NCBI RefSeq assembly: GCF_000165425.1 | Contig: NW_001799634.1 | Location: 125,328 to 189,327 of the forward strand | Reading direction: 5' to 3' | DNA: 64,000 nucleotides | Source: Paramecium tetraurelia | Lineage: Eukaryota; Ciliophora; Oligohymenophorea; Peniculida; Parameciidae | In this document: positions 1-64,000 of the stretch, piece after piece | How positions within the stretch are numbered: the stretch's first letter is position 1 | Layout of the letters: the number at the start of each line of letters is the position of its first letter | Notes under the pieces: model-generated | What the model saw: the letters and a program-made list of their open reading frames with translations, nothing else | Databases searched by the model: none | What the model was told of the DNA's origin: nothing | Translations under genes and position numbers: made by a program

Positions 1-2427
1 TAATCTAGTTAGATAGGTTTTAACCTATTAAATATTTGATTTGATTCCTTTAAACTCAGGTAATTTTATTGATGCTGTGATATTTTTATTAAACACCATT
101 AATTCTTCATACATATCTTGTATTTCATTTCCAATAATTGAATTTGCAATTAAAATGCAATATGATTAGATTTGAGAATCATCATATTCTGGTTCATTTT
201 GAGAATGGGTTGATACTTTAATGACTTAAGAGGGTTGTATTTTTGCACAATCTAAAACATCGCTGGTATACAACATCTCATCATCCCATTCTAATTATTC
301 ATATATCAATTTTTAGTTGTCTTCTTTTTAGTATTGAGGAGGAGATGGGGAAGGAGAAGATTTTGGTACCTTTCTGATATTTTATGATTCACAAATAGGA
401 GAACTATAATTCATAGTGGCAGTATCAAAATTATTAGTCTTACCTATTTTTGTTTGAGGTCCTGAATTAATTTCTCTGATCAATCTTATGTTACTTATAG
501 TTTCACTTGAGAAGGAAGACGTTAATTACTAATTATTCAATTTAGACATAAATAACAGATCCTTTTAGGTTTTGATAAAGGATTCATATAGACCTTTCCA
601 TCCAATTTCAATGTTAGATTTCTACTATTTAAACTCATCTTTTTCTTTTGTGACCCACTTTTCAATTTTGAATTTTTATTTTTCGAATGTCTTTAAACTG
701 ATTTACTTTTATTGCAAAGCTTCATGAATATTTTTCAATTCGTTCTTATGTCTTTCTTCAATGGCTGTTTCTCTCATTTTGATTAATTTCTTCATATTTT
801 CTGGATTGAGAAGTTCTCTAAATTTTTTTGATGCAAAATCATAAAATGGATTCTACTCAAATAAGGAAGCATCTTTATTCACAGGAGACTAATTCTGTGA
901 TAATTTAATTAGATTCTCTGATCCCATAGCTTATCTGATTTCACTCATCTTAAAAGATTTTTATTATGATTCCTTTTCTGTATTATCTATAATAGTTTCT
1001 CCATCAATATCTTTTGCAATTTACAAAGTGAATGTCTTCAAATCTTGAAGAACTTCCTTAATATTTTATTTAGATCCCTTTCTTTAAAGTTATGAGATCT
1101 GTTCTAACATAAGATGCCATTGTTATTTTTACTTCTAGATGATTATGCTATGAAGGGATTTGTCTTAAAACAGCTTCTTAACAGATGATACCTTTTATGA
1201 ACTGAAATGACTTTATTTATCCTCATCCCAATCCAATTAATGAGCAACAAAGTTGAAACCATTTGAAATATTTCTCTTTTAAGAAGACTTTAATCCACTT
1301 TATTCCTTCTCTAATTAAACAGATTAACTAATAGGTTCTAAATAAGATTATGCTTAATTCATTGATGGTAATTGATTCATTTCTTCCTAATCAACAAAGT
1401 TCTTATAATATTCTAAAACATGTCTTGTCTTATACCCTCTCCAAACTTTTTGAATAACTATTGCTGCCTTGAGAATTTGAGCCATTTCCTTTTCTAGGTT
1501 TCCCAATTCTTGTATTTATTATTCCTCTTCTTCGTCTAAGGATGGCTCTGAAATAACAATATTTTGTCTCTTTGTGCTTTTTTGGATTGAATCCATTTAA
1601 GAAATGCCCTCTTAATCACTATCCAATACCAGGTCAAAACAACTTTAATTATCTCTAGTGTCTCCGTTGATTTAAGCATATCTATTGGCTATATTTTGAT
1701 ACTAAATAACTAATTCTCTTTTCTTTTCATCCAAGGATGATTTAGGTCTTTTCTTTTTATGGAAAGACACTGATTTCCTGTGAATCACTTACGTTGTATT
1801 ATTTCGATCTATAGAGTATTATAATATTTGATTTACATTTAATAAATTCGTTTAAATTTTATAGGTTTTGTTAGATTTTGATTTATTTTTCGAGTTCTTG
1901 TTATTTTTTGAATTGCAATTCAAATTAGACTTGTCTTCGTTTCCATTCTTTATATATTCGAATTTCGTGTAATTGTTAGTCATTGAATTTTGGTTAATTG
2001 AACATTTGTTCCTCATCCTCATTGATCTTTTACTCTAAAGGAATAATTTAATTCAAGATTACTACTATGAATCATCTATTAGATTTTCTTCTTAGGCAGA
2101 TGATTCAAAAACGAGACTCCTAATATTTCTCTACGATCTTATTTTGGATCTTCAATTTTGATTTTCCTGGTTTGTTCTTGATGTAATAGGCCATCTCTCT
2201 TAGCCACTTGAGCATAGATGTAATTCTTGAGTCTTTCTTAGTTCAATCCCCAAGGAATGGGAGAACTCGTTGTTTATTTGGATTTGTTTAATTTCTTCTT
2301 CTTCTTTTTTTTTGGTTCTCCATTGCAGACTTTTTCTGCTTTGCTTTTGACAGCTCTCTAGTTTATAAATGTAACTCTACTTTTTCTTCTCTAGATTCAG
2401 ATTAATGTTGATGTTGATACCTGACAT
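1..2427 (-). CDS. IQ-motif protein, partial (3' end beyond left edge)
   Basis: A minus-strand gene reads as one protein only with TAA/TAG as Gln and several short introns. The start is ATG at 2427. Two clean introns are visible: one near 2032-2059 (GTAATC...TTTAG) and one near 1807-1834 (GTAAATC...CTATAG), each moving the frame onto the next open stretch. The N-terminal part is Lys/Gln/Glu-rich. The middle, near 1450-1500, carries AAIVIQKVWRGYKTRHVL, a good IQ calmodulin-binding motif. Helical, coiled-coil-like sequence follows and the frame stays open to base 1. The likely role is a calmodulin-regulated cytoskeletal or scaffold protein, which is inference from one IQ motif. The join between the first exon and the second is not settled: the obvious 30-nt intron after ATGTCAG leads into the wrong frame. 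Confidence 0.75.
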
Positions 2428-2503
2428 TTTTATAAAATATACAATTTGAATTATTGAGATGAAATTTGAAATATATATATTTAATTTATAATTTTATTTC
2501 TAA

Positions 2504-5500
2504 TCATTGTTGTTTGATGGCATCTGAGTTTGGATAATGAATCATTATTAGTTCTTGATCGGCTGATTGCATCATTTTGATTATCCAAAGAGATACGCCT
2601 CCTTCTTTGATGGTCATCATAAAGAGGATCATAATTACAATCAGGTTATATACCAGATTGTCATACACAATCGAACTTGCCAAGAAAAAGGTAATTGTGG
2701 TTAAATTGTATTCATTTCCATCTGTTATGTAGTAAACTACTCTATAGATACTTAAACCAATTATAGCCAGTGATAGAATGGTCACGATTAGTTTCAGAAT
2801 AATGAACTTTTGGTTCTTCAATGGGATATTCATCAAAAATGTATAGATAGAAAATGCCAATGGAGTTAATAGAAATACTAGGGCTAATTGATAGTTAAAT
2901 TAAAAGTAGATGTATGTAATGAAAATGGATAACTGAATGAACAAGAACCTGAGCACATAATTGAAATAGGAAATCTTCCTGTAGGCTTCATCTCTATAGA
3001 AGATACTTACCAAAGTATGGAAGTTTAAAAGAATTAGCTTAAATTTCTTAAATGAGGTAGGCTTTGTTATGTTTCTCAATGATGGTGAGTGCTATTCATC
3101 TTGATGCTTGCTTTCTTTAAAATTGAAGATCTCGCTCTTCTTCATATCTGGAGTCTCTTCTTTTTGATTGGTGATGATAATTTCCGATTAGGATTTCTTA
3201 TGATTATAGACTTTTGCAAATTGAGTATCCTTGTAATGAGCAAAGAAGGCAAATAATAAAGTGATAGATCCTATGCATATTAAATAAATAAAGAATGGTT
3301 CTGATATTAATAAAGTGTCAGAAGTATTATCTAGTTTTGAATTGTTATTACTATTATTAGTTGTATTAGTATTAGTATTTGTATTTGTATTATTTGTATT
3401 ATCTGTACTATTATTATTATTATTATCAGTGTCATCAGTATCATCTGTAGTTGAATTTGAATTATTATTTGTATTGTTGTTATTCGTATTGTTATCTAAT
3501 GTACTATTAATAACGATTGTAAATGGATTAAAATAAGAAATCTTACATGAAATTGCAGATTTATTGATTAGTGTTGTTTCTATATCTTTAGATGTCCAGA
3601 TCTCAAATAATTTTTAAATACAAATTGTCCTCTTATTTGCATAATCTTCGTCAACTATAAAGGTGTAAGTGTATGGTTATAGCATTACGGCATTTATTTT
3701 TGTTAATTCATCAATCACTCTCAAATAGATTACTTCAGCTCCAAATGAATCACTCTTAGGGAAGCTCTCCTCATTCAAGTAGGGATTCACAATGAATTTA
3801 TTAAAGTAGTACTAGTAACTTGATGAATCTTCGACGGATTCCAATAATCTAAACACAGTCTCCTCCTTCAAAATGTTTCCTGCAATCTCATTTATAACTT
3901 TATAACTCGCCTTCTTCACCTGTAGTGTTGCTTAATCATTCTCAATGGTAAAACCATCACTGTTCAATAAAGTTAGATCAATTAATTGAGTTTTGAGATT
4001 CTCTATGTATCCCAAAACCTGTTCATTGGTGGTGTTGAAATACTCGCTATTGGAAATTAAGGACGAGAACAAATCAAAGTATTTGTAATAGTTATTGATA
4101 TAACTTTGTTATTACAAGGTGCTCTGAGAATCTAATTGCAAAGCCTTGAGTTTTTCAAAATTGGATTAGATGATACTATCGAAAGAATCCAGAGAATATA
4201 ATTGAACCTTAAATTATTTACTCACTTCTTTGTCATTAATCAGTTAAATCATTTGATTGAGTATTAGATTTTATTGATCTATTGGTAGATCATTTTATGC
4301 TATCAAATCATTCTTTCTAATTAAATCATATTTGAATTATGAGCAATTATCCATTTGCACAACTCTACTGACTACTAGATCTTAAGTCTAGAGTGTATCT
4401 TCGATGTTTTCGGAATGATCTATCATTTAAGTCAATAGAGTTTAATTGATTTCAAAATTCTTAGTGATAACTATAGGAGTAGTAAGATTTGAGATTCCGT
4501 CCCTCTTATCTTTGATCATGAACACTAAGAAAGATGTGAAATTCACAGATTATTTTGGACCAACAAATGGTAATTTGAATAACATTGTGCTATTCGATTA
4601 ATAATCCAAGATATTGATATTGTTGATGAACTTTCCAATTGAGAAATCGTAATCATACATGTCTTTGTCATTGTAGAGTAACACTTTATATTCTAAGGGT
4701 TGATCCTCGTCTTCACATTAAGCGATACTTATATTGACATAGGTTTTAAGTTCATAGATGATATCGCCAGGGTTGTTGAAAACTAATGAGCAATTCATTG
4801 GAGGCAAGTTATAGGTTAGAATAATGCTTCTTAATGAAGGCATGACGTAGGTTGGATTGTAGACTGATGTTCTCAGTGTGATTTCATTACCTTTAATCGA
4901 ATTGAGATCGGAGAAATAATCTAGCAACCTAAATTTAAAGGTTAGACTGTAAAATTTGAATGATTTAACCGAGACCTGATCGTAAATGATAGTGGCTGAA
5001 TAAAATAGGTTGTCTGGATTGGCTAAGGAGTATGAAAATGCCAATTAGACTTCATCATAATAGTTAAATGTTTTAGCCATTGTCTCTGCTTCCTCTGTTT
5101 CATTTGCTGATTGCAACTAAGGAACATCAACTTCAACTATTTGAATCATTGATTTGCCGGTAGCTTATTTATTTCCCTTTGTGGATGATGCACTAAAGAC
5201 ATAAGAATTATATTGGCTGAGTTCGTTGGCATATATGGTCACAGATTTACCATTTGGGTATTTGAGGAGTTTACCATACAAATCTAAACATTCATAACCT
5301 TTCAAAACATCAAAACATGTCCAAGAAAATACATATTGAAATGGATCTGATTCTTTGGGATTGATATCTTAATCTATTGCTGAGGCAGTCAAAATAACTA
5401 TGGCCACATCACCAACTTGTCTATTTCCACCACTTACTTTTATGACCAAGGTACCTTCTGATATTTCTTGATTCAAAAATACGGTAGTTGATAGTAACTA

Positions 5501-8500
5501 TGAAGGAACACTGATTGTAACAGTGATATTATTAGACCCAACTTCAAGAATGTAAGGATCGATGGGAACTTCAAAGTCGAAAGCAGAACTCATCTAAAAG
5601 AAGAATGCCTAGTTGTATTCAGCCAATGTGAGTGTATCCAATTTAATCAAAACATGGACTGTGTCGCTCATCTCTGTAGTCAGAGTACAATTTGTATAAA
5701 TGAATGTAAAATTGAGCTAAGTGGTCTCATATCTATAGAAGGTATTCTGTACATCAGGTATCTATATACTTACCTGAGCAGGTCCTAAAGTTTGGATGAA
5801 GTATGTATTCTATGCATCTAAGGCCAAGAAATTTCGTAAATGGATGTCGAATGAAAAGGTTGTATATGGTTTTAAAACTAATCTAGGAATTGTGATGTTA
5901 GTGTCAGAGGTCTTAGCTGGAGTGATTGAATTAATAATGGTATCTAACTGAGCATTCACATAATTTGCAGGTTGAGTCAAAGTCCAACTAAAAACATCTA
6001 GATTCCTGCTTCCAGTATTACCAAGACTGTACTTGATGACTACTGGCTCACAAATTGTTTTAGGCTGTTGAGCCACAAAGTTAATGTATGGTAGATTCTC
6101 TTCATTCGAAACAGCTGGATCGATTATTAAGTTGCTGGGTTAAAAGACAGAGAAACCTGTAGTACATATTTTCAATTTGAAACCAGTTCCAAAAGCGAAG
6201 GAGTGTCCAATATTGATAGTAGAATACTTGCCAAGTGTTACAATAATTGTAGTATCATCGATTATGCAGATGGGATTCGTGCCTAGAGTAGAGAGAGAGG
6301 ATGCCTAGAAGTACTGATCACAACCTGTTTTGGTTGGATCAAGTAAATCCAAAGGTCCTCCAAAATCAATTTTAATTTTATACAATCCTGAGGTTAGGAT
6401 AGAATATGGCACACCCATATTACAATTAGTACAAAACACAGATCCAACACTCTTTCGAGAGTAACCATCCTTACATATGCATTTACCAACAAATGGACCA
6501 TTCATATTACCTTTGCAACTTATACATCCATTTGAATCACAATCTCCACATTCAAAGGCACATTTAATACATTAACCTGAATAATCAAAGTAGCCAGATG
6601 GACATGTGCAAAAAGGTGGATTTTCTCTGATTCCTGAACATGTAATGCATTTATCTGCAATTTCTGAACAAGTTGTACAAACATCACTACAAGGTTAACA
6701 AATTGGACTGAGATTATCATAGAATCCATCAGGACAAGTACATTAAGGTACATTTTGTCTTCTATCTGCACAAGTTGTACAAATGTTATTTACACATAGT
6801 TCACATTTATAATTGCATTTGGGACAATCATTTGAAACGCCATCTTCATAATAATAGTCAGGACATCTACAAACAGAAGTGAATCTATTTCCTCTACAAG
6901 TTACACAATTGTCAGCTTGTACTTTACAAGTTGCACATTTATGATCGCAAGGTAAACAATTTACAGTTCCAACATCATAATACCCTTTTAAACAAGTGCA
7001 TTAAGGTTTATTTTATTATCTTGATGGTTAGCAAGTAAGACAATTGGATGATTGGAGAGCACATGTTGCACATTATGGATCACAAGGAATAGATATTGCT
7101 ATCAAAGGATGGCATTCAACTCCGGTTAATGTATATCCAACACTACAACTGGTTACACATTGCATTCTCTCAATATATACTGGACATGTCAAACAATCAT
7201 AGCTTGATCCTCCTTAACAGGTAAGACAAGAGGAATGACAAGGCATGCAGGCTTAATATGTGTCTGAGGCATAGGTTCCATTTGGACAAACAGTTAAACA
7301 TTTACTTTAATAGATATATGATGTAGTTGGACAAGTAGTGCAATTATCAAACAAAGGACCGTAACAAGCCAAACATGTTGGATCGCACTATGTACAAATA
7401 TTGGCAGCTGCTCCATAATATCCCTCTGGACATTCAGGTAAACAATTATTAAAATAGAAAAAGTAACTACTTGGACAAGTCAAGCAATCATCAGTATCTG
7501 GGCCAGAGCAGGTTTTGCAAATAAAATTACATTTCTAACATTTTCTATCATCATTAGATTTGTAATAACCATCGTAACATGAACTAAGACATTGGCCATC
7601 TTAAAAGAAATAACCAGATTAACATAATTTACAAGAACTTGAAACACAAACATCACAGTTATCAATACAAAATTCGCAAGTAAATGTTTGAATATTCCCT
7701 TAATAAGATGGTGGACATGTATCATAACATTATCCATTCAAAATATATTTTTGTGTACTGCATTATGTGCAATCATAGATATTTGTACCTACACAAATAT
7801 CGCAATTTAGAGCACAAGATTAACATATTCCATTAACTGCCACTGTTCCAATTGGACAAATTGGATAACATTTTCCTGAAAACTACAATAATCCTCCACT
7901 GCAAGTTAAGCACTAATAATTTTCACCTCCTGTACATTCAATGCAAGCAGCATTACACTTCAAACATTTTTGAACGTATTGATTAGGATACATATTGGAT
8001 GGACAAGTCTCAACACAAAAGTCATTATATAAATAATATCCAGCAACACAAGTTTAACAAACTGTTGGTGAAGTGCAAAATTAACAACCTTGATAACAAG
8101 GAGCACAGAATTTACCAGATGGATAATATCCTTCTTTGCAAACCTTATAACAGATTCCCGTTACTGAGGAAGAATCCAAAACCAACATATAAGTATTATC
8201 AGGACAAATTTTACATTATGTGAAAAGAGGATTGTTGCACTCCTTACATGTTTGATGACACTTTTTGCATGATCTGGTAACATCATCACCATAGTATCCA
8301 GTATCACAAGGAGAGATACACAATTTTGAGATTCTTGACATATAAGTATTTGCCTAACAAAGAAGACATTATGATTCCGAGCAATTTTCACATTTTGGAT
8401 CAGGACAAGGAGTGCAATCTTTATTTAATCTGTATGTTTTGATAGGACATGCTAGTAAGCATTAGTTGAATAGTAAATCATATCCAGGATCGCAGCTTGT

Positions 8501-10178
8501 ACATTTAGATTGAGTATCAGCACATGTCTTGCAACTAATCTATTGAAAAGTTATAGATTAATATTACATCACACATGACACAGAGAGTTCTGTCAACAGT
8601 CTATTGAATTGTGTAATAATTGGAGGGACAACTCAGAACTGCTTGGTTATCTGGCATAATCATGTATGGTTTTTTGAAGGTAAGACAATCTTTATCAGTA
8701 CGACCCGAACAAGTCAAACAACATGGTAGACAATCTAATCATTTAATGATGCTATATATACTCTCGCATTTAACTGCTGCTGTATTCTCAAACTGATATG
8801 AATAGATACAAGTTTAACATTTGTTATTTATGTCAAAACCGTATTTACATAACTAACATTTTCCTTTGACATCAGTTGCATCGTAAACACATTTGGCACA
8901 TCTATAATCACAAGCTTTAATATAAGAAAAAGTCCTTACCTTTGCAGGTATGGTCTACTAGATCCTCGTAATACTACTCATTACATTGGCAGGTGACTAG
9001 ATTTCTGTTGTCAACACTCGAACAAGCATCACATGTTCCTTCAGCCTTACAAGCTTAGCAGTATTATGGACAATTCTTAGAAAGCAGATAAAAGTTTGTG
9101 ATTCCCAGATCAATTGGAGTAGTTATTTAAATGGTTATTTAAAGATTTGTATTTTCATGATTGACTTCGTAATCCACAAAATAAACTGAATCGGTTCCAC
9201 TATTCCCATAGAGATTACCTGCTTGTATTCTGGATATGGAAGTATCAGGAATCACAATGGAACCTGAGGGACCGTTTATTGTGATTATTAAATTTGCTGA
9301 TGTTAATATTGTTGATGTATCAAATGCATAAACGTAAAAACTGAGTTTAATTTTGTAATGAATATCTAAAGTTTACGTAAATGTTATGGTTCCTGTGTTC
9401 CATCTTCTGTATCCTCCGATGATGAAATTGGCAGCAGAGCCCCCAAAAGTAAGTAAATCATATTTTTAAGAGCTGATTGCATTTATACTAGTATAACTGA
9501 ATTTGGGCAAAACAGTGTTTGGATTCTGTGAGGGTGAAGTAAAATAATAAAACTATTGGTTCTAAACATAAGTATATGGTGATGCAACTGTGGGACCAAT
9601 TTCATAAATTAACACTGGGCCCACATAGATTGTTTTCTTTTTTGTATTATTGTTAAGAGTTGGGATACTGATCACTAGCTTCAATATGTAGTCTGAACCG
9701 CTTGTTAGAAGTGTGGTTTTTAGTACCTAAACTTTAAAAACCAGGACTTTAACACTACATATTAATATTTCAAATTTACTTAGATAATGAGCAATAGGAC
9801 TCTATCAATTGAGTTGTAGTTGTTAATTATTGCGTCGTTATTGTTGTTGTACCACTTTTTATCGCCAGAGAATCTCCCTCCCAAGTTCCTGCAACAATTA
9901 TTTTAATATATATCTCATGGTCTTTGTTATTAACTACATATTAATTAGATATTGATTTTGCCAAATCACTAGTTATGGTAACATAAGGTTGTTTTAAGGA
10001 TGAACACATTGTTGCTGTGATAGCTAGAGCCGCAGATGCTTCATCTACCCAAGTGTGAGCCCCCGTAGTTACTAAATCAGATTTTACCAATGTATACGAT
10101 TAAGTCATGACTAAAATTAATGTCTATGATATGGTTACCTTAATATAGATTTGTTATCAAGATAAACAAGAATTTCAT
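2504..10178 (-). CDS. Giant REJ/furin-like membrane protein, paralog A
   Basis: This is the first of three paralogs (about 2,500 residues). The start at 10178 gives a signal peptide beginning MKFLFILITNLYQ. It is set by a 28-nt intron at 10111-10138 (GTAACC...TTTTAG) that joins it to the long frame. Reading N to C: a beta-rich region with GTW-type repeats (10.1-9.1 kb); a cysteine-rich furin-like array (about 9.1-6.5 kb); and an REJ-type ectodomain at about 5.2-5.5 kb with GGNRQVGD, an SxxDxD-like stretch, FSWTC and a downstream Cys. Then come a helical juxtamembrane region, a weak GPS-like site (IWTSKD...ISCK near 3.54-3.62 kb), an Asn/Thr-rich stalk, one membrane segment (about 3.25-3.31 kb), a charged loop, and several C-terminal membrane helices. 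The stop TGA is at 2504-2506. It is probably a cell-surface or ciliary-membrane receptor-like protein. No PLAT domain was noticed. Introns beyond the first were not all mapped. Confidence 0.8.
3310..3525 (-). repeat. Asn/Thr/Ser codon repeat in the stalk of paralog A
   Basis: On the coding (minus) strand this stretch encodes alternating Asn, Thr and Ser with some Asp, made of AAT/AAC/ACT triplet repeats. It lies between the GPS-like site and the first membrane helix, so it looks like an extended hydrophilic stalk. The Val/Leu-rich plus-strand reading is only its shadow. Confidence 0.8.
6480..9080 (-). repeat. Furin-like cysteine-rich array of paralog A
   Basis: The translation shows dozens of units of about 45-60 residues with CxxC, CxxCxxC and C-x-G-Y/F spacing (for example CxNCxxxCxTC and CPxGYY). 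These are typical of furin-like or growth-factor-receptor Cys-rich repeats. On the DNA they appear as regularly spaced aca/gca blocks on the plus strand. The likely role is extracellular and disulfide-rich. Confidence 0.85.
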
Positions 10179-10372
10179 TAAAAATAATTATTAATTAAAA
10201 TCTAACTCTAGAAAATCAGATAATAAATTCTAAATTAATTCGCAATTCAGCAATTTACGTTTTAATAATAAGGCTCGATCTTTTTCATATTCTATGATTT
10301 TTAAATTAATTAATTAATTATATATATATAAATGTTATTTAGATAAATTATTTCAATATATTATCTTATTCC

Positions 10373-13300
10373 TCAATTTTATCTTATATTATCTGCTAAT
10401 CCAAATAAAAACTCCTTTGTTTTTTCATCCAATATCTTCTTTAAAATCGTTTAAAGGATTGGAATTCTTATTATGTCCATGTGTATGAAATAAGTAACTA
10501 ATAAGGATAATGGACTATAAATTAAATTATCTGCAACAAATGCCCCTATGAAGATTAGACTCATTTAATTTGACTACTCTATTTAATTCATCAACACTAA
10601 ACCGGATAACATAATGTAGGAAATAAAAGCAGCTCCACCAATCATTATCATAACTCCAATCATTCTTACCATCTTAGATTTATTAGATAATGTTTTTTCT
10701 AACACAATCTAATAAACCTTATTTGCAGGTGCTGTTAAAGCGGATATAGCAATTGTAAAACTTAAGTTATTGGGTTGCTAAAATAAAAATATCAAAGCAA
10801 TTCCACCTAGAAAACTTACATAAACGATTGATGCTCTCAAACTTCTTGGTTTGATAGGATCATCTTTATAAATTATTTGTAGAATTTGATGGAAATATTT
10901 GAGAAACTCAATGAATGCTTTAAAATTTGAGATTAGCTTTCTGTATAACATACTTTTAAGTCCAATATCTTAAATTGTTAGTTACCTTTACAATTTCTAA
11001 CCCTTAGATTGTTCCTCCTCCTGTTTAAGAGGTTCCTCTTATTTAACAAGCTCCTCTTATTTATTGAATAATCCTTGTTTAATAATTCTTGTAGATTGCA
11101 ATACTTAAGATTGACTGAATAGCGAATCAATTTTATTAAGATTGTTGTTTAACTTTTCTTCAGGTTTAGTTTCTAAAGTAGCTTATTTAATATTCTATTA
11201 GTTTTGTGAGGAGGTTATTGGTTTTAATTTATTGAAAATAATTGCCCCATAAGAGAGTCCTGTTCCAAACATGTTTCTTTTAAATAAAGGTATGTTATGT
11301 TAATATTCAATCGATGAGTCTCTCAACTACCCAGTCTTAGTATATTTTGAATCTGCTCTTTTGATTAATTTATTTTGGACTGTATTTTTGCCTTCAAGTT
11401 AATTTATAACTTATTCTTATTGAATATGTATTTAGGAAAAAATTTAATTATCTACTTTTATTCCCCAATAGACAATTGTGAGATATAAACCTGTGATTCC
11501 AATATAAAAGTAAAAAATGATTGTCTAATAAAATGGAAATGTTGCAAAGGCATCTAGGGTGTTAGATGAAAAAACTTGGCTTCCTTTATCTATAATTTAT
11601 TCAATGGATTCCATAACTGTTGTAGGACTCAATTCATCGCATTTGCAAATGACTTCCAAATCCTTTTTAACTGTTTTGCAGATATCAGCAGCCCAAGTCC
11701 CATTTTATAATTATGAAACACATTTCAGAGATGTGTTAGACTCTAAGGTCCTAACTTTAGGAATGGAAAATGAAACATCCTCTCCCAACTTGGAATTTCT
11801 ACTACTTCCAGTTTCCTATAATTTTGGATCCACTACTTAATACCCAGAGGTGTTTTTTGGAAATTGGGGTGTAGGATAGAATGGATTATCTTTGAATCTA
11901 GTAATCGAAAACTTGTAATAATTTGTAGCAGCCTTGTATATATTAGTCACTTCTTGACTATCTCCTATTGGTTATCCAAAAGATGAGTTTAGACCTACAA
12001 TCAATTCTACTTATTTTTTAGTAACAAATCCAAAGTCCAGATTCACTGAATTCTAAATCATTTTGTACAGAGGTTCATTAACAACACTAATAGATTGTAA
12101 ATGAACTTGCATTTAGTTCAAAAGATACTATAAGTAATCTGAAGTAACATTTTAAATCACCTTAAAATTGATACCACATGATAAGATATCTGCAAAACTA
12201 TAGTACTACCTAATATACTCATTTTTGTCAAGGTTCTACTCTGAAGTCAGTTGACTTTGCTTTTACAGACTAAAATAGCGAGACAGGATTGAGAATGCTT
12301 TCAATGTTCTATAATTGACTTGACCCAGCAAGAGTGATTCATTTATGGACATTAATGATACATTCTAACTTAGAAGATTCGAAATAGATCGATATAAGGG
12401 TTCTGTTTGATTGGCCAATAGTGTTTAATTAACATCAATTGAAAGTAATTCTTTGTATAAGTTTTCCTTATATTGAGTGAATGATTTGAGTTACTTCAAT
12501 CTCTCAGTAATAAAAACGTAGCCAATTAACTACTCATCAAAACTTTTGAGTTTAGATTAATATTCTTTGAATGTACTCTCATCTATGCTTTTGAATTCCC
12601 TTACATTGACGGATAATGTCAAATTCACTATGCCTTGTTTTGTATTTTTAATATTGAACACTAATAAGGGCTCGGCCTCATAATAGTAGGGTAAAATCAA
12701 CTTAAAATGATTTGAATATTGAAAATCGCTCAGCATAACAAAGCTATGGAATTTAGCGGTAATCAGTTCTTACTTGTAGGTGGATTGATTAGGAAAGAGT
12801 TGCACACCGTAAAAAAGAATGGGATTAGCATCCCGACAACCTGTTATTGAAATGCTCAATTCGTCTAAGAATTCTACATAACTTTCAGGAAATTAATAAG
12901 ATAATGAGCAATTTTAAGGAGGAATATTAAGATTTAATACTTAAGTATTGACTGATGGAAGTATAAATCGAGGATCATAGACTGATAGTCTAAGTTTTAC
13001 TGTGTTTGCTTCGCCAAACTCTAAGTCAGTGAAGTGATCTTACTCCCTATATTTGAATTGTAGATAATAGAACTCAAACGTGTTAACAACTTTTTAATCA
13101 TAGATTACAGCTCCTGCATACATCAATAAGTCAGGATTCACTCCAGGGTATTGTACTGTGAATATAAGTTCGTCATAATAATTATACAACTAGTCCTGAG
13201 TTGAACCATATACGATTAAACTTGGGAGATCTATTTCTATAAACTAGATAGAGACTGTTGTAGAGTATTTGCTATCCTATTTAAAAATACTAACTTCGAA

Positions 13301-16300
13301 ATTGGAGACTGTGTATGGATTGAATGTCTTTGGTTTAATAAATTATATGCAACTTGTATTAAATTCCAAAGGTTAGCCATCTCGATTTTAACAAAATGTA
13401 CCATTTACTATATCGACACATGTCCATGAACATTCATATACATATGTATTAGCTTCCTGTTCATTTAGATCACGGTCAGAAATAGTGGCATTTAGATATA
13501 AAGGATCTGAAAATCCAATCATTCTATTGCCTCCAGCTATAGTGAGAATTGGACTTGATGGGACAATATAAAATTCAAATCTAGATGAGCTATTCACTGT
13601 GTAGTCAGCTCTACTTAAAATAGTATTGTAAATAAGAAGGAAAGGATTATTGAAATTAAGGAAGTATGGTTCAAAAGTAACTGGAATATCAAATTGATAA
13701 CCATCTATGAGATTTTCTGTCAAATTGCCCTTGACAACTGTCATTCTTAAATTGGGAAAATAAACTTCATAAAATACTATTTGAGGAGGAGGGTTCTTCT
13801 CAATGCAATTGACATAACTTAGTCGGTTTGGAATAATGATATTCTCGAATCTTTTAAATTAATTGGTAGTTGAAATTGATACTAAATTAACTGAAGATCT
13901 TTGAATTGCTTTAAATTGAACTTCTATTGTATTCTAAAGTAATGCAAAACTCTCTACTGTAACACTGAATTTGTAAGTGGTTCCACTTACAAATATTTTA
14001 GCTGGGAATTCTAGATAAGGCGTTTTATTTTAAGTATGAGTTAAAAGAATGGCTTCGATGTCTGGGGAAGGAGGTGGAGGTAAGACGAGATTCCAAGATA
14101 TTATATTGAAATCTTAATTTCCATTAAATGCTAAGGAATCAAACTCTATTTTCATTATTTCACAAATGTTGGGATTTTTCAAATCCTTGAATTTTAGATT
14201 TGGTTTATGTGTTGTTTTATCAATTGTGATTGGTATGGATAATGGCATAGGGATAATTTAAATAAATTTGATTTAACATCCACTCAATAAAAATTCATTG
14301 TTTAATTTTAACTTGTCTCCAACTTTAATATTAGGATTATCACCAAAATAAACATTGAACTCTAAATTACAACGAGGATTAGTTCCCAATTTTAGTAGTG
14401 TTTCAGGATGAAAGAATGCTTCACAAAGAGAATCAATTTCAAAAGGAATATATACCACTGGTCCTCCGAAATCAAAAGTAAATCCAGTAAATTCTTCATT
14501 CAAAGCAAAATAAGGAACTCCAACTTAACAATCAGTGCAATAGACTGATCCAATGTTATATCTACTTATTCCTAAAGTATCACATTTACATTCTCCAAAA
14601 ATAGGTCCAATTCTATTTCCGAAGCAAGACAGACACCCATACTAGTTACAATCGACGCAAGTTGGATCACATTATTGGCACTCAATATCTGAATTCTCAA
14701 AATATCCCAAAGGGCATTTACAAATAGGAGGCTCAATTCTTATAGATGAGCAAGTATTGCATAAATTGGATGTTCCTTCACAAGTAGAACATCTTTTAGA
14801 GCATTGCTAACAATAATATGAATAGGCATCGTAATAACCATCTTTGCAAACACAATCTGGTAAGTTAATACGATCAGCTAAACAACTAGTGCATCCATCT
14901 TTATCACAATTTTAGCAATTATCTTAACATCTAATACAATTAACAGATGAGCCATCATCAAAATAATAATCTGGACAAGTACATGCTGGATATTATCTGT
15001 CTCCTTTGCATTTGATACAATTAGTTGGCAGACCCTTACATGTAGAACATTTGTTATCACATTTTAGACAAACTGAGTTTGTACCATCATCAAAATAACC
15101 TGGCTCACAATCGCAATTAGGTGGATTAGGAGCACGATTGGCAGCACATACTTTGCAGAATCGAGGAATTAGCCAACATGATTCACATTAGTATGTACAG
15201 TGATCAAGTACAATATCAAAGTCTGGTTCACAAGATAAATGATTTTTGCTTATTGAAAATCCTTCGGGACAATCACTCACACATTCAAAAAGATAAAAAT
15301 ATTATGAACAAGTTAAACAATTCTAATTTGATGGGCCAAAACAAGTTAAGCAGGATGAATGGCAATGATAGCATTTATTTTCAGAGAGAACTGGATATTA
15401 ATCGCTCGGACACTCATTTGCACAAGTGCCTTATAAAGTTAATAATTTATTTTGAGGACAAACTAAACAGTTATTATTATTTGGTCCATTGCAAGCAATA
15501 CAATCATTGTTACAATACTTGCATTCATTGTTTAGAACATCATGGTATGTATTACCCAGACAACCTGGAATACATTTATTCTTCCACAAGATTAGATTAT
15601 TGTTACAACTCAAACAGTTAATTGAATCTTCACCAAAACATGTTAAACATGTAATATCACAATGATTACAAATTTTATTAAATCCAAAATATCCAGTTGG
15701 ACATACATCAAGACATTAATTATCGTAGTAATATTAATAATCCAAACATTTGATACAATTTAGAAATTGGCATTTACACACATATTAAGGTCGAATGCTA
15801 TAATAGAATTGAGGACATTTCACATAACATTAATTATTTAAATAGTAGTAACCTTAAATACAAGATAGACATTAATTCTGTAAAGTACCATAGCACTTCT
15901 TACAAGTATTTACACAAGGAGTACAAATGTTATTGACATTACCATACCCCTCCATACATTCAGTTAAGCATTCATTTTAATAATAAGCCAAAGGGAAACT
16001 GCAAGACAAACAATTTTATGATAATAATCCGTAACAAGTTCTACAAATGGGATGGCAAGGAGAGCATAAGCTTCCAATATTATTATTATAATATCCATCA
16101 GGACATTAATTGTAACACAAACCATTGCTCTTTAATCTGTAATAACCTCTTGCACAAACCAAACAGTTTTAGGTTTAATCAATACAAGAGGAACATCCCT
16201 TCCAACATTGTAAGCACACATCACCTTCCTTATAGAATCCAGGTAAACAAGTAAATTTGCACTCTCCACTAATGATGTTTTTCACATTTAACACGTCCCC

Positions 16301-18513
16301 TGGATTACAAGATAAACAATTGACATTAGTACTATTATCACATGTTTTACATGAAGGTTCACATAATTGACATAATCGAGCCTAAAAATCTCCATAATAA
16401 CCATCATCGCATATAATTTAACATTCATTTTTGCTTGCCATATAATAATACCCTTCTAGACATTGTTGGCATGTTGGTGAAATACATTTTTAGCAGCCAT
16501 TTATGCAAGGTGCACATGTCGTTCCTGAAAAATATTCCCCTTCCACACAAATAAAACAATGTGAATTCAATAATATTCCTTCAGGTATGCAATCAGTGCA
16601 ACTTGTTGCTGATGTATCGCATTTTAAACAATTTGGATCACAAATTGTACATTTTGGATCAGTAGGTGTACTAATATCTTAGAAATATCCATCAGAACAC
16701 TGCTATATACATTGATTTGTATTGCTTTTGAAATACCCACTCTTACAATTTATACAACTGGCTAATACTATACATTTCAAACACCCATTTTAACATGGCT
16801 AACAATTAATCTCACCAGATTTGACAAAATATTCATCAGGACATGTATTACAAGTTGGAGGATTGGACCGTTTAGTCGCAGCTACACAACCCACACAATT
16901 CCCTGCCGTGATGCATGTAGTACAAAAAGCGGGGCAACTTATACAAATGTCACTCTGTAAAGCATATCCTGAAATGCAAGTGCAATCTTAAGGGTTCTTG
17001 TAGGTTGGATTAGTGCATGGAGGACAGGATGTTTATGTGAAGCAATTTGAACATCCAGTCATGCATTAGAAGGAATAAACATGAAGATCTTCTATGTAGA
17101 AATAACCAATATATTTTCCTTCTTATAAAGGTTATTCTATTCTGAATTGAATTGAATTTTAAACAAGATTATTCTCCTCAGTTTTTTACCAAGTCCATTC
17201 ATAATTTAATATATAATCTTATTTGTCCTATCTCAGTCTGTTTTGAGTATCCAATAGTACTGGAATATCATTCTATTTAGCTCCATTTATATCAACTTCA
17301 AAATTAGTTGGATAAAAATCAATAAAATGACAAGTTGCTCTAAATTTTAGTTTATGTTGTGGGTTTTTAATAATTGTATAGATCTAAATGGATTAGTTTT
17401 TAAAGTTATTATATGAGCCAATATAAAAATTGTTATCCAAATAAAAAAATTATCTTTCCTTAGGTCTTTTTGGCTCGGAAACTATCATGATTTATAGATC
17501 ACTTAATGATAAAAAATGCATAAATTCTGCTACTGTTCTTATGAAGTAAACATAGTCAACAGGATCTAGAGATATGAAGTATAGATTTACATCCTGAATT
17601 TTCATTATTGGATAAGTATTCTTAGTAATCCAAACAGGTTTAAGTAGTTTCATCTTAATAATAATTGTTGGGACACTTAGAAATACAAACAGGTAAGTCT
17701 TAGCCTTATTCTAAATAAGAATAATATCCTGAGTCGCATTATAAGTTTTAATTTAATCCAACACAGGAGGTACAATGTTATTTTAAATAACATTAATTAT
17801 CATCTAAGCTATATAAATAATTCTAATCGCAAGAAGCAATGCATTAGGTTTCTTGGTATACCAAGGCATTGTTACATTTACAATAGTAATGAGCTAAACT
17901 TTGCCCGAGATTACAAACATGTAAATTTAGCATTGTTTATAATAATTCTCCTCTTCCTCTTTGAATTTGTTAGCTAATAATCACATTTTTTATATAAACT
18001 CCTACATTATTTTTAATCACCCTAATTTACAAATCCAAAGTGCTTTTAGGAGTATTGTATACTAAATACATAAAGGAATTAAAAAGGAAGCTTAATTTAG
18101 GAGGAAAATTTACTTTTCGTTACAAAGTTTATTAGTATCTGTGAGCTAGATCTTTTCCGAGCATTATTTTACATTATCAACATATAAAACAACTTCATCA
18201 TCATTCCATTACCCTGATGTTTAATATTCAAAGTAGATATAAACTTTATTAGTTAAGGGTTATATGTTGAAACTTCTTTGCCATTAGATTTAATTTGAAT
18301 TCGTAGCTAAACCTATGTAGTTTTCAGACTTGTCATTTGTGCACAACAAAACTGATGAACTTGAAATTAAGTCATTCCATTAACTTGAAGTAGTCTGAGT
18401 AGTGACATCGCTTTAAACCAAATACTTGCCAACTAAATAGATATCTTTAATTTACAGCAGCATTATATTGCAAACTATATTAAGAGAACTTATAAGTATG
18501 TTAGGATAGGCAT
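10373..18513 (-). CDS. Giant REJ/furin-like membrane protein, paralog B
   Basis: This is the second paralog (about 2,650 residues), tandem to A with under 200 nt between them. The start at 18513 gives signal peptide MPILTYLQVLLIQFAIQCC. A 23-nt intron at 18433-18455 (GTAAATT...TATTTAG) links it to GKYLV, which aligns with paralog C. Domain order is a repeated beta region containing NWND-type motifs (18.4-17.1 kb), a Cys-rich array (17.1-14.5 kb), and a conserved module with FDFGGPVVYI and CEAFF (14.3-14.5 kb). These are followed by an REJ-like region with IAGGNRMIGFSDPLYLNATI and a CSWTC signature (13.4-13.6 kb), a GPS-like motif (11.6-11.73 kb), a membrane segment with FYFYIGITGLYLTIVYWGIKV, a charged loop, and C-terminal helices ending KEFLFGLADNIRQN. 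The TGA is at 10373-10375. It is much closer to paralog C than to A. Confidence 0.82.
11613..11730 (-). other. GPS-like juxtamembrane motif in paralog B
   Basis: The coding strand gives NGTWAADICKT, then VICKCDELSPTTVME, about 20 residues before the first membrane helix. The Trp-x3-Ile-Cys, Cys-x-Cys and Leu-Ser-Pro-Thr-Thr spacing matches the Cys/Trp framework of GPS (GAIN) motifs in polycystin-1 and adhesion GPCRs. Whether it is cleaved cannot be told. The usual His before Leu-Thr is absent. Confidence 0.55.
14515..17080 (-). repeat. Furin-like cysteine-rich array of paralog B
   Basis: This is a Cys-rich repeat array equivalent to those in A and C, with CxxC spacing, CPxGYF-like ends and frequent CxxCxGxxxxxC units. 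The order of units matches paralog C closely, for example the pair ending CNGPNNNNCLVCPQNKLL in B against CTGPNNNECTACPNEKLL in C. Confidence 0.85.
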
Positions 18514-19024
18514 AAGTTGATTAAAAACGAAAAATAATAAATTTATGTATTTTCAATCATCTTGGATTTGATAGTACTTTTAAATTATTCCTATCTCTAT
18601 TATTGATCCAATACGACCAATATAATACAATATATTATTAAATAATTGCCACAGTATTTAATTTTATATTCTTTAAATTCTTTTTGCAAAAGTATTTTAA
18701 ACGTTAATGATTATTATTAATAAATAAATAGCATTAATAAGATATCATAAAGGTTTTTCTGAATTGTCACATAGCAAGATATGAAATTTTACTTTCCCGT
18801 TTTTGTCTTATATATATAAAATACTGATAATTTCTTTAATTTAATTAAAGGTTCAAATTTTATAAATACATTTATGTAAATAATCTCGAAATTATCAATC
18901 CAACACAACTATAATTTATTTGAATGAAATTAACCCTTAAAATCCCTATTTATATCCACTGTGGTTGGTAAAGTACTATCAGTACAAAAAATAAAAATTA
19001 ATTATGCTGATTTCCAAACATTAA
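18514..19024. other. Non-coding, upstream of paralog B
   Basis: AT-rich sequence upstream of the paralog B start. I see no convincing reading frame on either strand. It presumably contains the promoter of B and the decayed end of the relic next to it. Confidence 0.5.
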
Positions 19025-19400
19025 TCAACTTTTGAATAGGCATAGGAAGAATTTATTAGAATTGTTATAACTACAACCTGTTAAAGTTAAAAGATAATTT
19101 TGACTTAATAGGATCGCTTACTTAACTAATTGAATTTTTTCCAAAAATAATTGAAAAATCTGAATTAATTACAGGCTCTCCTCCTACTTTAGAAGAGTAT
19201 AAATTCAAAAAATGCATCGCACAAATTTATATTTTTTCTGAATCCAAATAAACAACCAATTCTCCAAAATTAAATTCGTTATATTCTTCATTCAATTCAA
19301 AATGTAGTACTGATAGGGAAAATCAGTATAATAAACGGATCCTTAACAAAATCTACTGATTCCTTTGGAAACAATTTTGATGCTTATCTTAACTACTTAA
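19025..19400 (-). pseudogene. Decayed fragment of the REJ/furin-like family
   Basis: The minus strand matches the module of paralog C at about 27.42-27.75 kb. An exact 18-nt match (AAAGGAATCAGTAGATTT) lies at 19349-19366. Recognisable stretches follow for LNEEY-EFNF, VYLD, a KVGGEPV-like patch, SDFSIIFG, and finally TTAACAGGTTGTAG as in C. The frame is interrupted by several indels and TGA stops, so it cannot make the protein. The Cys-rich array before it and the REJ region after it are missing. It is a host gene relic, most like paralog C, consistent with an old fourth copy or a rearrangement scar. Confidence 0.8.
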
Positions 19401-19830
19401 CAACACTTAAATTGATATCAAATATAAGAATTATTCTATATTCAAATAAGCATTCAAATTATTAGATTTTTATGAACTTCATTTCCCCTGAATTAAGTAT
19501 TTCCATTAATAATTTTCTGGTATTTCAAATTGTAAAAGCTGATTAATAAATATAAATTATTTCATGTTTTTTATTAGAAAGTAAATTTGATTTATTTTAA
19601 AGAAAAATTCAATAAATTAATAAAATTAAACTAATATTGTAAAAGCAAATAAGATTTTCATACCTTAAAATCTTATCCGAAGGCAAGCAAATGTATTTAA
19701 GTATCAATCTGCATATAATTTAAAATGACTCAGATAGCTCAAAAAAAGTGATTTTCTTAAGGTATAATATTTAAATATTTATAAGGATTTCACTATTTAT
19801 TATTAATTTAAATATAATTATATTTCTTGA
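19401..19830. other. Non-coding, nothing recognised
   Basis: AT-rich sequence without an open frame that I can defend. It lies between the family relic and a broken-looking minus-strand coding block. Confidence 0.4.
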
Positions 19831-20815
19831 TCATTTGCATTTTTATTAGTATTTACTTTTCTACCCCTTTTTGTAGAATGTGTTCTTTACACATTAAATT
19901 ACCCCAAGTCTCAGTATATCATCTTCCTTTCCTGAGTAGATCTAATAGATTCTTTGTCTATCGATATCTTCTGTTAAAAACTATTAATAATATCTAATTC
20001 TTGTCTCTAGTTTGAGTAATAATCTGTTATACTCATTTATCCTTTCCATCGTTTTTCAAAATATTTAAGTTCAGAAATCGGTTTTATGATTTTTACTAAT
20101 TTTATACTAATTTCAAATATTCTTTCTGCAAACTCTATTAATCTACATTTTATTTAATGTCAATAGGAATATGCTTCTGAAGTCCTTAGTGCAAGTCTTT
20201 TAATGTTTTTTCATTGATAAATACATTTATTATACATGCATTTATGTTTTCTAGAATGCTCTGATGCTTGATAGCTAATACATATGGATATATATTACTA
20301 GTCTAATTTCAACCCTTTTTAAAGTACCAGTAACTATTATCTATAATTTATGTATTCAAATTTAATAGTCCTAATATTTTGTTAAAACAGGACCATTTTG
20401 AGATGGCTTCTCTTTAATTTAATATTAAATACATTTACTAATTGAATTTATAAATTTCTTCTTAGTAAAGAATTCTCTAGAAAATAAAAATTAGTATTTA
20501 ATTCACCTTATTATTGGCTATTAACTTTTATTATGAAATCTTTGAGATTTATCATTTAAATGTCTGCAATATAAGCATTTCTTAGCTAGAAAAGAAATAC
20601 AAATTTATTTATGTGAATATAAAAAAACTGATAATTTTTTTAGATTAAAATAAAGACAGAATAAGCATGCATCATTTAAGGTCCAAAAGAACCTAGAGAT
20701 ATACAAATAAATTATTTTGATTTAAATATTGAATTTAGAATGAAATAAGAAATTTGATCATATTTCCGAAATCCTTACTGAAAGCTCATAGGATACTTTG
20801 AAAAACTAGGTTGAC
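19831..20815 (-). pseudogene. Broken or multi-exon coding block, PAS-like
   Basis: Two overlapping minus-strand frames are open. One runs from 20815 (first Met at 20789) to a TGA at 20033-20035. The other starts with Met at 20049 and ends at 19831. The first contains IRTIKFEYINYR and NIYPYVLAIKHQSILENI, which resembles the end of the PAS-like domains common in ciliate membrane proteins (FGY...NI..LMP..H..fl). The second, with TRIRYYQQFLTEDIDRQRIY, is not recognised. They overlap by 17 nt in different frames and I found no GTA...TAG intron that joins them, so a decayed gene is likelier than two real genes. The PAS call is weak. Confidence 0.35.
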
Positions 20816-20969
20816 ATCATAAAAACTAAATCAGAGACATTTGAATACAACAAATTAATAACAAATCCAGAGCATGTATTTAGATTTGCCATATTTCAGT
20901 TTTTTATATTCTGTAAAACATAAGTGATCACTATAATAAACAAAATTAGAAAAACAAAAATGACCTGAA

Positions 20970-21286
20970 AAGATAGAAAAAAATAAAGGATCATTATCCT
21001 TAATATTATTCTAAAGTCATAATATTTGTCTTATTTGGAAAACTTAGAAGTAAAATAAAATTTTATATAATTCTTGAAAGCTGTTAATAATTAAATCAGG
21101 AAGAATAATTTCATCCTTGTTGATGAAAAGGTTCATAAATAAATTATGATATCATAAAGATCGGCGACTATTGAAAATAATTACACAACAGTATCAACTT
21201 ATTTGAGTAATTGTATTGTCCCTAAATTTAAATACTTCCTTATCATAAATTACTTTTGGTTCTTTTTTAAACCTCGCTCAAAGTGA
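20970..21286 (+). CDS. Possible exon or remnant, unidentified
   Basis: A plus-strand frame of about 105 codons is open (TAA/TAG as Gln). It contains SYLENLEVKQNFIQFLKAVNNQ and KNNFILVDEKVHKQIMISQR and ends with TGA at 21284-21286. The composition looks coding. There is no ATG at its start and an in-frame TGA precedes it, so it is either a 3' exon whose upstream part I cannot find or a remnant. I do not recognise the family. Confidence 0.3.
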
Positions 21287-21620
21287 TAGTAAAAATTATA
21301 ATATATTATGATCACTTCAATAAGATGCTATCTCTCCTTTTGATAAGAGATAGATTTGCTATTTATTAAAGAGCAAAAATTATTTGATTTTGTTAATAGA
21401 ATACTAAGTTTGCCTTTATTTTCAGTTAATTGAACTCTATTGCAGGAAAGTGTTTGAAGAGCTTGAATAATAAATTAATTCATTAATCATCAATACAATT
21501 AAGTAATACAATATCAAAATAAGAAATTCTTAAACCATTCTCAAATATGCTTCGTATCTAGTACTATAAAGGCTCAATTAAAGATCAAATATTTTGAATT
21601 AAAAATATATATAAGCAAAA

Positions 21621-22149
21621 ATGAAAGACATAAATTCACAATCGACTCTAACTGAATAATCAAATGACATTCTATCAGAACAATAAATGGTGGAACCATC
21701 TATGCTGATCAAGTACAATGATAATATGACAATTGATATTGATGATTAAGGATCAGTGTCGAGAAAAATGAACATGAAGAATAAAAAAAAAAAACGATAA
21801 GGAAGAAAATCAAGAGACTTTACGATATAGGAAGATTAAAAACTTCTGGGTCTCGTTTTAATGTTTGGACCAAAGTTTAAAACAATTTAACGAAAGATGT
21901 CTGGAAGGCCATTAAATATTCTGAAGAATAGATACTATCGAGATTTAAGATATAGATGGGATGAGATATTGGGAATGTAAGAAATATTGAATTATATTTT
22001 CTAGTGAATATGCCTATTTGAATGAAAAAAAGGTTGATCTGAGTCTGGATGAAATTTGGAAGGCTTCTCCGCTTGATCCAGATTTATCAAAAATTATGAT
22101 GAATATGATAACACAATTTTAAAATGTGATAACTAAATGCTTGATTTGA
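21621..22149 (+). CDS. Small Myb/SANT-domain protein
   Basis: The ATG at 21621 opens a frame with a basic stretch (MNMKNKKKKRQGRKSR) followed directly by a Myb/SANT-type helix-turn-helix: FTIQEDQKLLGLVLMFGPKF, then TIQRKMSGRP and LKNRYYRDLRYRW. This keeps the ExD, G-x-K-F and R-x-RYY framework of Myb repeats. A 28-nt intron at 21977-22004 (GTAAGAA...TTCTAG) joins the second exon, which ends VITKCLI with TGA at 22147-22149. It is about 166 residues with a single SANT repeat. The likely role is a nuclear DNA- or chromatin-binding protein. It is the only clearly intact gene between the second and third giant paralogs. Confidence 0.8.
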
Positions 22150-23463
22150 GAGAGTCTTGTGACTCGATGATTAAATTTATTCATATATTAAGAGTTAAAT
22201 ATCTATTTTTGCGTTTTATCAGTTTTTTCACAAATAAAAATTACATAATAATTAAATACTTCTTTTCTTATTTAAAATTTATTACTAGAATTTCACAAGA
22301 CAAAATCCATGCTTCACTTTAATTTGTTTATTTACTAATAAATATAAATAATTTATATTTTCAAATTTTACAAGATTTTAAATTACTTCCGTACCTTATA
22401 GTCAAAATTGTTAACAGATATAGGTCTTATAAAAATTTTTGAATTGACATAAAAATAAGCAAATTATTCATGAAGAAATATATTGGAGCTGGAGAAATTA
22501 TAGATTTATGGGTAATTCTTCATACCTCTAATTTATGTTAAATATTGAATAAATTCAGGTTAATATAAATAACTTGTGGCTTCTATTTTATTAATTTTTA
22601 ATTTTCTGTTATTTTTGGAAGTGTTAATTATTTTAGCCAATTTAATTTATTCAAATAAAATACAAAAATATTAAATTACTTTAAGGCAATAGAAATAAAT
22701 ATATTAAATCTATTTTTAGTTTCCCTCCTTCTTATAGTTAGAAAAATATTTTCAATATAAAATAATCTAGTATATTGATATTATTCATCAGAAATATAGA
22801 AGAAAGAATAATTTTAAAACTTTATTACATATTCATTTTTTAAAAGTATATGTTTCAAATGATTTATTGACAGGAGGAAATTCAAAACTTATAAATTGTA
22901 TGTAACTTCAAAAGAAGTCGAATCTAAATATTTTTAGAAAAAACTAATTCAATTAATATAATAGGTATTGCAAATAAAGTATTATCACATTTTGCTATAT
23001 TAGTAATACTTTATTGCATTTTTCTGATTAAAAAATTAAGTAAAAATTTGTTTTTCTTAACAATTATGCTATTATAAATTTTGAAGGCATAAGTGTATTA
23101 TATTTGATTTTGTAAATTATTAACTTAGGAGCACTAGTTTAAAAAATTGCATCAAGTTTAGAAATTTATCATCCGAAATTCCATATACTGTGAATTAATT
23201 GAACATATAATTTAAATCTTACTCTTAATTTTATATTCTTGTTTTTAAGGATTTACGATAAAAGCACCTTTTTTGATATACAGCTTAATTATACTCAAAG
23301 CAAATTAGATAATAATAATCTTTTTAGATATATAATTATATTAATAAGCAAAAACAATCTAAAGTATTTGGTTGCGCTTATAAAAAAGAAGAACATATGT
23401 TGAAAAAATAGGCAATTTATTATTAATTAGAAATTCATTAATTAATTTTCGTTTTATTAATAG
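22150..23463. other. 1.3 kb with no defensible gene
   Basis: Very AT-rich. Short frames are present on both strands; one around 22865-23030 on the plus strand reads DRRKFKTYKLYVTSKEVESKYF, but it has no start, no partner exon and no recognisable family. This is unusually long for Paramecium intergenic DNA. Confidence 0.5.
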
Positions 23464-26400
23464 ATGATTAAGGTGATAATTTTTATCGTTCTTTTTTACG
23501 AGCAGGTTCTTCTGCCATGTAGTAAGTTTAATTATCAAATTAGAATGCAAATATTTAGTTTTAACGGATCTAACAAACGAAAGTACTGTAAGTTTATGGT
23601 CCGACGAAACCTTAAGTCTCCCTTTATCTTTTTGTACAAATGAATTATCAGAAAACTACATAGGCATAGATACAAATATAAATTAAATATATTGGAAGAG
23701 AACATTTTCTCTACCCAAAACTAGCAGACTTTATGTTTACTTCGAGGCTTCCTTATCTGGCAATTGGAATAATGATGAACTACAGATATATGCAAATGAT
23801 TAAAAGGTCTACTCTTAAAAATACACTTTAACAGATTCCAATAGGGATTGTCATCAGAGGTATACTGTATGATGAATTATAGATTTCTTTATGAAATCCA
23901 AGGATATTTTGTAATAAATATGAGATTCGATTCTCTAAAATTTGAATTAAAAGTCAGTAATACAAACTTGGGTATTTATATAAAGAATTTGGTCTTGCTT
24001 TAGTAATAATAAAGGGGGAGAAATGAAATTCTTCCATTTATTGATTACATTCCCGCATGTAATCCAAATTTTTATTTTTCTCAATATTATTGCAAGTGCT
24101 CCGACAATTTAGTATATTAATCCAACTTGTGTTTAGCTGCCTGCAGTTAAAATTATTTGTATGACTCAACTGAAAAATAATGTCTTGCAAAAGACTATTG
24201 TACTTCTTGTGTTGGAACTCAAACATCATTAACATGTGATGCAGGGTATTATAAATATTCAGGAACTGATATTTCTGATTAAAATTGTGTTAAGAGATGC
24301 CCAAATGGTTATTATCAAGATGAAACTACGAAGACTTGTACTGACATGAAATCTTATCTTTAGACAAATCAAAATGGAGGAGGTAAATTATAACACAAAT
24401 ATTTAGAATAAATAAGTCATTATTACTTTTTTACTACACTAGCAGAATTCATGCATTTTTATGCATACAATGATTTTATCGCAACAGTTGTTTCTATTCC
24501 AGAAAAAACCAAAGAAAGAGGCTATTTCTATTATAGTAATAGATTTTATGTGGGTTCATTTGATTCATTTTAATCCCAAAAGGTGCTGATCACAAAAAAT
24601 ATTCAGAATTCTCAACATAAACTGCGATTTAGAGCTGTTGCCCATTTTATTGATTTCAATCCTACTAAATTTGATGTCACAATCAATGGTGTAAAATAAA
24701 CAGCAGCTACTTTACAAGTTAATACTATTAATATTTTATAATCATCGAATTCAGATTATATAGCTTATCTAGATTATACGTGGGTTAGAACAGAATAGTA
24801 TCCATTAACTTAAGACAATATTCTTTTTGAAATCGAATAACCATCTCAAGGAGGAAAATATATTGGAGTTTTCTTTTTGGATGATATTCATCTCTATTAA
24901 TTTCAATGTTAAACTGGATGCAATAGTTGCTATAATTATGCTTATTGTACTCCTTGTCTTAACCCAGCTAATAAAAATCCTGCTGACTGTACATGTTTAA
25001 CAGGATATGTTATGTAGAATAGCTAATGCATAGGTATTATTAATGATTTAAAATATAGCTTGTCCAACTTATTGCACTACTTGCGTTTCTGCTGGAGTCT
25101 GTGTAGATTGTGTTGCATCAACCAAAAGAATCAATTCTCCTAATTGTGATCAATGTCCTGTTAATTATTATCTAGATGCAGGAATGACGAATTGTTAACC
25201 TTGTTAAACTGGATGCTATTCATGTACTGTTGGTTCTGCATGTATTTAATGTGCCCCTGGATACTTTAGAAATTAAGCAAACTAATGTATAACTTAATGT
25301 CCAGATGGTTAGTTCAATGATTCTAGTAATGTAAATGATCCAAAATGTAGTATTTGTAACAATAATTGTTTGAAATGTTAAACATTGGCTACGACATGTA
25401 CTGCATGTAAAGGATTGGCTACTCTTGTTTCTGGTTAATGCTATTTGTGTTCCGAAGGTCAATATTTATCAGGAACTAATTGTGTTAATTGTATAAGTGG
25501 ATGCTAAACTTGCTCATCTGTCACATGCACAACATGTTAGGATTCTTTTTATTACAAATCTTCCACCAATGAATGTATATCCGTTTGTGATCCAGGATTT
25601 TTTGGAAATATAACAACTAAAACATGTGATTAATGCAATTCAAATTGTTTAACATGTGTAGCTGATACAAATAAGGACTGTCTCACTTGTCCAGCAGGCA
25701 AAGTGCTTAATATCCAAAATGTCATAAGCGGAGAATGTTAAACAAACTGCTTAACAGGGTTCTACAAGGTAGATGATGGCTGTTCAAAATGTTGGAAAGG
25801 TTGCTAAGCTTGTATGGATTCAACTCAAGCCTGTTTGACTTGTGCAAGCAAATTTTATAGATTGAAGACAGATGGTTGGTGCTATGAAACTTGTCCTAAT
25901 GGATATTATAATAATTAAATAGGTTACTTGTGTTCTCCTTGTAATTCCTTATGTAAGACCTGCTATGGATTTTCAGAATTAACTTGTTTATCATGTAATG
26001 CTCCTTTGGCATACTTTTAAAACTAGTGTTTAGTCGAATGTTATGATGGTTATGGAAGCATCTCCAACATTTGTCAACCATGTGCAGCCAATTGTAAGAA
26101 ATGCTTTGGTACATAACCCAACGAATGCCTTGAATGTATGACTGGTTTTTATACTCTAAATAATCAATGCTATGTGAAATGTCCAAAATCATTTGTTGGC
26201 ATCAGACCTCAATATGTTTGTAAATGTATTTATGACAATTGTATAACTTGCACCTCCTCTTAATATTTCCTGGATAATACATGTTATAATATATGTCCAA
26301 TTGGCTATTTTGGATATAATGGTTTGTGTATTAAATGCGATGTTACTTGTGGAACTTGCTTTGGAGAGGGAGTAGACGAATGTTCTTCTTGTAATACTGG

Positions 26401-29400
26401 ACTAATTCTATACTAAAATACTTGTATAACGGATTGTTTAGGGAAACTGTATCAAGATGTATTAGCTAATGAGTGTAAACCATGTCATATTGAATGTGAA
26501 GCATGTACAGGACCTAATAATAATGAATGCACTGCTTGTCCAAATGAAAAATTGTTGACGATAATAAATACATGTAGTGATACATGCACTGATGGTTCAT
26601 ATTCTGTATTAAGTGAAAAAAGGTGTTATCCCTGCCATGCAACTTGTAAAACATGTTTTGGACCGGCTGACGAAAACTGTTTATCATGCACCAATTTATA
26701 TTAAGCCAACCAATGTGTAAACACATGTACCCCTGGATTTACAATCAATGCTACTGGAACTGCATGTGATTCCGACTTTCCTCTGGTGATAGGAAGTTGC
26801 TCATATTAGTGTAAGACTTGTGAATTAGCTCCAAGATTTTGTAAATAATGTGCAGGAAATCGTAGTCCCAATCCTCCTAATTGTGATTGTGAAGCTGGCT
26901 ATTTTGATGATGGAAGCAGTTCAAATTGTCCGAAGTGTGCTAATAAATGTTTGACTTGCAAAGGATTAGCAGATCTTTGTGTCAAATGTAAAGGAGATAG
27001 ATTATTGCCAACTTGTACTTGTCCAGATTATTTTTATGATGACGGAGAATCAGTCAATTGTGTTAAATGTCAAGATAATTGTAAGACTTGTGATGCTAAT
27101 GGATGTACATCTTGTTTAGGAGATAGAATTAATAATCCCAGTTGTGTATGTCCTGATGGGTATTTCGATTCATATCAAATGTATTGTTCTCAATGTGCAA
27201 AAAAATGTGTAACCTGCACTGGATCAGCAGAGTTATGTGATGTTTGTTCAGGAATTAGAGTTAGTAAGCCAATATGTGGATGTCCAGAAGGCTTTTTTGA
27301 AAATTCTGATTAAGAATGTCAACAATGCGACTCTACCTGTAAGGATTGTAACTAATATGGATGTTTATCTTGCTTTGGTAATAGAATAGGTCCTATAAAT
27401 GGAGAGTGTAAGTGTGATTAGAAAGGAATCAGTAGATTTAGTGTAGGATCTGTATATTGCACTGATTGCTCGTTAGGAGTACCTTATTTTGGATTGAATG
27501 AAGAATTTAATGGATTTAATATTGATTTTGGAGGATCGATTATTTATTTGGATTAAGGAACTACAAATTTGTGTGAAGCATTCTTTGAAACAGATACTCT
27601 TTCTAAATTAGGAACAGAACCTGTATGTAATTCTGATTTCTCAATTATTTTTGGTTAAAATCCAACTATCAAAGTAGGTGATTCTATTAAGTTAAAATTA
27701 TCTTTTATTTTAACAGGTTGTAGCTATCAATTCTTATAAATTCTTCATATGCCTCTCTCTATTCCCTCCACTATTGATTTAGAGACTCATAAGCCAAGTA
27801 TCAAATTTAATGATTTGAGTACTTCAAATATTTGTTCAGACTTAACAATTAGATTTGAAGAACTATATTATAACGGAAGGTAAAAATTCAAAATTATTTC
27901 ATGGAATCAATACATCCCTTCCACAATTGACCATTAAATCTAAACTTTATTAAGTGCTAATACTTTGAATCATAGTGACACTCTAACATTTCCTCCAAAA
28001 CTCTTTCAATCAAATACTAGATATAAATTTGGTGTCACTGTTGAAAGCTTTGCTAAATTATAGAACATAAACTATTTCTAATTTGAAGCCAATTAATAAT
28101 CAAAAATCAATTTTTATCCGATCTCAAATAATGACTAATTTCATAGGTATGATTAAATCTCAATCTAATCTTAAATATCTTATTCAAATTGCATAGAGAA
28201 AGTGTATCCAAAATAAACTTTATTTTATGAAATTAAATTGAAAAATACAAAAGCTCAATTATTAAATGGAACTTTGACAGAGAATTTAGAAGATGGATTT
28301 GTTTTAGATATTCCTCTTGATTTCAATCAGTATTACTTCAATTTTTCTAATCCATATATATTAATTTTTAACACCAAACTAACTAGACCTGATTATACTG
28401 TTAGCACATCGCAACACTTTGAAATTTATATAGTGCCATCGAATCCAGTCCTTACAATTGCAGGTGGGAATAGAATGATTGGATATACAGATGATCTATT
28501 TTTAAATACAACAATTACAGATCAAGATTTAACTCAATTAGAAGCATCTAGAGTCATTTATGAATGCAATTGGAGTTGCTAAGATATAGTGAATGGATCT
28601 GCATGTTAGGATTAATAAAATTAAACGATTCTATTTGACAAAAGTTGTAATCAATATTTACCACCTCGTACATTTGCTCCTTATCAAGTGTTTAATTTCG
28701 AAGTAGCAATTGTAAAAGAAGAGATTATTCATTCTACCAAAATATCCATTCAGTTAATTGAAATAGATTTACCAGCCTTAACAGTTCTAGGAGTAAATGC
28801 ATTAGAAACTCATAATTATTATGATGAATTCATCTATTAATTAGTATATCCAGGAATAAATCCTGATGTATTAATGTATGCTGGAGCAGTCATCTATGAT
28901 TAAGTTGTTTAAGCTACCTTCCAATTTTATTATTTAGAATTTAAATTTAAAGTCCAAGACTACTTTACGAACTTCTAGGATTCCTTAGGCAATGGTCTCA
29001 AATTAAGACTTTCAATTTATGACCCTCGTTTCATTATGCCATCCTTAAGCACTCAAATGTTAACTATGAACATTCCTCCTTAGAATTGTGGATTGGAAAT
29101 GAAATACAATGAAGGATTTGTTGAATTCATTGAAGCACTAGATGTTTCAGTTGTTAATTGTACTGATGCTGATGCACCTCTTTTGTATAGTGTTTGGATA
29201 TTTCCTAATGAATCAATTTATCAGTCTGACCTAGTCCAATCTAAATTCTACAATTATATGTTGCTAGAGCCATTTCAGAAAACAAATTCATTTAAGTTAT
29301 ACTTACCATATTTTAATGAAAAGTAGTCTCTTCTTGTATTCAAAATATAAGATTCATTTGGAGGTGTAATTAATATCACTTAGACCTTTGATATTAAATA

Positions 29401-31684
29401 ATATTTATAGATTGATGAAACTACATTTACAAATTATGAGAAGTAAATTGAGACCTTAGACTAGCAGTTAATTGGATATAATTTAATCACCGAGAGATTA
29501 AAAATAGTAAATGGATCATAAGAATACAAAGAACAATTATTCTACAAATTGATTACTTTTGATTAAAATTAAACATTTTTAAGCAACTAAACGGAAAGTC
29601 TATATAGATCAATTTCTAAATTATTGAGTTAAAATGTAACGCTATTAAAATCAAATGAATCAATGTTACTCAATTAATTGAATTATAGAATCAATTTAGC
29701 ATATGCTTAATTGACAATATTTTATAGTTTGCAGAGGTAAAATAAATTGAATTCTACCTAAAACATTGAAAAAACCACTTATATTTCACAATACTATACA
29801 TTCTCAGATATTCTGTCCTCATGTCTCAATTATAGAGTCTCATAGAACTTAACATCAACCGATATCTAAAATCAACTATAAGAAATGCAATCACAATTAT
29901 AAGCTATTAGTGTAGCTAATGAGCCACTTTACAAGGTTTAATCAAACTCTGTAAATTTGAATTTTGGTTATCTTACGACCAAAATGGCAGGAGAAGTAAC
30001 AGGTTCAAAATCAATCACTAAAAGCAGATTATTGGAAGAAGAAGCCAGTGAATCAAATACTGATTTAAATACTTCAACCAATTTCTTCAAATTTTCAATG
30101 ACTAGATTTATTGATAACCCATTTTATGCTGATAAGAATTTTCCCAAGAATAGTAGTGGATATCAAGCTATTGATCCAAAATTAATTGCTGATGCCAAAT
30201 CCAATATTAGTAAGGCAAATTCTCAAATGAAATACAAGTTTCCAACTCCCAAAAAATTAGAAAATAATACTTAAATTAAATGTATAACTGAAGTTGAAAG
30301 TGGAGAATGGAATGCTGATGTTTGTAGTACAACGGAAGCTGATGGAGAGGCGACTTGTTAATGTGAATCTCTAAATCCAACTTCTGTGATGGAATCATTG
30401 AATTTTATTGCTGATAAAGCTGCACAAGTATTTTCCTTGGATACTCTATTGGCCTTCGGATCATTCCCATTTTATAAGACAGTTGTCTTTTACTTCTATC
30501 TATTAATCACAGGTGTCTACATAGCTGTGGTCTACTGGGGAGTTAAAGTTGATAATGCTATGTTTACAAGAATTCATGCTGAACAAGAATTAGCAGAGTA
30601 AAAACTGAAAGAAGAATAATTGAAATTGGAGAATATTGAGTAAGACCTTGAAAACAAAGGGGAAAATAAAGAAATTACAGAGAACAAATAAGAGTCTCAT
30701 TCTTTCAGGCAGCTTGAAGAAGTGAAAGAGCATGATACACCATAGGTTGAAGTCCTACCAACTTTAGAAAAGAATATCTTTAAAAATCCAAAATCATTTG
30801 ATAGAGTAATACTTGAGAACAAAATCTCGATTGTTAATTCTCCATAAGAACTACTAATTAATTAAACTCCAGAATCTAAACTTGATATCAACTTAGTTAT
30901 CAACCATGGAATGCCTAACGGATAAGGATCTGATCTCCTATTGTTAAGGCAAACATCTTTAAAAATTGACAATGGACTTCATACCTTAGACAATATTAAA
31001 AACGAAGAAGCTTAAGAAAAGTAAGAAAAATAGGAATAGGATAAGAAAAAGGAAACAGAAGGGAATGAAGAGTAGAAGTAAAAACCAAAAGGATTAAAGG
31101 ATTTGATGATTAAGAATTCCATCTCTAGAATTAAAGCCTACATTGAGTACCTTAAGTTTTTCCATTAGATATTACAGATCATATATAAATCAGATCAAAA
31201 GAAACCTCGAGGTTTGAGAGCTTCAATTGTTTACACTAGCATTTTGGGTAGTTTGGCTGTGTTATTTGTATTTAATCAGCCAAATAATCTTAGCTTTACT
31301 GTTGGTTTAGCATTAATAACTGCCCCAGTTAATAAGGTCTATTAGATTATTTTAGAAAAAACATTATCTCATAAAAAGAAGGTAGTCAGATCCTTTGGTG
31401 CAATTCTAATGATAGTAAGTGCCGGTCTCATTTCTTATGTTATGTTGGCAGGATTAGTAATGATGGATTCAGTGGAAACTGCAAACCAATGGAGTTTTAT
31501 TTTTGTAGGAACATTCACTCTGGATAACCTCTTTTATTGTCCAATTTCATTAATTTTCCAATATTTTGTTCATATGGAATTCATTAAGCTACCAATTTTC
31601 TAAAAATTACTCGATAAGATACTTGATTAAAAGGCCAAGGAATTTTTATATGGTTTAATTGATAATATAGGAGGAGAAGAATGA
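23464..31684 (+). CDS. Giant REJ/furin-like membrane protein, paralog C
   Basis: This is the best-resolved paralog (about 2,700 residues). The ATG at 23464 gives signal peptide MIKVIIFIVLFYEQVLLPC. Clear introns are at 23522-23543, 23860-23882 and 25034-25058, all GTA...TAG. The order is an N-terminal beta region with SLWSDETL and SLSGNWNNDELQIYAN; a second lectin-like beta region (24.3-24.9 kb); a Cys-rich array (24.9-27.45 kb); and a module with IDFGGSIIYL and CEAFF. These precede an REJ-like region with IAGGNRMIGYTDDLFLNT, CNWSC and a following Cys (28.4-28.6 kb), a helical coiled region, a GPS-like motif (30.28-30.39 kb), membrane helix FYFYLLITGVYIAVVYWGVKV, a long Glu/Lys loop, and four or five C-terminal helices ending YGLIDNIGGEE. 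The TGA is at 31682-31684. It resembles REJ/polycystin-1 ectodomains. The order of parts is seen; receptor function is inferred. Confidence 0.85.
24890..27480 (+). repeat. Furin-like cysteine-rich array of paralog C
   Basis: About 20 or more Cys-rich units with CxxC and CPxGYY/F motifs. The C-terminal units are alike and nearly tandem: CPDYFYDDG, CPDGYFDS and CPEGFFEN, each preceded by CxTCxG or CKTCDA and an N-P-x-C turn. This suggests recent internal duplication of about 45 residues. Confidence 0.88.
30279..30392 (+). other. GPS-like juxtamembrane motif in paralog C
   Basis: The translation reads EVESGEWNADVCST, then GEATCQCESLNPTSVMES, shortly before the first membrane helix. Trp-Asn-x-Asp-x-Cys, Cys-x-Cys and Leu-Asn-Pro-Thr-Ser-Val match the conserved residues of GPS motifs. 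Autoproteolysis is not demonstrated, and the catalytic His position is Glu/Ser here. Confidence 0.6.
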
Positions 31685-31823
31685 TAAATATTTTATTCAA
31701 TATGATTATTAAAACACATCTTTAAATTACATATTTGATGTATAAAGCAGTTGATTCTGCTTATCCACAATATCTAATATGTAATAATTAACTGTAATTA
31801 ATATGATACACACATCAATAAAC

Positions 31824-32594
31824 TCAAAAGAAAAAGTTCTTAATTGATTAAGGTACAAATTTCCAAAACTTTGCCGTTGCTTTTGGAGGAGCACCTTCAT
31901 GAGTTAAATACCTTCTTTCATCAACAAAGTCATATATTAAATTTAGTGCTTGTTCTTTCTCATTCATTTCATTCAAAGAATATCTAATTAATCCTAGAAT
32001 GACCTATTAAACTTAGTAATCATAATAGATTTTGCTATAGCTATCGTTTTCTTAGCAATAGATGCCAGTCTTTTTGAATCTTTCATTTTTACCTTAATAA
32101 TATGAAAGTATGTGTACATAGTTCTAACATTCTCCAATGATTTCCATCTGTCTATAACATTCTTACTTTATCTATATTTTAGACTTATGAATTAGTTAAT
32201 GCCCATAATCCTGCTGCAACAGGTTCAGTGATAAGCATTTCTCTTTCTTTGGCCACTAAAGTAAATGCATTGATTGGTTTAGTTCTCATTACAGGTATTA
32301 TAGGGTATTTTTTCACTTTGTTATAAATTAAAAATGGTATGTCTCCATAAAAAGGACAACTAAAATGGATGAATTTGAAATGTACTAAGTATTAGACTCG
32401 CATTTATAATCATAGTAGTAATCGAATTCTGTATTTTTAAGTGCTTCAAAAAGAAATGTGTCTATCAGTTCAGAATAATGATGATCTTCCATTAGAGTAA
32501 GTCTCTAAAAATATTTCATCTTCTTTAAAAATTCAGGTGTTTGTTCGATTTTCTAGATTTTCGGTGTCCATCTGAATGGACTGTTTAAATCCAT
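31824..32594 (-). CDS. Conserved-looking protein, unidentified
   Basis: The ATG at 32594 is preceded by an in-frame TGA. Exon 1 reads MDLNSPFRWTPKIQKIEQTP. A 26-nt intron (GTACATT...TTTTAG) follows CESNT and leads to CPFYGDIPFLIYNKVKKYPI and then EREMLITEPVAAGLWALTNS. Further exons include NVIDRWKSLENVRTMYTYFH and, after a 23-nt intron ending in AAG, ENDSYSKIYYDYQ and VDERRYLTHEGAPPKATAKF. The TGA is at 31824-31826. The protein is about 240 residues with no signal peptide or clear membrane helix. The join around 32200 is not settled. It faces paralog C tail to tail. I do not recognise the family. Confidence 0.65.
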
Positions 32595-32931
32595 GTTAAA
32601 GCTCAAACCTCACAATAATCACAAACTGTATACCTGCTTAATACGCAACTAATGGAACATCTGCTTAAGCAAATGATCTATTGCACAGAGTTTATTTTGT
32701 GAAATAAAAACAAATTTTCATTTAATTATTTATGAAGTGAAGTAGAATATTATCAAATCAAAAATAGAGAAGTTGCAGATGATCAAATTCAATAATGCAA
32801 ATTAAATCATTTTAACACCATCCCTTTCTACTGCTATCTAAAAAGTTTAGAGATTGGTTGGATCGTTAAATTGATTTATTTAAAGGATTATTAAATAATT
32901 TATTTAAAGTAGAGTATTTTAGAGTGATATA
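32595..32931. other. Divergent intergenic, nothing recognised
   Basis: A 337-nt AT-rich spacer between two divergent genes, presumably holding both promoters. No frame or motif stands out. Confidence 0.5.
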
Positions 32932-34317
32932 ATGATAGGAATCTCTAGATTTGCTAGCTCAATTTATAAGCGACTTCCAAAAGCTCCTATTTCCTATCAT
33001 ATTACGCATTCAAACAAAGTCTATGATATGATAATGCAGAAAAAAAATATCAGAGAATTTGACAGCTTTTTTGATAAGAGAGTTAAGGTGGTGAGTAATA
33101 TTATACATTCAAATGTGTTAAATCATAAGTTGATAGAGGAAGCAAAACTAAAGGAATTATTATTGGAAAATAAGACTTCGGAATACATTGAAGAATTGAT
33201 TAAAAAGAAAAAGTATTCTACAGCTTATCGATTTATGAATGCCCTTTAGTATGACACAGTTTCCTATTAAGTAAGAATAAGAAATATCATATTAGGAACT
33301 TGTGTATTCGATGGCTACTAATGATATGAAGTTACAAAGCAAGATTATTAGGGAGCAACATTTAGATACAAAGGACAATCAGAAGGTGTTGAATCATCTG
33401 CATGGTGAATCTATGAGATTTTTTATTTTTGTAAGAAAATGTTTAATAATAGAGAGCAGAAATACCAATTTAAAAGGTAGAAGAATTATTTTTGGGAGAT
33501 GAAAGTAAATTATAATTTTTGGTTGAAAACTATTTTACCTCAAATAAATAAATAGCCATTCAAATTGCTAAAAGAAATAATATTAAAGTTCAAAATCCTC
33601 AAATTTAGTAAGAAATCGATAATTGCACAAATGTAACAGAGAATGCACTATTAAAAAATGATGATTTCTGTATTGATTATTGTAATATTCTTAGTGCCAT
33701 CAGAAGTAATCTTGAAAACAAAAAATGCCAATGATTATGTTCTTCTAAAGAATTTCAATATATCCAGGGAAGATGTTTATTTGATTGAAGATGAGGCTTA
33801 ATTGACTGATGAAATCATAGAAGAGATTTTAAATGCTCCTCAGACCGGGATTGACACTGAAAGCTTCTAAGAAATTCCTTAGACTAAGTTTACATCGAGA
33901 ATGAATAAGGTTTGTTTACTCTAGATAGCTTTGCCATAAAAGATTTTCATATTAAACAGTGCCAATCTTACAAGTAGTTGCAAGTATCAATAATTTCTTG
34001 TGAAGTATGCAACTAGCAATGCCTTAAAAATTGGATAAAACCTAAGATAGGATTTCTTATCATTGTTAGGGTAGATTAGGGCATCTGGAGTTTAATTAAA
34101 CTAAATTATTGAATTATCAGAACTATTTTAATAGAAATTTCCATAAGAAAAGAAAACAAATTTATCATTTTAATGTTCTAAGCTTTTAGGGAAGGAATTG
34201 GATAAAGTTGAGCAAATCTCAAACTGGTAAAGGAGACCATTGAGAAATGCATAGATTCATTATGCAGCACTAGATGCATATATATGTTTACACCTTTATA
34301 ATCTATATAAATAATGA
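32932..34317 (+). CDS. DEDDy 3'-5' exonuclease, Mut7/RNase D-like
   Basis: The ATG at 32932 starts MIGISRFASSIYKRLPKAPI. Short introns after FQYDTVSYQ (GTAAGAA...TATTAG), after MRFFIF (GTAAGAA...ATAATAG) and after KNDDF (GTATTGA...TTCTTAG) join the frames. The C-terminal half is a 3'-5' exonuclease fold. It has TGIDTES (first Asp and Glu), ALKIGQNLRQDFLSLL (second Asp) and ISNWQRRPLRNAQIHYAALD with the Tyr-x3-Asp of the DEDDy class. The WQRRPL...IHYAALDAY signature is typical of the Mut-7/EXD3 and WRN-exonuclease branch. It probably trims RNA or DNA 3' ends, and small-RNA end trimming is an obvious possibility in a ciliate, though this is inference. The TGA is at 34315-34317. Confidence 0.82.
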
Positions 34318-34468
34318 TTTGTTAAATTATGTATTTTTTTTCAGTTCAACATAATATATGGAGTCTATATATCTATTTTGATCTAATCTAAAGGACATCA
34401 AATTATGATATTAATTCTAATATTATATATTATCGTTGGAAAGGTGAAAGATCTTTATCCATTAAATA

Positions 34469-35790
34469 ATGAATTATTAATTATTAGACACACTTGAACT
34501 AGGAAACAAGCGGAATTAAGCAAGACTGCTTGAATAGATTCATGAATTAACGACGCAATAAAAAAAGAAACTCTTAATCAATATACTTAAATGTTCATTA
34601 TAAGAGAGAAAATAAGAGATTCTTCAAATGATGAGAATACTTCTGGAGAATGTTGACATCTTCTAATAATTTCAGACTGACCAAAATGATCTTGAAGCTT
34701 ATGACTATTGTTTACGTCATATTCAATATGACACTTTTGATAAAGTAAGATGAACATATTAACTGATTTCAGAATGCTGTGATATACGAAATAGGAGAAT
34801 ACTCAAATAATGTATATATGGTAATATCAGGCTAAGTCTCTCTGTATATATATGACGATATATTCAACACAACTAGAAAAAGGTAGTAGTCTTTCAGTGT
34901 GGGTAGTGATAATAAAACTCAGCAGAAAGAAAGGTTGAAATACTCTGATCACATCATCTAAAGGTATGGTTAAATCATAGTTATAAATAGTTTGGTTCGT
35001 TTGAGTGAAATTAAGGAATGGAAAATCTTTGGAGAATAACTAGAGAAGAAAAGAATGAACATAGCTATTTGTGACATGGAGAGTTAAGTAGGATTCCTCA
35101 GTAAAGAGACATTTTAAACTGCGATATCAATTATGTAAAGAAAGTAGGAGTAGACAAGAATGAAGAGCTTTACATTAAGTCCTAGTTTTTAGGGATTAAA
35201 TTAAAGATTACTAAATTTGATGTTGTTTTCATTCTCAACTTAGGATTATAAATTTAGAGATGTTGTCTACAAAAAGGGTTAATTGGATTCTGATGTTATT
35301 TACATAATCAAATAAGGAGAGTTTGTTGTGTATCAATAAAAATAGAATGTGAGAAAATAATTGGCAATCATGACGGAAGGTGAGTTTTTTGGTGATTATG
35401 AGGCTTTCGAAAAGGTACCTCGTTAATTCAATATCTCATGTCATTCTCACCATGGTAGTTTAATTGTCATACCTATGTAAATCTTAAATTAAAAATTGTC
35501 ACAATATAATGAGCAATCTTATCTATAGTAATTAAAGAAGTTATGTATCAAGAAAAATAAATGGTACAAATCATTTCAAAACAATATTGAATAGACTTAA
35601 GGAATCTATTAAAGATATTTAACTGTATAAGATTTAAAAAATGGAATAACTTAAAATTCAGCCTAAAAAATTGAACCCATTTAAAATTGTCCTGAAATTC
35701 AATAATAAATTAGTCCAATAAGAGAATTAAAAAATACATTGAGTTATTTAACATCAATTGAAGAATCTTAAGTGAGTAATAATAATAATA

Positions 35791-35847
<57 letters not shown>

Positions 35848-36542
35848 GTAATAATAATAATAATAATAGTAATAGTAATAATAAAAATAAAAACATACAT
35901 AATAGCAATCATCCTAAATTATTAACTGATAATGAAAATAACTAAAAATAAAAAGCAAAAAGTAAAAACCCTGTTTATATTGCATCTCCTGATAAATTAC
36001 AACCCCTACCAAAAATATAATTAGTTTCTAATAAACAATAAAATAGAAGTGAATTATCAACACCTGATAGATTCAATAAAGTTATTCAAAATAAAATTAG
36101 TGTTTTGAAAAGAATAAACAACTTATCTCCACAAGAAAACATTAATTTAAATACTCTTCATTAAAAAACCTATTATGTTTAATTGCCAAAGTAAATAAAG
36201 TTAGAATAACATCTTGATAAAGAATGGCCAATAAAAGCAACCTTGTACTTAAATGATTTAGACGACAGATTTCGTTTTTAGAATAATTAATCAAGTCAAA
36301 ATAACAATAGCAACAGCAATCGTAATTGCAATTAATTACCAGAATAATTAAGTTCTAGGAATGATAATAGTGAATAAAATTCATAAAGGAATTCTAGAAT
36401 CGATATTTTGAATAACATTCTATAGTATAAAACTCCAAGATAATAAAATAATAAAAAAAGGAGAGCATTAACCCTTAAATATCGAGAATATATAGAATCT
36501 TAATTCCAACCTAGAACCGAACGATCTTTATTATATTGTTGA
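34469..36542 (+). CDS. Protein with two cyclic-nucleotide-binding-like domains
   Basis: The ATG at 34469 starts MNYQLLDTLELGNKRNQARL. An N-terminal helical region precedes a first cNMP-binding-like fold (VIYEIGEYSNNVYMVISGQV) after a 28-nt intron ending in CAG, and a 27-nt intron follows HIIQ. A second fold reads FRDVVYKKGQLDSDVIYIIKQ and EGEFFGDYEAFEKVPRQFNI. The phosphate-binding cassettes are imperfect (PRQ instead of the usual Arg-Ala), so cyclic nucleotide binding is doubtful. A poly-Asn tract and a long Gln/Asn/Ser-rich tail follow, ending TERSLLYC with TGA at 36540-36542. No kinase or channel domain is attached. The role is probably a signalling scaffold. It is distantly related to the gene at 49895. 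Confidence 0.78.
35776..35890 (+). repeat. (AAT)n tract encoding poly-Asn
   Basis: A run of AAT triplets interrupted by AGT encodes Asn with scattered Ser. It is in frame within the cyclic-nucleotide-binding-like gene and is a simple-sequence region likely to vary in length. Confidence 0.9.
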
Positions 36543-36598
36543 AACAATGTCTTGAAAAATGTAAATATGTGATTATTATATAAACATGAAAATCTTTC

Positions 36599-38994
36599 TC
36601 AAATAAGTTTGATTGTCTGAAGTTTTTCAATAATTTCTTCATTCTACGTTTCTTAGATGATTTGCATTAATTAATTAAACTTCTATTGATGAAGAATGGC
36701 TAACTTCTCTTGATCCTTCTAAGCCTATCTTAAAACATGATTTTCTTTGGACAAAGCTTTATACATTTCTTATAGATTATCACTAAAATGTAAATTCTTA
36801 TATCTTACCAAGTGTATTGGCATTGAGGATGTATTTGATAGGCATCATTCGATTCTAACGAATAATAGAGGAAATATTCTTTCCAGAAAGTAATTGATTT
36901 GCCAGTAAATTATTCTGGGATAACAACATCTTAATCAATTGATTATGGATTTTTATAGTAAGCATTGATATACTTGTCTTTTTGTTTCATAATCCAAGAC
37001 CATATAGATACAGTTTGTTCCATGATTCTTTGTTTTTGAATTTCCTAAAAGCAAATAATTAGAAAGTGATACCAAAAAGGAATCGCATAAGAATGTTCCA
37101 AATAATGAAGTTAAATGATGATAAGCTAAATCTAACAGTAGTTTCCCATTGAATTCAAAAGATAATGGATACAATTGCTACATCTAATATACACAGTCTA
37201 AGAATTATAAGAAGATGGGAGATCTGGAATCCTCATTATTTTATTTATTGCCAATAGCAGATCGTTAACAGAATTGATGTCCACTATTGATCCATTCCTT
37301 TTAAATAAGAATCATAAATCCTTCAATGGTTCTATAATACGAATCGATCATAATTGAGGCAAGGGCAGTCAATTAAGCAGTTCTATCCCACCCATCACTA
37401 CAATGAACCAATACATTGATTTTCTCCTTAGTCATTGTGATTGCTATTTTTGCAGATCCTTTAATGATGGCCACGATGTGATCATACCATTATGATTATT
37501 CTAACTAGGATAGAAATTGAACATTTTCGCTTAAATTTATTTGAATTGAGATACTTAAATGCCGCCTTCAACAATTTGGTTTATGAATCTCTTACTTTAT
37601 GTATATTGTGAATATCCAAAAAGTCTATGCTACATCTTCTATAAAACAGAGTATTCTCATAGCCTTTTCCAGCCACCTATTATCCAATAGCATTTATGTG
37701 AGGTCTTGCATCATAAATCCTTAATCGGATTTCCTTCTCTTCGTATTGACTCTCCTGCTCATCAACAGTCTAATACGACATATATTTCAAATAGCATTCA
37801 TCCTCAGTGGATCTGTTCTATCCGATTCCAGTCCTGCATTAGGAACTTCTCCACATGGAGATTACTTTTCCATTTATTGTGAATGCATATGATAATATTG
37901 GTATTCTCTCTTTAGATCTGAATTTAGCAGATTTTTGTATACAATCTAAATCCGCTTTTGTAGGTACAACTAATCTATTATAATAGGTTGAGCAAACGAT
38001 TCCATTCTCATTATTTAGATATTTAAATAATCCATTTTAAGTTTGTGAATTTTCTTATAATATATTAATGCCCATTCTTTCGAAATCCTTTTCTATATTA
38101 AATATCTTCCATCCTTAAAAATCATTCTCTAAATTTGAGAATTCTTTGTAAAATGTGAATGCGAATAAAGTCTATTTATTTAATGTGAATGCGTTCTTAT
38201 TGATAACATTAAATATGCTATTGCAATCATCATTCTGCTCCCTCAAAAACCTATATTTGAACCATCTACCATCTTTACAAGATATTTCAATAAAATTGGC
38301 ATCATTTTGTTTCCTATCCATAGTCTTCTCTACTTTAATTATTAGAGTGTAAGGAATATAAAAATAATCCTTTCTAAAATCTTTTGGGTATTTATCAGGT
38401 AAAAAGACAATCTATATTTATAGATCAATTTAATTACCTAATAATTAGTTGCTAAAAATATTCCTTAAAATTATTGAGTGCCAGTAGAACATATTCCTCT
38501 AAGTTCCTATAATGTGATTTCTCCAGGTTGTACAATCTCTAGTCCAATACTCTTAATGTCACGAGTTGTATAGGTCTGCACAATATTAGTTTGTATAATT
38601 TCAGGCTCATTCTAATCAGTTGGTTGTCTTTATCCTTATTAATTTGGTTGTTGCTAAGTTGTGGTATTTCTAAAAAATAATTTCTAATATTGTTGAATGA
38701 ATTACTCTTGGGGCATCCAACATCTAACCTATCTATCCAAATACAGATTATGGTTATTAATTAAGTTGTTGTTATTACGAATAAGCAGGCTATTATTATT
38801 ATTATTGAGGGGTTGGTTATTGTGTAGTAACAATTCCTGCAGATTAGGCTAGCACTAATAAATATGATTCATGACATGCTACTTCTTTCTTCCTCTTGGA
38901 GTTGTTTCTCAAATTCTTTTGCTCTATTATTCTTTTAGGTATTTTGTGCCTGTTGATCTGGTTTCTATGTAGAGCGCCCAAGTGGATTGTTCAT
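36599..38994 (-). CDS. Myotubularin-family phosphoinositide 3-phosphatase
   Basis: The ATG at 38994 starts MNNPLGRSTQKPDQQAQN. A 28-nt intron (GTAGCATG...TATTAG) leads to a Gln/Pro-rich segment. Then come a PH-GRAM-like region, the myotubularin core (RLRIYDARPHINAIGQQ, YENTLFYRRCSIDFLDIHNI) and the catalytic loop VLVHCSDGWDRTAQL, which holds an intact Cys-x5-Arg. Further conserved blocks are YYRTIEGFMILIQKEWINSG, RSPIFLQFLDCVYQ, FEFNGKLLLDL, LFGTFLCD and SIWSWI. The tail after QYTW is a coiled coil ending LQTIKLI. At least five introns of 22-28 nt are needed. The family removes the 3-phosphate from PtdIns3P and PtdIns(3,5)P2 on endosomes. The active-site Cys and Arg are present, so an active enzyme is expected. 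The TGA is at 36599-36601. Confidence 0.92.
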
Positions 38995-39321
38995 TTAATT
39001 ATTTATTTTAATCAAAAAGGTTTTAATATAAAAGTCTAACTTTAAAACTTTATAGAAATAGGTGTAATCCATAAATAATCTCTAATAATCTGTTATCAAT
39101 TGAAGATGTTTAATCTCTATCCTAAAAGTTGAAAATATCTTTACGCCAAATATTATATTATGATTATGTTAATTCAATAGTATTATATGGTAAATCTGTT
39201 ATTTCCATAAATTTATATTGAAAACATCTCCAATAGTAGAATTACATCAAAATTGATAAATGATCAAATATATCAATTTAATCTAAAAACCCATAAGCCA
39301 ACTAATATAATCAAATTAAAA
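38995..39321. other. Divergent intergenic, nothing recognised
   Basis: A 327-nt AT-rich spacer between the myotubularin gene and a plus-strand gene, presumably with both promoters. Confidence 0.5.
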
Positions 39322-39732
39322 ATGGCAAATTTTATAGGAAGAGCCAATTTCTATATAGATCATTAACGTTGCATTACTTAATTATTAGTATAATAATTGA
39401 TAATAATGATAATACTAAATAATTTCTAAATGTATGATAAGATTATAGTAACTGTAAGCCAAATTCCCCAAATAAATGAGAGTCTAACTTATAACTATAA
39501 TTTTCTGAACCATAATATCTCTGATATATTGCAGATATTGGTGTCAGTTGATTCATAAGATGATATTACTAACAATAAAAAGAATTATATATCGAATTTG
39601 ATGATAAGTTTTATTGTAACTGGAATTGGTGATCAATTTCAAGTATTTTAGCAGGGTTAATATAATAAAGAAGTTAGAGGATTCAAATTTATTTGTCTTT
39701 AAATGCAAATAATTCTGACATGCTAATATTGA
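39322..39732 (+). CDS. Small protein, possibly proteasome chaperone 3-like
   Basis: The ATG at 39322 opens 136 codons ending in TGA at 39730-39732, starting MANFIGRANFYIDHQRCITQ. The pattern is an amphipathic strand, then DKIIVTVSQIPQINESLTYN, then ILQILVSVDSQDDI and NLMISFIVTGIGDQF. This is loosely like proteasome assembly chaperone 3 (a strand-rich start, xxDKIGTxx, then LLGxxDD and a helix). That likeness is weak and rests on pattern only. There is no signal peptide. It is convergent with the next gene, with a 60-nt gap. Confidence 0.55.
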
Positions 39733-39792
39733 AAATGGATATTTGTAAATTTAAACTAATTTTAATATATATTCATGTATCTGTATTCAGAA

Positions 39793-40080
39793 TCAAAATG
39801 TTTGACAGCAGGATTCTGCTGGTTCTTCATAATTAGAATTATATTGTTTCCAGTTTTCTACAATAAATACTTAATTTAAGTTGGTTGAAATGCGAAGACG
39901 CTTTAACTTCGACACATTGTTTTTACCTTATTTTTTCAGTATGCTTTTTAGGTTCTAACTTCTTTAACTTGAGATGACCAAATTTTCTTAATTATGTTGT
40001 GCTTCTTCTATTTAATCATATTCAGGAGGTATAAGAGATCTCGTTCTAAGGGAATCTATAGCATGTACTTTCTAAGACAT
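39793..40080 (-). CDS. Small basic protein, possible PP1 inhibitor-like
   Basis: An intron-free frame of 95 codons runs from ATG 40080 to TGA 39793-39795, starting MSQKVHAIDSLRTRSLIPPE. The core reads SILKKQGKNNVSKLKRLRIS, then NQVFIVENWKQYNSN, ending SCCQTF. The SILKK...V-x-V/I-ENWKxYN pattern resembles the short region around the PP1-binding site in inhibitor-type regulators. The family name is tentative; the ORF itself is convincing. Confidence 0.6.
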
Positions 40081-40191
40081 TGTAGAGTTGAGTATTGAGA
40101 ATTAGAGAAATGAAAAATATTAAATTTTAATAAAATGAAGGGTATAATTGGTTCTTAAGGCAGCAAAGTCAATTTATGAAATAACGCAGAA

Positions 40192-40435
40192 ATGTAAGAA
40201 ATAGAAGGGAGAGATGATGTGATTGAAGAACTGAAATGTTTATCTCAATTTGAATGTTTGACATTATTTTTATAGATGGGAGGATTGGAATACCGTAAAT
40301 AAATGAATTTAATCAGATATGAAAAGATAATAAGATTTTAACTTAAAAATACTTGATAATCAGAAAGTTATTATTACTATTCAATTGCATAAGACATGTT
40401 TTCAATAGAGTCTTGAATTTGATGAAGATAATTGA
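40192..40435 (+). CDS. Small hypothetical protein
   Basis: The ATG at 40192 reads MQEIEGRDDVIEELKCLSQF. A 22-nt intron ending in CAG after GLEY leads to HMKRQQDFNLKILDNQKVII, ending FQQSLEFDEDN with TGA at 40433-40435, about 70 residues. The same frame is open further upstream with ATG at 40136 (MKGIIGSQGSKVN), but a TGA separates that from the rest. The true start is therefore uncertain: either the upstream Met with an intron I cannot place, or the internal Met. Confidence 0.5.
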
Positions 40436-41107
40436 ATATTGATTTAGTGATTTTAATGATGGCTTTATTAACTCTATTGTGGTTGTTTATTTATTAATAA
40501 CATATGAATTAGTTGAAATAGAGGGTTTGATTTTGAAGAAATTATAAATTTAGATTCTAGTAGATATATGTATATATAAGGAATTAAATTAATAGATTGA
40601 ATAATTGGCTTTTTGTTTTTCAGTTTTAATTAAATCCCTATTACAAATACTTAAATATTATAAAAATAAACAGCCTTCTATTGTAAGTATAAATAATAAG
40701 GCAAAACTCTATAATAAGATTAACCAAGTTATATTCGAATTTATATTTGATACCTATAATCAGCATATACATTCAAGGAGCTTAGAATAAGTGAGATTTC
40801 CTTTACTAAATATAATTATGTAAATTATTGTTTAGAGAGAAATTTACTTAAGTCGACTTTTTTAATTATAAATTTTCTTTTTGGGAATAGGGTATCCTAT
40901 TTATCAGTTATTTAGGAGAAAGAATATAATAATATAGGATTAAAAATGATTTTAGAAGCTGATATTACAAATTAACCTATGGCAAAGATTGAAAAAGAAG
41001 GGTAATTTAAACAATTAATATAGAGCATATAATTACGATAAGAAACTTTTAAAATTTGTTATTTATACTATTATTTAATTATTTATAAAGTGATAAATTA
41101 ATTAAAA
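40436..41107. other. Long spacer with weak open frames
   Basis: A plus-strand frame from ATG 40605 (MAFCFSVLIKSLLQIL) stays open for about 115 codons with TAA/TAG as Gln. Another frame is open from about 40752 into the kinase gene. Both are Ile/Tyr/Asn-rich as expected for AT-rich non-coding DNA, and I see no family resemblance. I treat this as non-coding. Confidence 0.4.
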
Positions 41108-42613
41108 ATGCAAAATAAAATATTTGAACCAGCATAAATAGATCTGAGTATAAACCTACGATTTCAATTATAATCCAAATTTCTATCCAAAAATAATAAA
41201 TATATTGAAATTTTGTGTTATGAAAATCTATTGTTCAAGAAGGTAGTTCTGGATACATATCTCTAGTCGTAAAAATCATTCAAAATGACGAAACTTAACA
41301 GTGTTTTAAGATATTAAATCAAACATGAATCCACTTCCATAATTTTGAGGTTGGAAAAGGATGATTGTTTATTTAAAGAATATTTATTTCTTGATAAGTC
41401 CAGTCCTTGGGAATAAAAATTAAAATCTCAAATTCCCTAACTAGACTATTAGACATACTATGAACTTGAGAAGTTGATAGGAAGTGGAAGTTTCGCATCC
41501 GTCTACATAGCTAAAAGGAAAACAGATGGAAATAAATTAGCAATTAAAGCATTTCTTAAGAAAATGCTTATGTAGAAAGACCCAGACAAATGGAGAGTAA
41601 TCGATTTAAATTTAATCTTAGGAATCAATTGATAATGAAATCAAAGTCATGAAATCTTTAGATCATCCCAGCTTATTAAAGTGTTACGATCATTTTGAAA
41701 ATCGCGCATAATGTTATATAGCAATGGATTGGGCTAGAGGAGGAACTTTAGAATAGGGATTATGCAAATTGGAAGAGCCTTTGCCATTTCTTACAGTCAA
41801 AGTTATTTTCCGATAAATTGTTGAAGCAATAAAATACATGCATTCTCGAGGATATATGCATCGAGATCTAAAGCCAAGTAATATACTTCTCAAGAGACCC
41901 ATGCCGTTGAAACAATTCTCACTAATTGCTCAAGCAGATCCTAATATAGTAGTCAGTGATTTTGGAGTAAGCTCAGAAATAAAGGTTGATATGGATGTTG
42001 GAAGATACTGTGGTTCTCCAGGTTTTATGGCTCCAGAAGTTATTCTTTGTGAAAATAACCAAACCTTAACCTACAACGAGAAATGTGATATCTTTAGTTT
42101 AGGATGCATATTATATAGATTGTAAATTAAGGTTCATATTAAATTGGTAGAATCACCCAAATAAGCCATTATTTATATGGATATGAATTTCAATGGGCTA
42201 TGAAATAATAGAAATTTAGAATGCGCGATTTCGACTGGATATAAGATTTAAGAAGAGCTATATTTAAAATAAGGCATTAACAAAAATATTAAACCAATTT
42301 ATTATCTAGTGATCCCAAAATAGAGACCTTCTTGCGAAGAAATATTAAATAGCAAGATCCTTACATGTAGAATTAGATAATGATGGTTGCCCTCTATTCA
42401 TCAATTATAAGAAACCAAAAATCCTCTTCAATTTAGTAAATTAAAACCCCTAGACTACCAACAAAATCTGCTAGCAATTGTAAATTACCATAATTATCTC
42501 CAAATCATTTGCATATTAATAACCATAACAATAATCATACTAATAAAAAATCAGGTAATTTCTTATTACCTCCAATAAATAATAGAGTTAAAACTGAGTA
42601 AAGCGAATATTGA
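41108..42613 (+). CDS. Ser/Thr protein kinase
   Basis: The ATG at 41108 starts MQNKIFEPAQIDLSINLRFQ. The frame is open further upstream, so this start is a choice. After about 110 residues with PH-like spacing comes a complete kinase core. It has LIGSGSFASVYIAKRK (Gly loop), LAIKAFLKK (VAIK Lys), HRDLKPSNILL (catalytic loop), VVSDFGVSS (DFG), CGSPGFMAPEV (activation segment and APE) and CDIFSLGCILYRL. Introns are 25 nt (GTAATCG...ATCTTAG) before ESIDNEIKVM and 29 nt (GTAAATT...TTGGTAG) after LYRL. The tail is Asn/Gln/His-rich, ending TEQSEY with TGA at 42611-42613. All catalytic residues are present. The subgroup is unclear (CAMK- or ULK-like). Confidence 0.88.
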
Positions 42614-42944
42614 TTCATATTTATACTTAATATTCTATTAATTAATTAGTATAATCAACTTACCTTTCTATTTTTCAGATATTAATTATTTGTTTATTAA
42701 TCCTAGAGATAAAGGATAGTGTTCAGGTAAAATATTTTTAAGATTAAATTTGTTTAATTATTCAGAAATTTGTTGAGTTGAAGTTGGTATATTCGTGTTA
42801 CCTATTGGAGTAAAAAAAGTAATAGAAAAAGGTCTTTAAGATTCAAAAATTGTAATTGTAAGCACACTCAATATTATTTATTATTAACTATTTTGTATTC
42901 TTTACAACTACACTCATTGATATTGATATTAACAAATTTAATTA
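42614..42944. other. Intergenic, nothing recognised
   Basis: A 331-nt AT-rich spacer between two plus-strand genes, presumably the promoter of the SR-type gene. No motif stands out. Confidence 0.5.
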
Positions 42945-43599
42945 ATGGGTGAGATTGTCCCTAATCAACTCTTCGTCGCTGGATACAGTCGCAGCAAAGT
43001 GACTGATGAAAGAGATGTGAAGGAAATCTTCAGAAAATATAGCTCTGTCAAAGAAGTCGCTTACAAAGGCTCGTACTCTTTCATTGTAATATATCCACCT
43101 TATCAGACTTTCAATAGCGAGAATGAAGCTTAAGAAGCACTAAAAGAGACCAATGGAATGACTTATAAAGGTCAGAAACTCAAGGTTGATATTGTGGATA
43201 ATCGAAAAAGTCGAAAAACTGGACCTTCTGATAGTGATTTGTGTTTCAAATGCAATAAAGGCGGACATTGGTATAAATGTTAATTAATTCTTAACAGGGC
43301 TAGAGATTGTCCAAATGGCAGATCACCTCGAAGAAGTAGAAGATATTCAAATTCCAGATCTAGGTAGGTTATTTATGTAAATATATTCTAGACGTCACAG
43401 AAGGAGATCTGATTCTCGTTCATATTCTTCCTAATCTTCCTCAAGATCAAGAAGAAGAAATAGATACTCAAGAAATAAACACAGACACAGCAGAAGTCCA
43501 AAGAGACAAGACAAGCCAAAGAAGAGAAGTATTAGTAGAAAAAGATCACCCTCAGATTCTTAATCATCAAAGAGAGCTAATTCAGACTCAAAGTCTTGA
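42945..43599 (+). CDS. SR-type splicing factor: RRM, CCHC zinc knuckle, RS tail
   Basis: The ATG at 42945 starts MGEIVPNQLFVAGYSRSKVT. The RRM carries LFVAGYS (RNP2-like) and GSYSFITF (RNP1-like), the latter restored by a 21-nt intron at 43086-43106. A 27-nt intron at 43271-43297 restores a CCHC knuckle, CFKCNKGGHWARDC. A third intron (43364-43391, 28 nt) leads into an Arg/Ser-rich tail ending SDSKS, with TGA at 43597-43599. The three removed pieces are GTA...AG introns that repair domain signatures exactly, which makes the model strong. The likely role is a nuclear pre-mRNA splicing or mRNA-export factor, like SRSF7/RSZ proteins. It is about 190 residues. Confidence 0.92.
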
Positions 43600-43680
43600 A
43601 TAAGAATGGGAAAAACACATTTATTCATCAAAACATTTTATAATTGTAATAGTTAGTTACTCTCCTATGCACAAAATTAA

Positions 43681-44595
43681 TCACTACAATTTTACACCTT
43701 TGATAATACCAGTCTTGATTGCTCCCTCTCCTATGAGAAGTAACAGGACTTAAAAAAATGTCACAATTTACTTCTTTATGTATTTGTTTTGACTCTTCAA
43801 TTTGTAGAGTGCTTTTTCGTACTTCAACTTTTTTTTACTCTTGAATTATTAATTCTGTTATCTCTTCTCCTCCTCATTAAAGTAAGATTCTATGTCTCTC
43901 TAGAATTATCATTACCTTTAACTTAACATAGGTAATCTTCCTTGGATCATCCTCTCCTACCTCGTGTAATTTCTATAACTTTTTAACTTTTAAAATCTCA
44001 AGTCTCCCAACCTTTTTCTATTCTCTCTTCTATTTCTTCTTATCCTTAATTCTCTTTAAATTCTCTTCATAAAACTCATCCATTCCTCCTTCTTCTAAAT
44101 GCTTTTCTACATCTTACATAGCCTCTAACATATCTCCAGAGTTTATTGATATTCTTGATTCCTCAGAATCCTATTCTTAGTCTCATTTTATAGTGAGTTC
44201 TATCTACATCTTCCAATAAAATCTTAATTTTTCAAATCATCTTTCATCTATATCTTTTCTATTATTATTCCTTTAACTTCTAATGAATATTCATCTATAT
44301 CAATTATGCATACTTCTAGTAATTCTCACTCACCTCAATTAACTCTTTCAAATAATAAGACTACATTAATTCAACTCTTATAATCAAATATATTTTAATT
44401 TCAGTTCCTTTTCTTACAATCTTCTTTAATATTTTAATTTTCCTTCTGATCAAAGTTATTTCCTTGGGAATCCCTTTAAATTCTTGCCAAATCCAAAACA
44501 TCAGCATCTTCTTCAGCTTATAATTACAATGCTTTTGCTTCCATTTCTTCCTCCAGCTCAGAATCTGAATCTCCTGACTCTGCACTCCATGACAT
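43681..44595 (-). CDS. Charged coiled-coil protein, unidentified
   Basis: The ATG at 44595 starts MSWSAESGDSDSELEEEMEA. The N-terminus is acidic and followed by helical Lys/Glu-rich exons (DMLEAMQDVEKHLEEGGMDE, then KRIKDKKKQKREQKKVGR and KITY...RDIESYFNEEEKRQQ). It ends IKGVKLQ with TGA at 43681-43683. Several short introns are needed, and the one near 43910 is either 16 nt or an alternative 28 nt with a GTT start. It may be nucleolar or RNA-associated judging by its acidic start and basic helices, but I do not recognise the family. It is convergent with the SR-type gene, 81 nt apart. Confidence 0.65.
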
Positions 44596-44697
44596 ATTTA
44601 GACTCCACTTAAAATTGAAGATGAGATGTCAGACGTCAATTAAATAATTCATATTTATATATAATAATCAAAGAGGCTGACGACTTAATGATTACTA

Positions 44698-45344
44698 ATG
44701 AAGCTATCAAATATATTTTTGATTTATACCTGGCCGTTCCTATACCTGTAAATTATTTGACTGCCTATCAATAATTAATTGAGTAAATGGAAAAGAATAA
44801 TATATATGCAGATTCAATTAGCAATTCAATAGAAATATTTGTTTAAAATAAACACCCAACAGAGGTATTCTTTAAATTTATGAATTTCTGTTATGAGAAA
44901 TATAGAATTTCTAATAGTTCTCATAAACTCTCATTTAAGAATTTGAATTATTCAGACATTAAAAGTAACAAGTAGATAGACGATTTTTTTAAACTCTGCT
45001 TAATCTTTATCTAAGTTCAAAAACATTATAAAAATCATTAAAATGGATAAAAAGTTAATAGAGTTATATTTGAAAATGTATTCGATGAAAATAACGAAGA
45101 TTTTATAGGTTTTATAAATAATGTAAATTAAACTTTATAAAATGTATAGAAAGCAGTAATATTAATCTTATGATTATGATAGCAATGCTATCAAGATTTT
45201 AGTATGACTTATTATTAGTCATCGGATGATGAAATAAGTGATGAAAATCTTGATTAAGAAATATCATAGGAATTTGAAATTATAGATTATGAGGATTTGA
45301 TTAAATATCAATTTACAGAAAAATGGCCACAAAAGAAAATATGA
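44698..45344 (+). CDS. Hypothetical protein with acidic tail
   Basis: The ATG at 44698 starts MITNEAIKYIFDLYLAVPIP. The frame is continuous through NKHPTEVFFKFMNFCYEKYR and FENVFDENNEDFIG to a 27-nt intron (GTAATAT...TGATAG) after VQKA. The second exon is acidic (SSDDEISDENLDQEIS), ending EKWPQKKI with TGA at 45342-45344. It is about 200 residues and mostly helical. The next open frame begins at 45323, overlapping this end in another frame, so the true 3' end could differ. The family is not recognised. Confidence 0.65.
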
Positions 45345-45960
45345 AATTATTGATTCCATCAAAGTATGAAAGTGCCCTACTTGTCAAAAAGTTAGAGCAT
45401 ATTTTTTAGCATAAAATATAAAAATCACAATTCAAACTATAAATAAATTTAATTTTGGTCAACCTTGTAGGAAATTTATCCCCTATGACCTCATGGAGCG
45501 ATGATCTTTCTGAGATGTAATGTTTTCATTTTTTTAAGGCATTAATAATGCTCTTTATATCTTTTTATAGTAATTTAGAGATTCATTCATTAAGTTTCTT
45601 AGGAGAGGAAACACTATTTATTAAATCAATGTTGAGAAATTCTATTTTTTAAAAGCTATTCTTGGGAACAATAATTTCTACTATATATCAAGCAGAGATG
45701 ATGGCTTTTTACTGGGTTTTATTATACTGGTTGTTATTATGATTCATTATATAAAGAATAATTTGCATCTCTTGGTTGATGTTTAAATTTGGCTAACTGT
45801 TTGACTTCATATAAAGGTTTGAGTCTTTATGATTGTTTGTATTTCTACTTGGTTTTTTTAGGGTTGAGCTTCTTCCGACTTCTTTTATGGAAACTAAATC
45901 CAGGAGGTATATAAAATTTGAATTAAAATATCATTTATATCATCATTTATTATTCGTTTA
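45323..45960 (+). pseudogene. Acyltransferase-3-like membrane protein remnant
   Basis: A frame from ATG 45323 (MATKENMKLLIPSKYESALL) is open to about 45743 and contains EMQCFHFFKALIMLFISFY. That resembles the first membrane segment of ciliate acyltransferase-3 proteins (LxxLHFLKxLAM). A second frame nearby reads DDGFLLGFIILVVIMIHY, like the DGFFxLSGFLL segment of the same family. The two are in different frames without a good intron between them, and no later segments are present. I read this as a truncated, decayed copy; a short living gene cannot be excluded. Confidence 0.35.
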
Positions 45961-46480
45961 AATTAATATTACTGTAATATATTATTAATTGATTATTTGT
46001 AAATTTATTGAATCATAAGATCTTATATAGATAGCAATGGGATTATATTCTGTTATCCTAATTAACCAACTTAATTTCATTAGATTTATGTTAATTAATG
46101 GTTTTAATAATATAATTATCTTATAATTACAAATGAAACCCATAAGTTAATTTCATCTTTTTTTAAGATAATTAAATTGATAATTTATCTTATGATTATT
46201 CACCATCTTAGTCTGATTAATTATTTCTTTTAAATATGAAATATTCATATAATTCAGTGTATTATTCCAAAATAAATACTTATAAATTACATTGAAATTC
46301 ATCATTTTTGAATACATAATCTAAAGGCTTATCTTATAATCAAATTCTAATAATAGTTATTAACCCAGCTGAATTAGATAAATAATTTTGTCTTAATTAC
46401 TTACTCCATTATATTCTTTGGAGTTAACAAAATAAATTATTTTTTTTTTGTGAGTTAGTGATTTACAATTATTTGCAACT
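45961..46480. other. Non-coding, nothing recognised
   Basis: AT-rich DNA without a defensible frame on either strand, between two decayed-looking blocks. Confidence 0.45.
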
Positions 46481-46990
46481 TCATTACTTTGATCCTTTCT
46501 TTTGACCGTCCAACATTTCAGCACCATCACCGCCTGATAATTTATTTTAAGTAACTTTATAAAATGCAACAATTATATTGTTTATCTTAACTTTTCAGAG
46601 AAGTTGCATCCAGGACTATATTATATCAATTCACATTAAATTTATCGCCAAATCCTCTAGTCTATCAAAAATAGTTGTATATATCGGTTTGAACTTAATC
46701 AATATCCCTAAAATATTTGAATATCTAAATACCCATCTCTATTACTTTATATAGACTTAGCAAAAATACCAAATCCAAACATTAAAATTCAGCTTTCTTT
46801 ACTGATCTTAAATTTAGCTTGTTCGTAATAGAATTTAGCCTATGAAAAATTAAAGTATCAATCACTTTATGATGATTGTCTCTATCTTTAAAAAATAATT
46901 ATTTAACATATTATCCACTTGAAGTCACTTTCTACTTATTCCTATTAAATTATCCTTGTCTTATTGTTTCTCTTTCTATTATAATTCTTA
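46481..46990 (-). pseudogene. Decayed alpha-SNAP/TPR-like block
   Basis: Minus-strand fragments look coding but fall in different frames. They are AKFYYEQAKFKISKES, LYKVIEMGIQIFKYFRDIDQ followed by a DRLEDLA patch, and a last piece VAFYKVTQNKLSGGDGAEML ending with TGA at 46481-46483. The middle piece resembles the helix pair of SNAP proteins (IEIYxEMGRFxxAAKYFREI). I cannot join them with normal introns, so a relic is more likely than a gene. The SNAP call is weak. Confidence 0.3.
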
Positions 46991-47329
46991 GTCTTTATTC
47001 TGAATATCAAAACTCTTAAGAAAACTTTAAGAAATTGCTTCTTTTATTCAGATATTTCTGGATTATCATTATTGGAATACATTATTACAATATATTAATA
47101 ATTTATATAAACCCATAAAGAATTAGTGTGATTCTAAGTTATACAAATAATTGTCAGTGGATTTAGATTAGGATCATAATCTCTGAGGCAATACTCTAAA
47201 ACATGGTTATTGTCATCAATATTATGATAAAGAGACGTATGGTTTAACTTGGAAGCTTATACTGATTAATAGTATATGCTTTGTTTCAATATACCAATAT
47301 TATTATTAATTCATTATAATTTTTATCTC
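46991..47329. other. Non-coding, nothing recognised
   Basis: A 339-nt spacer before the nucleotidyltransferase gene. No motif stands out. Confidence 0.45.
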
Positions 47330-48450
47330 ATGAGCAAAAATGTTCATCATTCTAAACATTAAAATAACAAAGATGTAATAATGATAAATGAGGAAGAAGA
47401 TGAACCAAAAATGTAGATATACATATCATTAATTTAAGTTTTAAGAAAGTAAAAAATGATAATGAAGATGATTGTGTAATAAATGTAGATGTTATTCCAT
47501 GGATGAGTAAGAAGACAATGATGATCAAGCATCCAGTTTTGAGATTGCACAATGAAATAATTGAATTTTTTGAATATATCTCACCATCTGATCAAGAACA
47601 TAAAAGAAGAGTCACTGCTTATATGAGAGTTGAAAAATACTTGTAAGATATAGCCCCAGAAGCTTAAATTGAATCATTCGGTAGTTTCAAAACAAGGATG
47701 TATTTGCCTAATGCAGATATAGATATGGTAATGATAGAAACATCTTGCACACAAAAATAATTATTTAAAAAGGTTGCTGCCAAAATGATGAAACAAACTA
47801 ATAAATTTGAAAATGTTAATTTAATAGCAAATGCTAAAGTACCAATCATTAAGTTTATTGAAGTGGAATCTTAATATCATTTCGACTTGTCATTCAATTA
47901 ATTAGATGGATTAAAGCAAATTGAAGAATTAGAAAAGGCTTTTGAAATATATCCTGAATTGAAATTTCTTTTAATGACCTTAAAGTGTGTTCTAAGATAA
48001 AGAGATTTAAATGAAACATACAGTGGAGGAGTGGGTTCCTTCTTATTATTCTAGATGATCCTAGCTTTTCTAAGAGAATATCGTAAAGATTTCTTCTAAC
48101 ATAATAAATAAGATCAAATCAAGAATGTTACTTTGGGAGAATACATGATTAAGTTCCTAGAATTCTATGGAATCAAGTTTGATGTATCAAGGAAGAAGAT
48201 TGTTATGGGTCAAGGAGGAAGAATTGAAAACAAGTCCACATAAGATGACAGATTCTCATTAATCAGTCCATAAGATCCCGATCATGATGTTGGTCATAGT
48301 AGTTATAAGATCAAGGAAATATTTAAGATCTTCTAAAATAGACACAATTTCTTAACCAATTATAATTTTAAGTCTGGAGAGTCTGTACTTAGATACTTAA
48401 TTAATCCAACAGATCAGAAGTTTTCATTTCTTAAACCAGCTTAGTTTTGA
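47330..48450 (+). CDS. Non-canonical poly(A) polymerase, TRF4/PAPD-like
   Basis: The ATG at 47330 starts MSKNVHHSKHQNNKDVIMIN. A 26-nt intron (GTAGATA...TTTAAG) puts the acidic leader in frame with DVIPWM. The nucleotidyltransferase core has ESFGSFKTRMYLPNADIDMV (GS motif and Asp-x-Asp) and SQYHFDLSFN for the third Asp. The PAP-associated region follows with LKFLLMTLKCVLRQRDLNET, YSGGVGSFLLFQMIL and LGEYMIKFLEFYGIKFD. It ends FSFLKPAQF with TGA at 48448-48450. All three catalytic acids are present. The family adds short oligo(A) or oligo(U) tails to nuclear RNAs for exosome decay (TRAMP) or processing. It is about 365 residues and lacks extra N-terminal domains. Confidence 0.9.
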
Positions 48451-48898
48451 AATACATTTACATGTTATTGTTTAAATACAATCTAAAAACACAAATATAT
48501 TATAGATATTATTATAATTAGAAAATAGATATTTAAAATTACTCACAATTTTATTATAATTCCAAACTATCAATAATAAATTTATCATTATGGATAGACA
48601 ATTGATATTGTTCAATAATAGTTTGATGAATTCTTTTGTTAAAATATCAAAGCACTAAATTTCTAATGATAATTAATATAACTTACTTTTCTTCTTAAAT
48701 CTGATTTTTAATGTATACTAATTTATTTACATAATTATTGATAGGAATATTTATATATTCTCTTTGATTTTTTAATTATATATCTATTTATTATAACATA
48801 CATAATGACCTTTAATTAAATGGCAGAATAATAAAGTATCTAAAAATTGAAATTTAACTAATAAAATATCGAATTCGAATTCAATAATATATTTAAAA
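48451..48898. other. Intergenic, nothing recognised
   Basis: A 448-nt AT-rich spacer between two plus-strand genes. No frame or motif stands out. Confidence 0.5.
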
Positions 48899-49441
48899 AT
48901 GCAATAAGATACTAATAGTGCTTTGGAAATGACTGATGGATAATTGCAATTATAGCCTGTCTAAATTGAAACTAAATAAGGTAATGCTCCAACGCATATA
49001 ATTAGTTGTATATACATAATCCATGATTACAACATAGCCTCAACCATACTATCCTCCTCCTCCTCCTCCACCCTCTAATCCTCAAGTAAATATTGTTGTT
49101 TAGACTGCTCCTTGTAAATTTAATTATAATAAATTATAGATTAACCTCCCCCTCCTTAGGAAGTAATAGTAGTGAATACTTCATTAGGGAATACTGCATT
49201 ACTTTGTAATCAATCAAGATTTCCAATATTGATGACTTGTCCATACTGTTCAAAGTTGGGGACAACAAGAATTAACTTCCTACCAGGAGCAGGAACATGG
49301 TGTTGTTGTTTCATATTGCTTTTATTTGTATGGGTATGCTTCTGGATTCCTTTTGTGTCTGAAAATTGTCAAGATGCGAATCATATGTGTCCAAACTGTG
49401 GGTAACTTGTTGGAACATGTCTTTACAAAGTGTGCGGATGA
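48899..49441 (+). CDS. LITAF-domain membrane-associated protein
   Basis: The ATG at 48899 starts MQQDTNSALEMTDGQLQLQP. Two introns (25 nt after IETKQ; 26 nt after QTAP) join a Pro/Gln/Tyr-rich linker (QPYYPPPPPPPSNPQ, then QPPPPQEV) to a C-terminal LITAF domain. That domain has a CPYC knuckle, a hydrophobic insert GTWCCCFILLLFVWVCFWIP and a closing CPNCG knuckle. The four Zn-ligand Cys are present. The TGA is at 49439-49441, for about 160 residues. LITAF/CDIP1 proteins are monotopic endosome/lysosome membrane proteins with proline-rich tails, which fits this architecture. Confidence 0.9.
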
Positions 49442-49894
49442 ATATGATTTAAATGTTATTTGTATTTGTTTCTATCAATGCAATCTATGTATCAAATTTT
49501 ATTTGTATAGTAATATATATAGTGCAGTATTTAATAATTTAGAATATAATAGATTCATAATTTATTTAAGATATTCTGATCAAGAGATAAAAGATAATAA
49601 ATCAAATGATATCACTAATTTAATTTATTAAGTTATTAGGAAATTCAATCTTGATTAATTTGAAGAGTATTGAGTTTCTCACCAAACAAATTACAACTGA
49701 GACAATAATAAATTATTAAAATTCACAACAATATATTGAAAGTTGGAAATAATTATCCAGGTATAGACTTGAATATTACAAGACAATTAAATTATTAAGA
49801 TTTATTGATTTGAACACTTCAGCAAATTTGAATAAATTAAGAATTTATAATATTATCATAATTACATATATTATAATCAAATATTTACCTATAA
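49442..49894. other. Intergenic, nothing recognised
   Basis: About 450 nt downstream of the LITAF gene. An open stretch overlapping its end is only a shadow frame. Confidence 0.5.
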
Positions 49895-52100
49895 ATGAAT
49901 AGAAGAAAAACAGTCTCAAAGGAAGCTGTAATAGATGTTGAGGATCAAATCAACTAGAAAGAATAGATGTTTGCAGTATTGGTTTTTATGTTATGATCAG
50001 CCTGTCATCTAAGTATACAGAGATAATCTCAATCTAACTGATATATAAGTAGATTCCATTACTAGTATCATGTAAAATATAGAGATCTTTAAAACTTGGT
50101 GTCCAGAATCAAGTACATTGTTTGAGTTCACTCGTTTAATTTGTTAAAATCTATAGTATGAAAGGATTCAAAAAGAGAATGCAGTATTTCATATAGGTTT
50201 ATATTTACCACTATTTCAAGGTGAACAAGGAGACAAATTCTATATAATCCTCACTGGGAGAGCAGGTGTATACATTCGTAGATAGCAACAATAAATAGAA
50301 GCTGAAGAAAGTGCTATGCTTCCAAAAATCGAAAAAATTCTTGAAAGACTGCAAATTAAAACAATCGATGAAATTGAATAAGATCAAAAATTGTCCTTTT
50401 ATGAAAAACTTATCAAAAAACAATCTAAACCAGTAAAGCAAATAGAAGCAGAACTGTTATTGTTATATGTTGGTAATTTTGATATGTATTTTACTATTAA
50501 TGGAATATGTAAATTCTAGTAATTGTCACAAGTACATTCTGGTCTCTATTTTGGAGACATGGCTTTGACAACTGATAAACCTAGAGCAGCTAGCATTATT
50601 GCTGTAACTGATGTCTAAGCTTTATCGCTTAATAAAGCCAATTTCAAAGTATAAATTTGTATCTTAAATATTTAAAGAAAATCTTTGAGAAGTAGATTAA
50701 AACACAATAAGAAAAAATCGATTATTTTCTTAAAATGTTTCCAACTATGACTAAATTCAAAATGAGTAAACTGATTATGTATTTCACTTAATACAAATAT
50801 CCAGTCAATTATACAATCTGGAAATAAAATGATGTTGTCGATGGATTCTTCCTCTTAAAAGATGGAGAAATTCAACTTTAATAGACTGTTGATTTTAATC
50901 CACTTCTTAAATCTGAATAGAATCAAATTATTTTGTCTCCTAAAAAAGAGAAATCCAATCAGAAAGAACTCATTACAGTATTAAATTTTATTCAAAATAT
51001 AGATAGCTCATCTTACAGGTGGATGTTTTGTTGGCGAAACTGATATTTATTTGTAAAACGAAAGAAGAGATTACGCTGTCAAAACTATTACCCAGTGCAA
51101 TGTATTTGTTTTGTAATTAGATAATTATGCAATTGTCAAAAAATCCTTTCCTGAATTTATTATACCTCTCTAATCTCTTCAACAAAAAAACATAGCCTTA
51201 TATCGAAAAAGATTAGACGAAATTGTTTAAACTAAAATATCTAATACTAATCTTAATAAAAAAGAGGAAGTCAAAAATATTGAAAGAAGATATATCAATG
51301 AAATTGAAGTCAAATAAAAAACATAAAACTCAGTCTAAGAACAATCCTCCCCTATTCTCAGGTCCACCTTATAACCAAAAATGACTAAATAATAAATGGT
51401 TGAATAAAATTTGTCAATTGCAGATTAACATACAAAATCTGATATAGCAACTGGTAAAAATGAAGAATTCAATATGCTCAAAATGGCTGGAGAAAACTTC
51501 TAAAAATGTTTGATTATCAGAGTTGAAAAATAATTTGAATAATTTTAGCCTGCAAAACCCAAGTAATTATTTTAATTTATGTTAAGGAGTAAGACTCCTT
51601 ATTTTAGTAAACATCAAAAAGACATTAAAGATCTACTTGAATAAATTAGAAGACATCAATTACCTTAAGTTTAATAAAAAGAACCAATTGTATTTAATTA
51701 ACAACAAGAAGAAGATTTACAAAACAATAATCTGCCATTCCTAACCATGACCAAACAATAACTAAGAATTATTAATCCTTTAATTTAATAAAAAGTGGAA
51801 ATACTCAAATAATGTCTAAGTCGCCAATCTCATACATCTATTTCGAAATCTAAATCTTTATGTTAAACAACAGATCAATTTTATAAAGCTAAAGCATAAC
51901 AAGGATTTATACTCACTGATACTATCTTTCCTTACAAACCAGTGCATAGTACTAAAAATAGCAATAATTAACATTATAGTAATTTTAAAGTTTTCTAGAG
52001 AAATAAGACAACACAATAAAGTCAAATATAAAAAAGATCATGTCAAGACATTACAGACACTAATTTTTTTAGTTCTTAGCCTACAGTCTAATTCACATGA
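49895..52100 (+). CDS. Cyclic-nucleotide-binding-domain protein
   Basis: The ATG at 49895 starts MNRRKTVSKEAVIDVEDQIN. Introns of 25 nt (ends CAG), 24 nt (ends AAG) and 29 nt (ends AAG) are evident. The first cNMP fold is split: GEQGDKFYIILTGRAGVYIR, a Lys/Glu-rich insertion, then a phosphate-binding cassette YFGDMALTTDKPRAASII. That cassette keeps the Gly, Glu-like acid and Arg-Ala-Ala expected for ligand binding. A second, degenerate fold follows (CFVGETDIYL, VFVLQLDNY). The C-terminal third is Gln/Lys/Ser-rich, ending SQPTVQFT with TGA at 52098-52100. It has no kinase or channel domain. It is distantly related to the gene at 34469; here ligand binding is plausible, there it is doubtful. 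Confidence 0.8.
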
Positions 52101-52425
52101 TCTCCATTTATATTTTAATAAATTAATCAAACGAATTGATAAATTACAATATTCTTAATTAAGCTAATTCAATCTTCATCAAGAATTCTTACTTATTTCA
52201 TTTGGACGCTTAAAAATATGGATTGTTCATAGGTAAAAGATATTAAAATTTAAGAAATCTTCTATATATGTATATATAAACTATTTATCATTACATCTAA
52301 AATTTTGAATTATTTATATCAACGCAATTCAAATAGGGTGATCTTTCTATTCTTTATTGTTTTTCTAATATAAATTACAAGAATTGGATAAATTAATTTG
52401 TTATATATTATAAATAAAAATTGAA
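52101..52425. other. Intergenic, nothing recognised
   Basis: A 325-nt AT-rich convergent spacer with no recognisable feature. Confidence 0.5.
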
Positions 52426-52882
52426 TCAATATTTGTAATAACTAGTATTATATGGCTGACTATGTTAAATGCATTAAATTTACTAATATTTGGATACGTA
52501 TTATTGTTAAGTTGTTGTTCTACTAAATGGTATAACCTATGGTTCAGGTATTAAAGGAGGGGGAGTAAATGATGGTGGGAGCATGTATGCGAGGATGTGA
52601 TGCTCAGCTGATCTTAATTCTAATAAGAAATCATCTGCATGTAAAAATGAATGGGACACAAAAGCACCAACTTCATACATTATTATTGAGAAGCAACGTC
52701 CTATTATTTTAGATTAATAATATACCATATTTTTCCTCAAGGTTGTGTCTGATATAATCTGTTTTATGAGCATAGTGTTCTTGATGTAAGGATTTGGTAT
52801 AAAAGTCTATAATATCAAATTTCATTTCATTGCTAATTGAATATCCTTGCTTTACACATTCTATTTTCAATTTTTAGATCAT
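52426..52882 (-). CDS. Divergent LC8-like dynein light chain with extra C-terminal tail
   Basis: The ATG at 52882 starts MIQKLKIECVKQGYSISNEM. A 25-nt intron (GTATATT...ATAATAG) after EEKYG leads to RCFSIIMYEVGAFVSHSFLH. The order of parts follows the dynein light chain family: an amphipathic helix, YIRHNLEEKYG (like IKxxFDxxYG), then a strand with VGAFVSHS (like FGSYVTHE). Instead of ending there it continues through AEHHILAYMLPPSFTPPPLI to a Gln/Tyr-rich tail of about 40 residues, with TGA at 52426-52428. It shares a 34-nt divergent spacer with the ATPAF1 gene. The family is supported by alignment in my reading; dynein association is inferred. Confidence 0.7.
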
Positions 52883-52916
52883 AGTGCTGTTAATTATTTA
52901 AAAATAAATTAAATTA
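52883..52916. promoter_or_regulatory. 34-nt divergent start-to-start spacer
   Basis: Only 34 nt separate the two divergent start codons (52882 minus, 52917 plus). Both 5' UTRs and core promoters must lie in this stretch or overlap the coding sequences. Confidence 0.6.
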
Positions 52917-53507
52917 TGTTAAATATATTCTTAAATAAATATCAGTTTGCATTTACTTATCCATGTCCTAGGAAATTGAGAGAAATTGTTAAAATGTCTT
53001 TGTTTGAAAGGGAATCAAAAGATTAAGTTATTTCGTTGTGGATGGAGTACCACAAAGAAAAATAAAATAATGTTGCTTATGTTGTAAGCAAGGATGAATA
53101 CGAAATACTCAAGAGAAATACGAAGGAATCTCCATTGTTTTTATTGCCTATTAAAAGAAAAGGAGGACATTTCTAATTGATTGGATAATCATAAACTAAT
53201 AGTATAGTAAGGATAATTCATATTCTAGTTATTCACTTTTTTAGAAGAATATAAAAAATCTGGGTCCTTTTCCTCTCCTTATTTTATATTAACTATCTTT
53301 GAGGAGTTGCTAGCATAAAAACAAGTGGCATTGATAAGAGGAGATATCATGGATTATAAAATTGACAAAGATGAAGCTACATTCTTAACCAATCAATTTC
53401 TTAAATTTTATATGACCCCTGAACTTTATGAAAAGTATATCTATACACTTAATCACAAATAACAAGAATTCAATTATGATGATTTTAAGAATCATTTTTA
53501 AATATGA
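52917..53507 (+). CDS. F1-ATPase assembly chaperone, ATPAF1/Atp11-like
   Basis: The ATG at 52917 starts MLNIFLNKYQFAFTYPCPRK. This upstream start is preferred to the Met at MSLFERES because the frame through PRKLREIVKMSLFERES is family-like. It continues with VISLWMEYHKEK, SPLFLLPIKRKGGHFQLIGQ, then a 22-nt intron (GTAAGGA...TTCTAG), then FTFLEEYKKSGSFSSPYFIL, FEELLAQKQVALIRGDIMD, and ATFLTNQFLKFYMTPE, which are the conserved blocks of the ATP11 family. The TGA is at 53505-53507, for about 187 residues. ATP11 binds the free F1 beta subunit in the mitochondrial matrix. The N-terminus is short for a targeting peptide but has few acidic residues. Confidence 0.9.
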
Positions 53508-53556
53508 TTATTTATCAATATCAATGAATTATTTATAATATTATATATGTATTTTT

Positions 53557-56000
53557 TCACCATTTAAATGTTTAAAACTCTTCTTTTTATTGTGGAGATC
53601 CTTTAACAAAATTATCACCAAATCCAGCCCAATCACTTCCCCCAAACTCTTTATTAGCATCAAAATCAATTTAAACTTCATCTGCTTGTTTAATTCCTTA
53701 ATCAAACACAAAATTTTAGTCGAAATGTATTGATGGATTTTATTCTATGGAGTTTCTATTATCAAAATGAGCACCAAATCCATCATCAAATTAAATATCA
53801 AATACTTGATGTTTTTCATCTTGATTTTCAAATTAAATATTGATTTATTAATCTTCCTATTACTTAATTCCATGAAGATCTTCAGTATTTGTATTAGTAA
53901 ATCCTATATTATTTTCATCCTTATTATCAAATCCCAAAGTATCATCTAATTTAACTTCAACTTATTATTATGGGGGTAATTAAACTTAAATGTTTTCAGT
54001 GAATCCAAAATCTTCAACTTTTTATGATATAAATTACTACTATTCAAATTAATCAATTTATTATTTTTAGTCATTCTATTCTGTTTAGACTACCTATTTA
54101 ATTAAATCTTTTTGTTATTTATCATTATATAAAGAAAATACATCAATTTACTCTGTCTTATTCAAATCAGCTTGTTTATTTAAATCTTGGTAAAATTCTT
54201 ACTATTTTTTTGTTGATATATCAATTATATCTATTTTGTTGTCCATTACTTCAACAACCTGTTATTAATCCAATGATATTTAATTAGATTTACTCTTTTA
54301 TGATTATTAAACTTATGAGAATGCTCCATTTATTTCATGCGTCTCTATTGGCTAGTAAGGAGTGGAATCTTTTTGATATTATTTCACATTTTTAGATAAA
54401 GAAGTCAAAGCCTCAAAAATTGAACTCATTTAATCTCTTTATAATTTAAGTTCTTTAACAATTTCTTATTCTTATCTTTTTTTTCTTTCTTACTCAATTT
54501 CATAATTAGATCTTAAATCTCCAATTATTTAATTAGCGTAATCTGTAACTGCATTAATTGTATTAGTAGTCTATTTTGAGTATTCTTGCTTTAATTAAAT
54601 ATTCAATCCTAATTTTTAATTGATTTCTATGGCTTATTTACTTAAAGATTCTGTCAGTTTCTTTTTCTACTGTTCAACTTATTTAAGTTCTTCTTAAAAT
54701 AAATAATTTTCATCTGAAATCTTTTTTAATAGGGTCTTATATTATTCATTTGAAGTCTGTAGTGATTCCAATTAACTTTAACTTGAAATCAGGATCTTTT
54801 CATGAGATTCCTTGAATTCATTTAGCAGATCATTGGCTTCCTTGTAATTTTATTCTAACTATTGCTGTTACATTAACATTTGTTCTTGAAGCAAAACTTA
54901 TTTTTAAAAATCTACTGTCTTTATAGATTATTAAGTAATTGGCTATATTTAAACAGCAGTTTATTACTATTATTATGGAACATTTTACTATATACTTTAT
55001 TATGGTTGTGAATCGTTTTCATTCAACATTAAATCAAAAGACTTTTGTTGTTTTAAGATTGGTTATTAAGTTGATTTAGCTGGTATTTTGAATGATTGAG
55101 ATGTCACTAGTTAGGCTTATGGCTATTATTAGACAGGTTACTCAATAACAGGATTTGGAATTTCCATGTAATTGAAGGCACTATCTAATTAATATTTTAA
55201 GAGTAGATACATTTATCAATTGGAGACTTGGATTTATCAAAATTAGCTTCAAAGTCTATTAAATCATTTGATTTAGGCACAACAGCAGGTTAAGGATTAA
55301 TAGGTGGATTATTAACGTTAAGATTTTACGATATCACCATTTGTTAATTTAAGTATTCTTATAAGGAGTTTGGTAATTTTTATGGTATTGGTACACTCTA
55401 AGAGGCTAAAGATATTAGATGGGCGATAACAATATAGGAATGGGTTGTTATTCTTGGTTTTGTTTACAGGGTTGGATCAACTAGATTGATGATATTCTAT
55501 AATTAGAATTAAGTGATTGGAGTTTTCTTGAATAAATTGATTGCCATTTAAGTTGAGACCTAATAATTGTGTATATATTTACTGTGGAATTTGAATGATC
55601 CAATTATTATATATAATTCTGATATAACCTTTCTTATTCAGGTCTTAGTTTGTAAATTTCTTCTGTATCAGATTAGAATTATGGTAATGGACTTGGAATA
55701 CATCTTTAAATGGAATCATTCGAAACCTCAATATTATTTTGCGCAAAGCTGATGAGCTTAAGAGCTACATAGAATTCTTCCTTATTCAAAGTTTAATTAT
55801 TTGGTGAACTAATTAACCAAATCTTCTTGAGAATATCTATTGATAATCCTGACCTTTTAAAAAATGTGACTGCTTAAGCTCCTCCAATTTAGCCTGTATT
55901 CTAATAGCATAATTTATTCAGATACTGTAGCATCCACTGCTTAATACAAAGAAGCGTAATAACCTCTTTCTTTATTATCCAGTTTAACTCTGACACTCAT
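53557..56000 (-). CDS. EH-domain endocytic protein, Eps15-like
   Basis: The ATG at 56000 starts MSVRVKLDNKERGYYASLYQ. A 25-nt intron (GTATCTG...CTATTAG) after AVDAT restores an EH domain. It has NTGQIGGAQAVTFFKRSGLS (EF-hand-like loop), ILKKIWLISSP, and LNKEEFYVALKLISFAQNNI. The middle is Gln-rich and coiled-coil. The C-terminal region repeats FGDD/GFG and DF motifs (FDDGFGAHFDN, DFDANKEFGGSDWAGFGD), ending TFKW with TGA at 53557-53559. EH, coiled coil and DF-rich tail together are the plan of Eps15/Pan1-like scaffolds at clathrin-coated pits. Not all introns were mapped. Confidence 0.82.
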
Positions 56001-56033
56001 TTATTATTATAATTTAATTTAATTAATTAAGAA

Positions 56034-56105
56034 TCCGCGTTAGTATAGTGGTTAGTATTCAAGCCTGTCACGTTTGAGGCCCGGGTTCAATTCCCGGACG
56101 CGGAG
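56034..56105 (+). tRNA. tRNA-Asp (GTC)
   Basis: A full cloverleaf fits. The acceptor TCCGCGT pairs with ACGCGGA, with G at the discriminator position. The D arm lies around TAGTGGTTAGTA. Anticodon stem CAAGC/GTTTG frames loop CTGTCAC with anticodon GTC. The T arm is CCGGG-TTCAATT-CCCGG. There is no intron. The gene starts only 34 nt upstream of the divergent EH-domain gene. Confidence 0.95.
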
Positions 56106-56106
56106 C

Positions 56107-56114
56107 TTTTTTTT
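56107..56114 (+). terminator. RNA polymerase III terminator (T8)
   Basis: A run of eight T directly after the tRNA 3' end, as expected for Pol III termination. Confidence 0.85.
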
Positions 56115-56527
56115 AATTTTATTATTTATATGAAAAAAAATTTATATTCATTCAAAAAGTATAAATTTCGAGATTCTATAAATAACTATTTTCTATATCA
56201 TTATGGATATAAAATTATAAAGTTAATAGTAGATTTTTATTATCTTTTGGCTATGTAAATGATATGAATTTCGAGCCATTATAGGATTATATTTAACATA
56301 ATATATGTTTTCTTAACTCTAACTAAATTTTAATATTAAATAAAATTTTGAATACTCTTAAAGATAGGTAAATATTAACATATCAAACGGATTCTAATGT
56401 TAATATTACCATATGAAAACACTAGCTTTTAATTAACATTGAAAACTTATTATAACCATATAATTGGATTAACAAAATATATAACTATTCATTCATAAAT
56501 AATAAATATGAAATTATCAATAATATT
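56115..56527. other. Intergenic, nothing recognised
   Basis: About 410 nt of AT-rich DNA between the tRNA and the end of the next minus-strand gene. No frame or motif stands out. Confidence 0.5.
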
Positions 56528-57616
56528 TCATGAGGATTTAGCTGCGTTAATTTTATTTCTCCAAGCTTACACGTTACACATGTGCCATAATGAATCATTC
56601 ATTTCAGCTCCTGAGAAGTTCTAATACATCTTATATGTATCCAATGGCAAGATCTCTGGTTCAAAGAAGAAAGCGAATGAAATCAAGGTAGACATAAGAG
56701 CAAAGACTACAACGGGTATAATTTTTCTGTGTTTGAATCGTCCTCTATTAAAAATATAAGGGGAATAATACTTTTCAACTTAAGATTAATAGATGCAATC
56801 AACTGCTCTGCCAAATAGGTACACTCTGACTAAGTATTTAACATTATCCTCTTGAGTCATGAAGCTTAATCCTCCAGCAATGAATCCAGACAAGAGAGCA
56901 TTGATTCCATCCTCTTTCTATCTTATCGTTCTTAATGAACATTAAATCCCTTTGAGTAACAATGTTTACAATCCCATAAACAATCCTAATTGGAAATTAG
57001 TTCTTAACATTAATGAATTTATACTTATTTAGTAGAATTTTGAATGCATTTAATAATTTCTTATCTGATTACATCACCTTCTTCAAGCTTAATAATAGCA
57101 TCAATCCATTCAAACACAATTTTGCAATAAATGCCTTAATGAATGCTTCACTTGCACCTTGGAAAGTATTTCTAATGCAGGAATGCTTATGTTAGCAATG
57201 CTCGGTTTTAAAGATCAATATTTTTGATACGAGCTCTAAAACCTTCTTATTATTCATTAATTTAATTTATTGGTTTATATGGGAAGTAAATATAATAATT
57301 AACCTATCCAGATTTTTGTTAGGGAGATAAACAACATGATTTAAATTACCAAGAAAACACAAATGTTTATGAGGCTACCATCAATTCGTCCACTATTACC
57401 ATCATACATGGAAACATCCACTTGAATAACCTAAGAGGAATATGTAAATGACTGAATCCTATCATAGTTAATGCATAAATCGATCCTAATTCTTTTTCAT
57501 TAATGCAATTGCCAGAAATGCAACGAGAATTCCGTAATCTATAGTAAATACTTAGTAAACCATAAAATACCAATTATCTAAAGATTGCCACCAGGAACCT
57601 GCAAATTTGAATTCAT
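56528..57616 (-). CDS. TMEM135-like multi-pass membrane protein
   Basis: The 3' half is well resolved. It reads KTEHCQHKHSCIRNTFQGAS (Cys-x-H...C like the TMEM135 centre), then a 22-nt intron (GTATAAA...GTTAAG), then KTNFQLGLFMGLQTLLLKGI, RQKEDGINALLSGFIAGGLS and YLVRVYLFGRAVD. It ends NAAKSS with TGA at 56528-56530. These match the C-terminal half of human TMEM135 in order. Upstream, fragments GSWWQSLDNWYFMVYQVFTI, LVAFLAIALMKKN and GSLINICVFLVIQIMLFISL fit the N-terminal half. They lie in two frames whose joins I could not settle, and a TGA/ATG overlap at about 57255 probably hides an intron. The start at 57616 is provisional. TMEM135 acts in peroxisome/mitochondrial membrane lipid handling. 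Confidence 0.7.
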
Positions 57617-57715
57617 AATTAATCTCAAGATTAATTATTAAGATATTAGTAAGGAACTCATTGAGGCATATGAACAAGGGTACTTTTTTAATATAATCAA
57701 ATTAGATTTGAACTT

Positions 57716-58102
57716 ATGTTTCAACATGAATTAGAAAATGTTGGATATACAGAAGGCAAGGATAAATTCAAAGATAAATCTGAATAATTGCACAATTCAG
57801 AATGCATAATTGAAGCAATCTTCAATCGAATTAATTAAAATATAATGATAAAAAATTTTCAAATTTTCAGCAATGATATGTAGATCTGCTAATAATACAA
57901 AAATGATATAAAAAAGCAATAACACAAATACTTGTCAAAATAGAATTTTCAAAGATGTTCAACATTGGAATAACTTAATGCATCATATAGTGAAAAAATT
58001 CTTATAGCGAATTCTTGTGATCAATTAGATGCAATCAATAAAAACTAAATAAAGTAATAACTCAAAAGGTGTTTTCCTTATGCATAATAAGATGTTATAT
58101 GA
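57716..58102 (+). CDS. Hypothetical protein
   Basis: The frame from Met at 57716 reads MFQHELENVGYTEGKDKFKD and KSEQLHNSECIIEAIFNRIN. It continues as a Gln/Lys-rich helix to RCFPYAQQDVI, with TGA at 58100-58102. A 26-nt intron (GTACTTT...AAATTAG) just upstream would add an exon DISKELIEAYEQG, for which I find no start codon. EAYEQGFELMFQHE...GYTEGK is faintly like the repeated Gly pattern of Yae1-type proteins, but this is weak. Confidence 0.5.
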
Positions 58103-58149
58103 ATTTCTATATTTCTTTATTATTTTGATATAAGAGAATAATTAAATAT

Positions 58150-60498
<2,349 letters not shown>

Positions 60499-60573
60499 CT
60501 TTATTTTATAATTAAAATATTTTTCATATTTTAAAATCACGCATAGGCATCAGAGAAAGAGTGAAAATCAGAA

Positions 60574-60929
60574 ATGGAGATTTAATAAAATAAAAATATC
60601 ATGTAGTGTTGGGGATACATTGATCCTTAGGATAATGAATTATTCTGTATTATTGGTCATCTTGTGAAAATTGTGAATTTTTAATAAGAGAAGCATATAT
60701 TCTTGAATAAATGGAAAGAATTGAACATAGAGAAATCATAACTTTTTAGATTTGAATGTTTTGAGTTAATTCTTAACTGCAGATAAAAATGCTTGAAGAG
60801 TAAATTATTGAACACAAAACGATATAAGATTAATGAATGGACAAGATCTAAAGTTTAGGTTTTTTATGCCATAGCAAGTACTAATAATTATTTTATAATC
60901 TAATAATAATAATATGTATTTTGTATTCT
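60574..60929 (+). CDS. Hypothetical protein, 3' end unresolved
   Basis: The ATG at 60574 opens a coding-looking frame: MEIQQNKNIMQCWGYIDPQD, FCIIGHLVKIVNFQQEKHIF, CFELILNCRQKCLKSKLL. The frame runs on without TGA into the antisense of the LC8 gene (to about 61111), so the true stop must be reached through an intron that I cannot place. The given end is where the LC8 gene begins. The family is not recognised. Confidence 0.45.
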
Positions 60930-61258
60930 TCAACCCATTTTATAAAGTAAAATTGCCATTTATCCTTCATAAAAGAACATATATCTTTTACTCTCGTAAG
61001 ATGCGTAAGAGTTAAAATGTTTTCCTTAAATATTGATAAATCATATTTGTACCAACAACACAATGCCAATTAGGACCATATTTTTCATCAAAGAATTTTT
61101 TAATGTAATTTGAGATCTACGATTCTATTTTAAAATGTTCGACTGCATATTTTGCCTATTAATATTAAATAATCGTATTAAACTTGGGTTCTTGCATCGT
61201 TAATCATATCAGATTATTCAGGCATATCTATAATCTAATCTAAATTCTCGTCAGCCAT
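60930..61258 (-). CDS. Dynein light chain LC8 (DYNLL)
   Basis: The ATG at 61258 starts MADENLDQIIDMPEQSDMIN. Two introns, each 28 nt (GTTTAAT...TTAATAG and GTACAAA...ATTTAAG), give [20 protein letters not shown], then [20 protein letters not shown] and [20 protein letters not shown], ending LYKMG with TGA at 60930-60932. It follows canonical LC8 throughout (IxxYIKKxFDxxYGPxWHCxVGxxFxSYxxxExxxFxYFYxGQxAxLLxK). It is about 90 residues. LC8 is a homodimeric hub in axonemal and cytoplasmic dynein and in radial spokes. The first intron starts GTT rather than the usual GTA. Confidence 0.93.
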
Positions 61259-61531
61259 CTGAAACTGAAATTAATATATTATTTTAAATATAATAATAGA
61301 TCCCTGAGCAAATATAAATACAAAAATTTGTAATTTTGATTAAAAATTATCAATCGATAAACATATGATGCTATAATCTTGTTGTTGTTGTTCCTATTTA
61401 AAGAAAAAATCAACGAAAATCAATATAAAAATTAATTCCGATATTGTCCTCTACTCTTGATTCATGGTTATTAAAAGATAGTCATTTTTAAATATTTAGA
61501 CAATTCAAATTGCAAAATTCATTAAGATGTT

Positions 61532-61787
61532 TCATTTATTATTAAACTAAAAGATGTCAAGCTAGTCAAATTATTCATTAATAATTTATTTTAGTTGTAA
61601 ATCAAAAACGTGTTTATACATACTGAATTGTTTTTCAATAGGCCATTTTGAATCATCAATTAGGTTTTTTTATTTCTTTAAGTGAAATGATGTTTTACAT
61701 AAAATTCAAACTTGTTTCTTAATTAACTATTCCTTCAAATAATTCTTTGAGAAATGTTTTTTCCATGACATTATAATACAAAGACAT
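61532..61787 (-). CDS. Small hypothetical protein
   Basis: The Met at 61787 reads MSLYYNVMEKTFLKELFEGI and VNQETSLNF. A 23-nt candidate intron (GTAAAAC...TTAAAG) follows, then a second stretch DDSKWPIEKQFSMYKHVFDL, QIINEQFDQLDIFQFNNK, with TGA at 61532-61534. With that intron the phase is off by one, so the exact join is unresolved. The frame is also open upstream (EFVIKTVIESLE), so the start may lie earlier. It has no recognised domain. Confidence 0.45.
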
Positions 61788-61875
61788 TTCTAAACTTTCT
61801 ATGACTGTTTTGATAACAAATTCTAGATATATATATTTTATTATATTTTTATTTTATTTTTATATCTTGATTCTT

Positions 61876-62298
61876 TCAATCATCATCTCCTCCTTCATCT
61901 CCTCCTTCTTCTAAGTCACCATATGTCTTCTATTCAAATTTAGGATCATGATAATCTTGCCAATCGAATCTTGGTTTAGTGTATAAACAACTAAAAAGCC
62001 AACATCCTGTTAAAAATAAACCACATCTTGTAAACATAGCTACATTAATTTGATATTTCTTACTTCTAGTCCAATAATCATTAAAGTCTCTGTGAGATTT
62101 ACTCAACACATATCCCCATTTATTTGGATTTTATTCTACAATACCTTCCCTGAGCATCCAAGAAGCTGTTTCATAGCTTATTGCTATATTTTTCACTTTA
62201 TATTAGAATTCTCCTGGCTTCTCAAATAATCCCTCTTTGAATGCTGCAGGCATTGAAGATCGTTGCCCTGCTTTCTAAAATATTTTCCACAAAGCCAT
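61876..62298 (-). CDS. Single-pass membrane protein, possibly mitochondrial
   Basis: An intron-free frame of 140 codons runs from ATG 62298 to TGA 61876-61878, starting MALWKIFQKAGQRSSMPAAF. The N-terminus is basic and lacks acidic residues over the first 20 positions, compatible with a mitochondrial presequence. The middle has NKWGYVLSKSHRDFNDYWTR. A single hydrophobic segment (VAMFTRCGLFLTGCWLFSCL) lies near residue 100, and the tail is strongly acidic. This layout is common among small accessory subunits of ciliate respiratory complexes, but I do not recognise a named family. Confidence 0.7.
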
Positions 62299-62342
62299 TA
62301 TTTATTTAAAATAATAATAATATTGAATATTATTCTTTAAGT

Positions 62343-64000
62343 TCAAAGTTCATTATAGATATTTACTGCCATCATTCCTATTCCTTCAGAATTGCTTCCA
62401 CTAATTTCATATAATACGCTTTTCACTTCCTTCATATCCTCATGGTTGATTTCATCAAAGTATTCACACTCCTTTATTTGTTTATATAAATTTATTCCCA
62501 AAACATTTAATAGTTCTGTTTCTTTCATTTCATTCATGAATTCAATAATCTTATTCATAATCTTATTATTTAATTTATTTATTTGTGGACCTACCATCAT
62601 CATAAATCTATTATTTAATCATTAAAATACTGTATCTTTTATAAATCATCACAATTCTCAAACAATATTTCATACCCCTCGTTCACATTCTGTTTTGCCT
62701 TATTTAATGCTTATTCAAAATAATATCTATTTCTTTTATCTCTTGTTTTTTTCTAGCTTTTCTTTTGAGCCTTTTTGTTTGTCAAACTTTCCTTAAATTC
62801 TTCTCTTTCAATTAACCCTTATTTTTTATTATTGCATTCTGAAATTTAGTTCTCTATTAATTCTCCCTTTTTATTTTGTATTTCTTCGATCTTTTTTGTT
62901 TCTTGTCTATTTAATTACAATTTCCCTTCATTACCCTTTTATTAAAATATCGCTTAATCTTCTCTAATATCCTTTTATTCTAAGTCATCTCTTGTTGCGT
63001 CAAGCTTTTAGATATCCTCTGTTGTCACATCAAGTTCTAGATTTTCTTCTTGTATAACTTACCCAGATTTAACTTTTATCTCATTCTATTTTCTTTCATA
63101 AATATTTTACTCTATAACTTCTTAATCCTGTTAAAATTCTTAGTTCATATTCTTATCTTCTATCAATTCCTATTCATAATTAATATTATTGTTTTTGGAA
63201 ATATATTCTTTTGGAAATTCTTAAATGGATGCATCAAAATTCGATATTTATTTTATTTCAAAAATTTTAAGATTCTCATTATCAACATTTTAATTGTTTT
63301 CTAAATCTTCAAATTCTATTTCATCCTCTTCCTATTTTTATACTTTTCCACTTCTAACTTTTTAACTCTACTGTTGAATCCTCTCATAATGCAATTCATA
63401 ATTTTTTTATTCTTCTTAAGATGTTTATTTATGATATTACTCTTATATTTCTGTTATCTATTATTTAACTTTCTCTTCAGGAAAATCATTTGAGAAACCT
63501 TTTTCATCATTATTATATTTAATTTACGATTGTTTTTCAAACTCTGTTTATTATGTATTCAAATTTTGTTATTAATCTTTATCAATGATTTGAACTATTT
63601 CTTTGACATTATCAGAATTTCCTTTTTCTTCATATTAATCTTATGAATGCAATGATTTTTTCATTGTCTAAACATTATCAATGTATTGAATATTTGGCAT
63701 CCTACTCAATTATTAAGAATCTTCTTTATTTTACTATCTTTGCATCAAGCTATCTTGTAATTCTTCTTTTTATTCAATAATCTAGCTTTATTGTCCATGA
63801 GATTATTGTTGGATAACTTAAAATGGATTAGTTTCTAAAGAATCATCAAAAATATCTTCATCCTTGTTCTTTTACTCTTATTGACCATCACCTTTCTCCC
63901 ATTTCAATAATTATGAAGCCTAGTTTCTTCTCATTTCTTCCATGTCTTCTTCTAATAATTGAGATTTTGGTGAATTAGACCTTATTTCATTTATTTTCTC
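62343..64000 (-). CDS. Long coiled-coil protein, partial (5' end beyond right edge)
   Basis: The frame is open from the right edge with Glu/Gln/Lys-rich helical sequence (for example EEDMEEMRRNQASQLLKWEK and NSDNVKEIVQIIDKDQQQNL). It is continuous through KKTRDKRNRYYFEQALNKAK. A 23-nt intron (GTATTTT...AATAATAG) after DLQKI joins a last exon, MMMVGPQINKLNNKIMNKII, ending GMMAVNIYNEL with TGA at 62343-62345. At least 540 residues lie in the window. It has no membrane helix or catalytic motif. It is probably a cytoskeletal or basal-body structural protein, inferred only from the coiled coil. Confidence 0.75.

Follow-up and report, generated by a model that had tools for sequence, protein, structure and literature searches.

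The window, i.e., the whole stretch of DNA that was analysed, covers 64,000 nt of Paramecium tetraurelia (GCF_000165425.1, contig NW_001799634.1, positions 125,328-189,327 of the forward strand) and was translated with the ciliate code (table 6). It contains three neighbouring genes, A, B and C, which encode giant proteins. Their longest open frames are 2504..8569 for A (minus strand, 2021 aa), 10373..17920 for B (minus strand, 2515 aa) and 24674..31684 for C (plus strand, 2336 aa). Joining tiny introns (22-28 nt) leads to predicted proteins of 2513, 2680 and 2708 aa, respectively, in agreement with the size of about 2,500-2,700 residues given in an earlier note on this DNA. The introns of the predicted A model are GT-AG and 25-28 nt long. 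The 5' ends come from our own small dynamic-programming gene finder and were predicted from the sequence, without transcripts. Genes B and C are arranged head to head. A signal peptide had been attributed to each protein: judged by eye, A and C do start with signal-peptide-like leaders; the 5' end and first exon of B are uncertain (an alternative ATG at 18513 is possible).

Table 1. Predicted genes, modules and gene remnant of the locus (positions in the window).
Feature	Position	Strand	Description and basis
Gene A	2504..10178	-	6 exons: 10178-10139, 10110-9780, 9754-8940, 8914-8762, 8734-8568, 8539-2504; predicted model, table 6
Gene A furin-like Cys array	6430..9063	-	introns included; 54 CxxC; Furin-like_2 1.2e-7, over cut-off
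Gene A REJ-type region	4418..5494	-	GGNRQVG at ~5431; limits transferred from B by alignment; homologous by BLASTP to relatives with a REJ match
Gene A degenerate GPS-like stretch	3508..3628	-	2 of 4 Cys and Trp retained; no Pfam GPS match at E≤1
Gene A membrane part	2507..3313	-	TM1, short loop, four more helices; hydropathy, 5 segments
Gene B	10373..18463	-	3 exons: 18463-18114, 18090-17591, 17565-10373; predicted model
Gene B REJ domain	12539..13597	-	PF02010, profile 69-433 of 452; E 4.6e-10, 39.1 bits, cut-off 25 (Cys-rich part trimmed)
Gene B GPS-like motif	11639..11722	-	C..W..C..CxC then ELSPT; PF01825 0.0078, 17.1 bits, below cut-off 22.5; profile vs. PDB
Gene B membrane part	10376..11533	-	TM1, ~218-aa loop without PLAT, last helices; hydropathy (4 segments), alignment
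Remnant (pseudogene) of another copy of the family, located between B and C	19038..19378	-	79% DNA identity over 338 columns to C 27422-27754; tblastn 9e-18 with C; Cys lost
Gene C	23464..31684	+	5 exons: 23464-23521, 23544-23859, 23883-24382, 24407-25033, 25059-31684; predicted model
Gene C REJ-type region	28400..29458	+	in register with B; 49% identical to B behind Cys array
Gene C GPS-like motif	30281..30364	+	C..W..C..CxC then SLNPT; PF01825 0.057, 14.4 bits, below cut-off
Gene C last helices	31118..31681	+	conserved H..L.I and R..R stretch; alignment, hydropathy

Modules of the three proteins

In A, B and C alike, one and the same protein carries a Cys array of furin-like type, a REJ-type region and membrane helices at its C-terminus, which confirms the observation of the earlier note. 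In the three genes a single open frame runs from the interior of the array to the last helix, and the reading of ectodomain and membrane part as separate genes is therefore rejected.

The Cys array is as large as had been announced, with 54 CxxC (overlaps counted) ahead of a GVPY stretch in each protein. In the main frames scanned, the Pfam cut-off is passed by Furin-like_2 in A and by GF_recep_IV in B, and the matches in C are all below it; a VSP match in the Cys part is also below cut-off.

The elements GGNRxxG, WxC and the next Cys of the REJ-type region are present in A, B and C. The untrimmed main frames of the three genes gave no Pfam REJ match; removal of the Cys-rich part revealed the domain in B, thus the initial miss is probably a composition effect. 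Neither A nor C has an own Pfam REJ match at E≤1. All three are BLAST homologues of REJ-positive relatives across the REJ region (e.g., BLASTP 1e-49 for A vs. L024). Eight of the 13 close family members match Pfam REJ at E≤10, the E-values of relatives going down to 1.3e-26 and the scores up to 93.7 bits (L021), across 368 profile positions. The match length is about 350 residues, vs. about 600 quoted for the REJ domain. No fn3 match at E≤1 was found among the eight members scanned. A real REJ domain, said to define the PKD1/REJ family (PMC1934368, excerpt), is thus supported by these profile and BLAST comparisons; the REJ-type ectodomain first attributed to all three proteins stands over the Pfam cut-off in B once trimmed, and in A and C only by homology to REJ-positive relatives.

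The GPS-like motif expected before the first helix is present as a Cys/Trp pattern, C..W..C..CxC, in B and C and is degenerate in A; its Pfam scores are below cut-off in B, C and L026, i.e., the members for which bits are given. An alignment of 11 members (leaving out A, which is degenerate, and L025, in which the pattern spans an intron of the gene model) has an invariant Cys/Trp pattern; six of them match Pfam GPS at E≤10 (best 7.7e-4) and the other five have no match at this threshold. Twelve of the 13 close members have the order REJ-type region, GPS pattern, TM1, A being the exception. When the 11-member profile was compared with the PDB, adhesion-GPCR chains made up 10 of the 12 matches (best E 0.049), and a further PDB search gave an adhesion-GPCR match with a best E of 0.029. 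A reversed-profile control gave two matches, neither of them an adhesion GPCR, with a best E of 0.12, and so the PDB score alone does not separate the profile from its control. The profile search thus points toward a GPS/adhesion-GPCR likeness, the similarity being below significance. When the genome was searched for GPS in six frames, two matches came out, both below cut-off: one lies in L026, and the other (L031, contig C60) has no family similarity at E≤1e-4. The tripeptide of autoproteolysis, HL^T/S (PMC9672506, excerpt), is absent: ELS is found in B, SLN in C and no clear site in A, the catalytic His being missing.

Behind the GPS, hydropathy at one threshold gives five segments in A, four in B and six in C, in line with the several C-terminal helices described previously; the alignment pattern, 1+4, suggests that the helices are arranged in this manner. 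The apparent lack of PLAT is also supported: no match at E≤10 was found in the membrane parts of seven members (A, B, C, L023, L024, L026 and L030). A genome-wide PLAT search gave no match, and neither did its controls. Among close members, the loop that links TM1 to the following helices ranges from 80 to about 450 aa; with 96 aa, that of A falls short of the length of the PLAT model (117). In A, B and C the frame stops after the last helix group, the polycystin channel half (TM6-11) being absent; PKD_channel matches occur at 12 genomic places, all outside the window. Within the three main frames, i.e., outside the first exons of B and C, no Pfam match at E≤10 to PKD repeats, LRR or C-type lectin was found. 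The profile of the last helices has no match in the PDB at E≤10 and, in Pfam, no good match and no family common to the members; descent from polycystin helices is consequently not established. The R..R stretch of these helices may resemble polycystin-1, a likeness on which no claim is based.

Family members in the genome

Genes B and C are 49% identical over 1411 columns, vs. 26% for A and C (1014 columns) and 24% for A and B (993 columns). A search with B finds 10 more loci (L021-L030) at E≤1e-3, and the genome contains 13 or more close family loci and some 21 divergent ones. The «three-gene cluster» of the earlier note is correct as to three neighbouring genes, and understated: the family is much larger and the cluster itself includes a piece of a pseudogene. 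B and C match REJ-positive relatives also over the GPS stretch and, over the last helices, L023 and L024; in the family tree the closest neighbour of C is L026. The 10 further loci have a module order like that of A, B and C as far as they are modelled (the models of L027, L028 and L029 end without a convincing C-terminus), with variable GPS spacing. Four paralogue pairs have dN/dS values of 0.10-0.20 (dS is saturated in two of them), i.e., they are under purifying selection.

The divergent loci form a sister branch; for 17 of them a contig end is no more than 35 kb away, vs. only 1 of 13 in the branch of A, B and C. An association of these divergent loci with telomeres is not upheld: no telomere-like repeat is visible at three contig ends viewed by eye (C160, C144 and C225).

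Relation to the PKD1/REJ family

The best explanation, with a probability of roughly 60%, takes the three proteins as cell-surface receptors of giant size that form a ciliate branch of the PKD1 (polycystin-1/REJ) family, of which they would be a new variant. With polycystin-1/PKD1 and SpREJ they share (i) the REJ domain; (ii) a GPS-type pattern before TM1 (in B and C, below the Pfam cut-off); (iii) a large ectodomain; (iv) a helix, a loop and more helices. They differ from them by the furin-like array and by the lack of PKD repeats, LRR, lectin, PLAT, channel half and the His of the GPS tripeptide. It must be noted that SpREJ proteins have from 0 to 11 helices, that PLAT is found in 5 of 10 and that several are also devoid of the channel half (PMC1934368, excerpt). 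Adhesion GPCRs have the GPS-type C..W..C..CxC before TM1 in common with the family and are its best PDB matches; A, B and C differ from them in not having seven helices and not keeping HL^T/S, and the similarity is below significance.

The layout seen in the models comprises an N-terminal domain, a long furin-like Cys arm, the REJ-type region (significant in B, by homology in A and C), a GPS-type pattern at TM1 (B and C), a PLAT-less loop and about four helices, the protein ending where animal polycystin-1 would continue into the channel half. The Cys-rich arm may bind a partner cell, the cell's own coat or prey, and the REJ and GAIN-like region may form a stalk that stretches and bears force. 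As HL^T/S has lost its His, the GPS is probably uncut; pull or binding would then be relayed to the helix bundle through a GAIN-like coupling that stays intact, rather than by shedding. In turn, the target of the bundle would be a channel or kinase that is a protein of its own; PKD_channel-type genes exist elsewhere in the genome. From this architecture, a contact, mating or force (mechanosensory) receptor role may be inferred, i.e., a polycystin-1-like combination that may help ciliate cells to sense touch or to recognise each other.

P. tetraurelia is stated to lack a Pkd1 homologue in excerpts of two papers, one of which (PMC3556005) mentions «no ortholog» of PKD1. This statement is qualified by the present large family, in which a REJ domain is significant and a GPS-type pattern occurs; its members are candidates for large partners of Paramecium PKD2. 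The family would also make a simple cell available for silencing and observing a polycystin-1-like ectodomain that has neither PLAT nor channel half and is probably not cleaved.

Alternative readings

A tentative alternative is that A, B and C belong to the ciliate mating-type receptors (Tetrahymena MTA, MTB and MRC1, Paramecium mtA) and recognise partners at conjugation. According to excerpted descriptions, MTA, MTB and MRC1 have the same outline, i.e., a furin-like/GFR part and five helices, and MTA and MTB are head to head like B and C; the name REJ itself comes from a sperm receptor (PMC1934368, excerpt). In A, B and C the furin-like arrays are present, and the helix count is less clear: the alignment suggests 1+4, and one hydropathy threshold gives five, four and six segments, respectively. 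However, MTA (1423-1494 aa) and MTB (1733-1749 aa) are shorter, REJ and polycystin are unmentioned in the main text of PMC10901506, the excerpted descriptions name neither REJ nor GPS, and more than 30 loci per genome are many for mating types. Similarly tentative is the proposal that the mating-type proteins (MTA, MTB, MRC1, mtA) and the present family form one superfamily, in which ciliate conjugation and animal sperm-egg recognition would share a REJ-GPS-helix module, here non-cleaved, without its own channel and present at more than 30 loci. The family would permit a direct test of common descent of the mating-type proteins of ciliates and the REJ receptors of animals.

It is improbable that the genes encode a variable coat, i.e., Cys-rich surface proteins that are used in the manner of Giardia VSPs or immobilisation antigens and whose membrane part is a mere anchor. 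The sub-threshold VSP and the furin-like matches, the position of the sister branch near contig ends and the decayed copy inside the cluster are consistent with it, but the branch of A, B and C does not share that position, and several helices with a conserved stretch, together with REJ and GPS-type modules under purifying selection, exceed the needs of an anchor.

Least probable of all is a convergent REJ match, in which a tandem of FN3/Ig-like folds unrelated to PKD1 would score against REJ: human PKD1 REJ has been modelled as FN3 domains (PMC1934368, excerpt), A and C have no own REJ match and a sister-branch member matches only fn3 (0.79) in the Pfam scan, but against this stand the strength and extent of the best REJ matches, the absence of fn3 in the eight members scanned and the GPS-type pattern and TM1 that come next.

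The three giant putative receptor genes and their REJ-type region

The three long open reading frames reported earlier for the ciliate code are present at their window positions, and gene models were made by joining GT-AG introns of 22-28 nt (for comparison, one P. caudatum gene is described with introns of 20-23 bases, PMC10974281). A leader of the signal peptide type, ascribed to all three proteins, is seen by eye at the N-terminus of A and C, while the start of B is uncertain.

Features of the window (intron-joined models for genes A-C) and contigs of related loci
Feature	Position	Strand	Remark
Gene A	10178..2504	-	2513 aa, 6 exons
N/T-rich low-complexity stretch in gene A	3314-3500	-	between degenerate GPS and first helix
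Gene B	18463..10373	-	2680 aa, 3 exons; start uncertain
Pseudogene piece between B and C	19038-19378	-	remnant of another family copy
Gene C	23464..31684	+	2708 aa, 5 exons
3'-5' exonuclease	33439-34317
Cyclic-nucleotide-binding domain (two)	34818-36542; 37482-38492
Myotubularin-like phosphatase	47503-48450
Poly(A) polymerase-like	49935-50750
tRNA-Asp (gtc)	56034-56106	+
Protein kinase	58150-59310
Ten other close loci (B as query)			C174, C198, C89, C216, C176, C134 (two), C80, C187, C47
Divergent-branch loci			C63, C2, C209, C16, C171, C40, C126, C71, C144, C160, C202, C220, C186, C225, C207, C47, C179

In a Pfam scan at E<=10 the untrimmed main frames of A, B and C match neither REJ nor GPS. 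When the Cys-rich part is removed, B matches the REJ profile PF02010 with E 4.6e-10 (39.1 bits vs. a cut-off of 25), residues 314-666 of the trimmed protein corresponding to profile positions 69-433 of 452. A and C, trimmed likewise, have no REJ match of their own at E<=1; the REJ-type ectodomain claimed for the three paralogs is upheld by profile in B and by homology in A and C. In the whole assembly (69,072,372 bases, 231 contigs), PF02010 matches 8 stretches in five other genes, none of them inside the window, and the translations of these five genes have the same order of modules as A, B and C. REJ is matched in 8/13 aligned members at E<=10 (best E 1.3e-26).

Judging from BLASTP with the parts downstream of the Cys array, A, B and C are tied to the PF02010-matched genes: B-C, 49% identity over 1411 columns; A-C, 7e-89; C-L023, 3e-63; A-L024, 1e-49; B-L024, 4e-42; B-L022, 6e-17, across the GPS stretch (L021-L025 being close members outside the window). 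The similarity of A to L021-L025 ends upstream of GPS.

GPS stretch, membrane part and Cys-rich arm

The pattern C..W..C..CxC is kept in 11/11 members aligned over the GPS stretch, i.e., all except A, which is degenerate (Cys 1, Cys 3 and Trp retained), and L025, where an intron splits the stretch (the pattern is present in the spliced model). The motif described beforehand as clear in B and C and weak in A is thus found as such, B remaining below the Pfam GPS cut-off (0.0078, 17.1 bits vs. 22.5). Pfam GPS matches 6/11 members at E<=10 (best 7.7e-4). The 11-member profile has 12 matches among all PDB chains at E<=10 (best E 0.049): ten, including ranks 1-9, are adhesion-GPCR chains and two are pancreatic lipase-related protein 2; all three alignments shown are located at the GPS motif. 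Since the reversed-sequence control gives 2 matches (best E 0.12, no adhesion-GPCR chain), the informative part is the type of match and not the score. With the 13-member profile, ranks 1-3 of 9 matches are adhesion-GPCR chains (best 0.029). Taken together these sequence results favour GPS, none being significant alone. Self-cleavage in B and C is doubtful, since ELS (B) and SLN (C) occupy the position of the tripeptide given as HL^T/S (PMC9672506). The N/T-rich stretch is found in A only, among aligned members.

Behind GPS come one helix, a loop (96 aa in A, about 218 aa in B, similar in C) and about four helices bearing a conserved H..L.I and R..R stretch. At a single threshold hydropathy gives 5, 4 and 6 segments for A, B and C, respectively, so that this 1+4 layout owes as much to alignment as to hydropathy. 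The helix profile has no PDB match at E<=10, and the last helices give only weak, unrelated Pfam matches in single members. The supposed absence of PLAT is supported, none being found in the membrane parts of seven members; the genome-wide PLAT search, without match, carries little weight since its controls matched nowhere either.

Upstream of the GVPY stretch, A, B and C each contain 54 CxxC (overlapping ones counted). The furin-like array is confirmed by Pfam in A (Furin-like_2, 32.3 bits vs. a cut-off of 28) and B (GF_recep_IV, 30 bits vs. 29.5), all matches of C being below cut-off. B is the sole match of GF_recep_IV in the genome. Between C and the close member L026, pN is 0.09 in the furin part and 0.27 elsewhere, as after gene conversion or under stronger constraint there.

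Family size and selection

B as query detects 13 loci, A, B and C included; with L023, L029 and L037 as queries a further, divergent branch appears, of about 21 loci (our own count of joined match rows; search counts are lower bounds). Four divergent members were scanned and do not match REJ at E<=1. It must be noted that 17 of the about 21 divergent loci lie <=35 kb from a contig end, vs. 1/13 in the A/B/C branch, and that some contain in-frame TGA. The three such ends inspected by eye (C160, C144, C225) show no telomere-like repeat; assembly breaks at repeats are therefore possible.

In a tree of 16 rows C groups with L026 (99/99), and B, C, L026 and A form one group (98/99), the placement of A, L025 and L030, which are long rows, being unsure. 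By a simple counting method dN/dS is 0.20 for L021/L022, 0.14 for L023/L024, and 0.19 for B/C and 0.10 for C/L026, the last two unsure because dS is >2. On contig C134, L021 and L022 are arranged tail to tail, their modelled 3' ends being about 12 kb apart; they have 81% identity downstream of the Cys array.

Assignment, possible mechanism and neighbours

Under the definition of the PKD1 family by possession of a REJ domain (PMC1934368), B is by its sequence a member; lacking PLAT and the channel half, it would be a variant within that family. PKD1 is stated to have "no ortholog" in P. tetraurelia (PMC3556005), PKD1L1 and PKD2L1 are reported as not found (PMC8535419), and the GAIN domain is described as older than Holozoa (PMC12716839). 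In the literature available outside subscription, nothing was found joining REJ domain with Paramecium, REJ with Tetrahymena and GPS domain, or GAIN domain with Tetrahymena and polycystin. Ciliate REJ proteins are listed in Pfam, and a structural study of GAIN domains from 2012 reportedly mentions Tetrahymena proteins with GAIN; both points lower the novelty.

The order of the modules and their homologies are the demonstrated part of the mechanism. The Cys-rich arm would be the binding part and the REJ region an extensible stalk; the REJ of human PKD1 is reported to unfold stepwise when force is applied (PMC1934368). A GAIN-like coupling would stay uncleaved, and the helix bundle may pass the signal to a separate effector, e.g., a PKD2-type channel; the PKD_channel profile has 12 matches elsewhere in the genome. 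The Tetrahymena proteins MTA, MTB and MRC1 are described as combining five helices with a furin-like or growth-factor-receptor part (PMC10901506, PMC3608545, PMC8777248); this likeness, at the level of description, suggests that the family may serve in mating or in the recognition of contacts.

The protein-coding neighbours at 33439-59310 are ordinary. The pseudogene piece has 79% DNA identity with gene C at 27422-27754, and its Cys codons are gone.
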